Shown here one piece after another: positions 1 to 64,000 of a DNA stretch of 64,000 nucleotides. Every line of letters starts with the position of its first letter. The stretch's first letter is position 1. The position numbers and the translations under genes are program-made. Source of the DNA: Acheta domesticus (Eukaryota > Arthropoda > Insecta > Orthoptera > Gryllidae); NCBI GenBank assembly GCA_031308135.1, contig JAHLJT010000631.1, positions 225,622,819-225,686,818 on the forward strand, given 5' to 3'. Below the pieces are notes generated by a model. That model ran no database searches. It was not told the DNA's origin and saw only the letters and a program-made list of their open reading frames with translations.

Positions 1-8
1 TACATGTC

Positions 9-60
9 ATTTATACGCAAACTAGTGGTTCTACAACAGCATATACTTTCTCGCGTTACT
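9..60 (+). repeat. 5'-end fragment of dispersed family F
   Basis: The segment CTAGTGGTTCTACAACAGC followed by ATACTTTCTCGCG matches the 5' ends of family F copies at 12091, 18508 and 61929. Only the first ~50 bp are present; what follows is unrelated. Confidence 0.5.
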
Positions 61-1405
61 TCTAATTTCCAACTTGCGCCCGGGATCATCAATCAATCAT
101 CCCTCTATGCCTCACGTCAGCCTTTCCACATCCCGCACAGTCCTTCCCACCCTTGGAGTACTCTTCTTTACTCCCCTATCAAATTCCCTTTGTTCACTTT
201 GCTCTGCTCACCCCTTCCCTCTGACCAGTTCGTGCAACGTTCGTGCCTCCTCCGTGCGTGTCATTCGTTTCTTTAGAGTCGCGCCGTAGTAATTGATTAG
301 TGTTTGTAAAGTGTCAAGAAATTTCCGTTTGTTTATGTGAATTTTCTCATAAGAGACGATATCCATTGCGTCATTCCGTATTTATTCGTCTCACCAAGGA
401 TGGGGTTTTCCGTGATGCGACATAGATTTGTTTTTTTATTTTCAACCTCCTTGTCTGGGCGCGCTACCGCTTGTTTGCTAGCATTAGCTCTCGTCGTTGG
501 TGCAATTTCCCATTAATGCAACGTAAGGCGACTGCTACTCAATTACCTTTTTTGTGTAAATCAATCCTTCTGGGGCGTTCGATCGTCACAAATTATCTAT
601 TAGTAGCTTTCACTCTCTAGTTTGACGCTGGTAAAACAAACTCTTTCTGACCCTATTACATAAGCATTCAATGGAGGAATCACTTCCCAGTTTAAAAAAA
701 TGTTGAAATGTATGAAACAATGACGCTGGAGCCATCCTAGTCTCTGTAGCGCTTGCATCGTGAAATCTGATGCCTCATCTATGAACTATTTGTTCATTTG
801 GTCGAGAAATACGTTGCGCTCAAGGGATTACAATTAGTTCCAATCGGTTGGAAATGATTGCTGATGCAGTAGTGCGTTAGTGAGCAAAACAGCCAGAGCG
901 GACAGTAATTTCAGGTGGTTTTTCAATTCTTTTTAGAAAATGTTATTTTGTCAAAATGAATTCAATTTTCAACACACTCGTGTAATGTGTTAAAACTCGA
1001 CAAATGTCACACAATTCTGTGGAATAATCGTGAATGTATGTGTGTCCAGATTTATCCGCACTAAATTGATATTCCCCGAACGATCTGACAGATGACGCGG
1101 CCCCATGAATTTGAATTGAATACTTTTATTGAAGTGGGAACTTTACATGATCCGTTACATTATGAAAATTTCCTCAAAAATGGCTCCAAATTGTTTCGTT
1201 ACAATTTTTGCTCAGTTACAGCAAAGTACTCCTACAAATGCCTCATGTCCGATTTTCGTTGAACCCTTCGATTTTTAAAGACTGCAAAAGTCACAAATAT
1301 TTCTAAAAAGTTGGTGCTGCTGTAGCATCATTATTTGAATAATGTAACGTGCTAATTCGCAAAATAGCGAGATTTGGGAATTAACCAAATTATGCTCAAC
1401 TGATA
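61..1405. other. Non-coding stretch, probably intronic
   Basis: Presumed intron of the MINDY-4-like gene upstream of its first exon in the window. It has a mildly GC-rich start (to about 290) and then AT-rich DNA. I see no exon, RNA gene or complete transposon here. Confidence 0.4.
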
Positions 1406-2090
1406 AATAGTCGTGCTAAAACTAGTTTCTCGCCCGTATTTTTACGCAAAATAACGCGAAAAGTGGTAAAATTTTCGAAAAATAGTACGTCTTATTTGAA
1501 AATCTATCGTTAAGGTACAGATTTCATTAAGAGAAAAATCTCTATCTTTAATATTTTAGTTGTAGAGAGACCCAGAAAACATTTTGAACATTTACAATTT
1601 TCGAAAAATGATTTTTAACGAACATGAGACCTGTATCATTCTCTCAAACGTCCTTCACACTATCCAACAATTAAATTAAATCAAAAATGATTTTTTTGAA
1701 AATTTTGAAAATGTCTCAGGGCTTCATGTAAAGAACCCCCCAAAATTAAAATATGGGTTTCATATTCAAGCGACCGCGACATCAGCAAGATCAATTAGGA
1801 AATATCAATTTTGGAGAAAATCGGCTGATCGGTTTAGCCGCTAGCGTTGTTCACAAGCGGATGACAGGCGGACGGACAGAAGATTTGCCGTCAATCGATT
1901 TTTCACTTTCAAGGACCTACAAAAGATGGATTCAGGCTACACCACGTGATAGGGGATTTTTTTCTAAATTTAGCAACTGGATGTATTGACTTTCTCTTTA
2001 CCGGAGCCCTGTAATAATGTTTTTCTGCCGAAAATTCGCCGTTTTTTTGCGCAGCATTTCTCGCAATGTGCGCATTTTCGCGTAATGTAA
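1406..2090 (+). repeat. Dispersed family F, copy A
   Basis: This copy contains the family's landmark order: ACTAGTTTCTCGC, a TTTTCGAAAAAT-rich body, AAAATCGGCTGA followed by GGTTTAGCCGCTAGC, a short GGCGGACGGACAG stretch, CACCACGTGATAGGGGATTT, TTTAGCAACTGGAT, and a 3' end in TTTTTTGCGCAGCAT. Other copies lie at 12091-13945, 18508-23375 (split), 31740-32330, 42310-43430 (minus) and 56860-57900. No protein is conserved between copies, so it is a non-autonomous repeat of unknown class. Confidence 0.7.
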
Positions 2091-2169
2091 GGATTTTCTC
2101 AAAATTAGATTTTCTATGACTTTCAAACTTATAAAAAAGTGGTTTGTTTGTACGTTGTCACAGCCCCTT

Positions 2170-3020
2170 CCACTACCTAACTGCCAGCAGCGAGTTCCGA
2201 GTTGCGGGTGACGAGTTGGGCAGTGCGAGTTGCGAGTCACAAGTCGCAAGTCGAGATTTGCGGGTTGCGAGTTGTGATTCGCGAGTCACGATTTGCGAAT
2301 TGCGGATTGCGAGTTGGAAGGTGACTGGTGCGAGTCGCAAGTCGAGATTTGCTGTTTGCGAGTTGGGAGGAGCGAGTTGCGAGTTGTGACTCGCGACTTG
2401 CGAATGACAGGTTGTGAGTTGGAAGGTGAGTGGTGCGAGTCGCAAGTCGAGATTTGCTGTTTGCGAGTTGTGAGGAGCGAGTTGCGAGTTGTGACTCGCG
2501 ACTTGCGAATGACAGGTTGTGAGTTGGAAGGTGAGTGGTGCGAGTCGCAAGTCGAGATTTGCTGTTTGCGAGTTGTGAGGAGCGAGTTGCGAGTTGTGAC
2601 TCGCGACTTGCGAATGACAGGTTGTGAGTTGGAAGGTGAGTGGTGCGAGTCGCAAGTCGAGATTTGCTGTTTGCGAGTTGTGAGGAGCGAGTTGCGAGTT
2701 GTGACTCGCGAGTCGCGATTTGAGAATTGCGGGTTGCGAGTTGGGAAATGCGACGAGGGAGGAGCGAGGTGCGAGTTGTGACTCGCGACTTCCGAATGAC
2801 AGGTTGTGAGTTGGAAGGTGAGTGGTGCGAGTCGCAAGTCGAGATTTGCTGTTTGCGAGTTGTGAGGAGTGAGTTGCGAGTTGTGAGGAGCGAGTCGTGA
2901 CTCGCGAATCGCGATTTGAGAATGGCGGGTTGCGAGTTGGGAAATGCGATGAGGTAGGAGCGAGGTGCGAGTTGTGACTCGCGAATGCCAGGTTGTGCGT
3001 TGGAAGGTGTGTGGTGCTAG
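2170..3020 (+). repeat. 105-bp minisatellite built of GCGAGT-like motifs
   Basis: A tandem array whose best units start at 2404, 2509 and 2614 (ATGACAGGTTGTGAGTTGG) with an exact 105-bp spacing. Inside each unit the DNA is a degenerate run of GCGAGT / CGAGTCGCAAGTCG submotifs. The unit length is divisible by three, which keeps long frames open on both strands; these frames are repeat artefacts. The array ends about 45 bp before the acceptor of the first visible MINDY exon. Confidence 0.85.
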
Positions 3021-3038
3021 TCGCTAGGTGCGAGGTGC

Positions 3039-3058
3039 TGGGGGCGGGGCGGGGCGGG
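3039..3058 (+). promoter_or_regulatory. G-quadruplex-type G-run before a splice acceptor
   Basis: Four G-runs of 5, 4, 4 and 3 separated by single C bases fit the canonical G4 motif. They occupy the place where a polypyrimidine tract would normally be, ending 7 bp before the exon that starts at 3066. The folding and any effect on splicing are inferred. Confidence 0.5.
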
Positions 3059-3065
3059 TGCGCAG

Positions 3066-3306
3066 GCTGCGTCCGACGGCGGCGGAGCAGCGCGAGGCGC
3101 TGGCGTCGGCGCTGGCGTCTGCGCTGTGGCGGTGCGCGTCGGAGCGCGGGCGCGCGCGCGTGGCGCTGCCGCTGGCCGCCGAGGAGCGCGCGCCCTGGGC
3201 GCCCTCCGCCGCGCTGCTGCCCGACGGCGTCACCGAGCGCCTCGCCCTCTTCGACGCCGCCTCCCTCGACGACCTGCGCCTGCTGCTGCGGCGCTTCCTC
3301 TACGTG
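3066..3306 (+). CDS. MINDY4: MINDY-4-type deubiquitinase, exon a (first in window)
   Basis: A coding exon of a MINDY-family (DUF4205) cysteine protease, which trims Lys48-linked ubiquitin chains. After one base completing the previous codon, it encodes 80 residues beginning LRPTAAEQREALASALA and ending LLLRRFLYV. The pattern LxPT..(8)..ALA..LW (substrate-side helix) and DGV.E.L.L...sLddL matches vertebrate MINDY-4 just before the EEGP..C segment. The acceptor is GCGCAG and the donor is GTGCGT after codon GTG, so the exon ends in phase 0. Codon use is extremely GC-rich (third positions almost all G or C), unlike the surrounding introns. The acceptor lacks a pyrimidine tract. The exons with the N-terminus and catalytic Cys (GGPC region) are left of the window. 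Confidence 0.85.
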
Positions 3307-3324
3307 GTGCGTGCATTCGCTTGC

Positions 3325-3790
3325 TCTTCTTTCCTTCTCTTTCTCTCTCTCTTTCTTTCTTTTCCTCTCTCTTTCTTTTTTCTCTCTTTCTTTTCTCTCT
3401 CTTTCTTTTGTCTCTCTTTCGTCTCTCTTTCTTTTGTCTCTCTTTTGTGTCTCTTTCTTTTCTCTCTCTTTCTTTCTCTCTTTCTTTCTACCTCTCTTTC
3501 TTTCTCTCCCTCTCTTTCTTTCTCTCCCTCTCTTTTTTCTTTCTCTCTTTTTCTTTTCTTTCTTTAGTTTTCTGTTCTTTTCTTTCTCTTTCTCTCTTGC
3601 TTTCTTCTTCATCCTTTGCTTTTCATCGGTTCCGTTGATATTTCTCTCGCTATTCCTTCCCTTCTTATTTCTTTCTTTCTTCCTTCGTTCTCTCCATGCC
3701 TTCCATCTTCCTTCTTTCTTTCTCTCTTGTCATTCCTTTCTTATTTCTTTCTATCTTACTTAATTTCTTTCTTCGTTACTTATTTACAGG
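3325..3790 (+). repeat. CT-rich low-complexity tract in intron 1
   Basis: About 450 bp of CTCTCTTTCTTTT-type polypyrimidine sequence starts 18 bp after the exon a donor and occupies most of the 658-bp intron. Frames rich in Ser/Phe/Leu (plus) or Lys/Glu/Arg (minus) across it are composition artefacts. Confidence 0.9.
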
Positions 3791-3964
3791 TCCTTCTCTT
3801 CCATCCAGGCGCCAAATTTAAAATCCCCTCCATTCGTATCTAGCAGAACTTGTAGATAAAATAGAAGAAATCTTCCTGATTGTCAGTTATATTGGTTTCA
3901 ATAAAAAAGCGTATCCAGTGGTATTTATGACAAGCATATATCACTCTTCTATATTCAGTTTCAG

Positions 3965-4029
3965 GAAGAGGCGGGCCCTGGCTGCCTCTGTCTGTTGTAC
4001 AGCGCGGTTCTCACCCGTGGAATTGACAG
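3965..4029 (+). CDS. MINDY4: MINDY-4-type deubiquitinase, exon b
   Basis: A short 65-bp exon encoding EEAGPGCLCLLYSAVLTRGI plus Asp and two bases of an Arg codon. It aligns with the EEGPFGCILL...SA.LSRS segment of MINDY-4 proteins. It enters in phase 0 from exon a and leaves in phase 2 at the donor AG|GTGAGC. The chosen acceptor is TTTCAG|GAAGAG; an equally good acceptor 6 bp upstream (ATTCAG|TTTCAG, exon start 3959) would add Phe-Gln in the same frame, so the first two residues are uncertain. I found it by protein homology and splice phase, since it is too small to stand out as an open frame. Confidence 0.8.
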
Positions 4030-4679
4030 GTGAGCAGACACACACAATCAATGTTGTGGGTCATATTTATTGTGACGACAATATCGTATTAAGATTTATA
4101 ACATACCCAAAAGTTAATATGTATTGTAGGTGTTCTACATTCCAGATTTATTGAAGTTGTTTTATGGCGATATTTCGATGTACTAGGTACATTAACTAGG
4201 ATAAAGTTTGCACAAAATAGATAATATCTGAAAGGGTTACAAGAATTATTTCATGTAATTCGAAATATATATTTTTATTTAAAAATATCGTAATCTTCTG
4301 GATGTTGTTGGCTTAGTTCAATAAATACATAAGGAACTAAGAAGGTGAAATTAGAGAGACATTCTTAGCTTCATATTCTACTCATATTATAAAAAAGGAA
4401 AAATGTTCTTGAAAACGTTTGTACATTTCTTTGTCATCTGAAATACGTTGTTGATCGCTCATTAGTAATTCACTTTGAGAGATCATTTGGAATTAAAGAG
4501 CTTGTTTCTAAAGTGACGTAGAATTTCCATTTCCGTTTTCTTTTTTCAATGATGAAACGTTTTGTGTATCAATGTATTCTTAAGATGTTTCTCCATCATG
4601 CTGAAAAAAAAATTGTGCTGAAAAATTACATTACTCTTGCGTTAAGCGGTATCCGAAAATAGCTGAATACGACATAAAG

Positions 4680-5453
4680 CAGGGTCGTCTACCTGGCAGC
4701 CCGCGGACCGCGTGCGGTCCGCGGTGCCATTTTACGTGGCTCGCAAAAGGTTATTAGTCAAAAGTGTGAGTCCCGTGCAACCATGTCGGGGAAAACATTG
4801 TGCCCCTAGCGCACGCGTCCTGCTGGGGTACAATGTATTAATAAGTTTTTTTCCAGTTTCCCTGATCCATTGAGCAAATGCTGAGATAGCCCCTTGTTTT
4901 GCTTCTGGACGTAAATGTAGCTTCACTGTGCGCACGTTTTGTTGAGCACTCCTTCTGCTTGTAGTTCATTTACCGTTGAAATTGATTTTCTGTAACTCGG
5001 GAACAAACATTTTTCAAATATTTTTATTTTTCTAAAATAATTATTTTCTAAATTAATTTTTTCGTTTTCTGTTTTTTTTTATTTTGGCCCTCAAGAAAAT
5101 GTGCGCAGATAAGTCTCTTTCCCCACACGTCATATACAGTTTTTACTGTTTTTGACAAATAAATAAATAAATAAATAAAATAAGTGAAGTTTACATTTAA
5201 GAGTTTTTTTTTTCTAGTAAATTCAGGAATTAAAAATTATCCCAATTTGATTCACTGCGTTATGCATGTTACAACCTGATATCACGCATGATTCCATTCC
5301 CCCTCTCCCGTTTCAGAGCAGTCGAACACTATGCCGAGATTACCATTGCGGGGAAGTCAGGTGTGGATCGCCTGAGTTCAGAAAATATGACCCGGAAACC
5401 ATATTAAAGGTTTTAGTTGTGACCCTTGAAGCCTTGCAAAATGGACACCCCTG
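4680..5453 (-). mobile_element. hAT-like element, copy a (eroded)
   Basis: Read on the minus strand, the right end starts CAGGGGTGTCCATTTTGCAA and continues with ACAACTAAAACCTTTAATA. The same sequence begins the element at 8767 (CAGTGGTGTCTAACTTGCAA). The opposite end near 4680 starts CAGGGTCGTCTACC and contains a GC-rich palindrome, CCGCGGACCGC..GCGGTCCGCGG. The interior 4855-5175 is shared with 49320-49665. CAGgGGTGtC ends are typical of hAT transposons. I cannot find a matching 8-bp target duplication, so the left limit is tentative and no intact transposase remains. Confidence 0.5.
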
Positions 5454-6903
5454 ATCTAGAGCAACAAGGCTGAATGTGAATACGTTCTCTTTCTGAAAAT
5501 TTGTATCTTGGAGATAAGCTCTTCAGAAGGAAGGACTTCACTTCGAAAATAAGCTTTTCAGTTATCAATTCAGCTCTGTTTTCGATTCGTGTTCTTAATT
5601 TTAATACATAATAGTGTATGCGTAGGTTTTTATTCTATATTTATCTTTTTTTGGAACTAATGGAGAGATTGTTCTTAAATCTTAGATGAACACCTTTGAG
5701 AAACCGAGGAAACGAGGGGGTCCGCGACTTCACGAAAGTTCCCCAATTTTGTTACATCTCGAAATTTGTGTTTCTGGAAACTCACAATATACCGTAACGT
5801 TTTAGAGTGGCTGCAATAGTGCACTGCCAGTCCAATAGGATTGAGGAATGGGTGGAGCGGGGCGGGGAACAGTCTCAGCGTCCGGAGCGAGGGGAATGAA
5901 CGGAGTGTGAATAAATACCCGAAAAATGCCAGATTATTTTTTCTTCTGGATAATAATATTCTTTCGGTGCTCGTTTCTCAAGTTGGTACGTCGTTAATTA
6001 TTTGCTTCGAGAACGAAGAATGCTACAGGAGAACACTCTAGTAGCGGAATGAGGAACTTGGGATGGTGCGCTTCCTGAATGAAGGCGGATTCTCCTCGAA
6101 GCTCGCCCGTTCTTTCGATTCCTCGCTCCAAGAACGAGTCGAGTGAGAAGCTTTGGCAACTATCACCAAAAGACTCGAAACGCAATGCCGTTTAGGCAAG
6201 AGCAACATAATCCGTAAAAATTAAGTTTAGAAAATGTAGAACGGACATTCGGGCATTCGGTTATATAGAACTGTGGACTGAACTATTTCTCGACAGACTT
6301 AGTGACTACCTGGTAATGCAAACAGCATGGGAAAGACAATTAATGAGCAAGAGCTACGAAAATTGATATGTAGCTAAGTGTATAAACAATAAAGACAATT
6401 TAAAAGGGGGTAAGAATTAGCCCCGGAGGCAATTCTGAATTTATACTTGTAATTGAAACGACATTTTCGAAATTAATTAAAGGGTAGTGACATGAAAAAA
6501 AGGGAAAAAATCAAACTTATGTTTATGTGCGTGTTCTCTTTATCTGTTACGCGAAAATTTGACTTCGCTGCTAAACTTGAGTTTGCACTGGTAAACTAAG
6601 GACTATTCACAAAATATGGGTAAAGTCTGAAGTACAATTAGACTAAAATATGTTTTGAGCTTTACCCGGGAGCACGGATGGAGACTTTTAGGGCAGAAAT
6701 AGTTCATTAACCTGTTTTTGGATCCACAATTAGAAATTCGTTGGATTCGTGTGGTTTGTGGCGGATAAACGAGATTATTAAGAACAAGTTTTGGGGACTC
6801 CTCCCTTACTCGTGTATTTTCATTCCCCTTTTATTATGATCATTAACCCATTTCTTCGTTTGCCACTAAGAAGGATCATCTATACTCTTTGGCGTGATGA
6901 TTT
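5454..6903. other. AT-rich intron DNA, nothing recognised
   Basis: Part of intron 2 of the MINDY-4-like gene. No exon, repeat family or RNA gene could be supported here. Confidence 0.4.
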
Positions 6904-6965
6904 GGATTGATGATAAAGACGGCCAGTTGTTTGGATGAACAACTGGCCGTCTTTATCATGAATCC
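6904..6965. repeat. 28-bp near-perfect hairpin
   Basis: Arms 6904-6931 and 6938-6965 pair over 27 of 28 positions (GGATT then ATGATAAAGACGGCCAG on the left arm) around a 6-nt loop, TGGATG. It could be a micro-foldback insertion or a short stem-loop RNA; nothing else identifies it. Confidence 0.75.
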
Positions 6966-7647
6966 ACCTTCATTTTACCATCTTCGTCATTGTCATCATA
7001 TTCATCTATTACCCTTTAAAATGGTGCTGCAGCATAGATCAGTACACCCGCCATCCTTGCAAACCATTGGCTTGATCTATGCAGACCTTCATGAATTGCA
7101 CAGATATAATGGGGATGGTCATTTAGATGTAATAGGAAAGCTTGCTTTGCACGTGGCGTGTAGAGTATTGTGTTACTCACCAGACAGCATCCGATTTAGG
7201 CCGTGAGTCCTCCAGGCACAAAATCGTGTAATCAAAGTAAAAATCGCCCGTACTGAAAAAACACTAATTATAATACAGTAACTTTTTGTATAAATGCAAA
7301 TTAAAATTTACAAATGCTTTTATATTTTACCAAATATTTTATTTATTTAAATAGTTTTCGTAACTTTTGTGAATTTTCGTCTCGAACGCACGACCCCCCA
7401 TGGTGGGAGCCCCTAATCTGCTTGTAAAATAAATCGGACTCTGGACCCGGAAATCATTTGGAAACGGAGAACCACTCCAAGTATTATATCAAAAATAGAA
7501 TTAACGGGATCGTACTTTCGTTTCAATTTAATATCTGATTTGTAACGTCTTAAAAATTAGAAAATTTTGGTACTGGTCTTAGAGTGCTATTTTCTTGCGC
7601 GATTCAAGAACTTCCTTTCACTTCATCAACATTTTTCCTTAAATATA
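6966..7647. other. AT-rich intron DNA, nothing recognised
   Basis: Part of intron 2. A 99-codon open frame at 6907-7206 overlaps the hairpin and shows no recognisable domain, so it is not called as a gene. Confidence 0.35.
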
Positions 7648-7812
7648 AACGTTTTCCTAAAAAAAAGCCATGTAGTAAACGTTCAATGCTCCAAAGCAAA
7701 ATCAATTTCAATGTAAAATGTCCTTACTCACAAAGCTCTTTGCACAACACATGTTAAACAAATAGTAATAAAAAGATGTACTTAAATTGGGAATAACAGT
7801 GCACCAACCATG
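7648..7812 (+). repeat. Dispersed repeat shared with 10412-10560
   Basis: Both segments contain, in order, CGTTTTCCTAAAAAA / CGTTTCCCTAAAAAA, a GTTCAAT..TCCAAA block, ACTCTTTG(T/C)ACAACAC, AAAAAGATG and an end in GATAACA(C/G)TGCACCAAC. Divergence is roughly 20-25%. The element class is unknown. Confidence 0.6.
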
Positions 7813-8073
7813 GTAGGAACAAGTTTATCGGGTAATGAATTGGGAGATTTAACTTTCGCCGATTTAGACTTCCTAATTCTTTCTTCAAAGCTGCGGTTTT
7901 ACTTTCAGATGGTCGTACAAATAGAGAGATTATTATAACAAAGGGCCGCTTGAACAGCTAGTGCGTGGCCACTGCTGGCAACAAAAATGCAGGTTATGTC
8001 CGTGCTATAATTTTGTCAGTGCGTCCATTTTCAGTTGGCTCATTTGCAAATGGTTCCATCACTATCTCTTGTA

Positions 8074-8612
8074 AAGACCGGTATACACGGTAGAGTTTTT
8101 CGTGTAGATTCTCATGTAGTCCAGACTACATGAGAAAATTATGAATATGTTCGTAATTTTTTCGTGTAGAAAAGCATGTAGTTTGACTCCAGCGCCTCTA
8201 GCGGCAGAATCGTTCACTAATGGATTTGTGTACCCAACGCGACGGACTCATTTCGATTTTGTGGTTAGGTGTGTAAAGGTGTGAAAGAGCGAAGTGGAAT
8301 TGTTTGTACCAGCGTGGCGTTTTTGTTTTCGGTTATTCAGGTTAGTTTATTTGACTTATCCGCGCACGTTTTCTTGAGCCCTCCTTCCCTAGGTGCGAAA
8401 CGAGTGGGAATTTGTAGTAGTACCCGGACGGCGCAATTCAGTTGTTTCTCGGTAGACCCCCTAGCGGCGGCTTCTGGAGGCTCATGCAGAAAACCGTGAA
8501 GTCTGGACTACGCCGTGTATGCGCGACTCTACGTTCAGTTTGAGATTCTGACGTTTCTATGTAGAAACTGTATGAGAATCTACACGAAAATACTAACGTG
8601 TATACCGACCTT
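8074..8612. mobile_element. TIR element with ACCGGTATACACG-type ends
   Basis: The left end (AAGACCGGTATACACGG, then TTTTTCGTGTAGATTCTCAT) and the right end on the other strand (AAGGTCGGTATACACGT, then TTTTCGTGTAGATTCTCAT) form imperfect ~45-bp terminal inverted repeats. The 540-bp body has no open transposase. The target duplication is unclear. It is a non-autonomous DNA transposon of unassigned superfamily. Confidence 0.65.
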
Positions 8613-8842
8613 AATGTCATCGCCCTGCACGACATTAATTTTTTTCCCGACCGGTCAAAGTGGTCTCTTCTTTGTGTTGAAGCAATTCCTCTCTACCTCG
8701 GGAGGCTTCGGTAATGCCGGCGGCGCGGCGGCTCCGCAGCGGAACCTTTCTATCCTTGTCCTAATGCAGTGGTGTCTAACTTGCAAGGTCTCAAGGGCAA
8801 CAACTAAAACCTTTAATAATGTTGCGGGCCATATTGTCATTA

Positions 8843-9214
8843 TATCAATATCTTGGTCCATCATTTAAAAGACAGAAAATATTCTTGAAATAACAGTTTA
8901 TATAATATTAAATGAAATACATATTGTTCACAACGTTTCGGAAATTACTGGTTTCCATCATCAGGTGAAAAAAGAATTAAATATAATATTTTAAACAATG
9001 GCTAGATACAAACAGAAGAATTACAAAAATATTACGTACACAAATCAATGGAACCCACCTTGTTAAAACCTTTTTACCTCTTTCATTTTTGATATAAAAG
9101 TTAGTTGTATGTTGAGAAGTCCAAATACATTATTAGTATAATATTAATCCACTCATGACCAATTATGGACAATTAGTTGTAATTAATATTTTTAGTTTCT
9201 GTCTATATTTCTGT
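8843..9214 (-). mobile_element. Ribozyme-bearing retroposon inserted in hAT copy b
   Basis: A 372-bp AT-rich insertion flanked by the 13-bp target duplication CATATTGTCATTA (8830-8842 and 9215-9227). The empty site is confirmed by comparison with hAT copy a. It carries a complete hammerhead core on the minus strand (8927-8969). It encodes no protein. Variable 10-15 bp target duplications together with a hammerhead are features known for Penelope-like elements; assignment to that group is inference. Confidence 0.8.
8927..8969 (-). ncRNA. Hammerhead ribozyme core (HH1)
   Basis: On the minus strand: stem I strand UUCAC, then CUGAUGA, stem II GGAAA / UUUCC with a 7-nt loop, then GAAA, CGUU and the stem I partner GUGAA. 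Stem I pairs over 5 of 5 and stem II over 5 of 5. Cleavage would fall after GUU, between plus-strand positions 8932 and 8931. Stem III is only the self-complementary ACGU, the layout known from weak monomeric, dimer-forming hammerheads. Confidence 0.85.
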
Positions 9215-9496
9215 CATATTGTCATTACTCTCGCGATCCACACGTGACCTTGTGTTGATGATCTGGGCAGTTTGCCCGGCTGGTCAGAGACGGGGGGGGG
9301 GAGGTTGAATCATGCATGATACCGGGCTTTACCATGCAAAATACATTAGGATGATGTTAAATTTCTGAATTTGCTGGAACAAAATTCCTTAAATCTAAGC
9401 TTAACCTATTTTTACCTTAATGGGTGTTGACCACGATATAGCGCGTGCGCTAGGCGCAATATTCTCATCCGACATGGATGCAAGAGATTCACTTTT

Positions 9497-9813
9497 AGTC
9501 AATGTTTTCTTCCGGGCTGGAGGGCCGTGGTCCATTGGAAAACATATTTCCAGACGTTGTACTAGTGGGACTATGGTGGCACCACAGTCCCACTAGTACA
9601 AATATCCCCGCGGACCGGCCGGCTCCGTTAGTCATCGGGGAACCATCAAAGAGGATTCTTCGTTCGAGACCACATCGCCACAGAGGATGTCTGCCGCAGT
9701 TGTGGACGAAACGTCTGGAAATATGTTTTTCAATGGACCCGGCAAGAAAAGGCAACTCCAGCCCGGAAGAAAACGACTACAATTCCGGTCGTGAAAGCCT
9801 ACATTGTTTTACT
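9497..9813 (+). mobile_element. Ribozyme-related foldback element
   Basis: A 317-bp insertion flanked by the direct repeat TTCACTTTT (9488-9496 and 9814-9822). The left part (TTCTTCCGGGCTGGAGGGCC, GTGGTCCATTGGAAAACAT) is inverted against the right part (ATGTTTTTCAATGGACC, CAGCCCGGAAGAAAA). The middle has a 17-bp palindromic block, TACTAGTGGGACT / AGTCCCACTAGTA. Termini and the 3' tail (TCCGGTCGTGAAAGCCTACA) match the element at 40333-40723. The right arm carries a mutated hammerhead core. Confidence 0.75.
9676..9720 (+). ncRNA. Decayed hammerhead core (HH2)
   Basis: Stem I strand CCA, then CAGAGGA (consensus CUGANGA, so U4 is changed to A), a weak stem II, then GAAACGUC followed by UGG. The GAAACGUH block and the CCA/UGG stem I are kept. 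The U-to-A change at an essential position predicts loss of activity. Confidence 0.5.
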
Positions 9814-9866
9814 TTCACTTTTGTTTATAACCTTCTGCGGGTGGCCAGTTAGGCATCCCTGTTCTA

Positions 9867-10104
9867 TTGGTTTAGTGGTGAAATGTCGTTGGCATTTAAA
9901 ATTAAATGATCACAGGTGTTGTCATTGCCAACAATGTTATTTATTTTAAGAGCAGCTTTCGATGGCTTAGCCATCATCATCAGTTTTCTGCTGTCTGGAA
10001 GCCACGAAACGACTACGCTACGAACAGCGATGATGGCTAAGTCATCGAAAGCTGCTCTTAAAATAAATAACATTGTTGGCAATGACAACACCTGTGATCA
10101 TTTA
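9867..10104 (-). mobile_element. Ribozyme-bearing foldback element 27 bp upstream of exon c
   Basis: A 238-bp insertion flanked by the 12-bp target duplication ATCCCTGTTCTA (9855-9866 and 10105-10116). Left and right arms are long inverted repeats (AAATGATCACAGGTGTTGTC / GACAACACCTGTGATCATTT; AAGAGCAGCTTTCGATGGCT on the left). The left arm has an intact hammerhead core on the minus strand. The right arm has lost the CUGAUGA box. Only 27 bp separate its right duplication from the exon c acceptor. Confidence 0.8.
9950..9990 (-). ncRNA. Hammerhead ribozyme core (HH3)
   Basis: On the minus strand: CUGAUGA, one U, stem II GAUGGC / GCCAUC (6 of 6 pairs, UAA loop), then GAAA followed by GCUGCUC. 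Stem III differs from its relatives: AGCUGCU is self-complementary apart from a central U-U, with GCUC as the possible cleavage triplet context. Stem I support is weak (two pairs), so activity is less certain than for HH1 or HH8. Confidence 0.65.
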
Positions 10105-10143
10105 ATCCCTGTTCTAATCGGCGTGTGTGCGTGCGGCGCGCAG

Positions 10144-10291
10144 GGTGGTGAAGGACCTGGACGGCGCTCAGGAGTCGCTGGTGGGGTCGGAGGACGAGGG
10201 CTCGCCCTGCCTCGTCACGCTGCTGCTCACGGGCCGCGCCACGCCCTACCTGCACAACGGAGTCGTCTACGTCGGCGACGAGGACCACTAC
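10144..10291 (+). CDS. MINDY4: MINDY-4-type deubiquitinase, exon c
   Basis: The acceptor GCGCAG precedes one G that completes Arg from exon b, then 49 codons: VVKDLDGAQESLVGSEDEG, then SPCLVTLLLTGRATPYLHNG, then VVYVGDEDHY. The core LVxLLLTGrA.p...N is the best-conserved block of MINDY-3/4 proteins. It ends in phase 0 at GACCACTAC|GTGAGT, leading into ALPHFGVL of the next exon. GC-rich codon use continues. The acceptor region is short because a ribozyme element inserted just upstream. Confidence 0.9.
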
Positions 10292-10411
10292 GTGAGTACG
10301 GCCGCCAGCCGCTGGCAGGAAGAAAATTCTTGCGAACGGGTGCTCTGATCAGGAGTTTTCCTGGTTTCTCCGATCTACGCCCAGCGAATGTCGAAGCACT
10401 ACACACATAAG

Positions 10412-10560
10412 CGTTTCCCTAAAAAAGGTCATGCGGTAATTGTTCAATACTCCAAACAAAATCAGATTCAATGTTCTTACACAACTCTTTGTACAACACG
10501 TGTTGCAAATATAGAAAGAAAAAGATGCAATTAAATCGGGGATAACACTGCACCAACGAA
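10412..10560 (+). repeat. Second copy of the 7648-7812 dispersed repeat
   Basis: Collinear with 7648-7812 as described there. It lies 120 bp into intron 3. Confidence 0.6.
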
Positions 10561-12090
10561 CGGACCACGGACTGCGCGCGATCTTTCTTCCCTTGTCTTC
10601 CTCTCTCACACGCACGCACACATACACACTCGCGCGCGTACACTTGCATGCACTACGTTACCTACCATACAAGTCGGAAAACTGGTAGGGAGCTTAGAGC
10701 TTGTCACTGCTGGGGCGGTGACTGATTCGGGGGAGAAACCTGAAAGGGGTAAATCGCGCAAGCGGACTTGTAGGTCGGTTCCAGATCTTACGTCGGGGGA
10801 GGTATAACATACCCTACACCTACGGTAATAATGGTCGTAAGACTTCATTTTATTTTTTCGTTTATTATTTATTTCATTGTATTACCTGTAATGAGATTTT
10901 ATGTTGCCTATCCGGGAGATGTTGCATCCTAGGCAAGCTATCAACAATTCGAATGTGAAGATGACATCTTAATGTTTGTATATTGTATTATTTCAGTAAA
11001 CCATGACTTACAAGAAGTAATATCTGCATTCGAAACGTTTGAAGCTTTGCATAGAAGGTGGTGTTTCTCCGATAGGTATGCTTGAATCCAGTTGGGTTTG
11101 ATAAAATGAGATCGAAAAGCTCATACTTCCTTCGAATAACAGAATCGGTGCCCCTAACTGTTCACTGTTGGAATTCGCGAGTATTCGCGATTACGTTTAC
11201 CTTTCAAGTTTACGTGAAAGTGTTTCCTTTTGTAAATGAAATTGCTACTTTTTTACGTCCTTTACACTAATTTTAGGTACCTGCAGCTTAAATATATTAG
11301 ATAAGAGACGATTCCCACTATATTCACATTACTGGTACCTAGTTGAGTCAAATCTTCATTCGAGAGATTAGCTTATTTTATCGTGATTTTGTGGCTTCTG
11401 TTCACTTTAACTCTCAAGCAATTTACCTAAGTCTGTTGAACGAAAACAGCTGGCGTCCAAAATGAGCATGATAAAAAATATTAACCGCGAACTTGAGCTG
11501 AATCGGGGCAAAATAGAGTAACGTTCATGCAGAACAACATGCAACATGCATGTAGATGCAGAATACGGCAAACAAGGTATGACACCTCTTTAGGTATCTT
11601 CTGAGTCTTCGAAACATTTGAAATAATGCGAAGTTATGTACATGCCACACGAACACAGATTGTGAATCCGATCCCATTGATTTTAGAGCAAAAATAGATT
11701 TGGCCGGAGAAGTATGTGAAACATGGAAGAAGATAATAGAGGGGATTGCGTTTGTAACTTTTTCATAGGTTGTTGTTCGTGTGCAGGTAAAGGATCTCGA
11801 GCATCGCGTGTGCACGCTTCCCTCACATGCGAGCCGTCTATCTTCACCTTCTCTTGGCATTTGCCGACATCATTGTGAAGGTGGCCTCTCCTCGCTCTTT
11901 GGTTTTGCTTCAATTGAAATTATTTTCGGCTCCGCGCTGACTGCAATGCGCATCCACACCTTTCGTGACCGCGCGGTGTTGCTTGCTCCATTGTATTGAA
12001 TCTCTTTTGTTTCGTATTTGACGATCAAATTGAACTGGATCCATTTCTTATGTTGTATTTTATTGTCATCTAGAGCGAGTTTTAAAATAA
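10561..12090. other. Intron 3 DNA without recognised features
   Basis: It starts with about 250 bp of moderately GC-rich sequence containing a CACACGCACGCACACA-type microsatellite (10610-10640) and becomes AT-rich. No exon or transposon is supported. Confidence 0.35.
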
Positions 12091-13945
12091 ACTAGTAGTG
12101 CTAAAACAGCACGTACTTTCTCGCTCGTATTTTCACGCAAAATTATGCATAAAGTACTCAATTTTTTTTAAAAAAAATGTACATGACTTTATTTCGAAAT
12201 CTATTTTTAAGTAACAGATTACTTTATCATTTTTAAGAAACATATTAATGATAACTGTATATATTTAATATTTTAGTTTGAGGAAAACTCCTAACAAATT
12301 TTGAAATTTCACAATTTTCGAAAAATCAGTAAATCAACGTACACGAGACCTGCACCATTCTCTTAAAAGTCTTTCACACTATCCAAAAAAATCTAATAAA
12401 AAACAAATGAGGCATTTTTTTGAAAATTCGGAAAATGCCCCAGGGGCTTCATGTCCAGTGTCATGTACCCTCAAAATTAAAATATCGGTTTCAAATTCAA
12501 GGGGTTACGATATCAGTCAGATCGACTGGCGAATATCAATTTTGGAGAAAATCGGCTGAACGGTTTAGCCGCTAGCATTGTTCACAGTCGGACGGACGGA
12601 CGGACGGACGGACGGACGGACGGACGGACGGACGGACGGACGGACGGACGGACGGACGGACGGACGGACGGACGGACGGACGGACGGACGGACGGACGGA
12701 CGGACGGACGGACGGACGGACGGACGGACGGACGGACGGACGGACGGACGGACGGACGGACGGACGGACGGACGGACGGACGGACGGACGGACGGACGGA
12801 CGGACGGACGGACGGACGGACGGACGGACGGACGGACGGACGGACGGACGGACGGACGGACGGACGGACGGACGGACGGACGGACGGACGGACGGACGGA
12901 CGGACGGACGGACGGACGGACGGACGGACGGACGGACGGACGGACGGACGGACGGACGGACGGACGGACGGACGGACGGACGGACGGACGGACGGACGGA
13001 CGGACGGACGGACGGACGGACGGACGGACGGACGGACGGACGGACGGACGGACGGACGGACGGACGGACGGACGGACGGACGGACGGACGGACGGACGGA
13101 CGGACGGACGGACGGACGGACGGACGGACGGACGGACGGACGGACGGACGGACGGACGGACGGACGGACGGACGGACGGACGGACGGACGGACGGACGGA
13201 CGGACGGACGGACGGACGGACGGACGGACGGACGGACGGACGGACGGACGGACGGACGGACGGACGGACGGACGGACGGACGGACGGACGGACGGACGGA
13301 CGGACGGACGGACGGACGGACGGACGGACGGACGGACGGACGGACGGACGGACGGACGGACGGACGGACGGACGGACGGACGGACGGACGGACGGACGGA
13401 CGGACGGACGGACGGACGGACGGACGGACGGACGGACGGACGGACGGACGGACGGACGGACGGACGGACGGACGGACGGACGGACGGACGGACGGACGGA
13501 CGGACGGACGGACGGACGGACGGACGGACGGACGGACGGACGGACGGACGGACGGACGGACGGACGGACGGACGGACGGACGGACGGACGGACGGACGGA
13601 CGGACGGACGGACGGACGGACGGACGGACGGACGGACGGACGGACGGACGGACGGACGGACGGACGGACGGACGGACGGACGGACGGACGGACGGACGGA
13701 CGGACGGACGGACGGACGGACGGACGGACAAACGAACGTTTTGTCGTCATTCGATTTTTCGGTATCAAGGCGTTACAAAACATAGATTCTGGCTACTCCA
13801 CGTCTTAGAGGATTTTTTTTCAAATGTAGCAACTGGATTTCTTCGCTTTTTCATTACCAGGACTCTGTTATAAGAGTTTTTCTGCCGAAAATTTGCTGTT
13901 TTTTGCGCAGCATTACGTAACTTTCTCTCTACTCCACAGCGTGAA
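12091..13945 (+). repeat. Dispersed family F, copy B, expanded by (CGGA)n
   Basis: It runs from CTAGTAGTGCTAAAACAGCA to GCGCAGCATTACGTAACTTT with the landmarks listed for copy A. Where other copies have a few GGAC units after GTTCACAG, this one holds a 1.14-kb array. Without the array the copy would be about 0.7 kb. Confidence 0.75.
12589..13729. repeat. Perfect (CGGA)n tetranucleotide array, ~285 units
   Basis: About 1,141 bp of uninterrupted CGGA with no visible substitution. All reading frames are open, giving Gly-Arg-Thr-Asp and Ser-Val-Arg-Pro repeats that are not proteins. Perfect homogeneity implies very recent expansion; the exact length may be limited by assembly. Confidence 0.97.
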
Positions 13946-14378
13946 AGTAAAAATTTAAAGAGGTAACCGATAATGTCACGCACGGGTCGCCGTAAGAACG
14001 AGCAGTGTTGCCTCGGCATCAGCTCAGTCAATTTAGTTGTTTGTTTTTTTAGCTGTTCCTTAGAAAACGAAATGATGGAAGGAAGTTTTAGGTTCAATTA
14101 AAATAGCATGCTTCACTGGTAAACACTGAATTTATTCCTGAAGGGAAGGTCAGGGAAGTTACAAAAAAAATGTATGATAGAATAGGATAGAATCATGCCC
14201 TGCCTGATGAGCTCTTATTAAATGAAACTATTGTTAAGATTTCCAAAAGAAGAACAAAATGAATCATTAAATTAAATCCTTAAAATTAGCACAAAATTAG
14301 CCTCATCAATATGACGTTATTTGTCAAAGCGCGACAACTCTCGTCTGAGACCTCTTTAATGACATTAAGGATCACGTC

Positions 14379-14700
14379 ATGCGTGGAAAGCAGTCTGAAG
14401 TGCGGGTTAGCCTGAGCAATACTCTTGAGAGGATGCCGGGCCGGGCGGCGCCGCAGCGGCGGCGACGGCGGAGGCGACGGCGGCGGCAGCTGGGGTGTTG
14501 CGTGGCTGCGGGGCCGTCGGGCGTCGCCCGCGGTCCGGTGCGGCCTTCAGCTCATCCTGCAGTCGCAGCGTCGAATCGTGGCGTGGCTCGGTCACTTCGT
14601 ACCCGCGTGCATGAGGTGGACATTCGCCGACCGAGGCAGTCGCGGATCATTTGCAATTACAGTCGATCCTTTGCGGTCATATCCCGCGAATAATTTCAAC
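14379..14700. other. CpG-rich island inside intron 3
   Basis: About 300 bp with dense CpG and CGGCGG runs (GGCGGCGCCGCAGCGGCGGC near 14445). Open frames here (104 and 134 codons on the plus strand) follow from composition and show no domain. It could be an unspliced exon of an unknown gene, a promoter, or an LTR remnant; I cannot tell which. Confidence 0.35.
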
Positions 14701-15975
14701 GTTCGTGAAATTTTGGTGGTGCGGCCATCAAACGCCGGACTCAGAATAATCGAATGCGAACTTCTCTCGATCAGGATCAAAAAATTAGGACGTCTCTTCA
14801 GAATGAAACCCGGTGACCGAAGTGGGTGAAGTCAACGAAGTGAACAAAGTCTCCCAAGTGATTCTCGCTTACGTGCGCTTCTCGTACGTACCCCTCGGTT
14901 CCACTTCCCCACAACCCTTCTCGGCTTCGAATTTACCCCTTTCCCGGCAGTCGTCATCTTATTGGCCGAAACTTGTGGCGTCTTACTTTATTCCCCCCCA
15001 ATCAGCTCCGGCGATATTCTGGAATTTTCCTCTCTCTATCTTTGAGGCGCAGCTGTGCGCATGGGTGTCTGGCGACGCCCGCGGGTACGCGTTCCAATAA
15101 ATAGAGTTCATTTATCTGGCGGTTGCTTCTCTGCTCGCGTCAAGCGTGGGCTTGTCTGCCTACCAAGAACAAATCACCTTGGGGGGGGGAGAAGGGGTAC
15201 CCGGAGGGGGGAGGGTCCAGAACAAACCACTTCTTAGATGAGGGTCCCCTCCGAAGCGACGCCCGCCTACGCGGCTGTTGGTCATACAATTTTATTAAAA
15301 TGTGCCACAAGGTTTCCCGGGCGGTCTGGGGCGTGTGGGTTTATGAGAACTCGAATTACTTCCTCTAAACATTATTTTAGGAATAAATATTAATGTGCCG
15401 CCACAATAAAGAGCCGCTAGATCGGAGTATGAAGTGTTTACATAGGTATAATTTGTCTTGGAAATTATGCTTGCACACTCCCAAAGTTGTTTTAATTTCG
15501 GAGGCTGGAGGCCGGAGTCCTGTCGGCAAAAAACTTCGCAATGCGCAGCAAAGCGCCACTGCATCCTAAAAATGTTAGCTTCAAAATCACCATTCCATAA
15601 TGAAAGTTAGTGATAGCACTTTTATTAAAATATCGGTAACTATTTACCTGTCAGTTAAATGCCAGCATCTTGCCTCTACATTATGGTGTATTATATGCAA
15701 ATCCCTGAAAAATTGTAATGCAATTGAACAGATAGAAAATATATATTTTAAAAAAAATCGCCATTTCGTTTTCTTGGTGACTGGCTGAGATGAGTCAATG
15801 ACAGCATTGCCGTGACCCTCTTTACGAAAACAACAATGCATTTACCGTGACCAAGAACAGACTACCGACTGCCATAAAAACTTGGAACATAACGCCAACC
15901 TACTGACGTAGTTGGCAACCGATAACAGACCTACAGTTAAACCGATCAAATTTAACGACATCATATTCATAATAT
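14701..15975. other. Intron 3 DNA without recognised features
   Basis: A mixed-composition stretch with a GGGGGGGGAGAAGGGG purine run near 15181. No gene or repeat family could be assigned. Confidence 0.3.
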
Positions 15976-16175
15976 TACAGGTCATTCATCATTTCTCTCT
16001 CATTACCATCCACAATATCCCCATCCCATAGACAGAACGTGAAATACCTAGGACTGAGATTCGACCTGCGACTTTACTGGACTGACGACGTCAAAATCAC
16101 AGTGAAGACTGCACATCGTGACATCAGGTCATTGAGACCTCTCATCTCGCATACGAAACTGATCAATAAGTGTAG
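15976..16175 (+). pseudogene. Jockey-type LINE reverse transcriptase fragment
   Basis: The plus-strand frame reads SFIISLSLPSTISPSHRQ, then NVKYLGLRFDLRLYWTDDVK, with a RSLRPLISHTKLINKC tail. VKYLGL.lD.rL.W...i followed by ..l.PLi.. is the signature just downstream of the reverse transcriptase core in Jockey-clade LINEs. It is a short, 5'- and 3'-truncated piece. Confidence 0.7.
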
Positions 16176-16519
16176 GTATTACGTTTTCAATATTTACGTG
16201 AAATTGTTAATACAGTGAAATTATTTTAGCGTGGCCGCTCAAGGTCAGATCTCAGCTGCCGGAAGAGTCCATTCCTTAAACCTATCGCTTTAGGGGGAAG
16301 CGCGTCCCTTTCCAGGACGTGTTGACAGCCCTACTCCAGTTGAGTAAACATTGACCCTGACTATTCGTCTCCGCAAGGTGCCAGTTTTCTGTTGCATTTC
16401 ACTAATAGTGTTCAGCTATTTGTATGAAGTTCTGTATAAGTGATTATTATTTTATTATGATCATTACAATACGTCCTGTTCAGTGCAACTTGCATAAGGA
16501 CGTCCTCCACAGACACGTG

Positions 16520-16778
16520 AAGTCGTTGCAAAAGTATATCAATTTATGAATAGAAGCAAAAGAAGGCATTGAAAATATCAAAGCAGTTCTTCATGTAGTA
16601 ATTGCTGCTTCGGGTGTTTCGAAAAGATCTATTTGCAGAATTAACAAGGAAATTAGTTCTATTCAGTCAGGAGAATCGTATTCATTTTCTACTCCTAATA
16701 AAGAGAAGGAGAGAAAGGACGTGAAATCTGCTCTCGGCAATTTCAAAGAGAGTGTGTTTCGCCACACAATGATTTAAT
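16520..16778 (+). pseudogene. Frameshifted helix-turn-helix transposase-like fragment
   Basis: One frame reads EVVAKVYQFMN up to about 16551; a second continues EAKEGIENIKAVLHVVIAAS, then GVSKRSICRINKEISS and FSTPNKEKERKD to TAA at 16776-16778. The GVSKRSICRI part looks like a DNA-recognition helix, followed by a basic linker, as in N-terminal regions of insect DDE transposases. The frame change near 16550 shows it is broken. The exact family is not assigned. Confidence 0.5.
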
Positions 16779-17469
16779 GCATCAAAAAATCGTTATTTTT
16801 TCAGGAAACGACGCAAACGATAGTAAAGACGGTGATAGTGATACTACTTATGATAGTGAGGAAACGGGTATCAGTGACAGTGGAAAACGTATGGGTGATA
16901 AGGACAGAGACAAGCCATCCCGTGAATTCGGTGTTTCTCCATTACCGAGCGAAGACACTACAGCAAATTGATTTCTAAGGCCGTTCGCTAGCATGTGCGG
17001 TGCGATAGACTAATGTTTTTGGTATGAGCAGACGAGCCAGGCGCGAGCGAGCGCCGCCTCCTGGCTCTCTCCCCACCACTTTCAGCTTCCCCCTCTACTC
17101 GCGAATCCCAGCGGCGACCCTAGAAAAATTCAGCTGCACTAGGGATGTGGGACTTTGCTCACGATTGCGACAACCAACTAAGATAGACTGAAAAGAATAG
17201 AAAACATTCATCCGACTTGCATTTCAACTCGCTTCAACTACAAGATACCTCACTACAAAGATGCAAAACGGACTGACACCCATTCAGACAGAAATATTCA
17301 CCAATGTGCAGAAAAGAATTCTTAAAATCCGAAATTACCCTAAATTAATTCTATTTTTCACTCCTCAGACCCATGTAAGCCACCCATCCACAGAAAACGA
17401 CACCATTTACTTGACATCCTCCAGCCTGTGCACCCTCTCCTCGGACTTAAATAATAACACTTCCCCGCT

Positions 17470-17973
17470 AATCCGAATCCTTCAAATCTGAAATTTCGGA
17501 TAATCCGAACAAAATCCGGGATGGAGGAAAAATAAAATAAATAAAATGATTATTTATAGTGTAAAGAAAGGATTTTATAATTATTGTATAACTGAACAAC
17601 TAACTATTGAAACAAGTCTATTGCACTGGTAACAACTTTGTATCATGTGTTTATCATGTGTTTACGGTGTATCATATGTATACGGTGTATCATGTGTTTA
17701 TGTAGCAGTAATTTTCACTTAGAGGAATTTGAAAATTGGGTTATCTTTTTCCGAAAGAAACTGAATCTAATTGATGACGCGATGTGATGTGATAATGTGA
17801 TCTCTACGCTACGTTGCCATTTTCTCACATCACACGCTACATTGTATTATGTCTGGTAATTCTATAGATGTATTTGTACTAAAAGTATGGTACATTTTTT
17901 CGGATAATCTGAACACTTCCGAATCCGACCTGACCACACCCCAATTAGGTCGGAATACCGACGTTCTACTGTA
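17470..17973 (-). mobile_element. pogo/Tigger-like terminal remnant
   Basis: On the minus strand the end reads CAGTAGAACGTCGGTATTCC, then GACCTAATTGGGG and TCAGATTATCCGAA, next to a TA dinucleotide (17972-17973). A second CGGATAATCCGAAC motif lies at ~17499. CAGTAGAAC..CGnTTATCCGAA is typical of pogo/Tigger termini (Tc1/mariner, TA target). No transposase is visible. Confidence 0.6.
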
Positions 17974-18459
17974 CCATTTCCCCGCTGATACCCCTATTCG
18001 ACACATCATAATACAGTACATTTCATTTCATTGCGGACAAAGAAACGCGACGACAACCATATTCATCCCTAAAATACAATAAATCTGATATAAAATAAAT
18101 AAACAGAAAATATCCCTCATCTCCACATCCTCATGCCTCCAAGTAGCTCAATGATTCATTCTCCTACAACAAGCCTCAAGCTGCACTGATACTCACCCAC
18201 TGCTGCATATGCTAAATGCATATGCTACCTAATCAACAAACCATAACGCTATTGACATAGACTCTGCAGGTACTCTGACCGAGAGATCATAAGATTTGAG
18301 TTGGGGCCACGAACCACGCACTATGTCAGGCATCCCACGGTCTCAGTCGCAGTGTGGAGCGTTGGAATGTGAGCGATGGATGTGTGACAGTTGGCCCGAA
18401 AGAATTTCTGCCACACGCGCGCGCGCGTGTGCCTGTGCGTGTTTGTGCGCGCGCGTGTG

Positions 18460-18505
18460 AGTTTGAGAGAGAGAGACAGACAGACAGACAGAGAGATACA
18501 GAGAC
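18460..18505 (+). repeat. (GA)n / (CAGA)n microsatellite
   Basis: Simple repeat GAGAGAGAGACAGACAGACA and its continuation, directly followed by the 5' end of family F copy C. Confidence 0.8.
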
Positions 18506-19216
18506 AGAACTAGTGGTGCTACTGAACGGCACAGACTTTCCCGTATTAGGTTTTCCTTGGGTCTTCGCTAGCTATTCGGAATTGGGACATACTCTTTCTT
18601 GCCAGCTACCATCTATCACCGCCAAAAGTACATTTTTTTGTCATTTTCTTAATTTTTCTGTTTCCCATTGGTAGAACGAAAATATTAATTTTAGAATATT
18701 AAAGAACACAGAAACCTAGCCGTAAGTGGCAATTTTCTTTTAAACATTATGTGCCGTTTAAGAGAAAATGGCGATTTAGCACTAGTAAAAATGCGAAATT
18801 TGGAGCTCATTTTCACAGAAAATTTTTGAGTTTTCAAAATACTTTATTTGAAGTTATTTGAAGCACTTACACTCACAAATATAATAATGTCTTCAAATTG
18901 CTGGTAATGTGCATATTAAAGATGTGAGACATCTTTCAAAAAATTACAATTATGTAATTTTTGAAAAAATAAAAAAATAACTCAAAATAAACTTTACTGT
19001 ATACTAAAGAGTGTAATTAGCACCATCCGTTACAAAAGTTTGAAGAAAAAATTTGCAGCCACATATGAGAAAATGGCGTTTGAGCATTTCTGAAAATGCC
19101 GAAATTTGAACTACTTTTCACAGAAAACGGTTGTGTTTTCGAGAAACTTTACTTGTCATTATTTAAAGCATATATACTCGTAAATATAATAATGTGAAAA
19201 AATCGCCGATAATGTA

Positions 19217-22200
19217 CCGTTCTCGACACATAAAATGGGTAACGGGCAAATTCAGAAGTGCCCGTCTTTCCGCGCATTCTGGCACACTGTACGGACGATA
19301 ACGCCATCTGCTTCTTTCATAGTTAACTATTACAAAAGAACACTCGGAACCAACTGCCAACGACTGAGAAGCTGATAGGCTAGATTTCCCGCAATCATGA
19401 TCTCTAGTTTGAACGTTCTCTATGATACGCGTGTTTATCCGAATGATTGAGAGTATTGGCGTAGAAGGCACAGGGGGCGGGGATAGTCTCCATCGCGTCG
19501 TCATGCAAGCCATTCGATTGTCTACAAGAAATATATCAATAAAGATAATATCATACAATATGACATAAAAAGTTCAACACATGCAATAGAATTAGTGGAT
19601 TTGAAATGGAAATTTGGAAATATTTAATTCTGATTTACTTGCAAAAAAATCAATTGAATATCCCCTCTTTTAACGCAAAACAACTTACGTACGTGTATGA
19701 ATATTACGGATCCGAGACGAAGAAATGAAGTGTGCGAAGGCGGCTGCAGAATCGGAAAAATAATTGGGAGTTGGAAGTTTTGGCGAAGTAATAGTGTTCA
19801 AATATCAGTGTTTACGAAATTTAAGGTTTTTGCAATAATTAAACTAGGTATTCAGTAATAATTTTGCATCGCTTGTCAAAATTGTTATTTTGCAATATTC
19901 ACCTCAAAGAGAATTTGAGGACCCTTCCTCCGTATAGCGCAAATTTCGGAATTGTTTATAAAATTGTTAATTGTTGAAAAATTGTTAATTCGCAGTTTTC
20001 GGTTCTGGAATATAAGAGACCCCTTTCCTCTTCAGAACTGCAAAATTTGGAAATTGTTCATAAATTTACAAATTTTGGGAAATTATTTCATTGTCTTTTC
20101 TAAACTGCCTTTGAAGGAGATGCAAAATTCTGCAATCCAATCGGCGCTATCGCCTTTCGTTTTCGAGATATGTAATTGTTTCTAAGAATTTAGCATGTCA
20201 TGACAACTCCCATTTCTTTGGAAGTCAGTGGCAATTCTCTCACAAATCTACCCTTCAAGCCGTTTCCCAAATGAAACGTGCATTGAACGACACTCTTTTC
20301 TCATGCGACCCTGACACCAGAATGGTATTTGAAACTACCTTCAGAACGCAAGTCGATTGCTTTGCGGAATGGAAACATGGGTTGTTACAAATGTTCCCTA
20401 AATACGTAAATGCCAACAAGATCATCTTATGAGATCACACAAATTCTCTGAGCATATGAATGAATCAGTCATTTCAACAGCGGAGCCACTACCTTATAAT
20501 AGTAATAACATCCACAATTTCGTTAATTAATTGTGTTATTTAAATGCAGCCCGTGTTCAACCCATGCAGAAAAGCAAACATTAATAGTATCATTTAAACT
20601 AAATATAACCATTGTTAGGATGATTACTTTCAGAATAATTGAACGACCAGAATCCTACGTTCTCTACCATTTGACTGAAACACCGGATAGAGGACGGCGG
20701 AGAATGTGATTAAAAGGAAATAAATATTCTAAATATTGATGTCGACATTTTGGGGAAAATGCATAACCTAACTCGTTGGGAGCCGAATTTGATTCTCATA
20801 ACAAAATTGTGGCTGTCACATCACGCATAAGATCTTTAAAATCTATTCAAAATCTGCTCCAATTTTTTTAATTGTTACCTAAATTTTAGTAAAATGCTTT
20901 TGCAATTATGATTTATGTTCGATAATTAGTAAATCCTCTCGAAATCGAAAATCTGATTTGATTTTTTGTGATCCTGACCTACACCACCAAAATTCAAACC
21001 ATATTTTTTAATGAAATCTATTCTTCAACTTTAGAACTTTCTATTTTATAGTTTATAGTTTTTCAGAATATTTACATTTTTCCGTAATTTGAATATTTCG
21101 AGCAAAGCTATGTTTCATTCGAGTGTTACTATGTATTTGTAGTTCTTGTGTAATATTGTTTCCCCTCTAAATTGAAAAACTAGTGGTGGACATACTCACT
21201 CGATTTCTTTATAACAATTACGTAATATAAAAATTCAAGTTAACCCCCAGCAAAAATTTCACAATTCCAACTGGATTGCGTATATTGTCGCGGCCAATGA
21301 CGTCTCATCTCTTAATTAAAAATCGCGGCATTGATCCAAAAACGTCGTTTTGGGAGTGTTTAGCACCCGCGAAATCACTCTCCGAACTGAGATTTGAATT
21401 TGAGAGCATAGGTTTCGAGATTTCATTACATAATCCAGCTGGTGATTTACTACAAGTAGTCTCACCAACTGTGGGCCACCCCTATAACTCCTAAACGACT
21501 TCCGATATCAAAATACAGTTTTCGCTCAACAATGTGGAGTCATGGAGCAAGTGAAATGGTGTACAGATATTGTTTGAAATACTTTTAGTTTTGGAGAAAT
21601 TAAATCAACTTTGATATTTTTTAAATCGAACCATATATTTTTCTTACTAGCAATAGATAAATCATAAAAAGGGGAATGCAGTGATGTAACATATGTTCCT
21701 ATTTTACTCAGCGAATTAACAATTTTTCAACAATTAACAATTTTATAAACAATTCCGCAACGTGCGCTGCACGGAGGAAGTGGCCTCAAATTGTCTTTGA
21801 GGTGAATATTGCAAACTAACAATGTTGACAAGCGATGCAAAATTATTACTGAATACCTAGTTTATTTATTGCAAAAACCTTAAATTTCGTAAACACTGAT
21901 ATTTGAACACTATTTACTTTGCCAAAACTTCCCACTCCCAATTATTTTTCCGATCCTAGAGCCGCCTTCACACACTTCATTTCTTCGTCTCGGATCCGTA
22001 ATATTCATTCACGTACTTAAGTTGTTTTGTGCTAAAAGAGGGGATATTCAATTGATTTTTTTGCAAGTAAATCAGAATTAAAAATTTCCAAATTTCCTTT
22101 TCAAATCCACTAATTCTATTGCATGTGCTGAACTTTTTATGTCGTATTGTATGATATTATCTTTATTGATATTATCTTATATTGATATTATCTTATATTT

Positions 22201-22510
22201 CTTGTAGACGATCGAATGGCTTGCATGACGACGCGATGGAGACTATCCCCGCCCCCTGTGCCTTCTACGCTAAAACTCTCAATCATTCGGATAAACACGC
22301 GTATCATAGAGAACGTTCAAACTAGAGATCATGATTGCGGGAAATCTAGCCTATCAGCTTCTCAGTCGTTGGCAATTGGTTCCGAATGTTCTTTTGTAAT
22401 AGTTAACTATGAAAGAACCAGATGGCGTTATCGTTCGTACAGTGTGCCAGAATGCGCAGAAAGACGGGCACTTCTGAATTTGGCCGTTATCCATTTTATG
22501 TGTCGGCAAC
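19217..22510. mobile_element. Long-inverted-repeat element (arms ~0.8 kb)
   Basis: The left arm 19217-19993 and the right arm 21711-22510 are inverted copies at roughly 90% identity. They share, for example, GACACATAAAATGG at the tips and TTGTTAATTCGC at the inner edge. The interior 19994-21710 is AT-rich and unique in the window. Each arm keeps a ~100-codon frame beginning MACMTTRWRLSPPPVPST, but on a non-coding background and in opposite orientations. The element class is unknown; the length of the arms recalls foldback or Polinton-like termini without their genes. Confidence 0.75.
20187..20432 (+). pseudogene. Unidentified coding-like fragment in the inverted-repeat element
   Basis: An open stretch reading HKSTLQAVSQMKRALNDTLF, then SCDPDTRMVFETTFRTQVD and CFAEWKHGLLQMFPKYV before TGA. 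Its composition looks protein-like (Trp, Cys and Phe well spaced), unlike the surrounding AT-rich DNA. I do not recognise the family, and there is no good start codon at its 5' end. Confidence 0.3.
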
Positions 22511-23396
22511 TGTAAATATTAACGACGTGAAAGTTAAGTAAAAAATTACAGTTTTGTAATTAAAAAAAAAACAACCGATAGACCAAAATGGCTTTTATGT
22601 CATTGATAGAGTACATTTACCACTATCCCAACCAAAAGTTTAAAGAAAAAATTTGGAGCCTTTTTGAGAAAATCTTGTTTTTATAATTTTTTAAAATTGC
22701 ACATATTGCAAGCAATATTGTACGAAAACTACCAAAATTTTGAAAAACATTTACATGACCTTTATTAAAGAACTCAATATGCAGAACAAATTTTTATTTG
22801 AAAAAAAATCTCTATCTTCAATTTTGTAGTTGGAGAAAGACGCCGAAAAAATTCAAACTTTCACCATTTTGGAAAATTCAGAGCTGTACGTGAAAATCGG
22901 ACCAATGCCATGTAAATACGTGGTTTTTACTCTATTCATACAAGAAATTTAAAGAAAAAATTTGGAGCCGTTTTTGAGAAAATTTTGAAAATCCCCGGGG
23001 GGCTTCATATAAAGTACCCCCAAATTTTGAAGAATCTTTTTCAAAATCTCAAAGCTTCGACTAGAATCAGACCGACCGGGGAATATCCATTTTGGAAGAA
23101 ATCGTACATATGGTTTAGGCGCTAGCAGTGTTCACAGACAGACGGACAGACAATCGTTTTGCTTTCAATTGGGTTTTCGGTACCAAGGACCTAGAAAACA
23201 GGGTTTCTGGCTACACCACGTGTTAGGGGATTTTTTTTCTTAATTTAGCAACTGGTTTTATCCACTTTTTCCTTTTCATGGCCCCGCAATTAATTTTTTT
23301 CCGCCGAAAATTGGCCATTTTTTCGCGCAGCATTACGTAACTTTCCCTATACTACGTATATCACTCCGTGTATACGTACGTATACGGGAAAGTAAG

Positions 23397-23625
23397 AATG
23401 AGAGAGAAAGATTGAAAAAGACAAAGAAAGAGGCAGAAAACCAGAAAGAGGAATGTAGACAGAGAGAGAAAGAGACTAAAAGAAAGAGAAATAATGAGAA
23501 AGACAGAAAGAGGGAGAAAGAGAGAAAGAGACAGAGAGAGAGAAAGAGAGGGAGCTTGTAAATGGGCACGCGCGCCTGTGTGCATGTGTGTGCGTGCGTG
23601 TGTGCGCCTGTGTGCATGTGTGATA
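23397..23625 (+). repeat. Purine-rich (GAGAAA)n followed by GTGC/GTGT repeat
   Basis: 23397-23555 is GA-rich low-complexity DNA and 23570-23625 alternates GTGC and GTGT. Frames here are artefacts. Confidence 0.85.
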
Positions 23626-23754
23626 TTTTATTTTATTAACACGTTTCTCAAAATCGTTAACGAAAAGATGTTATTTTCTCTGTTTGTTTAGATGATGTGA
23701 GCGTCATTTTCCATTCAAAACACCGGTATAATCTTTAAGGACGCCCATACCAGT

Positions 23755-24250
23755 GTAGAGTGTGGCGTCGTGGTAGCTAAATAACGACACAGACACGAGC
23801 TCTATGTACAAATTGGTTTATTTACAGAATGTACAAATTTACAGCTCTGGGGTTATGTTCGCCAGTACCTCCCACGCGCCTGCTCCCCGTCCCTAGGGCT
23901 AGTGCATCCCCCACCTTCCGCTTTACCGCGCCGGTGGCCGACACCGTGTTTCGCACACGCCGTGCCTCAAGGACCGCACTCCCGTCTCGGGCGAGCATGC
24001 ACGTCTACTCCCGAGGTGCTCTGACACCGAACTGCTCCTCTGTTAACTTACTTTGGCGGTCGGCTTCCACCCTCTAAAGGCCGCCGGAACACATGGCCCG
24101 CACTGGGGGGGTCCGGTGCCCCTGCCAGCTCCTCTTGCGTCACGAGGGGTAGCAAGAAAATTTCCACTTTCCAGTGCCTTTGTCTGTCCCATGTGTCCAG
24201 CAGCCTCCGTGCCCGGCCGTTTGAAAATCTGGCTGGCATGTACCGACGTT
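23755..24250 (-). mobile_element. GC-rich segment, possible solo LTR
   Basis: About 500 bp of GC-rich DNA between AT-rich flanks. On the minus strand there is a TAAATAAACC polyadenylation-like signal (+ strand GGTTTATTTACAG at 23814), placed as in the LTR at 25467. It starts TGTAGAG on the plus strand and could end at ..GTTACA. I see no convincing target duplication, so this stays tentative. Confidence 0.3.
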
Positions 24251-24314
24251 ACAAGAGGTCCTCCAAAGATGTTTTACCGGTATTTAAAACGTATGAAAAG
24301 TATTTTTTTAACGT

Positions 24315-24760
24315 CTTATCAATATTTAGGACTGTCTGTTGTAATAATTTGAATATAAAATAATAGTTCCAAGACGTTTATAGACAGACTAACAATAAAA
24401 TTTTTATTGATAAAATCACATAATTGCACTGTTGAATAAATATATAATTAGCAACGTTTCGGAGGACAGTTTTTCCTCCATCATCAGGCCATGCAGGAAT
24501 AAAATTAGATGATAAAACATATGAATAACAACATAGGTCTAGGTGACTCTGATGATGCTTGTTGATACAATTTATATGGAGGAATGGAGGAAGGAATGGA
24601 GGAAGAATGGAGGAATGGAGGAGGAGGGATGGAGGAAAAACTGTCCTCCGAAACGTTGCTAATTTTATATTTATTCAACTGTGCAATTATGTGATTTTAT
24701 CAATAAAATTTTTATTGTTAGTCTGTCTCTAAACGTCTTGGAACTATTATTTTACATTCA
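24315..24760. mobile_element. Ribozyme-bearing foldback element 21 bp upstream of exon d
   Basis: A 446-bp insertion flanked by the target duplication TATTTTTTTAACGT / TATTTTTTAACGT (24301-24314 and 24761-24773, differing by one T). Arms of ~125 bp are inverted: AATAGTTCCAAGACGTTTA / TAAACGTCTTGGAACTATT, and AACGTTTCGGAGGACAGTTT / AAACTGTCCTCCGAAACGTT. The tips between them hold a GGAATGGAGGAA minisatellite (24580-24635). The left arm has an intact hammerhead core; in the right arm CUGAUGA is replaced by the minisatellite. Its right end lies 21 bp from the exon d acceptor. Confidence 0.8.
24447..24493 (-). ncRNA. Hammerhead ribozyme core (HH4)
   Basis: On the minus strand: stem I strand UGGC, CUGAUGA, one U, stem II GGAGGA / UCCUCC (6 of 6 pairs, 7-nt loop), GAAACGUU, then GCUA. 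Stem I pairs GCUA with UGGC through one G-U wobble. Cleavage is predicted between plus positions 24453 and 24452. Confidence 0.8.
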
Positions 24761-24794
24761 TATTTTTTAACGTGTTTTTAATACGTGTCCTCAG

Positions 24795-25069
24795 GCGCTG
24801 CCGCACTTCGGCGTGCTGGCGCGCGCGGAGGTGGGGCTGCTGCTGTGGGAGGCGCGCGGCGGCGACTGCGGCGGCGGCGGCGGGGCGGCGGCGGCGGCGG
24901 CGGCGGCGGGGGCAGCGACGGCGGCGGGGGCGGAGGACTCGGAGCGGCAGCCCGGCAGCCGCCTCAAGACGCCGCAGCTGCCCGTGTGGGTGAGCGCGGC
25001 CGCGGGCCACTTCGGCGTGCTCTTCGCCACCGACCGCGAGCTCCTGCGCAACTACCACGCCGAGCGACG
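24795..25069 (+). CDS. MINDY4: MINDY-4-type deubiquitinase, exon d (catalytic His)
   Basis: It starts in phase 0 after GTCCTCAG with ALPHFGVLARAEVGLLLWE. It then carries an unusual Gly/Ala-rich insert of roughly 35 residues encoded by GGC/GCG repeats (about 24850-24940), then RLKTPQLPVWVSAAAGHFG, VLFATDRELLRNYHAER. The block LKTP..PvWV....GHFgvLF is the MINDY-3/4 segment holding the active-site histidine, which is retained here (GHF); human MINDY-4B, described as inactive, lacks it. LLRNYHAERRF matches the MINDY-4 pattern and leaves no room for the EF-hand insert of MINDY-3. It ends in phase 2 (CG|GTGAGC). Confidence 0.92.
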
Positions 25070-25084
25070 GTGAGCGCAGGGGAA

Positions 25085-25250
25085 AGCAAAGGGGTACCAT
25101 ATGTACACGTAAGCTTCCGCGGCTCGAGTTCGTAACTTCTCGGCTGTCCGGGTGACGCCGCGTCGTTGGCAGAGAGGCCGACGTTTCGTCTACCATGTCG
25201 CAGGCTTCCTCAGCTTCCTTTGAGGAAGCCTGCGACATGGTAAAATATAA
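25085..25250 (-). mobile_element. Ribozyme-related element in intron 4
   Basis: On the minus strand, after the hammerhead core, it reads GGCCTCTCTGCCAACGACGC, then GGCGTCACCCGGACAGCCGA and CGAGCCGCGGAAGC. This resembles the tail of the copies at 25.4 and 38.5-38.7 kb (CGCGGCGTTTCCCGGATAGC, CGAGTAGnnACTGACTCCGGC). The tip is a hairpin (ACCATGTCGCAGGCTTCCTC against its inverse) joining two inverted ribozyme arms. No target duplication was found. Confidence 0.55.
25176..25218 (-). ncRNA. Hammerhead core (HH5), stem I disrupted
   Basis: CUGAGGA, an imperfect stem II, then GAAACGUC. The conserved boxes are intact, but the 5' strand of stem I has been replaced by hairpin-tip sequence, so GGCC after the cleavage site has no partner. 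It is probably inactive as it stands. Confidence 0.5.
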
Positions 25251-25384
25251 ATAGAGAAATTTTGCCACCTCGAACGTCAAGCCCTATCGATCGTCTGCTC
25301 CGCGCAGTTCAAGATTCGCGTCGTTTTAGAGCATCTGCGCATGCGCAGAAGATAGATAGTGCTTAACGTTCGAGGTGACAAAAT

Positions 25385-25466
25385 CTCTCTGATTTTGTAC
25401 GAGAGCGTGGGCTTCCGCTGCTGGAGTCAGTTGCTACTCGGCTATTCGGAACACGCCGTGTCCTAG
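25385..25466 (-). mobile_element. Ribozyme-related element, left fragment of the outer shell
   Basis: On the minus strand CACGGCGTGTTCCGAATAGC, CGAGTAGCAACTGACTCCAG continues the sequence that is interrupted at 38484 on the far side of the LTR retrotransposon. The junction is marked by CTAG on both sides. It is the same family as 38484-38765. Confidence 0.6.
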
Positions 25467-26015
25467 TGTCGTGATGACATTGATGGGAGGGAGTATGTGG
25501 CGGGAGAAAGACGAACTCTTGGTTGGCTATTAACAGCGGTTTATTGTAAGCCCTGGTTTCAAGTACAATGTTACATCATAGCAGAGGCTACGCAGTCCAG
25601 CACTCAGTCGGTCGTTGCCATGAGGGTGGGGGAGAGGTGGTAGGCAGCGGCAGCGGCGGCGGCGGCGGCGGCAATGGCGGTAACAAAGGCAGATAGGCTG
25701 GCGGTGGGTCGCTTGGCTCAGCCTTGCGTCGATTCCCGACTTGGTCAAACCGAAGGCAACCGTGGAGTCGGGACGCCGGCGATCAGTACCATGCTCACTA
25801 GGAGCGGTAAACAAGCGACATCGCGGCGGGCGTACGCCGCCTTTATATACTGCCGGGTCAGTCCATCCCTACTGCAGCAGGGGTGGCATTGCCCTCGTTC
25901 GGGTCACTCACAGGGAGGCGGGGGACGGCGGTCAGCCCGCACATCTGGTAGCCATGCCTGCTCGACCCGGGCGAAGAGAAAGCGGAAGTGTCCAAGGCGG
26001 CGTCGCTTCACCACA
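25467..26015 (-). mobile_element. 3' LTR of a gag-protease retrotransposon
   Basis: A 549-bp LTR; in element orientation it begins TGTGGTGAAGCGACGCCG and ends CAATGTCATCACGACA. It matches the 5' LTR (30289-30769 plus 38413-38479, 548 bp) with very few differences, so the insertion is young. It has an AATAAA-type signal (plus strand GGTTTATTGTAAGC at 25540) and a GGC/GCC microsatellite. The outer flank is CTAG, repeated after the other LTR at 38480-38483. A purine-rich ggcggggtga sits immediately inside it. Confidence 0.9.
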
Positions 26016-26542
26016 TCACCCCGCCCGTAATCAGCCGCGGGGCGGGGGATTTCGGAGACCCGACTGAGTACTGAACTATTCTATATAAATTACACACAAT
26101 ACACATGAACAAATATGGCATATGTTAGGTTCTTAAACACCAAGATAAAAAAAACATGATCAAAACGGTACCACAAAAAGACATAAAAGACACAATAATG
26201 TAAAGGCATAACACGTTAAAAAACACTTGGTAAGAAGATATAGTTCATAGATATATACAACAAACACTAAAAGAAGGACAAAAATACGTAACATAAAGAG
26301 ATATAACATTAAAAAGACACAAAACGAGGCACGCAGCTTGACAGAATAAAAGAAACCAATATAAACAATATTCTTTGGCTTGAATTTAGTCCTTTTTGCA
26401 AATTTTGCATCAGTTCATGAGTCTATTAGTCTTTTTTGGCTTTACCTACTATTTTATTCACATTTTGCGCCACTATCTTCTTGTACTTATAATTCACTGT
26501 CACTTTTCATACATATTCACTGTTGCACTTAAGTTTTCAGCA

Positions 26543-28818
26543 CTAAAATATTTTCTTGTTCGTTCGCAACACAAAACTAATAACCATATACGGCTTCAAC
26601 ACTTGCACAAGGAGGCCTTTGCTTTCCCTTAGCGCCAGGTCCTCGATTATTGCCTTGGTAAAGCCATATGGATTAGGCGAAGGTTCTATTAACCTGCGGG
26701 TGGTTCTGTCCATTGCGTTGTCGTTTGCGGCTTCGGCGGTGTTTGGCGGTCGGTCAGCCATCATCCGCCAGTCGTACACGCGCGCCTCCGGCTGCGGACG
26801 CAGACAGTGCGCATACGCCGTGCAAAGGGCGTATGAAGGCAGGTTCATCTCGCACGCGTCGGCCATCTCATCTGCAGGCGCGTTCGTGTTGCCCGACACT
26901 AGTGACTGCGTGCCCCACAGGCAGGGCCTGCGCTCGAACCCAGGAGTGCCCGGCACCAGCAACGGAAAGTTCATCTCGCATGTTGCGGCCAGCATCTCGC
27001 CCGCCAGCACGTTCGCGTAGCCCGTCACCAATGGCAGCAAGTCACGTAGGCAACATTTGCGCTCGAACCGAGAAGTGTCCACGGCGCCATCAGGGCGCCA
27101 CCGTGGGGCCTTCTCGCGCCTTCCACACACCAGCAAGTGGACAGGATCCAATTCGGTGCCCACCGGCCGCAGATTCTGCGGAGGCGAGTAGGCCAGGAGG
27201 CTCGTGATGAGCGTTGGCCTCACAGTATGCTGGGCCATCCACTCGGTCATGCCTCGCTGCTCCTCCGCCGCAACGCCGGCCTCCGGCTCCAGCAGCGACG
27301 ACAATGGCGCCAATTTGCCACTTTGGAAAGTAGTAGGAAGGTTTGGGTACCAACTAGGATCTGAGACACTGGACTGAGATGCCGCTGCATAAGGCACAAT
27401 TGAAGCAAATCCTTCTTTTGAGTCAGAAGTTACACTATGCAAAATACTGGATTCGTCAACACGTTCTAATATATCAATTTCTTTCTCTTTGAATCCCGAA
27501 ATTTTGGAATTGGTAAGCAGCGCAACGCGATGATCAGTTTTTGTATAATTGGTCTTAACTGTTCTACAAGGGGCAACTACGGGGGAATCGTCAACTGCAT
27601 TAGACACCTCTACTAAATTTATTAAAATATTGGAATCCTCCTCATTAGGCGTACAGGCACATTTACCCTCTGTCCCGCCCACATTCATTCTTCTAACCTG
27701 AAACACATGAGCTTCCCCTTCGGGCGTACAAGCGCGTGTCTCCGCTGTCCCGCCCGCGTTCAACTTACTAGTTCGAAAAACGTGAGTTTCCCCTTCGGGC
27801 GTACAAGCGCGAGTCTCCGCTGTCCCGCCCGCGTTCTTCTTATTAGCGCGAAAAACGTGAGTTTCCTCTTCGGGCGTACAAGCGCGTTTCTCCGCTGTCC
27901 CGCTCGCGTTCGTCTTACTAGCTCGAAAAACGTGAGTTTCCCCTTCGGGCGTACAAGCGCGTGTCTCCGCTGTCCCGCCCGCGTTCAACTTACTAGCTCG
28001 AAAAACGTGAGTTTCCCCTTCGGGCGTACAAGCGCGTGTCTCCGCTGTCCCGCCCGCGTTCAACTTACTAGCTCGAAAAACGTGAGTTCCCCCTTCGGGC
28101 GTACAAGCGCGTGTCTCCGCTGTCCCGCCCGCGTTCAACTTACTCGCTCGAAAAACGTGAGTTTCCTCTTCGGGCGTACAAGCGCGTATCTTCGCTGTCC
28201 CGCCCGCACACATCTCACTCGCGTTCATCTCGCCTATTTCGCTCTCTGTCAACGCCCCTAGCAGATCCAAATAACCCGTGTCCCGATGTCCTGCATCTAT
28301 GTCTACTACCTCTCCCACATATTGATGTTCGCGCGGCTCGTCTGCAAAAGAAATCAAATCGCCACACGGCGGTTTCCTAATTTCATTTGGTTCCATCCGA
28401 GGAGCGAGAGTTGTCACGTGCCCCTCGCAAACCTGCATTGTCTTGTTTCGTAACGAAATACTACTTCCATACTTCACCATGAAATCTAAGCCAAGTATCC
28501 CTGCATAGTTGGTAGTTCCTAATTCTACGACGAGCGTGTCATGCTCGTATGTTGCTTGATCGATCACAAATGGCACATTGCACTGACCTAGTATCTGAAG
28601 ATTGTGCCCAGAAGCGCTTTTAATTGCCGAACGATAATTTGAAAGTGGAATTTGGCCGAAAGGAAAAATTTTAGAATCGCATAAAGTAACCGCAGCTCCT
28701 GTGTCGACCAGAAATTGGTGCTGACGTCCTAAAATACCTACTCTAATTGTCATGCCCTCTGACGGGGTAACTGCTAATACTTCATCCCCGACCTCGTGGT
28801 CGGGATTTATCAGTTTCC
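26543..28818 (-). CDS. Retropepsin-like protease ORF with 25-residue repeats
   Basis: An aspartic protease domain lies near the N-terminus: FLVDTGAAVTLCD contains the catalytic DTGA, about 20 residues after the first Met (28753), with GILGLDFMV as the downstream flap/ILG motif. The frame is open upstream through the gag stop, so it is probably made by -1 frameshifting (GGGAAAC at 28813-28819) rather than from that Met. After the protease come eight 75-bp repeats (27646-28230; consensus THVFRASKLNAGG, TAETRACTPEGE). The ~400-residue remainder is Pro/Arg-rich without an RT motif, ending IEPSPNPYGFTKAIIEDLAL. The frame is intact over 736 codons from Met. Confidence 0.75.
27646..28230 (-). repeat. 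Eight in-frame 75-bp repeats in the protease ORF
   Basis: The anchor CGGGCGTACAAGCGCG recurs at exact 75-bp steps (27721, 27796, 27871, 27946, 28021, 28096, 28171), plus a more degenerate first unit near 27646. Each unit encodes 25 residues with one Cys (RACTPEGE). Confidence 0.9.
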
Positions 28819-28819
28819 C
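28787..28819 (-). promoter_or_regulatory. Predicted -1 ribosomal frameshift signal
   Basis: On the minus strand, in gag frame: TCG GGA AAC TGA. GGGAAAC fits the X XXY YYZ slippery pattern directly before the gag stop. After an 8-nt spacer (28805-28812) comes a perfect hairpin, CCCGACC-ACGA-GGTCGGG (28787-28804). Slipping by -1 enters the open protease frame. This geometry matches known retroviral gag-pro signals. Confidence 0.8.
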
Positions 28820-29517
28820 GAATTCACGTCCCGTTTTTGACAGTCTACCGTGCAGTGGCCGGATTCTTTACATTTACTACATATTATCGATGGGCATTTC
28901 CGTATGTTGTGATCTGTCTGCCCGCAATTAAAACACTTTCGTTTCTTGTCCGGACAATCTCGCGAAAAATGGCCTGGTTTTCCGCAATGATAGCACACTC
29001 TCGCCGCGAGTGGCTGTCGAGGAGGTGGCGGTGGTTGCTGTGCGAATCCCGGGCTCCGACCTCGGGGTGGATGCTGAATGGCAAAGAACTCTGAACCTGC
29101 ACCGAACGGCAATGCCGATGAGTAATCTCGGTTGCCCTCTCTTATATTACCATAAGAGGGAAAGGCGGAAGTCTGCACCGGCACAGACGGTTGTGGCGGT
29201 ATTGCCTGTTGCGAAAACCCGTACGGCGAGTTGGGCGCATAGAAAGAATTTTGTACCGCCGACTGCGGCATTGTTGCCCACTGTGCGTACCCTTGCAGGG
29301 CGTCGCCGCCAAGAGAGTTCAGCGAGCTGACTGTTCGTCTCGCAGACGCATAATTCCTAGCAATCGCTTCTTCTTGTTTTGCAAACGCTACTGCTTCTAG
29401 CATTGTTTTTGGATTACGCACCGAAACGAACCGACCTATTTCCTCTCTCAGACCTGCTAGAAACTGCGCTAATAATCTTTCCTCGAACATCGCCTTGGTT
29501 GCAACTGCATCGGGGTT
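28810..29517 (-). CDS. Gag, C-terminal part with three zinc knuckles
   Basis: It encodes MFEERLLAQFLAGLREEIGR and a Gln/Pro-rich linker, then three CCHC knuckles: CYHCGKPGHFSRDC, CFNCGQTDHNIRKC and CSKCKESGHCTVDC (C-X2-C-X4-H-X4-C), expected to bind the element's RNA. The frame continues upstream to about 29517, where it abuts the N-terminal Gag in a different frame. It stops at TGA 28810-28812, at the frameshift signal. Confidence 0.8.
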   Translation of the reverse strand, partial: NPDAVATKAMFEERLLAQFLAGLREEIGRFVSVRNPKTMLEAVAFAKQEEAIARNYASARRTVSSLNSLGGDALQGYAQWATMPQSAVQNSFYAPNSPYGFSQQAIPPQPSVPVQTSAFPSYGNIREGNRDYSSALPFGAGSEFFAIQHPPRGRSPGFAQQPPPPPRQPLAARVCYHCGKPGHFSRDCPDKKRKCFNCGQTDHNIRKCPSIICSKCKESGHCTVDCQKRDVNSGN

Positions 29518-30020
29518 ACTGTAGCAGTTTTGTAGTGTCGTTCTAGCGTCGCGAGCCTGCTCGCGAAGTCACTTGTCGACTCCAAGTGCTTTTGACTACA
29601 GTCGTTAAACATCTTCTCTAAAGTTGGCCGTGATAATTTTGGGGAAAATCTATCTTTCATATACTTGCAAAAATCCGAGTAGGACGCCACTACGTACGCA
29701 TTGTTCTCCGCAAATTCCGATGCAACACCAGCTAAACGTAAGCGGACTACGCCTAGTGTTTGGGCCTCACTCCAGTTGCTAAAATTGCTAACTATTCGAA
29801 GACGCTCTAAAAAGGTTTCAATGCGGGTACCGTCCTCACCAGTGAACATTGGAACAAGACAGATTTGACCGGCTGATACGTTGGCTTGTACCGAAATATT
29901 TTGTGATGTGGGAGTTCTGTCGCCCTCAATTGTAAATACGGGAGATACAAAATCCATGAGATTCGTGCCAAGCCCAGTTTCCCAGGGCAAGGGGAACTGC
30001 TGATTGCCTCGTTGCGACAT
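29469..30020 (-). pseudogene. Gag, N-terminal part, frameshifted
   Basis: It starts MSQRGNQQFPLPWETG after the primer region. It contains a retrotransposon-Gag-like helix region (FLERLRIVSNFSNWSEAQTL, YMKDRFSPKLSRPTLEKMF, FASRLATLERHYKT). Around 29490-29520 the frame turns into an unrelated tail ending in Asp-Tyr, while the Gag similarity continues in the neighbouring frame. A single-base indel in a CCCC run there is the simplest cause; this breaks Gag unless it is a sequencing error. Confidence 0.7.
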
Positions 30021-30149
30021 GCTGCTGTTTAATCAATCCTGCGCGAAAAATTTTGAATACAAAGTGAAGAAAAAAAATTTGAATGGCCGTTACTTTACCC
30101 TAGTTCTCTTTCTCTCGCATTGCTACTGATGGTCTACTCATGGTGGGGC

Positions 30150-30215
30150 TCGAACCCGTGCTCCCTTTCGGAGCCCAGATTACCATCCCACGCTCCCTCC
30201 CTTTCGATTCGAGCT
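30150..30215 (-). other. tRNA-like fragment in the leader
   Basis: On the minus strand GTGGG is followed after about 40 nt by GGGTTCGAGCCCCACC. This resembles a T-arm and acceptor end, with a B-box-like GGTTCGAGCC and GTGGG/CCCAC pairing. The T stem pairs only three bases and no anticodon arm is convincing, so it is not called a tRNA gene. Confidence 0.25.
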
Positions 30216-30228
30216 CACAACCCCGCAC

Positions 30229-30288
30229 CTGACGCCAATGTGTCGTGATGACATATATGTCGTCAGGACCCCACACCTGACGCCAATA
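30229..30288 (-). promoter_or_regulatory. Primer-binding-site region, partly duplicated
   Basis: In element orientation the 5' LTR end CATCACGACA is followed by TATTGGCGTCAGGTGTGGGG, a TGG-starting sequence as expected for a tRNA primer site. A second LTR-end/primer-like copy (ATGTCATCACGACAC, ATTGGCGTCAGGTGCGGGG) follows about 50 bp later (plus strand 30222-30254). The identity of the tRNA is not assigned. Confidence 0.5.
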
Positions 30289-30769
30289 TGTCGTGATGAC
30301 ATTGATGGGAGGGTGTATGTGGCGGGAGAAAGACGAACTCTTGGTTGGCTATTAACAGCGGTTTATTGTAAGCCCTGGTTTCAAGTACAATGTTACATCA
30401 TAGCAGAGGCTACGCAGTCCAGCACTCAGTCGGTCGTTGCCATGAGGGTGGGGGAGAGGTGGTAGGCAGCGGCAGCGGCGGCGGCGGCGGCGGCAATGGC
30501 GGTAACAAAGGTAGATAGGCTGGCGGTGGGTGGCTTGGCTCAGCCTTGCGTCGATTCCCGACTTGGTCAACCCGAAGGCAACCGTGGAGTCGGGACGCCG
30601 GCGATCAGTACCATGCTCACGAAGAGCGGTAAACAAGCGACATCTCGGCGGCCGTACGCCGCCTTTATATACTGCCGGGTCAGTCCATTCCTCGGCAGCG
30701 GGGGTGGCATTGCCCTCGTTCGGGTCACTCACAGGGGGCGGGGGACGGGCGGTCAGCCCGCACATCTGG
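30289..30769 (-). mobile_element. 5' LTR of the retrotransposon, inner segment
   Basis: 481 bp matching 25467 to ~25950 of the 3' LTR. It is cut at CACATCTGG, where the foldback element entered. The rest of the LTR is at 38413-38479. Confidence 0.9.
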
Positions 30770-31725
30770 AGCCATCTAAAGCTAGCAGCGCCCAGAAACG
30801 AATCTCAACCAAATTATATCCAAAATTTTATGCTAATTTTAGGCTAATTAAATGCTCTATTCCCGAATTTTAGGCTCCTCTGGATTTCCGAAAATCGTGG
30901 ACGCTGCTAGCTTTAGTCTAAAGCTAGCAGCGCCCACCCAGAATCTATCTCAAAATCAATTGTAAAATCTGAAACCCATCCCAAAATTTAATAATAATTT
31001 TAGGCTCTTGGAAAAAAATTATCCCCGCCTTCAAATTCCAAAAATCAGGGCTGTACAAAGCGAAACAATTAACATTGGTTCTTATGGGCGAATAAACATC
31101 AAAATCAAAAAACCTTAGGAAAAATCTGAAACCCCTCCCAAAAGTTAAGAATAATTTTAGGCTCTTGGAAAAAAATTATCCCCGCCTTCAAATTTTAAAA
31201 ATCAGGGCTGTACAAAGCGAAACAATTAACATTGGTTCTTACGGGTGAAATAACACCAAAATCAAAAAACCATAGGAAAAATCTGAAACCCCTCCCAAAA
31301 GTTAAGAATAATTTTAGGCTCTTGGAAAAAAATTATCCCCGCCTTCAAATCCCAAAATCAGGGCTGTACAAAGCGAAACAATTAACATTGGTTCTTACGG
31401 GTGAAATAACACCAAATTCAAAAAACCTTAGGAAAAATCTGAAACCCCTCCCAAAAGTTAAGAATAATTTTAGGCTCTTTAAAAAAAAATCACCCCCGCC
31501 TTCAAATTCCAAAAATCAGGGCTGTACAAAGCGAAACAATTAACATTGGTTCTTACGGGTGAAATAACACCAAAATCAAAAAACCTTAGGAAAAATCTGA
31601 AACCCCTCCCAAAAGTTAAGAATAATTTTAGGCTCTTGGAAAAAAATTATCCCCGCCTTCAAATTCCAAAAATCAGGGCTGTACAAAGCGAAACAATTAA
31701 CATTGGTTCTTACGGGCGAATAAAC
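30770..31725 (+). repeat. Left foldback arm: terminal module plus five 158-bp units
   Basis: The first ~145 bp form a module that is itself bounded by inverted CTAAAGCTAGCAGCGCCCA sequences (30775 and ~30900-30917) and is followed head-to-head by another TCTAAAGCTAGCAGCGCCC. Tandem units then recur, each with AGGGCTGTACAAAGCGAAAC and AATTAACATTGGTTCTTACG, near 31050, 31207, 31363, 31521 and 31680. Confidence 0.85.
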
Positions 31726-31739
31726 ACCACTCACTATGA

Positions 31740-32330
31740 AAGAACTCACTATGAAGAAAAAAATATATTTGAAGGAAAAATCTCCATCTGCAATTTTGTA
31801 TTTTGAGGAAGACGTTGAATAAAATTCAAAATTTTGCAATTTTCGGAAATTTATAATTTACCGTGATCATCGTACCTGTCACCATAATATGTGCATTTTA
31901 CTCTGTTCTTACAAGAAATTTAAAGAAAAATTTGGAGCAGTTTTTGGGAAAAGTTTAAAAACGTCCGGGGAGCTTCATGTAAAGTACCCCAAAATTTTAT
32001 AGAATCTTTTTCCAAATCTCAAAGCTTTCACTCAAACCAGATGGTGCGAGTAATATCCATTTTGGAAGAAATCGTACGTATGGTTTAGGTGCTAGCAGTG
32101 TTGACGGACGGACGGACGGGGACGGACAGATGGACGTTTTCCTTTCAGTTGGTTTTTGGGAATCAAGGACCAACAAAAAACGGGTTCTGGCTACACCACG
32201 TGTTAAGGGATTTTTTTTCTTAATTTAGCAACTGGATTTATCCACTTTTTCGTCATCACGACCAGACAATTAATTTTTTGCTGGCGAAAATTCGCCATTT
32301 TCCCCGCAGCATTATATAACTTTCTCTATA
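31740..32330 (+). repeat. Dispersed family F, copy D, inside the foldback element
   Basis: It has the family landmarks GGTTTAGGTGCTAGCAGTGT, GACGGACGGACGGACGGGG, CACCACGTGTTAAGGGATTT and TTTAGCAACTGGATTTATCC. The 5' end is missing. Confidence 0.7.
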
Positions 32331-32339
32331 CTACGTATA

Positions 32340-33990
32340 TTACTCTGTATTTAAGTAGCGTTTATTGTCGACAGAACAATTTTTATACATGGTGGTAGTT
32401 TTGCACTACATAGCATGTATATATTGGATGGTTGGAGAGTTCAAGATTGCTTTGACCTTACTTGCGTTATTTATAATAGTCTGAGGATTTTCCTCTCTTG
32501 TGTAACTGACGCACCTCTTTTGTTTTATTTACATTATCATTACTTCAACAACCTACATCTAATTACAATTACTTCATAAGCGACTCTGTCGCGTCCTTAT
32601 TGCTTTTATCTTCGAAATTCTCTTATCCTGAAATGACCTGACACTAAGCACAGGTGTCACTGTCACGTCCTTGTTGTGCACTGATTACTATTTACACTAT
32701 TTACATTTTAACTGCTCCATCACTGCATCTTCCTTGACAGGGTGTAGGGGCATCGAGGGGCCCCGGGTGGTGGCGCGGGACTTTTTAGTTGCGGATTGGC
32801 CTACGCCAGACGATGCCCGCGGCCGAGGCGGCCCCCGCCGGGCACAGTTTTATTTATTTACACACACGGCGGTATTCGGCAGGGACCAGGTCTGGACGGT
32901 GTGCTTGTAATAGCAGGCGCCACTACGTCGGTAAAGCTAGCACCCCCACTTTCTCAAAACTCAAAAATGCTTGCGCCATACTTTTGGGCTAATTTCAGCC
33001 CCCTTCCAAAAATTTTGGGCTACCTCCCAACACCTTGAAATTACGATTTCAAATTTTGGCCGGTAAAGCTAGCACCCCCACTTACTTAAAATTCAAATTT
33101 TTTTGCACGGTCAAAACAAGTGAATTTTGGGCTTCTGGGGGCCACTTTTCAAAATTTCGAAACACACCCCTAAATACGAAACCAAAAAATCAAAACCACC
33201 CCTAATTCTCAAATTTCAAATTTCTCCCACCATAAGTTTGGGATATTTTTGGACTCTTCAGTGACACCAGAAACATTATTTTGGTACCCTACAATCTCCG
33301 AAATTAAGGTTAAAAATTGTGGGCTGTTAATTTAACACCCACCCGTACTGAAAATTCGAAAATATTTGTGTGGTCGTAAACGTGCGAAATTTTTGTTCCT
33401 TTTCAAAATTTCGAAACGCACCCCTACGTACGATAACAAATATTTAAAACGATCCCAATAGCAACTCAACTCAAAAAATCTTGGGCCATAATTTTGGGTT
33501 CTTTAGTGTCATCAAAAAACACCCCAAAATCAACTTAGCAAAAACGAGGATGGAGAAGCTAGAATCTCACTATCTCAAAACTAGGAAATCCGGAGAAACT
33601 TCACACATATTCTGGGAGAATTATACCGTACACGTGTATTTCCAACATTAAAAAAGAAAAAAAATGTATTTGTTGAGAGTTTTACCATTTATTCGGACAG
33701 GATCAATATCAAGCCTTGAAAAAATTACTTTAATTCATTCCTATGTAAATATCCAATATAGACTTCTTAAATATTTCATACAAGAAAAATTCTCTCCAAA
33801 AAGCAGCGACGAATTAAAAGATAAAATAGTTATTTAACTATACATCTACAATTCTAAAATCACAATCAATAATAGAGAAATCCAAAAATGGGAAAAGAAT
33901 AATGCCTAGTATAAAAGGCAAACTACATTTTTTCTCAATCTTTCATTCGTCAAAAAAAAAAAGAAAACAAACTTAACTAACAAATGTAAA
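32340..33990. other. Central foldback DNA, unclassified
   Basis: 32640-32930 is GC-rich between AT-rich flanks. Two copies of GGTAAAGCTAGCACCCCCAC (32930 and 33058) resemble the arm-terminal TAAAGCTAGCAGCGCCCA, so this part may be a decayed arm module. No protein is recognised. Confidence 0.4.
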
Positions 33991-33999
33991 TATGGAATT

Positions 34000-36830
34000 T
34001 ACTAACAATTGAACACATACCAACAAATAAGATGCGATCTTGAAATAATTTCATTCATAAATTTTTCATGAAAAAGGAAAGCAAAGTAAAAAAACTGTCC
34101 GAAATACTTACCGATCTCAAATATTTGTTGGGTTTTTTTCAAAACTAAACTACGGGTATTTCGCTTCAAGCAATCCAATGTTCTACAAATTACATGCAGA
34201 TTATGGCAAAAAATCGCGACACGCATATCATTTTGGGGTAGATGCATTCTTTTTGAAAAGAATCGAATATTAATCAAAACATTATTTTCCTGCAAAATTC
34301 AATATTTGTGTTGTTATAAAACCTAAACTACAAGGATTTCGTTCCGAGCAATTTAATGTCATATACAACACATAATAGGGAATACGGCTGTACTCTCTAA
34401 TCATTTTGGACTACTCACTTTGTTTTAAAAAGATTGGAAAATTAGTGTGAAAACTATTATATAAATTTTGATCATATTTTGGTTTATCACTAAATAAACT
34501 CCAAAATACTGTACTAATTCAAAAGAGGAATTTATTTAGAATTGCTCATACATTGGCCATCAATATGTCAACTTCAAATAATTTTGGACTAGCTTCGTTC
34601 TCATTGAAAATGAAAGGAATATTAATCAAAACAGTCCCAACTTTTTCCCGATATTCAATATTTGCGTTACCTTAACTACAGGTATTTCGCGTTTGATAAT
34701 GTCATTTTCAAATACATGATAAGGAATACGGCTGTACTCAGAAAAAATTTTAGGCTTCTCTCTTTGTTTACCAGAAAATGGAAAATTCTCGTGAAAACTA
34801 CAATATACTTCTTGACCAATTTCTCATTCCTCACAAAATAAACTCCAAAACTTTACTAATTCAAAAAGAGAATTTATTTACATTTGCACATACATTGCTT
34901 CTCAATTTGCTAATCTCAAATAATTTCGGGCTAGAGACGTTCTTATTGAAAAATAAAGGAATAATAATCAATAGAATAACTTTTGTTTTTGCTATCCAAT
35001 ATTTGCGATCTTATAAAACCTGAACTACAAGGATTTCGTTTCTGGCAATAAAGTGCCATATACAACACATGATAGAGAATACGGCTATACTCATGAATCA
35101 TTTTGAACTTCGCGGTTTCTTCTCCAAGAAAAGAAAAATTCGCGTGAGAACTACAATATACATTTCACCACGTTTCCACTTCTGAAAAAGTAAACCCCAA
35201 AATTCTGTACCAATTCAAATAAAGAATTTATTAACAATTGCACATAAATTAGCTAATAATATTCAAATCTCAAATAATTTTGGGCTATATTAGTACGTAT
35301 TAAAAAAGGGATATTAGTCAAAACCAGTCCATTTTTTTTCGATATTCGACATTTCCGTTCTTATAAAACCAGAAGTACTAGGATATGGCTCATGGCATTG
35401 GCGCGTGACATACAATACATATTAAGGAATACGATTATACCCACAAATAATTTTGGGCGTCTCTTTCTTTTCCAAAAAGTGGAAAATTCTCGTGAGAAAT
35501 ACAGTATAACTTTTAACTAATTTTTCATTCCTCACAAAATTATTTCTGAAATACTTTAATAATTCAAATGAGGAACTGATTCACAATTGCTCATGCATTA
35601 CCTATCAAGATGCCAATCTCAAATAATTTTGGGCTACCACCGTTCTTATTGGAAAAAATTGGAATATTCATCAAAACACACCCAATTTTTTTCGATATTC
35701 AACATTTGCGTTCTTATAACACCTGAATTACAACGATTTGGCTCCTGGAAATTGAAGGCCATATACAACACATGATACGGAATACAGATATACTAACAAA
35801 TGATTTTGGGTTTCTCTCTTTCTTTTCCAAAAAAATGGAAAAATTCTCGTGAGAACTAGAATATACCTTTTTACTAATTTTCATTCCTCACAAAAAATTG
35901 CTGAAATACTTTACTAATTTAAATAAGAAATTTATTAACGATTGCTCATACATTACCTATTGATATCACAATTTCAAATACTTTTGGGCTAGAGCCGTTC
36001 TTATTGGAAAAAATTAATATTACTAAAAACTTTCCCAATTCTTTTCCAACATTTAATATTTACGTTGTTATAAAACCTGAACTACAAGGATTTGGCTCCT
36101 TGGAAAGGCGCGTGACATACAACACATAATAAGAAATATGGTTATACCCACAAATAATTTTGGGCTTCTCTCTTTCATTTCCAAAAAATGGAATCTTCTC
36201 GTGAGAACTACAACATACCTTTCGATTAATTTTTCATTCCTCACAAAATAATCTCTGAAATACTTTACTAATTCAAATGAGAAATTTCTTAGCAATTGCC
36301 CATTTATTACATATTAATATGCCAACCTCAAATAATTTTGGGCTAGCACCGTTCTGACTGAAAAAAAAATAGAATATTAATCAAAACACACTCACTTTTT
36401 TCGATATTCAATATTTCAGTTCTTATAACACCTGAACTACAACGACTTGGTTTCCGAAAATTGAACGTCATATTCCACACAATATAGGAAATAGTATTAT
36501 ACCCACAAATAATTTTGGGCTTCTCTCTTTCTTTTCCAAAAAATGGGAAATTCTCGTGAGAACTACAACATACCTTTCGATTAATTTTTCATTTCTCACA
36601 AAATAATCTCTGAACTACTTTACTAATTCAAATAGGGAATTTATTAGCAATTGCTCTTGCTTTGAGTTCTTATAACACCTGAACTACAACGACTTAGTTT
36701 CTGAAAATTGAACGTCATATTCCACACATTATAGTGAATACTATTATACCCACAAAAAATTTTGGCCTTCTTTCTTCCCTTTCCAAAAAATGGAAAATTC
36801 CTGTTAGGAATACAACATACCCTATTCACC
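34000..36830 (+). repeat. ~350-bp satellite, about eight units
   Basis: Units share AATAATTTTGGGCT (e.g. 35276, 35620, 36328), TTCTTATAAAACCTGAACTA, TTTCATTCCTCACAAAATAA (35520, 35875, 36230, 36585) and TTTACTAATTCAAAT. Spacing is 344-362 bp, with diverged units at the left. It is AT-rich and non-coding. Confidence 0.85.
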
Positions 36831-36832
36831 AG

Positions 36833-38403
36833 TAAGAACCAATGTTAATTGTTTCGCTTTGTACAGCCCTGAATTTTGGAATTTGAAGGCGGGGATAATT
36901 TTTTTCCAAGAGCCTAAAATTATCCTTAACTTTTGGGAGGGGTTTCGAATTTTTCCTAAGGTTTTTTGATTTTGGTGTTTATTCGCCCGTAAGAACAAAT
37001 GTTAATTGTTTCGCTTTGTACAGCCCTGATTTTTGGAATTTGAAGGCGGGGATGATTTTTTTTAAAGAGCCTAAAATTATTCTTAACTTTTGGGAGGGGT
37101 TTCAGATTTTTCCTAAGGTTTTTTGAATTTGGTGTTATTTCACCCGTAAGAACCAATGTTAATTGTTTCGCTTTGTACAGCCCTGAATTTTGGAATTTGA
37201 AGGCGGGGATAATTTTTTTCCAAGAGCCTAAAATTATTCTCAACTTTTGGGAGGAGTTTCAGATTTTTCCTAAGGTTTTATGATTTTGGTGTTATTTCAC
37301 CCGTAAAAACCAATGTTAATTGTTTCGCTTTGTACAGCCCTGATTTTTGGAATTTGAAGGCGGGGATGATTTGTTTCCAAGAGCCTAAAATTATTCTTAA
37401 CTTTTGGGAGGGGTTTCAGATTTTTCCTAAGGTTTTTTGAATGTGGTGTTATTTCACCCGTAAGAACCAATGTTAATTGTTTCGCTTTGTACAGCCCTGA
37501 TTTTTAAAATTTGAAGGCGGGGATAATTTTTTTCCAAGAGCCTAAAATTATTCTTAACTTTTGGGAGGAGTTTCAGATTTTTCCTAAGGTTTTTTGAATT
37601 TGGTGTTATTTCACCCGTAAGAACCAATGTTAATTGTTTCGCTTTGTACAGCCCTGATTTTTAAAATTTGAAGGCGGGGATAATTTTTTTCCAAGAGCCT
37701 AAAATTATTCTTAACTTTTGGGAGGGGTTTCAGATTTTTCCTAAGGTTTTTTGAATTTGGTGTTATTTCACCCGTAAGAACCAATGTTAATTGTTTCGCT
37801 TTGTACAGCCCTGATTTTTAAAATTTGAAGGCGGGGATAATTTTTTTCCAAGAGCCTAAAATTATTCTTAACTTTTGGGAGGGGTTTCAGATTTTTCCTA
37901 AGGTTTTTTGATTTTGATGTTTATTCGCCCATAAGAACCAATGTTAATTGTTTCGCTTTGTACAGCCCTGATTTTTGGAATTTGAAGGCGGGGATAATTT
38001 TTTTTAAAGAGCCTAAAATTATTCTTAACTTTTGGGAGGGGTTTCAGATTTTTCCTAAGGTTTTTTGATTTTGATGTTTATTCGCCCATAAGAACCAATG
38101 TTAATTGTTTCGCTTTGTACAGCCCTGATTTTTGGAATTTGAAGGCGGGGATAATTTTTTTCCAAGAGCCCAAAATTATTATTAAATTTTGGGATGGGTT
38201 TCAGATTTTACAATTGATTTTGAGATAGATTCTGTGTGGGCGCTGCTAGCTTTAGACTAAAGCTAGCAGCGCCCACGATTTTCGGAAATCCAGAGGAGCC
38301 TAAAATTCGGGAATAGAGCATTTAATTAGCCTAAAATTAGCATAAAATTTTGGATATAGTTTGGTTGAGATTGGTTTCTGGGCGCTGCTAACTTTAGATG
38401 GCT
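36833..38403 (-). repeat. Right foldback arm: nine 158-bp units plus terminal module
   Basis: The inverted form of the left-arm unit (GTTAATTGTTTCGCTTTGTA) recurs at about 36844, 37001, 37159, 37316, 37474, 37631, 37788, 37945 and 38100, i.e. every ~157 bp. The terminal module at ~38240-38403 has the same internal palindrome as the left arm. The two arms differ in unit number (nine versus five). Confidence 0.9.
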
Positions 38404-38412
38404 CACATTTGG

Positions 38413-38479
38413 TAGCCATGCCGGCTCGACCCGGGCGAAGTGAAAGCGGAAGCGTCCACGGCAGCGTCGCTTCACCACA
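38413..38479 (-). mobile_element. 5' LTR of the retrotransposon, outer segment
   Basis: 67 bp matching the end of the 3' LTR (25949-26015): GTAGCCATGCCGGCTCGACC to GCGTCGCTTCACCACA. It is followed by the CTAG target duplication (38480-38483). Confidence 0.85.
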
Positions 38480-38483
38480 CTAG

Positions 38484-38765
38484 GTACAGGTCCCAACGTT
38501 TCGGACGCGATTCTGCGATGCATTTCGCCGTGAGGAAGGTCGCAAAATGGCGGCCGAAGCGTTGGCACCTGTGCCTAGAACGCGGCGTTTCCCGGATAGC
38601 CGAGTAGGTAGTGACTCCGGCCGCGGATACCTACGCTTTTATTTGACCAATCTCTTTGGGGAAGATCAATAATGAGACACTTCGCTCTGAGGAAGGTCGC
38701 AGAATGGCGGCCGAAACGTTGGCACTTGGGCCTAGTACGCGGCGTCTCCCTGACAGCCAAGTTGC
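38484..38765 (+). mobile_element. Ribozyme-related element, right part of the outer shell
   Basis: It contains three related arms. The first is an inverted arm (38484-38520) with CCAACGTTTCGG. The second is a plus-strand arm at 38527-38620 with decayed boxes (GUGAGGA, GAAG) and the tail GCCTAGAACGCGGCGTTTCC. The third, at 38684-38765, has an intact core and the tail GCCTAGTACGCGGCGTCTCC. The first arm is continuous with 25466 downward once the LTR element is removed. Confidence 0.6.
38684..38723 (+). ncRNA. Hammerhead ribozyme core (HH6)
   Basis: Stem I strand GCU, CUGAGGA, stem II GGUCGC / GCGGCC (6 pairs, one U-G), GAAACGUU, then GGC. Stem I is only three pairs including one wobble. Cleavage is predicted between 38720 and 38721. 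Confidence 0.7.
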
Positions 38766-39438
38766 TACAAATTTTGTTGGAGCAGCGCCCGTGAACTCGT
38801 GGTGAAACAACAATTAATCTAATTATTTAAGACTAAATTAAAAAGACTATTAGACTAATTAATATAATTAATTTGTCTAATAATTATTTTACAATTATAT
38901 CTACAATTTCTGTTTTCAATTTATCTTAACATCTCTCTCTCTTTCTCATGCTTCATTTATGTCTTTCACTATCTAACCGTCCCTAAAGGCCCATTGACAA
39001 TCCAAGCATAAACGTGAGCATGACATTAACATAAACGTTAGGATGATAACTTTCAAGCTTGCAAGCTCCTGTGCTTATACTTACGTAAGAAATAAAAAAT
39101 GAACCAATCACAGTACGTTAGCTGAAAATCGAGTATCGAGATAGGATTGAAGTCGACAGATCGAACCAAAGATTGATTTTCGAGAATGCGTGGTTGATTT
39201 TCGGCGGTTTTCTGCGTTGTTTCGTAGCGTGCGATCTGTTTTAATACATAATCTCGAGTCTCACATCCAACCAATGGTAACCACAATGACATAAAATCTT
39301 ATTTTGCTTACGCTTATGTTGGACATTGTGAATACTTCAGTCTATCACCTATGTTAAAGTTTATGTCTATTTGTTACGCGTTTGCCTTGCGAAAGGGCGT
39401 AACCAGTTTTGTGCGTGGGGGGGGGGGCGGGGCTGCAG

Positions 39439-39600
39439 GTTCCAGCTGCACTACTACTGCTTCGAGGCGGCGTCGTGCCTGCTGGGCGTGGACACGCGCT
39501 TCGAGGGCGACGGCGACGCCAACGGGGGCGACGCGCACGCGCCGCGGCGCCGCGCCGACGACGCCGCGCGCACCCCCGTCGAGAAGGTCATCTGCAGCAA
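39439..39600 (+). CDS. MINDY4: MINDY-4-type deubiquitinase, exon e
   Basis: One G completes Arg, then FQLHYYCFEAASCLLGVDTR, a low-complexity acidic/basic stretch (EGDGDANGGDAHAPRRRADD) and TPVEKVICSK. RF.LhYY followed by a variable loop and tP.e..I.tKW is the MINDY-4 C-terminal pattern. It enters in phase 1, leaves in phase 2 (AGCAA|GTGAGT), and is very GC-rich. Its acceptor is unusual: a G12-C-G4 run and GGCTGCAG with no pyrimidine tract. Confidence 0.88.
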
Positions 39601-39601
39601 G

Positions 39602-40319
39602 TGAGTGCACGCGCTGCCCCACGGCGCTCCTCAAGGGCCCGCCCCCAGGGCCCAAGGCCCTCAAGGCCTACTGACGTACTACGGGTCCTCAAGGGCCCGT
39701 ACACGTCAGGGCCCGGTAGTTTTAAAAATAGTTATTTTCATATTAAGTGTGTAAATTTTCTGTTTCTTTCACGGTCGAAATTGAGATTTTTTGCCGAGAC
39801 CGTAGGTAGAGGTAAAAAATCTCAATCGAGACCATAAAAAACAAGAAAAAACGGAAACTTCATACACGAAATATGAGCAACATTTTTCTACAACTGCATA
39901 AAAATATAATACAAATGGGTTTGTAAACTTGTATTGGAAGCAAGCCTGATACCCCGGACCATATCAGAGATGGCAGTTACATGTTAAAGGGAAGCTCCTT
40001 ATTTTCTTGGAGGGGAGAAAGTCGACCCCAGAGAGTATTTAGACTATATAGAACAATATAGAAATGCATTTCATAGGGTCATGATTAGAGATAAGTATTC
40101 TAAAACCATGCAAAATAGTTATTTATGTCACGAGTCCTCTAAATGGGTCTTTAAGGACAAAGCTGGAAGGTTAACTGCAAGGCGGAGAGATAGCGAAGCT
40201 AAGTAGTTAACCTTCCGGCTGAGTCGTATTTACAAATGTTTAGCGGGAATTGCTGTGTTAAGAAAACTTCCGCTCAATATGTCCGTAAGTATAAAAACAT
40301 TTACTGATACTATGGAGAC
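39602..40319. other. Start of intron 5, nothing recognised
   Basis: GC-rich for 100 bp after the donor, with a CTCAAGGGCCCG duplication (about 39632 and 39688), then AT-rich. No feature is supported. Confidence 0.35.
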
Positions 40320-40385
40320 AGCTTGTAGCTATATTCTCGATGTCTTCCGGGCTGATGGGCCGTGGTCCAATTGGCTTGGAACTGC

Positions 40386-40427
40386 CAAACGTTTCGCCCA
40401 CGACTGCGGTGGGCATCTTCAGTGGCG
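40386..40427 (-). ncRNA. Hammerhead ribozyme core (HH7), left arm
   Basis: The minus-strand twin of HH8 with the same boxes: CUGAAGA (plus TCTTCAG, 40416-40422), stem II GCCCAC / GUGGGC, GAAACGUU, and UGGC pairing with GCCA. Confidence 0.85.
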
Positions 40428-40602
40428 AGGTCTCGGGCGAAGTGTTCGGGACAGCGGCTTACTGGCGACTGACTAAGCCGCTGTCCCGAACACTTCGCCC
40501 CCACTCGGACACGGGCGAAGTGTCCGGGACAGCGGCTTACTGGCGACTGACAGTCACCAGTCGGTCGCCAGTCGCCAGTAAGTACACTTCGCCCGAGACC
40601 TC

Positions 40603-40645
40603 GCCACTGAAGATGCCCACCGCAGTCGTGGGCGAAACGTTTGGC
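40603..40645 (+). ncRNA. Hammerhead ribozyme core (HH8), right arm
   Basis: Stem I GCCA (40603-40606), CUGAAGA (40607-40613), one U, stem II GCCCAC / GUGGGC (6 of 6 pairs, 7-nt loop), GAAA (40634-40637), CGUU, then UGGC (40642-40645), which pairs 4 of 4 with GCCA. Cleavage is predicted between 40641 and 40642. All catalytic-core positions match consensus. Confidence 0.88.
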
Positions 40646-40736
40646 AGTTCCAAGCCAATTGGACCACGGCCCATCAGCCCGGAAGACATCGAGAATATTG
40701 ACTCCGGCTGTGAAAGCCTTCAAAGCTTGTAGCTAT

Positions 40737-42309
40737 GTTATTTGCTTGTAATAAATAGTTTCTATTAACAAATGGTTTTGTGTTTCAAATGTTTTATCTG
40801 TTCCACGTTTTGTATTAAATAGAATATTAATTTTTTAAGTATTGAGTTAAATGTGCAATACACGAGGATTATGATTTAATTTCATTCATGGCAGCATTAT
40901 TGTAAAAGCTTCTTAAAAGAATTATCGTAAAACAGCGCTCGTTATGAGCATAAGATATAGCCTAACCCGAAGATATTTCAACTCCTTTTTTGCGAATTTG
41001 TTTCCAGTCACCTCTCCAATATTTCCCATTAATTCTTGCCAGCGTTGTGGAGTTGGTAAGAAATAATTGTAACTGCGCCACATACGAAAATCGGTTAATC
41101 AATGTTGGAAAAATGTAACCTTTCCTGTTTTTAGGCGGTCATTTTGCCGTTTGTAAAGTGACCGTAGAGGCTCGTATAGGCGTGCACTATTTATGAAGGT
41201 AGTATGAGATCAAATTATACGCGCACGTTTTCTTGAGCCCCGGGATACGTACCCCCACTCCTTGCCCAACATTAGTTAAATTAAGAATAAACTAGCGTAA
41301 CCGTGCGAGAACTCTCGCATGATATACCCCTCTTCCTAATTTTTCCATTTCCATATTGAGCCTGGAATATATAATTTTCTTCAAAGAATATATATTTTTA
41401 TTCTCCGTAACTTGTTCTATATGTCAACTTGTAATTGATAACAATATAATGCACCTTTGTCAATACAAACTATTTTTATTTAACTTTATTATTGAGCAAA
41501 GAGGTACACCCGTGTAATTCAAATATATAGAATATCAAGTAATTTGTAATTTCACATACAGTTGCAGATCCTAAATGCTCTGATCAGGTGGGGTAGACTC
41601 GAGAAGCGTCGAACAAGCAAAAATGTAATAGAATAATCAAGAAGATCATCCTGTAGTTAACGGTTTGAGGAACGTTTCTTTGAGGTCTTTGGCCTTAAAA
41701 TTGTAGTTTTCCAGGCTCTAGAGCGCTTAGTTTAGGAGTTATTTAACGATATAGATTAAAATATCCTGACGTGCATTGCGAGTTGCACTTTACATGAATA
41801 TTTCTATGCGTTTTTAAACAAATCCTTCATATTTTTAAAGTGCAATTCGTCACGTCTCCGTGGAATTATCTTTCTTTAGAAACCTCATTTATCAAGATTG
41901 ATTGCGTGTGAGAGCCTCAAAGGGAAGATATACTACTGAAATAATGCAGGAGATGATAATAGGAACTGCATCGTAGACAAAATATGATAACCAAAAATGT
42001 TCACTTCCATGTAATATTGGCACCAAAAAACAATCTACAAATTTGATATAAAATTCCTTTTGTCAAAATAACCAAACTCCCCTCTCCTCTCGCAATTAGC
42101 AAAGAGAGGGCTACGGTATTATACGGGAACGTGCCCGGATACGCCTGTGACTTCAAGGTCAGTCACGTGACTGTTGTAATGCTGCTACCGTACGCGTGAC
42201 GTCCCTAATGCGCTTGATAAAATATGCTATAATTAAAATCATTAGGGATAACACAATATTCTAAACGCGTGCCTTGATATTGAAATTCAACCACCAAATT
42301 TTGAAAACA
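40737..42309. other. AT-rich intron 5 DNA
   Basis: No exon is recognised. At 41220 the string CGCGCACGTTTTCTTGAGCC also occurs at 8361 and, with changes, at 52006 and 5093, so it marks another small repeat family. Confidence 0.4.
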
Positions 42310-43430
42310 TTTTTACTTTCTCGCTACCGCTTACGCAGTAGGGAGAAAGTTATGTAACGCTGCAGGAAAAAAAACACGAATTTTCGGCAGAAAAACTCAT
42401 TGCCAGGCCCTGGTAATGAAAAAGTGGATAAATCTAATTGCTAAATTTAGAAAAAAGATCCTCTATCACGTGGCGTAAACCAGAATTTGTTTTGTGAGTC
42501 CTTGGTATCGAAAAATTGATGGCAAAACGGCAAAACGTCCGCCTGTGAATAACACTAATGGCTAAACCGTTCAGCCGATTTTCTCCAAAATTGCTCTCTT
42601 GTCGATGGCTGTCCGGCTGATGTCACGGCCCCTTGAATTTGAAACCGGTAATTTAATTTTGGGGGTACTTTACATGATGCCCCTGACACATTTTCAAAAA
42701 AAAAGTCTGCAAAGTTTTTGATTAAACTTTGTAAAAGGATAGTGTGAAGGACTTTTAAGGCTATGGTGCAGGTCTCATTTTCGTTGAAAACTTTTTTTTT
42801 GAAAATTGCAAAAATTCAAAATTTTTTCGGCGTCTTCTTACAACTACATTATGAAGATATTTTTTCCTTCATGAAATGTTCTTTAAAGATAGATTTTGAA
42901 ATAAGGTCATGTACAATTTTTCGAAAATTTGAATACTTTTCGCGTAATTTTGCGTGAAATATAGGCATTTTCAAATTTGTTTAAACAATTTTTTTTCTAA
43001 AAAGAACGGTACCAACAGCTTTGATTCAATTTTGACCTCGGATAGCATATAGAACGCTTAAAAGAATGGTGCAAGACTCATGTTCATTGAAAATTTTAAT
43101 TTTTGAAAACTGCAAAAATTCAGAATTTTTTACGGCGTCTTCCTACAAGTACAATTACGATAATAAACATTTCTCTTAATGAAATGTGTTGGTCAAAAAC
43201 AGATCTTCAAATGATGTCATGTTACATTTTTCGAATATATGAGTATTTTTGCGAAATTTTGTGCCAAATATAGGCACTTTTTTTTACTTTAAACCATTTT
43301 TTCCTAAACACAGTACAACACTTAGTTTTTTAGCACAACTACAATTATAAAGACACTTTTTTTCTAAACGAAATGTGTTCATAAAAATAGATCTTTAATT
43401 AAGGCCGTATTGAATTTTTGGAAAATAAGA
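42310..43430 (-). repeat. Dispersed family F, copy E (inverted)
   Basis: It reads in reverse relative to the other copies: GCGAGAAAGT-type 3' end near 42340 (GAGAAAGTTATGTAACGCTG), AGTGGATAAATCTAATTGCT, CTATCACGTGGCG, GGCTAAACCGTTCAGCCGAT, then the AT-rich body with TTTTTCGAAAATT motifs. The GGAC-type array is reduced to GTCCGCC. Confidence 0.7.
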
Positions 43431-43436
43431 GGTTGG

Positions 43437-43520
43437 TGCGTGCGTGTGTGAGTGCGTGCGTGTGCGAGTGCGTGCGTACGTATGTGTGGTGTGTGCGCGT
43501 GCGTGCGTGTATGTGTTTTT
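43437..43520 (+). repeat. (GTGC)n microsatellite
   Basis: GTGCGTGCGTGTGTGAGTGC-type sequence over about 80 bp. Confidence 0.85.
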
Positions 43521-44935
43521 GTAATTTAACGTCAAACATAGGCACCCGCTTCGAATTTTCTGCGTTTCGTGAACGTAATATGAGTGAAAAATTATTCCTG
43601 GTAATTGGATGCTACATAAGTTAAAATTTGTATGTTATATTTGTTTCTTCGTTTTTTATATTCAAGGTTTTGTTATACATTTACAAATTAATCTTCTAGA
43701 AATTATTTAGAACCTATTTGATAATCCATATTTTTTGTCCGTGTTGTGAGGAATGTATTTGCATTTTCAGTGTATGGTATTGATGTATTTTCTGTCCGCA
43801 AACCTTCAGTAAAATTAGCTTAATTAGCTTTCTTTTTTAAAATATGATTTAAATGAAATATTAAAGAAAAATTGCTAGTCTTCAGAGAATATCAGATTGG
43901 AATACAACAATGGATTCTGCACCGCAAGGCAGCAGCTGAATTTCTGTGAATTAGTCTCACTGTTGAGACATAATTTAGCCGCATGAAACGTCATTATAAT
44001 TCTCAAATTTGTGTTGATATTTGCTTGAAAATATCTAGTTTTTGCACCAAATGTTGTACAACTTGTAATGGGTTTTGCAAAATATGATAACTGAGGTATG
44101 TTAATTCGGAGAGAATTTTTAGTATAAATAGTATTACACAACCATTATTAAGAGCGAGAAATTACATGCTGTTTTAACATTACTAAAGGTGTAATATTTA
44201 TTTATATTTTTAAATAACCATATCTTTATTATAATATTGAAAAATTAGAACATTAAATCTTATCAAATTTTGATTAACTTAGTGGTGAAAGTTCCTCCAT
44301 TCTGTGAAAAAATTACCAACTGTTTTTGAGACTGTGATTTGAACATTCTTTTGAATACTGTCAACAATAATTAGGTCTAAAAAATTTTGTCACATTAACT
44401 TAAATGTTTTGGTGTGTTTAATACTGCTCAAACTCTCATATCAGCAGTTTCTCATGGTTGTTTTCTTTGTCTGTCTGTACCTTTTTATCTATGTTAAACA
44501 AGCTCATTATAATTATGTCTAACTGTTATAAAAATAAATATATTACTCATTTCATTACTGTCAACATTTTTTTAAAGCTGTCAAAAAGCTCAAAGAAGTG
44601 TCATGAAATGTAATGAAGAAGTTTTGAATATTATTGGCTAAATTTTAATATCACATATCTCTTAGTGCGACTTCTCAGGGGACAGAGAAAATGTTGTGAA
44701 GTTTCCTTTACAAGCCTATGAAAATGTGATAAATTTCTATCATTCAAACAAATTTCCAATTAGTTTCTATGAAATATGTTGTTAGAATTTGTTTGAAGAT
44801 GGTCTTCTTTTTCAGATAATGTTATTATCTCAAAACATTAAAATTTTGAGATTTGTGTTATAAAAATTTAGCTATCAATAGATATCTTATTGTATTCATA
44901 TTTTTATTGATAGTAATCTAACTTATTGTTCACAG
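43521..44935. other. AT-rich end of intron 5
   Basis: No gene recognised. It ends in a normal-looking acceptor, ACTTATTGTTCACAG, before the last exon. Confidence 0.5.
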
Positions 44936-45002
44936 GTGGGAGGATGCACAAGTCACCTGGATAAAACTCCCAGCCAATGCCTGCACTCGTCTCAGCTCTT
45001 AA
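44936..45002 (+). CDS. MINDY4: MINDY-4-type deubiquitinase, last coding exon
   Basis: G completes Lys from exon e, then WEDAQVTWIKLPANACTRLS, Ser and TAA (45000-45002). KWedAqvtW corresponds to the KWkgAsvnWN end of MINDY-4 proteins; the last 13 residues differ from the usual short NGT-type tail. Unlike exons a-e, this exon has ordinary base composition. The conserved KW motif, the phase match and the good acceptor make the assignment firm. Confidence 0.85.
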
Positions 45003-45985
45003 ATTTGATGGGTTTGCAGATAGTCACAAAAGTTGGCATGTTCAGCTCTTAAGAAGCTGGAAGTACTGTATTAAAGTGTAACCTCAATTATCCAGGTTAT
45101 TTCTGATGTTAACATTGACAATGGACATTGGGAATTATGATAACGCACAGTAACAAAATTAGAAATTACAACTGTATTACCAAGGCCTAATCAATCATTG
45201 TTGCATTGTTTCCAATCAATCAAAAGAAATTAGGATTTCTAATTTCTGGGTTGCTCATTTCAGATTTTGAAATGATATTTCAAATGTTCCTAACAGAGCA
45301 ACATTACTAATAAGAAGCAACATGAACTTAATTTTAATTATTGATATGACTGGATAAGTGAGGTTATTCAGTACTATAAATGTATGTATGTTGTTTGTCT
45401 GTGGTGTTTACATTGTTCCGTCCACTTAACCGTCTTGTCAAATTATCTTCCATATGTTTTATCAAATTGAAGGAAGTTTGTGTGTAGAGCTATATCATCA
45501 TAACTTTCTTTGCAGAACAAATGGAAAGACTGCTTTTTTACTTCTTTTGATGTTCTGGATAAATAACCTGCTCTATATTTATGAATTTTTCTAAACATAT
45601 ATAATTTGAAACTTTAGAGAGAGTTTTTAATTTAGGAAAACTGTATGCATATATTTTTCAATAAAAAAATATATGATAATTCCCACAATAATACTGAATG
45701 AGTGTTTAGAAGAAAATTAAATGTGATAATACACAACACCGAAAAGCCATGCAAGTAAATTGTATTACATTTTCAAAACAAGCATGCGTAATAATTTGTA
45801 CAACTTGCTTGGATGATGCTTATTTAAAACAAGTGAAATTTGGTTAGCAGTTGTAGAGTATATCACTGCTGTCTAAAAGCGACTGCCAAGACAAAGCATG
45901 TAGAGTAGATTATGAATGTGTAGTATTTGTTTTACTTGTCAACTAGAACCAATAAAGTGTGATGACAATTGTGCATTTCAATGTA
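45003..45985 (+). other. Probable 3' UTR of the MINDY-4-like gene
   Basis: AT-rich non-coding DNA after the stop codon. AATAAA at 45951-45956 (AGAACCAATAAAGTGTGATG) followed by GT-rich sequence is the best polyadenylation signal. Another AATAAA near 45660 would give a shorter transcript. The end point is inferred. Confidence 0.5.
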
Positions 45986-48640
45986 ATACTGTGCTTTGAA
46001 TATTTTCTCTTGTTTATTTTCCCAACCAATATCGTTTCTATTAATATAATTTCAAAAGTTGTGTTTATCAGTGTCATAATCATGGAACAAAGATAGTCCA
46101 GAAGTAAATTTTGTAATAATTGGAATCCTGAGTAATGATAGTATTCTGGTAGATAATGAATTGATTCTTGTGTTTAGATGAGTGGCAGTTATTGACTCAT
46201 AATCCCAAATGATGAGAGGGAACACTCCATCCTTAAAGCAGTTCCCTGTGAAGCTGACTGTCTTTGAGGCACATATTTTTACTGTTGTATTATTGTTTAA
46301 TATTAAGTTCTACTTCCCTATGCCTGAAGCTTAAAGGAAAATAATAATATTTCATTAAAGAAGTAGTGCAAGAAAAGTTGTGTTAAATGTAATGTTAAAA
46401 AAGTGACTAAAAATACAAACAATTTATATTTTGACATCCCTTACACCTCAGCCTCCTATATCGAAAGAACCAGTGTCATGTTCAGGTCTTTGACAATTTC
46501 TCGTTGAGAAGAAAAATAGGTCTATATTAATAAACGTAAATGTATGATTGGGTTCATGCTTCACCCAACACTTTTTGTTTTAATATCAAAACTCTAACAT
46601 TCGAACTGTTTAATGTAATTAAGACTGATTCATTGTATAGTTTCATCATCAGAAAGCTGCAAAATTTAAATACTGTTTTCAATTTCAGAAGTTGATATTT
46701 TACAAATGGAAAGGAATACATTTGCATATAGGCTACACATGCATGGTTGAATTCAGTGGAATGAAAAGATGTATACTTCAGTTACTTCTAAATTAATTTA
46801 AACAAATCAGTTCATCAATTTTTTTTTTCACTACCCATACACAATGCTACATACTAATTCTTTATGGGCATGTAGATAACAGTCCAATAAAACCTTCTTT
46901 TAATGACATATATTACAAAATTGTCACATCTGAGGGTATGCTACTAGAATTAGCATTTGCATACAATAGAGAACTTGACAACTAACATTACACACTATTT
47001 TGGCTGATATACTCTGTCTCTGCAAGATACTCTGAAGGATGCCTAAGGCATGTTTGTAATGTCCACAATTAGAATTCAGTTTCGTGTTCTGTTCATCTTA
47101 ACCTCTGTTACTTTTCTTATCTTTCAGGCATGCTATTATTTATTTATTTGGTCAGATAATCTGAAATCTGTTTGTTCATCTTCTTAAGAAGTTGGTTTTA
47201 ATCATTATGTATGTAACCTTCTTACATCATAGTTTTAATGATATTTATTGAAAGAGAAGCTTGGTTATTTTTCTCACAATAAACTGTTTATTATGCTGAT
47301 TCTTTATTGGGATATTGATCATGTTCACCAATTTTTTGAGTTAATAAAGTAAGAATAGCATCAAGAGAAATCCAAGATGCTCAACCACTTTCAAATCCAA
47401 TGTCCAAAAAATGTAGTTCATTGCTTTCATAAGACATTGATTAAATAATACTAAAGCAAACATCAGAGCTTAAATTTGATTTATTGAGCCATATTTAATT
47501 AAATAATTGTAATTTTTTAACAGGTCAAGGCCAAGATCAAGTAAAGCCCTTGATTGTTTAGAGAAAACTGATACCATTGTTTTCAAGTACGTACATACTT
47601 TTTGAAATTTTCTACCGAATTGCTTTTAGCATTTTTGTAAATTAACACATTTACAATGTACATAATCCTTGGTAGGAAGGAAGTTGTGACAAGTTATCTC
47701 TAAAAATAAAGCAATAATTAATGTTATTACCAGAGATGGATTTTTGATGACCTAAAACATCACCAAAAGTGATCAGTAAAATTGTCTTAAAATGTATCAA
47801 AAATGTTTTAAAAACAAGAAAAATGATGCAGAAAATGTGATCAAAACCGGTTCGGATGAACAACTCAAGCTGTTGGATATGTTACTGATGTAAATGAGGC
47901 TTCTTCTATTTGTTTGAGTGAACTCAACTTGTAAACTTGTGGTATGGACTATTTTTTCCCAGGAAATCTCTGTCTTACTTATCTTGAAATTGACTGAACC
48001 AACAGTGGTGCAGATAGGCATCATAGGAACCTGAGATTATATACAATGGCTGACATTAAAATTTGTGAGCAAAGAAATTGAATAGGCTACCCAGGAATTC
48101 TCTGGAGAACATTTGTGGCATCTTGTAAATATTATTTAAAGCAAGTACCATTAAAATGATATTAAAATCAATGAAATTAGCAAAAAATTTATTAAAAATG
48201 ACAGAAAAAGGTAAAAAATGACTTATTAGACAGATTAAATGAAAAAATGCCAAAAAATGCTTTATAAAAATGGGCCATTTCCTTTTGTCATAACACAAAA
48301 TTAATTTATATTCTAAACGGCATTGTTCTAAAGTGAAAAGAAAAAAAAAAAAGACATTTCATGAAAATCCAACCCCCTAGTTATTAGTTAATTCATAAAT
48401 ATTACTTATAAAATACTTATATTATCAATTTCATAAATATATTTTTGGCGATCCCATGGAGAAGTTGCTTAAAGGACTCTTATGTTTTGCCAAACATGAT
48501 ACCAGAAGTTTTAAATTTAATTTAATAGGAACACATTGTATTATACCATAGATTTAATCTTACAAACACAATTACATAAATATTGTACTTGGTATTAAAA
48601 ACTAGAGAACAATGGTTTCAAATAGCAAGATGTTGGTTAT
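45986..48640. other. AT-rich intergenic DNA
   Basis: No protein-coding or RNA gene supported. A spliceable-looking block (TTTTTTAACAG acceptor at 47523, AAGTACGT donor near 47586) has stops in the frames checked, so it is not called. Confidence 0.4.
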
Positions 48641-49040
48641 TAGATTTTGCTTTTCTTCATCAAGCTGAAGCCTTATAACAATTGCCTCATCATGCATTTC
48701 CACCTCCTCAGCATCTTGGGCTTATTCCTAATTCAGAATCCTTCTAGCCATTGCTCTTTCTGTGCCTGAATTTTGGTTTGTCATCTTTTTCCATGTTTCT
48801 TCATCTAACTGACTGGTATTAACAAAGTATTTTTTGGTATCCTTTTCTCCCCCATTCTATTAATATGGCCATACCATGTTAACTAGTTGCATTCAATTAG
48901 GGGAAGAATTATCTGTCTTGGCAGTTTTGTTTCTTATTTCTTCATTTTTGGTATATTTGAGTCTGGATACCCTACAGCAATTCTCAACAAATCCATTTAT
49001 ATAGCTTCAATCTTTTAAGTAGGTATTTCTTTCTGTGATT
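48640..49040 (-). pseudogene. Eroded non-LTR reverse transcriptase tail
   Basis: On the minus strand, with several stops and frame changes, the peptides WYGHINRMGEKRIPK and KLPRQIILPLIECN can be read. W.GH..Rm...RiPk is the motif at the end of the reverse transcriptase in many LINEs (for example RTE/CR1-like). The rest is too decayed to classify. Confidence 0.55.
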
Positions 49041-49319
49041 TTACAACTTGCTGTCTTGGGTTTGCCAGATGACATTAAACAATTGAAGTCAGTACACAAA
49101 TTTAAGTTAAAAGTAAAATCTTTTCTGCTGCAAAACTGTTTCTATACAATTAGAGACTACACTGATCGTTAAAAAGAAAAATAATGTTTATTGTAACAAA
49201 ACAATGATATATAATGAATTAGTTTACGTTTGTATTGTATACATTTTAAAAAAATATTTAATACGCCTGTAACAAGTAATCTACTTCAGCTTCCGGGTCA
49301 ATGACTCCCATCTCGATCA

Positions 49320-49665
49320 GGTTTTTGTCCAGATTCCCTGATCCATTGAGCAAATGCTGAGATGGCCCCTTGTTTTGCTTGTGGATGTAAATGTAGCTTC
49401 ACTGTGCGCACGTTTTGTTGAGCACTCCTTTTGCTTGTAGTTCATTTACCGTTGAAATTGATTGAAACTCAGGAACAAACATTTTTCAAATTTTTCTTCT
49501 TCTTTTTTTCTTCTTTTTTTTCCTCTCTCTCTCCTGGGTCTCTAGAATTTTTTTTCCCTTTTTTTCCTCCTTCTCCTGGGCCTCTAGAAAATGTGTGCAG
49601 ATAAATCTCTTTCCCCACACGTCATATACAGTTTTTACTGTTTTTTGACAAATAAAAAATAAATG
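49320..49665 (-). repeat. Dispersed repeat shared with 4855-5175
   Basis: The two segments share CCCTGATCCATTGAGCAAAT, TGTAGCTTCACTGTGCGCAC, GTAGTTCATTTACCGTTGAA, and an end in CCCCACACGTCATATACAGT followed by an AAATAAA-rich tail. On the minus strand both copies can be read as KQGAISAFAQWIRE. As the 4.7-kb copy lies within hAT-like ends, this is probably internal sequence of the same hAT family. Confidence 0.6.
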
Positions 49666-51590
49666 GGTTTAACAATGGCTTCAGACATTTTTGGTATTAA
49701 GTAATGAATTTAGTACTGGTGCTACAAGTACATTTTTAAGTTGAGAACAAGCAACAATATTGACTAGGCTTGACCAACCTTTGGTCCACAAACTACCTGT
49801 GACTAACTATGGTAAATTGTGCAACCTACTGGATGATTTTATATTACAAATATTGAAACTTCTATTTCTTGGTGTAAATATACGGAAAAAAAATCAAATA
49901 AATGAAAATGTACATGTTCTACCATTAATAAAATTCTATAATACTTACCATATATTATATCCAACAAATATCCAACAAAAAAGACTTAAGATATTTTGTA
50001 CAATGAATTGTAAATGCTTTTGGATATACATATGTATGTGAAACATTTTCCTTGAATATCACATTTACAAATAATTCATCATATATTCATCTGTTTGATA
50101 ATAGTTTAGAAAACTATCTATGATGAGCAACATCAGACATAAATATACTATTAAAAAATTACATGAAAGGAAGGAGAAACAAATATCTCATTCATTAAGT
50201 TTAAAGTTAATTGTATGGAATAATAGTTTAAAAATAAAGTTTTATTCATTTTGTTTGTTTTGTTCTTTTGTACTTGTTCTAAAAGCCGGTTTACTTAAAG
50301 TGCAGCCCTGCTTCAACATTCTGTCTCTTTGAAGTGACCCTAGAAACCATTTGGGTTGGCCTGGCTTACCTTAGACCTTTGATGTTTTGAAACTGTTCCG
50401 ATCTTTTACCTATTTTTATTAATCCGTCAGAGTCTTTCTAAATGTTTTGTATACTCTTCATATTTATACTCTCTATTAAACTTGTTTTAAGTACTTCAAA
50501 CAGTTTACAGAGAGGTCCACTATCAAAACCTCTAGATCAAAGAATATTAGGTAGGTCTTTAAATTTCTCTCTAATTTGTTTCACGTTAGCTGATTTAGTG
50601 AAAATGTGTTGTACATATATGATCTTGATTATATCATGCTACTCTGCTTTTCAATGTTTACCATTTCCTTTTCTATTCTAAGTCTTGGTATTACAACTTT
50701 TGCAATGCATTTGTGACACTAATACCCATGCAGTTATTACAGTTTAATATGTCTCCGTTTTCGTAAATTGAAATACCGTAATTTAATATATTATGATATA
50801 GTACATTATGTACATTTATTATGATACATTAAAATCCTGGAGTTGACTTTCCAACATTAATTTATTAGTCATATTTGCTAATCTATCCCATAGTGTACTG
50901 GCCGGACCATATTTCTGATTTTATAATGAGAGAAACAAAATGAGAGAAATAGTTCTACTTTTTATTAAATGAATTTACATGTGAAACTTATTATTATAAT
51001 GGCTCAACAACCCTCTCCCCACTGGAATAACCAATATATCTCAAATGCTCATCTACAACTTAATCTAAATATATTTATTAAACTACATTGTGATGCGCAC
51101 AAAGAATACATTTGTTAACTATGATGTTCTTCCAGGATGTTCATAAATATAGGCAGTTAAGCCTGGGAAGACAGATTGGGACATGCCTAGTGAGGCTTCT
51201 CACATGAATATCTCTTTCCTTTGATGGCACGGTAGTGACACTGCAAAGCCACTTGCACGATCCACTATGAAAACAGACTCTTAAGAGAAGAAGAATATGT
51301 TCAATAGAAAAGAAATACCAGCATCTTTTAATTTTTTCTTAGTATTTTTTCCCCATGACAGTCAATGTCTACCTTGTCATTCCTCACCCTTGCAATCAAA
51401 TAATAGTCATAAAATAATCATTACTGAAGATTATTGAAAACTCATTATGGTAAATGTTGTGGTACTTAAAGAAACCCATTAAAACTGTATTTTGTTTTAT
51501 GAAAGTATTTTATATTAACACTCAAATCATTATTGGTGGTTTGTGACCGATGTAAAATTGTGTGTTTTCATTTGTGAAAATGTGACTAAC
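49666..51590. other. AT-rich intergenic DNA
   Basis: CTTGACCAACCTTTGGTCCA at 49768 looks like an old hAT end. No gene supported. Confidence 0.35.
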
Positions 51591-51598
51591 ATTTCAAT

Positions 51599-51954
51599 CA
51601 GTGGCGTAGCTTCTGTTGGTGTCACCCAGGGCAAAACTAATGGAATCACCCCCCCCCCATAAATTAAATATAAAAAAACTATTAATAAATAGTTTATACA
51701 TTGTTTAATAAAAACATATTTGCACATCACATTTATAATATATTAAAAAAACTGCATTTAATTCAGAATAATTGAAATTTAATTTTTAAGTAAATAATTT
51801 AAAATGAAGTATAACTAATTGACAAGTGCATGTTTTTATAAAAATATTATTTTTAAATAAAACATTAAAATTATATAATTCCAATTATAAAATTTTCTAA
51901 TTGGTGTCACCCGGGGCGGACCGCCCCCCCTGCCCCTACCTAGCTACGCCACTG
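51599..51954. mobile_element. hAT MITE with CAGTGGCGTAGC ends
   Basis: 356 bp. The left end is CAGTGGCGTAGCTTCTGTTG and the right end, inverted, is CAGTGGCGTAGCTAGGTAGG. Both are followed internally by TTGGTGTCACCC. It is flanked by the perfect 8-bp target duplication ATTTCAAT (51591-51598, 51955-51962), which assigns it to hAT. The interior is AT-rich with no transposase. Confidence 0.9.
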
Positions 51955-52002
51955 ATTTCAATTGCAAACCATCACATTGTAAGTCAATGAGTAACATATT
52001 AT

Positions 52003-52254
52003 CAGTGCATGTTTTCTTGAGCTCACATTTCACTAGATGCAAACAGAGTGGGGGTTTGAGTATTTCAACGACAAGACTATTATACCATACTTGTAGGTTG
52101 ATTTTTGACACAAAGTAATTTCTATTACATGGAAGTGAACATTTCTGGTGACTACATTTTGCCAACAATGTTCATCATTAGCTTTTATTCTTAATTTAAC
52201 CAATGTTAATAACGGAGTGAGAGTAGGTGTTCTGGAGCTCAAGAAAATGTGCCT
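52003..52254. mobile_element. Small TIR element with TTTTCTTGAGC ends
   Basis: Inverted ends GTGCATGTTTTCTTGAGCTC (52005-52024) and GAGCTCAAGAAAATGTGC (52235-52252). Related end sequences occur at 8361, 41221 and 5093. No target duplication was determined. Confidence 0.55.
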
Positions 52255-53280
52255 GTACAATATCAGATGTTGTTGATTGTTGTGTTACTCAACAGATAAA
52301 CAATAAAGGCTAAAGACCTAGTTGCATAATTTTAACAGAACTAAAACTATATAAAATGATTTGGAGATTCTCTGAATTTATTTCAGATTCAATTTTGTAG
52401 AATGGACCCTTGTAGAGATTCAGATTGAATGTACATCAATTGTAAAAACCAAAATGGAATATTTTAAAATATATGTTTATTACCCATTTATCACAAATAA
52501 AAAATTGTCTCAGTCAAATATTCACACATACATTCATAGGACTGTCAAGAGTACAGATATTTACATTTGTATGTATTATAGAAACAATAGAGCTAATTAT
52601 GAATATGAATTTTTGAAAGTTGAGGTTTACCAATTTTCTTTATTTTCTTTCATGTTGAATTAATTTATATTAATATTAATTATTTAACTAAAATGAAATT
52701 AAAGGAAGGAGAAATTCAAAGAAGAACCGACTGTGATGATAAATATATGAAAGGATGTATCTACCTGTCTCTGCATTGACTGCTGAGATAATTGTAATAC
52801 CTATTCCCTTTCCAGTAAATAATTAATGACTTGAAGAGAGAAAAGGAAACATTGAGACTCTAAAGGAAGTGTTCTTTTGTTTAAAGCTTTGGGTTTTTCC
52901 ATGACTTCAAGTAGGGAAGATGTTAAACTAAATAGGCCTACTACTTTACTGGCTTTGTGTTCTATTTAATTCGATGCATTCTAAAAACTTTATAGAGCCT
53001 GAGATGTTACGTAATAAATTCATTGCTTCCTTTTCTTTGCCGTCAATAAATAATTCTTAATTTATCTCAGGGGAAAAAAGCGAGATAACCCAGAGAAAAT
53101 ATTGAACTGCAACAGGTGTACAAGAGAAAAATCTGGGGTGGTCCATAAATTCACTGAATACATAGAAATGTGTAAAAACAGATTATTTTTAAAGCATAAC
53201 GTTTGACTTTCTTGTGTACGTTCACGTACTTTCGCAGTGTTGCTGGACTTGGAAGCACGCGTTCTCGACCTCCGTATTCC
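52255..53280. other. AT-rich intergenic DNA
   Basis: Nothing recognised. Confidence 0.35.
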
Positions 53281-53284
53281 CAGC

Positions 53285-53915
53285 CCTCACAACACGTACT
53301 GTTTACAGCCCCTCGAGGCCGCCCCTCGCGAGCTGGCGCGTGTCGGCCGGCGCGGACGCCGCTTTGCGCAAGCGAGGGAAACGGGGCGGCGCAGCGCCGA
53401 GCGTCGCGCGCGGCGCGTAAATTAATCGAGAGCGGGAGGAGGATTTTTGCGCCAGTGCCCCCTGGAGCATGCGCGGCGTCTTGCCCGGCAGCGCGCGTCG
53501 TTCTCCGACCCGCCCGCCGCTGCCGCCGCCGACGTCAGTGCTTCCGCGGAGTCTGCCGCGCGCGCGCGCGTCTGCCCGCCCCGCCCGGCCCCGCCCCGCC
53601 CTCTGTTTCTCTCTGTCCCCGCCCGTCCCGGCCCGCCCCGACTCGTCCGAGGACGCGAGCGGGCGCGCGCGCTTGGCGTGGAACGATGCAGCGCGGCAAG
53701 TGGTTGGGGTAATTTGTTCTTAATTGATAGCTCGCCCGCGCCCGGGTAATCGCCGTGGGAAGTGAGTGGTTCGGGGGAGCGGCATGCTTCTCCAGGCGGT
53801 CGCGGCGAGGAAGCCGTCGTCGTTCGCTGGCGCGACGCGTCGGTCCGGCACACCCCGCTCGGCCACCGCCACCACCACCACCGCCGCCGCCGCCGCCGCC
53901 GCCGCCGCAATGGGT
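53285..53915. promoter_or_regulatory. CpG island, candidate promoter
   Basis: About 630 bp with very high GC and CpG density in AT-rich surroundings. It has repeated GC-box sequence (CCCCGCCC near 53590), a GCATGCGC element near 53469, a GACGTCAG near 53530 and a (CCG)n run ending in GCCGCAATGG|GTGAGT at about 53902-53916, a Kozak-like ATG abutting a strong donor. This would fit a first exon of a plus-strand gene, but no following exon was found. Open frames here come from base composition. Confidence 0.5.
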
Positions 53916-55310
53916 GAGTGAGTGTGATTCACGCGCTGATGAATCCGAGAGGAGCCGATGAATGGCGTTGGAAAGGAGTGGCGATCCTTCAACTCTCCTG
54001 ACAGGCAGGAGGCGCGCTTCTATCACGACAACATTATGTAACAAAAAGTATATTTTACACAAGGTTGTAAAATGTCACAATGTTTTTACAAGCTCATTCT
54101 TTGCGGATGACCTTTTCTTTTTATACAAAACTACATTGAAGCGTCTCACTTTATAGTTCTCTTCTTTGTCCTTTAAACACGATGTCTTCACATGTCAAAT
54201 CTTTGTACTGTACAACTATCAACCTACACACATCTCTTAAATTACTTAAATTACAATATAGATTGAGTGAAATGTCACTCGAGTGATGTATAGTGCTGTG
54301 TGAGCTTCTTGCTCGCTTTGTTTGGCCAGCTGCACGGACTCCGTCCAAACATTGCGTCTATTTCTGGTGGTCGCCGTTGGCCGTAATATGTGGCGTATTT
54401 TTCTCGCTGGGCACTACCTTCGCAGTTTTTCTTGACCCTGAAAAAATAATTATTTATGTAGTCTCCAGAAAAATTCAACAAAAAAATTGATGACCTTCCA
54501 CGTGGGTCCTATTCGAAATTGTTGTTCTTACCTTTCGGGAAAAGTATTCGTAAGAGGAAGAAAACTGGTGACTCGAAGGCCAAAAACAGGAATATTGACA
54601 GTACAACTGAAATTGCAAGGTCTCCAATGTAGGAATGCAACTGTAAAACAAGAACGTACGTTAGGTTTATTTAGACATAGTCAATTATAATATTTAATAA
54701 AATTTCATAATTAGACAAATGTGAAAGAGGACGAGAAAATAATATTTTTTTTCAGTTCAATATTAAAAAAACCAAAAAAAAAAACCAACATGTTTCTACA
54801 ACCCTCTCCGCCCCTTATTCCTTGATTTATCTTTTCCAAAACGATCCATTTTTGTCACAATCAAAGCACTTGAATTTTTAACTGCTGAAATGTTCTTTAT
54901 TAAGATTAAACGTTATTTCTTGGAATTAATATTTTTTTATTGGGCAGTGCTCTTGAAGATATGAATAACAACGTAGAATATTGGAATGATATCAAGTGGT
55001 AATCTGAAACCCAAAACCGTGTTAGGATGCAAATGCTTCCCGTCCAAACTTTGTGTTAACACAAATTTAGATTCGAATATTTTCAGAAAACAACAATACA
55101 AGTTATCGATCGAAAATTTTGAACTTATTATACTAAACTGAGGCAAACTGCGACTGAAATTGTCAATTTACTCTAAAAATGAACGTTTATAATGACTATT
55201 AAAAAAGTTTGCCTTAAAGAGCGACCTCGATTACGAAGTCAAGCACAAAGGGAGCATTGACAGGAAGGTGTGCTTTCACTGTGGAATACCAGAGCAAATT
55301 TTCCGTCGCT
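53916..55310. other. Mostly AT-rich intergenic or intronic DNA
   Basis: No gene, repeat family or RNA recognised. Confidence 0.35.
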
Positions 55311-55457
55311 CTCGAGAGCGCAAGGTTTTTGCAACGGCGCGGCGCGGCGCGGCGCGGCGAGGGCGTGGGCGGCAGCGAAGCAGAGTTGCGTAGTGCCGGC
55401 GCGACGGAGTTCCCCTTTGAGCTACCGCGCGACTGGGGTGGAGGCAATGGTAGGTAG
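55310..55457 (+). promoter_or_regulatory. Second small CpG-rich block
   Basis: A (GGCGC)n-rich block followed by GGAGGCAATG|GTAGGTAG, again an ATG next to a GT donor-like sequence. It may be an alternative first exon or a regulatory island; no linked exon was found. Confidence 0.3.
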
Positions 55458-56859
55458 TTTATGGTCCGCTCCTTGACTACTAGTGACGAGTTAACATTTA
55501 CTCACTAGCATATATTTTTGCTGATGGTATTCTTGTCGTGTTGTTACAAGATTCCATCTCCTAGAAGTGGTAATATTTACTCTTTGGACGTTTATATGCG
55601 CGTAAAGACAGTGTTTTTATTATGTTTTTCTTACAGTAAGGGAATTGTCTTGAGTTCTGAGAGTAAAATTTACACACTATTACAGTATTAGGGAGCTTCG
55701 TTAAAGCTCCCTAATACGACGTATTAAATAAGCTCTTGAAAAAAATTAAGTATTACTTTAAAAGTTGGTTCAATGCTAGTAAATTAGTATTTTTGAAGCG
55801 TTTCAATGAAGTTGTTTAATGATATTGTAATTACTAATCGTCTAATTTACATTTTCTATATAAAAATTGATAACTTTTGAAATGAGCTAATTTTACTCAT
55901 CGCTAGAACAATCGATAAATTTCAACGTTAGCATCCCAGGGTTAAGACACAAATTAACTTTTGTAAACTATCAATTGCATTGTTCCACGGAAGACTTTAT
56001 GATTATTTGAGTACAATGACGGGATTGAATACTATAGAAATATTACGATTTGTCACATCTTTCAATACATACTAGATAAGCATGTTGCCTCCAGCGAGTA
56101 TTTTCATGCTAAAAAAAATATTTGTACTACGCAACTTCATAATAAAAGAACAGCATCTAACGTAACACATTTGCTTGTCTCGTTCATCTTCGGGCATTGA
56201 GTGTTACATGAAAAAATGTAGCCTGAAAAGAAATACTTGTTTAAACATTTTTGTTTCATTATTGTTCAATCGGTGTGCATTCGGTTTCATTATTGTCAAT
56301 CTGATGAATCGAATCGTAACGGTTCATATTATGTCGGGAAGATGGAACAGTAATTCATAGCACTTCACCTAGCCTTACCCTTCTCCCCGAAACACTGTTT
56401 TTCTAGAATTCATCTCGAATATTCTGAGAGAGTTCGTCTAAAAATGGTGTCAATCGATTCGTCTCGTCAAAAGGAATCGGGTGAGCTATTGATCCCATTT
56501 GTCCCTCCGAAATAATACGTGTTTTAGGTGCTTAACTCCTCCTCCTCCTCAAGACACTTTTTTCGAGAATTCTCTTATAATGTTCGCGAAGGATCCGAAA
56601 AAAATGGTAATTCCTCGTCAATAAACAGAGACGCTTGAAATAAACTTGGAATGACAACGCCTAATTTGCTCTGACCGAAGAGCAAGGAAACGGACACAGT
56701 CATAGACATGTCAGCTGCGTACTAAATATAGGCATTAAATCGTATAATAGTAAGGCTACGGTGATAAAGGGCGATATTTAGAGCTTTTTTTGGTTGTTAT
56801 AAATTTCGCCCAAAAAAAAATAATGGAGATAAACAACAGTGGTGGCAAGATGTTGGTGA
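55458..56859. other. AT-rich DNA without recognised features
   Basis: It contains a short palindrome at 55690-55720 (TTAGGGAGCTTCGTTAAAGC with its inverse, TTCGT loop). Nothing else. Confidence 0.4.
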
Positions 56860-57900
56860 AACCAGTGGTGCTTCAACAGCTTGTACTCTCTCGCATTATT
56901 ATCAGTTTTCGAAAATTCAGTGAGCTCAATGAAAATGAAATCTGTACGATTTTAAGGATATTAAGCGTCTTTTGCTCTATCCGTGAGAAAAATCAAAGAA
57001 AAAAATGGAACAGTTTTTGAGAAACTTTTTGTGCAAATTACCTTTATCTCAAGGATAAATTATGCACAACTACTCGTTTTTTGCATGAATTTATTTTAAG
57101 ATTTAATTTTTTAGAGCAGATTTATTTAAGGAAAAAATCTCTATTATCAACATTGTAGTTTTGTAATTTTCAACTTTTGCAATATTCGAAAATAATGAGT
57201 TCACCGAAAATGGGGCGTGCGACATTTTTGAACGCACTTGAAGAAAAAGGTGGGTTCGTTTTTGGTAAAAAGTAACGCAATATTACGCGAAAACAACTCT
57301 TATTTTCGAAAAACTGTGCACGTCATTATTTAAAGATCTGTCTACGCATAACAGATTTCATTAAGAAAAATATCTACCTTCAATATTGTAGTTGTAGGAT
57401 GACGCCGAAAAGAATTTGAACTATTGCAATTTTTGAAAATTCAGAAATGAGTCCGGTGTTATTTTTGAAGCGTCTTTTGCTTTATTCGCGAAAAAGAATT
57501 AAAAAGCTGGAGTTGCTTTTGAGAAAAAAAAATGAAAATGTTAGAGTCTTCGTGTTAAGTTTCCCCAATATCCAAATATTCATTTCAAACTCAAAGGGCT
57601 TCGAGTTTGGCCAGGTGGATTGGGGAACGTCAATTTTGGAGAAAATCGTCTGAACGGTTTAGGCGATAGTGTTGACCTCAGACGTACAGACCGACAGACA
57701 GTTTTGTGGTAAACCAATTTTTCGGGATGAAAGACTCACCAAACGTGAATTCTGACCACACAATGTGTTAGACGAAGTAATTTACTACAGTGAACTAGAT
57801 CTATCCACTATTTAGACATCAGAGCCCCACAATACGAGTTTTTTTTCTGACGAAAAATTGCTGCTTTCCGCTGCAGCATTGCAATACTTCTTCTTTTCTA
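56860..57900 (+). repeat. Dispersed family F, copy F
   Basis: It begins near AAACCAGTGGTGCTTCAACA and TACTCTCTCGCATTATT. It contains TTTTGGAGAAAATCGTCTGA, CGGTTTAGGCGATAGTGTTG, GACGTACAGACCGACAGACA and an end in CGCTGCAGCATTGCAATACT. It is more diverged than copies B-D and has only short GACAGA repeats. Confidence 0.65.
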
Positions 57901-58169
57901 CATAAGTACGTATTAAGGTAGGTTGTCTACATAAGGCGCTCTTGTGTAAACTAGTCTAACTTCTGTTTTGTTCAGTACAGTAAAAAAGTGACTTGTTACA
58001 TTTTCAAATTTTATTTCTTAATTTAGCAGCCATAAAATAAATTTAAATACATCATTTATCCTTTAGTTTTAAAAAAGATCATATGTTAAGGAACGTACAA
58101 TAATAAACCTTGCCATGAAAAAAAGTTATCCAACACTGAAAGGCGATTTTACCTAACACGTAAGTACGT

Positions 58170-58262
58170 ATGACTACACAATGTATTAGAGGAAGTAATA
58201 TACTAAAAGTAACAAGATTTACCCACTGTTTCGATATCAGGGCCCCACAATACGAGTTTTGT
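58170..58262 (+). repeat. Family F 3' fragment
   Basis: GACTACACAATGTATTAGAG to CAGGGCCCCACAATACGAG parallels 57757-57838 of copy F. Both ends are missing. Confidence 0.55.
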
Positions 58263-58490
58263 AAGTATATGTTAAGCGAGAGAGTAAAAGGAGGGGCAGG
58301 GCAGCGAAGGCGCGGGGCTTCACGGAGCGGTCGCAACGCCCCCGGCGGCCGCTGTCGCAACTTCGCGTCTGTTTGCGAGTTGGGGCGTGCGTTATCTCAA
58401 GGCCGCTGCCGCCACCCCGCGCGAGGGAGGTCTGTGCGTGACGCTCCGTTACGAGCCATCCAGAGGTTGCATGCGACACAACGAACCTCT
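58263..58490. other. CpG-rich block after the family F fragment
   Basis: About 200 bp of GC-rich DNA directly after the repeat fragment. It has a 121-codon open frame on the plus strand and a 107-codon one on the minus strand, neither with a recognisable domain. It could be a small CpG island. Confidence 0.3.
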
Positions 58491-60450
58491 TTGATATCGC
58501 AGGGCTTTTCGTACGAAAACGTTTTACAATATTAGTTTCATATCGTGTTGGGCAGAACAATCATGCTATTTTCAACAATATTCCATTTTCACCGTTTTAG
58601 AAGGAATACTCCGCTTGCTTGAGAACGAAGAAATGAAATTTTGGTCTTTAGTTATTTCAATATTGGAAGAAAATTGAAATTCCCATTTTGAACAATTTTT
58701 CCTCTTCTATCTCAACGCATTCAGTCTTCATAGTTTCGTATTCCTATTTTTGAAAGTTTGGTTCCTTGACAAAATTGTTAAATTGATGTAGTTGAGCAAA
58801 AATGGCAGTAAATATGGAAATCTTACGAATGTACGCATTGATACATATTGTAATAATTCAAAGATATAGGCTCTTTAACTTTTTAATTCTTACAAAAATC
58901 TGGACGAATTGATTTACTGCATCCGAAAAGCAATCCAAAAATTAATGTTACATTTATATGCATGCACTTTTTGGTAGAAAGTTTGTGAAACCACTATTGC
59001 CTTTCCTGCAATTATGAATTTTGAATTTAAATTTGCAGCGACTGCCCACGTCATCATCGATTTAAAATATTTTAAAATTGAAGCGAATATACATTGGATA
59101 AGAAAAAATATTTTAATTAAAAATGACACAAAAGCATATTTTATTACGAATTTTGCGCTCTTCTACCCAAAGCCGTTCAAAGATTTACAGCGATTCCAGA
59201 AGAGCGCGCCATATCCTTGAGGCCTCCCAACGATCAAGATGCCGTGAGACCGGGATGCCGTGCTGCTTAATTCCTCGACCAATTTTTCTCATTAGTTTGT
59301 TCGAAGCGGTTCTGGCGTATTTCGTGAAGGCCAGAGGCCTCAGGGCAGCGGTCAACGACTTGGGAAAGGGCGTTCAGGGAAGGGACACGCCACATTCGCA
59401 TAACTTACAAATTCTTGAATTTACTGCTACTACTAAGGATTTTATCTTATCCTTCGCCCCATTTCCTTCGCTCCCGTTTACATAGTTCATTTCTGTTTAT
59501 TGCTTTTGATAAGAAATGAGTTATAAACATGTTTTCTTGTCTGAATGCGAATTGTAAAAACAAAACCAGTTATAATTAAAATATTTTAATAAAACTACGA
59601 TGGGTTGTCTTTGTGTCAGATTGTAGAAAAAAATCGACTTTCTAGGTTGGGTAAAGGTTTTTTTATGATATAGTTTGTTATTGTACGTTCCCTAAATTCG
59701 AGGTTTTTTTAAAGAAAGGATAAATACAATATTGGAATTTATTTTATCTTCGGTAAATTAAGAAATCAAATTTGAAAATGAAACAAAGTCAAAAATTACT
59801 GCCAGGAGATATTTTCTTGTGAACTGTATCGAAGAAAACGGATAAGCGCCTGGTTTACACAAGCGCGACTTATGCCTAGTCACCATACCTTAATAGAATC
59901 TGTTAGAAAATTCCAACCAAATCAATCAGCTGTAACTGATTTAACTTTAACTTTCTGTGTCTCTTAAAGTCGTCGGCGTACAAGAACAGTGATACATCTA
60001 TAAAAGTATAATTTCATTTTGAGTGTAGTAAACTGTTTTAAAATATAGTCAATTTTTCCTCGCCAAAATTTCAGAAAGGTATTTTCACCATACACCCGAG
60101 ATGTAGAGAAACGCCTTTGATCACGAAATAAACTGCTCCGGTTAGATTAAAACTGCTCTCCTGAAAAATGACAATTTTTAAACATGTCACTTTTCATTTG
60201 TATTGACTTGTTAATTCTCCCTATTCCTTGAGGAATTATTATCTAGTATTCGATACGCAACAATCGTCTTCGATATTTTGTTACAGGACTAAATCACATT
60301 TTTTAAAATTTTATTAATCAGTACCCTTAAGTGCAGACAAAACTGGTGGCAGGTCATCATCCTCTAGAAATAACGTATTACTGAAAATCAAACATGCAAT
60401 CGGAGGGAATTGTAGTTTCTTTTGCAATTTTTCAAGGTTACGCATCTTTC
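58491..60450. other. AT-rich DNA without recognised features
   Basis: Nothing supported. Confidence 0.35.
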
Positions 60451-60684
60451 TCAATTTACATGATAATAATCTTTAACAATTTCATCTTGGTATCTCATTA
60501 AAACATTATTCGTGAAAGCAAAATAAAATGCGGATGAATGCTCTAGATTCGCAGTTGGAAGGGACACGCTCATCTTTGTTAGTGCAGGAGCAATCAACGT
60601 TCTCCAGTTTTCGAAGTTTGTATCGTGCTTAATTTTAAATGTTGTCTTAATTGGATCATTATCGTTCTTAACGTTCTGGATCAA
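60451..60684 (-). CDS. Unidentified small open frame, coding-like composition
   Basis: 77 codons on the minus strand starting from TTG rather than ATG, containing NFENWRTLIAPALTKMSV and HSSAFYFAFTNNVLMRY. The residue mix is more protein-like than neighbouring frames, but there is no recognised domain and no evident splice context, and a TAG lies four codons upstream. It could be an exon or relic of something unknown, or chance. Confidence 0.2.
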   Translation of the reverse strand: MIQNVKNDNDPIKTTFKIKHDTNFENWRTLIAPALTKMSVSLPTANLEHSSAFYFAFTNNVLMRYQDEIVKDYYHVN

Positions 60685-62632
60685 TAATGTTACCTAGGAA
60701 GGAGATGTTTGAATCATATTCACGACCTGTTTCTCTATTATTCCACTTCAAATCTCATCCACTTCCTCTTCAATCCACTATCGTATTGATATCATTTTTT
60801 GAGTAGGCTCTTTAGCAAATATATGCGTATTGTACTCTCTTTTTCTAGTCACTCACTTGCACCGTTAAAGAAATATGTTGTTTGCTCGTATTAGTATGCA
60901 CAAGAAGAGCGTGCGTTCGTGCCTCGCATTTATCTGTTACACTAACTTTCGGGATTAGAATAGTAGTTGATCGACTTGAACGGCGAATGACTGACTATGT
61001 AAATGGATGAGTGGCCGTTAAAAAATTAGAGTTAAAATTTTCCTTCCCGCACTTAGAAAGGCTCCGATTGCATCTAAATTGAACTTTGCAAAAAATTACA
61101 GCGGGTTTGGATAATAATAACCCGTGCCACCGAGGAATGAAAATTAAAAAGAACGATTAAAGTTGAATCAGTTGAATATCGTGATGTTCGTGATTTTTCA
61201 ATGTAACTTTCTTATTTTTGAATGTTTTACCAAGAAATTGGTATGCATCCCGTTGTGTTTGGGGTCACCGATAACGAATTCCAACTCGTAATAGTTATTT
61301 TTATACTCGTATTAAGTACAATAAATTAGAAGCTCCCAGTAAAAACGGTTACTTTTATGGCAGGTAAAGTTTCAATATTTAAGTGAGACTAAGCTTAAGT
61401 GTTCAGATAAAAGTGTGAATACAGCAAAGAAAAAAAAATCCTCTGATCACTTCAGCTACCACTGACCTTCATGTAACATAGTGATTAGTATGCTTGAATT
61501 AAAATAAAATGAATGTCTAAAACGTTTGTCTAAAACATAATACTGTCTAAAATTAGTGTATTACACACAAGCATTACATACACACTTGGTAAAAGTGATT
61601 TTATTTTGTTCTTAGAGTTTCGCCATTCGGCCCATCGACCTCTTGTTGCAACATTTCCTCCTTACGAAATAAAAGGTTCCTTTTACAACTTGTATCATAA
61701 AACAACTATTTTTTTGCATGATCGAGATTGAGAGTTATTTTTGCCGAGGCCCATGTGTTCAGACAAAAAGCAATCGATATCGTGCAAGAAACAATCAAAT
61801 TCACAAAATATAAAGATTTTTCCTGTGTTCGTAAAGAAAAATTCAGTTACGAGTAATTGCTTGTTTCATCATGCCTCTTCATGGTTATAGATAAGACCGC
61901 CATATTTGTTCATCTTCGGATGAAAAAAACTAGTGGTGCTACAACAGCACATACTTTCCCATATTATTGGAAACAGCTACGTAGGATTGAAATATTGTAT
62001 TTTCCCCCTACTAACATCTTAGCTACTTTTTTCCACAATGAAATGAGGGATTTTACATACCGTTACTCGTACGTGAATTGATTTTTCTTGAAAAAGATCT
62101 GAAAAACATGATGTCATGTGTAAAAATGAAAGGAACTTTTTCGTACTAAGATGGCGAACGGTGATGGTGTTTTGTTTCGATAACCATGAAGAGTAGCAAT
62201 GAAGCAAATAATCTCTAAACAGTAGTTGAACAACTCCGAGTGTGCTTATGTGCTGATCCTTCACTCATGGGAAGACCCGCTTCCCGTACACGAATCGAGA
62301 CCTATGATGTGTCATTCGACGCGACACCACATTCAACCTGTGAAGCGATTTCATATGATCGCAGACAAAAATGTTTATAATTCGTGAGCGAAATGATCGT
62401 TTCTTCCACGATTTCGCTTGTTTTTTTCCCTCGACCTATCGATCTCGGCAAAAAAACCTTCATCGATGATCGTGAAAGAACAACAAACGATCATTTTACG
62501 CCCTTAATATAAAAATAACTTATTTTAATTGCCGGTTATAAATCCGGAGCATGCTCAGTGGTGTGAGTGGGTGGTCGTAGGCGGGCTGATGCGCTGCGGG
62601 CATTTGAGCGTCGCGGCGCGGCGCGGCACAGC
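60685..62632. other. AT-rich DNA with a family F 5' fragment
   Basis: The only recognised item is AACTAGTGGTGCTACAACAG at 61929, with CACATACTTTCCCATATT, the first ~60 bp of family F. The last 70 bp (62560-62632) become GC-rich and were originally adjacent to the NRF-6-like exon before the hAT insertion. Confidence 0.45.
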
Positions 62633-63067
62633 TAGGGTTGCCAACTGTCCTGCATGTGGGAGGGCAGTCCTCAATTGACGTCAGTTGTCCTCTAGTCCTC
62701 CTTTGTATTTTAAATGTCCTTTTAGCAATTTTTTTAAACAGTTGTTGTCATTTTTTTATTACATGACTAACATATGCTACGTTGTATCGTTTATTGTTTA
62801 ATTTAGAATAGAAAACCTGAATATCCTTTTTCTGAATGCTGACACACGCATACTTGATATTCTCTAGCACCTGAAATAAAAAAAGAGATGCACAGACCAT
62901 CTTCATCTGCATTTTGTGAACGAATCTTTTCACTGGAATCGCAAATGGAGAGAAGAAAGAAATAGAGTTGATGTTAGTCTAAATTAAATCTTTATAAAAA
63001 TAAATTGACGATTTTTTTTTGCTTTTTGAGTGTCCTCCCTTTTACGTGAACATTGTTGGCAACCCTA
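62633..63067. mobile_element. hAT-like MITE next to the NRF-6-like exon
   Basis: 435 bp with ends TAGGGTTGCCAACTGTCC and, inverted, TAGGGTTGCCAACAATG. The flanks GGCACAGC (62625-62632) and TGCACAGC (63068-63075) form an 8-bp target duplication with one mismatch. The interior is AT-rich with GTCCTC repeats near both ends. It lies 24 bp beyond the donor of the minus-strand exon. Confidence 0.8.
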
Positions 63068-63091
63068 TGCACAGCGCAGGCGGCCACCTAC

Positions 63092-63234
63092 CAGCAGGAA
63101 CTCGTCCATCCAGATGGCGGTCCGGATGCGCGTCGTGTTGAGCAGCAGGACGATGTAGTGCGTGAGGTACACGCAGTACGAGAGGCGGCTCAGCCCGCGC
63201 AGCACGTAGCAGTTGAGCAGGCGATTCACCAGCC
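63092..63234 (-). CDS. NRF-6-like acyltransferase-3 membrane protein, one exon
   Basis: On the minus strand the acceptor CCTTGCAG precedes 143 bp: two bases plus 47 codons, LVNRLLNCYVLRG, LSRLSYCVYLTHYIVLLL, NTTRIRTAIWMDEFLL, ending at a GTAGGTGG donor. LSRLsYc.YL.H..v is the diagnostic late transmembrane motif of 'nose resistant to fluoxetine' (NRF-6) proteins, multi-pass acyltransferase-3 family members implicated in lipid or xenobiotic transport. It enters in phase 2-type and ends in phase 0. The preceding exons must lie right of the window; the short C-terminal exon expected to the left was not found. GC-rich codons resemble the MINDY exons. Confidence 0.8.
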
Positions 63235-63529
63235 CTGCAAGGGAGCCATTAGTACGACTTTTCTGTTACGACGAGTTAAAAACATGTCCAACTTTAAGAG
63301 TATTTTACATTCTTTTTGTATTGTGCTGGAGTGGATGTCAGAAAAAGGAAGTAGTGTCTATATTGGAAGTTGACTGCGAGGGGCTAGCTTTCATATTCGG
63401 CGTAAATTAAATAATTGAGATGTATGTCACTTTATTAGAAATAAAAAATATAATTTAAATTGAGCAATTATCATATCAGGCATATTTAAATGTTTTTGGA
63501 TGTTGCCTCTTTCCGGCCGGCTTATACCG
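63235..63529. other. Intron DNA of the NRF-6-like gene
   Basis: AT-rich; nothing recognised. Confidence 0.4.
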
Positions 63530-64000
63530 GTTATGGGTAGAAAGGTACCCCCACCCACCCGGAATGATTGGTTAGTGATTCCGGGCGCGTTAACCTCTAA
63601 GGTCATTGGTCCCTTAAATGCAGTGCATATATTTTAAATTGTGGGAAGTGCCCCGCCAGATGGCGAGATTCGGAGCCGGATTTACCGTCGTCTAGTGGGT
63701 TTCTCCCCAACCAGCGGGGCACCGCCCCAGCCGGGCCAAACTCTAAGCTCCCAAGTGGTCTCCCAACATGTGTAGTAGTGTAATGCATGTTAGTGTGTGT
63801 GTATAAGGGGTGAGGATAGGACAAGGAAGAGGAAGGAAAGATCGCGCGCGGTCCCTGTTCCGTTTGTTAAGGCATACTGTTCCGGCATTCGTTTGGTGTT
63901 GACAGAAGAAATCATGAATCCCCATCCGGAATGAAATCTCTGTCTGGGTTGGGGGGAGATGGATGGGTAGAGAAGTCAGCACGCGCGGCCCGTGGAGAAC
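63530..64000. repeat. GC-richer segment, probably a repeat or retroelement end
   Basis: Non-coding, with short inverted blocks (CCCGGAATGATTGG then TTCCGGGCGC; GTGGTCTCCC). It changes composition abruptly at 63530. No second copy in the window, so the class is unknown. Confidence 0.3.

Follow-up and report, generated by a model that had tools for sequence, protein, structure and literature searches.

What are the short inserts that lie scattered in a 64,000-nt stretch of the Acheta domesticus genome (the window), and do they form a family of their own? They appear to be what remains of Penelope-like retroelements (PLEs) belonging to several families, rather than a new family, a reading to which we assign a probability of roughly 0.8. 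According to this model, each insert would be a piece of the junction between a PLE pseudo-LTR (pLTR) and the ORF start, copied by reverse transcription that began ~110-170 nt downstream from the position of the start codon. In several cases reverse transcription would have turned back, leaving a head-to-head inverted repeat flanked by target duplications. The pLTR/ORF junction would carry a PLE-type minimal type I hammerhead ribozyme without a stem III loop, which selection would have preserved in the parent elements. To cut, the ribozyme would have to pair with a second copy through a palindromic ACGU stem III or be assisted by the element's protein; this requirement is drawn from published papers and, like catalysis itself and mobilization by a PLE protein, is inferred.

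The hammerhead motif and its paired stems

A strict pattern scan for exact CUGANGA and GAAACGUU with a paired stem II found five matches in the window and none in each of 20 dinucleotide shuffles. A loose scan, allowing one mismatch on each side, found seven matches, compared with a shuffle mean of 1.15 and a maximum of 4. The shuffles were scanned with zero or one extra base before stem II. A scan that forced stem II directly after CUGANGA found no match in the window: all seven loose matches carry one additional nucleotide (U or A) at this position. It departs from the textbook core. In the five strict copies the paired stem II joins CUGANGA to the GAAA core. The GAAACGUH box leaves no loop, and no copy has a stem III closed within the molecule. 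The matches at 40.4 and 40.6 kb lie in opposite arms of a single inverted repeat and count as one insertion. The preliminary description had seven loci sharing CUGANGA, stem II and GAAACGUH; the arrangement is exact in five motifs, but copies at 9.7, 9.97, 25.2 and 38.5 kb are damaged.

The stem I and stem II pairings quoted in that description were reproduced by the scan and a pairing script, except that the 9.97 kb pairing was read by eye; the script's rows for 9.97 and 38.5 kb were not used. A MAFFT alignment of eight copies misplaced the 9.97 kb copy, and pair counts were therefore restricted to four GC-rich copies, omitting the AT-rich copies and those at 40.4, 9.97 and 25.2 kb. In these four copies, two of which are near-duplicates, 37 of 40 cells were paired. 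Their covariation score was 0.683 versus 0.326 in shuffles (1 of 500 shuffles scored as high); six slid structures gave 0.06-0.27.

Further evidence comes from a covariance model built from the four GC-rich copies, with the AT-rich copies at 24.4 and 8.9 kb held out. The model found both (E 1.6e-5 and 2.4e-5, respectively); without structure, the 8.9 kb copy dropped to E 5.4 and the 24.4 kb copy was not listed. Two copies behaved in the opposite way, scoring better by sequence alone because their stems are broken: 25.2 kb (E 4.4e-5 versus 1.1e-4 with structure) and 38.49 kb (7.2e-4 versus 0.26). The Rfam check proposed in the preliminary description formally went against the ribozyme, as no hammerhead match was found in the whole window at the gathering threshold or E<=10, or in two short stretches, the library's hammerhead content being taken as given. 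The model built here recovered the motif set. As judged from sequence, the hammerhead reading is supported by a motif above chance, a covarying stem II and the retrieval of held-out copies by structure.

How would such a ribozyme act? The ACGU box is present in the strict copies. However, minimum-energy cofolds of four motifs with themselves formed an ACGU-ACGU stem III in none of the four; the expected ribozyme dimer was not predicted. When the four motifs were folded as monomers, the core was open only at 40.6 and 38.7 kb, and the folds at 8.9 and 24.4 kb paired part of it. In the predicted folds at 40 kb (both strands), 24, 9.9 and 38 kb, at least 28 of 34-35 ribozyme bases pair to other sequence. 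Most stranded foldback copies are probably catalytically silent, because each ribozyme would be base-paired to its own inverted copy.

Architecture of the insertions

Elements of 240-450 bp with 9-14 bp duplications had been described at these loci. This is borne out at five of seven, with inserts of 238-448 bp and exact duplications of 9-13 bp, but not at 25.2 and 38.5-38.7 kb, where a flank search found no convincing duplication. Taken by itself, the 9-bp duplication at 9.5 kb is weak evidence: random 60-nt flank pairs share at least 9 bases in 5.5% of draws, and the flanks searched were often longer than 60 nt. An inverted-repeat search found pLTR-like arms at 9.5, 9.9, 24.3, 38.5 and 40.3 kb; inverted pairing at 8.9 kb was limited to one 16-nt pair, and 38.5/38.7 kb is the only direct repeat pair. 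Repeats of this kind, inverted or tandem, are expected of PLEs, as is a one-sided tail with short target duplications; a tail extends beyond the inverted arms in four of the five duplicated inserts. A conserved stem-loop in the tail was considered as the reverse transcription start and rejected, since the folds of eight tails were inconsistent. The short inserts sit in and around a host gene. Coordinates are collected in Table 1.

Table 1. Insertions, ribozyme copies and associated features in the window
Feature	Position	Strand	Remark
PLE-like insertion, AT-rich	8843..9214	-	One ribozyme motif; no strong inverted arms
Target duplication, 8.9 kb	8830-8842 and 9215-9227		CATATTGTCATTA
Minimal hammerhead	8932..8964	-	CUGAUGA+U, stem II 5 bp, GAAACGUU, stem I 5 bp; held-out model E 2.4e-5
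PLE-like insertion	9497..9813	+	Tail at right end
Inverted arms, 9.5 kb	9504-9522/9756-9774, 9529-9558/9710-9739		
Target duplication, 9.5 kb	9488-9496 and 9814-9822		TTCACTTTT
Damaged hammerhead	9681..9715	+	CAGAGGA; 6-bp stem II intact; scan, pairing script
Foldback insertion	9867..10104	-	Left-side one-sided tail
Arms, 9.9 kb	9901-9978/10029-10106		78 nt, 99% complementary
Target duplication, 9.9 kb	9855-9866 and 10105-10116		ATCCCTGTTCTA
Hammerhead-like core	9950..9983	-	GAAAGC replaces GAAACGUH; stem II GAUGGC/GCCAUC; by eye, missed by pattern scan and both models
Foldback insertion	24315..24762	-	Tail at left
Arms, 24.3 kb	24343-24482/24628-24767		140 nt, 95% complementary
Target duplication, 24.3 kb	24304-24314 and 24763-24773		TTTTTTAACGT
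Minimal hammerhead	24453..24487	-	Stem II 6 bp, stem I 4 bp; held-out model E 1.6e-5
Hammerhead remnant, opposite arm	24627..24657	+	GGA-rich repeat replaces 5' core; partial model match E 0.056
Degenerate hammerhead	25176..25215	-	Broken stem II; structure model E 1.1e-4, sequence 4.4e-5
Tail-like stretch after 25.2 kb copy	25112-25130	-	
Second tail-like remnant	25410..25428	-	No ribozyme
Decayed hammerhead	38491..38536	-	Same locus as 38.5 kb copy, opposite orientation; models, inverted repeat
Damaged hammerhead	38526..38567	+	GUGAGGA, GAAGCG; scan, covariance model
Tail after 38.5 kb copy	38613-38631		
Intact-core hammerhead	38687..38720	+	Direct-repeat partner of 38.5 kb copy; scan, pairing script
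Foldback PLE-like insertion	40333..40723	+	Tail at right end
Arms, 40.3 kb	40318-40445/40584-40711		128 nt, 95% complementary
Target duplication, 40.3 kb	40320-40332 and 40724-40736		AGCTTGTAGCTAT
Intact-core hammerhead, left arm	40388..40422	-	Scan
Intact-core hammerhead, right arm	40607..40641	+	AUG at 40613; predicted cut after 40641
Open frame, read as ORF start running through tail	40613..40729	+	MPTAVVGETFGSSKPIGPRPISPEDIENIDSGCESLQSL; last two codons in target duplication

The position of the A9/AUG site relative to the 3' end of the insert is also informative. The distances in the five inserts are 111, 111, 116, 127 and 167 nt, that is, 111-127 nt in four of five. Inverted repeats and target duplications could also suggest derivatives of DNA transposons (MITE or foldback elements) whose ends mimic a hammerhead by chance or through a DNA-level palindrome. 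This explanation is extremely improbable: the duplications vary in length (9-13 bp), tails occur on one side only, conservation extends from the stems to the unpaired core, the AT-rich copies are detected through their pairing, and four of the five 3' ends keep the 111-127 nt spacing just given.

Counting against the PLE reading, no telomerase-like reverse transcriptase or GIY-YIG endonuclease was seen by eye among 98 ORFs of at least 90 aa in the window, and a Pfam scan covering 9 of its frames found no PLE enzyme domain in them. A motif scan of the window gave two YxDD matches, of which the one at 59,980 (-) looks by eye like a LINE remnant, and no GIY-YIG.

Likeness to published elements

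The minimal type I hammerheads known from PLEs (Cervera & de la Pena 2014; Lunse et al. 2017, through citing papers) are described in PMC7761336 and PMC6155905 as having stems I and II without a stem III loop, in PLE pLTRs and also dispersed through non-coding animal DNA. The window copies likewise have stems I and II and no such loop. A second parallel is PAc, a Poseidon-type PLE of Anolis carolinensis, whose start codon lies at stem II, whose cut site lies 26 bp after the start codon, and whose reverse transcription starts 111-118 nt into the ORF (PMC11167929). The predicted cut in the window falls 27-29 nt from A9 in the four measured copies with GAAACGUH, and the insert 3' ends fall at 111-167 nt, most of them close to the reverse transcription start of this one lizard element. 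PAc as described there is a tandem, full-length element, whereas the pieces in the window are short, lack an enzyme gene and are mostly foldbacks. The third parallel comes from PLEs of the rotifer Adineta vaga, which have inverted pLTRs, one of which may bear a 31-bp tail, an ORF start within the pLTR, head-to-head palindromic junctions and 8-10 bp duplications (PMC3846280). The window inserts share the inverted arms, one-sided tail, what looks like an ORF start inside the pLTR, head-to-head junctions and short duplications; unlike them, the Adineta families described in that article keep either RT/EN ORFs or long stretches of captured sequence. Its text does not use the word hammerhead.

The preliminary description regarded the inserts as compact, protein-less elements distinct from Penelope elements. 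This finds no support: arms, tail, duplications, AUG and the position of most 3' ends match published PLEs. A related proposal is that they are distinct small non-autonomous foldback retroelements, similar to retrozymes, that propagate themselves, with the ribozyme processing their own RNA and a PLE or LINE enzyme acting in trans. In its favour, the five inserts bounded by target duplications are short, and no enzyme gene was seen in the window; animal non-LTR retrozymes of ~170-400 nt with type I hammerheads are known, and PLEs have been proposed as their helpers (PMC7229834, PMC7761336). However, the retrozymes described in PMC7229834 are direct tandem repeats with canonical ribozymes. In the window, direct repetition is confined to the 38.5/38.7 kb pair, whose motifs are minimal; plain inverted repeats make up four of the seven loci, and a stem III loop is missing from every copy. 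Sequence similarity between copies is also low for the most part (among element loci, blastn at E<=0.01 joins only 9.5 and 40.4 kb, over 27 bp), and the extensive pairing of ribozyme bases in the predicted folds speaks against the proposal as well, leaving it improbable. Read as PLE remnants, the inserts belong to a familiar type, of which they are a clear if unremarkable example; minimal hammerheads in PLEs have already been published. They indicate that minimal PLE hammerheads missed by Rfam in decayed insertions are recoverable through their fold.

Independent copies were sought in viral contigs and the candidates were rejected. Among the matches listed for a loose pattern (at least 120), 5 of 120 had a stem II of at least 5 bp and 76 of 120 had one stem II pair only. 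The same pattern gave six matches in the window, five with a stem II of at least 5 bp and the 25.2 kb copy as the sixth. A stricter pattern gave 23 stretches in viral contigs; the ORFs of one contig (L014) were read by eye as phage.

The start codon and the open frames

Copies that combine a GAAACGU cut box with a recognizable core have an AUG between the ribozyme core and the cut site. Where the extra base is U, this AUG consists of A9, the extra U and G10.1; where it is A, the AUG is located in loop II. In GC-rich copies the frame stays open, with E-T or E-A encoded from the GAAACG/GAAGCG box and a DSGR-like stretch further on, and these copies look as if they retain the first ~30-37 codons of an ORF. 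In an alignment of the 40.6 kb frame with a database protein, P0001, 48 of 74 residues are identical; most of that frame is common to P0001, which is a comparatively weak test of the insert end. A protein relative search found no full-length relative of the ORF start. Pattern searches gave 8 matches in viral contigs and 220 in prokaryote contigs, and no relative was confirmed among them.

Could conservation then act on the protein (a PLE ORF start), with the paired stem as a by-product? The GC-rich frame, its counterpart in P0001 and the 25.2 kb copy, which keeps the frame although stem II is broken, point in that direction. Yet the fold recurs in the AT-rich copies, which lack that protein sequence (their frames close after 21 and 16 codons) and were found only by the structure model, so this explanation is very unlikely.

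What does the ribozyme do in a PLE? The review PMC7761336, in its passage on PLE hammerheads, calls their role unknown or a mystery. The overlap with the start codon offers a testable idea: the ribozyme may double as a start-codon switch, cutting off the AUG and so splitting transcripts into message (uncut) and template (cut). If true, the extra nucleotide before stem II would be selected for translation. The idea is doubtful. One caution is that any extra U automatically yields an AUG once A9 and G10.1 are fixed.

Hammerhead cores and the inserts that carry them

Cores were located by a motif scan. Its pattern was CUGANGA followed by 0-2 extra bases, then a stem II with 4 or more base pairs, then GAAACGU. 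The window contained five strict and seven loose matches. When 0 or 1 extra base was allowed, each of 20 dinucleotide shuffles gave no strict match, and loose matches averaged 1.15 (maximum 4). A single extra base (U or A) precedes stem II in all seven matches. The preliminary description had assigned a shared core to seven loci. Five motifs are indeed intact, two of them being arms of one repeat, but four copies are damaged or deviant. The core is damaged in the 9.7-kb copy and in the first of two copies lying in direct order at 38.5/38.7 kb, GAAAGC occupies the expected GAAACGUH position at 9.97 kb, and stem II is broken at 25.2 kb.

Inserts, cores, tail motifs and open frames in the window
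Feature	Position	Strand	Detail
Insert with duplication	8843-9214		13 bp
Insert with duplication	9497-9813		9 bp
Insert with duplication	9867-10104		12 bp
Insert with duplication	24315-24762		11 bp
Insert with duplication	40333-40723		13 bp
Intact core	8932-8964	-	Motif scan
Intact core	24453-24487	-	Motif scan
Intact core	38687-38720	+	Motif scan
Intact core	40388-40422	-	Motif scan; one arm of 40-kb inverted repeat
Intact core	40607-40641	+	Motif scan; other arm of 40-kb inverted repeat
Tail motif	9781, 38613, 40700	+	Match to GACTCCGGCYGYGRAAGCC
Tail motif	25112, 25410	-	Match to GACTCCGGCYGYGRAAGCC
Open frame	40.6 kb		MPTAVVGETFGSS...DSGCESLQ
Open frame	25.2 kb		MVDETSA...SSRGSLR
Open frame	38.5 kb		MAAEALA...DSGRGYLR

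Target duplications of 9-14 bp had also been claimed; exact ones of 9-13 bp flank the inserts at five of the seven loci, and the other two show no convincing one. Two random 60-nt flanks share at least 9 bases in 5.5% of draws and at least 13 bases in 2.0%. Because the flanks searched were often longer than the 60 nt behind the 5.5% figure, the 9-bp duplication is weak evidence by itself. Inverted arms are present in four of the five duplication-flanked inserts, and the 8.9-kb insert has only a weak 16-nt inverted pair. As read from arm and insert ends, a one-sided tail extends ~27-39 nt beyond the arms in these four. The tail motif of the GC-rich group is close to GACTCCGGCYGYGRAAGCC, a sequence derived from these copies. 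With up to 5 mismatches it gave 12 matches, 5 inside elements (0-4 mismatches) and 7 elsewhere (26784 with 3 mismatches, six with 5).

Evidence for the fold

How well do the copies support a common fold? In four GC-rich copies (9.68, 40.6, 38.5, and 38.7 kb) whose structure was assigned by hand, standard pairs occupied 37 of 40 pair cells, and stem II was paired in 24/24. The covariation score was 0.683 vs. 0.326 in shuffles (1/500 as high), and six slid structures scored 0.06-0.27. Pairs changed on both sides numbered four, which is not unusual (115/500 shuffles as high). Taken alone, this test is modest because the double-change count is ordinary and the 38.5- and 38.7-kb copies are near-duplicates.

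A held-out covariance-model search is a better test. A model built on the four GC-rich copies, with the AT-rich copies held out, recovered the AT-rich copies at 24.4 kb (E 1.6e-5) and 8.9 kb (E 2.4e-5) and the 25.2-kb copy (E 1.1e-4). Weaker matches fell at 24.65 kb (E 0.056) and on the decayed 38.49-kb copy (E 0.26); the first match outside elements had E 0.42. With a structure-free model of the identical alignment, the 8.9-kb copy scored E 5.4 and the 24.4-kb copy was unlisted up to E 10. Sequence-only scores beat structure-model scores at 25.2 kb (4.4e-5) and 38.49 kb (7.2e-4), because these copies are GC-rich relatives with broken stems. Both models missed the 9.97-kb copy. The hammerhead reading originally proposed is supported by the covariation score and by the AT-rich copies, which need the structure model. 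The Rfam hammerhead covariance search envisaged in the preliminary description gave no match in the window. The hammerhead families in Rfam are modelled with stem III closed.

Relation to Penelope-like elements

The motifs are best read as a hammerhead of the published Penelope-like element (PLE) type, within degenerate PLE insertions. Minimal type I hammerheads that lack stem III nucleotides are reported by the thousand from animal genomes, mostly dispersed in non-coding DNA and some in PLE pseudo-LTRs (pLTRs) (PMC7761336, PMC6155905). Rotifer PLEs have inverted pLTRs that contain the ORF start, one bearing a 31-bp tail, and form head-to-head palindromic junctions with 8-10 bp duplications (PMC3846280). 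In PAc, a Poseidon-type PLE of Anolis carolinensis, the ORF starts at stem II, with cutting 26 bp downstream of the start codon, and reverse transcription begins 111-118 nt into the ORF, corresponding to the tail (PMC11167929). In five inserts here, A9 (the core base that forms the A of AUG in copies with an extra U) lies 111, 111, 116, 127, and 167 nt from the insert 3' end. We infer that the PAc core carries an equivalent extra U, because its start codon sits where stem II begins and G8 precedes it. AUG within the ribozyme is seen here in several families together, PAc being a one-family precedent. A literature search, with Cervera 2014 and Lunse 2017 outside it, found neither AUG inside the ribozyme across several families nor the use of insert 3' ends of decayed copies to locate the start of reverse transcription. 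Inspection by eye of 98 ORFs (90 aa or longer), a Pfam scan of 9 frames, and a motif scan revealed no PLE enzyme in the window.

In GC-rich copies a frame runs from AUG onward through the tail, interrupted by a shift at 9.7 kb. P0001, a database protein, is identical to the 40.6-kb frame at 48/74 residues. Agreement reaches the last codon inside the insert and the next two codons differ; P0001 supports the insert end only weakly because the query frame stops at the same place. It could originate in the same genome as the window. A relative search found no full-length relatives of the ORF start.

Cutting, folding, and neighboring features

How would such a motif cut? Without a stem III loop, a single copy would be unable to close the hammerhead by itself, and its ACGU box might base-pair with another copy. 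PLE hammerhead variants reportedly cut as dimers, as the title of Lunse et al. 2017 claims. When each of four motifs was cofolded with itself, the minimum-energy structure lacked the ACGU-ACGU stem, leaving the dimer unproven by folds. PAc cutting was seen only after adding its protein, and PAc ribozyme mutants kept insertion in vitro (PMC11167929). In monomer folds, the core separating stems I and II stayed open at 40.6 and 38.7 kb, and part of the core was paired at 8.9 and 24.4 kb. In whole-element folds, ribozyme bases paired elsewhere: 35/35 at 24 kb and on either strand at 40 kb, 28/34 at 9.9 and 38 kb, 17/35 at 9.5 kb, and none at 8.9 kb. Such predicted pairing suggests that most copies are probably catalytically silent.

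A Ty3-like LTR element (25500-30870, minus strand) has gag with zinc knuckles, plus an internally repetitive protease-like ORF; Pfam matches in three scanned ORFs included no reverse transcriptase. By eye, similar translated stretches at ~25.5-26.0 and 30.3-30.9 kb resemble LTRs. The 38-kb PLE locus (38404-38479) is 92% identical over 76 nt to this LTR-like region (25940-26015), which suggests a nested insertion. Pfam matches to a MINDY-3/4 deubiquitinase domain lie at 3028-3567 and 24771-25073. This apparently puts the 8.9-10.1 and 24.3 kb inserts, at the least, inside introns of a MINDY-3/4 host gene. Further hairpin-like inverted repeats (39741-39864, 6904-6964, 38236-38276) matched microRNA models below threshold only. 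Several reading frames of a ~1.2-kb short-unit repeat (12565-13785) give GRTD or RPSV repeats, and the context of FLYADDFKRHRKLK at 59980 (-) looks by eye like a LINE reverse transcriptase remnant.
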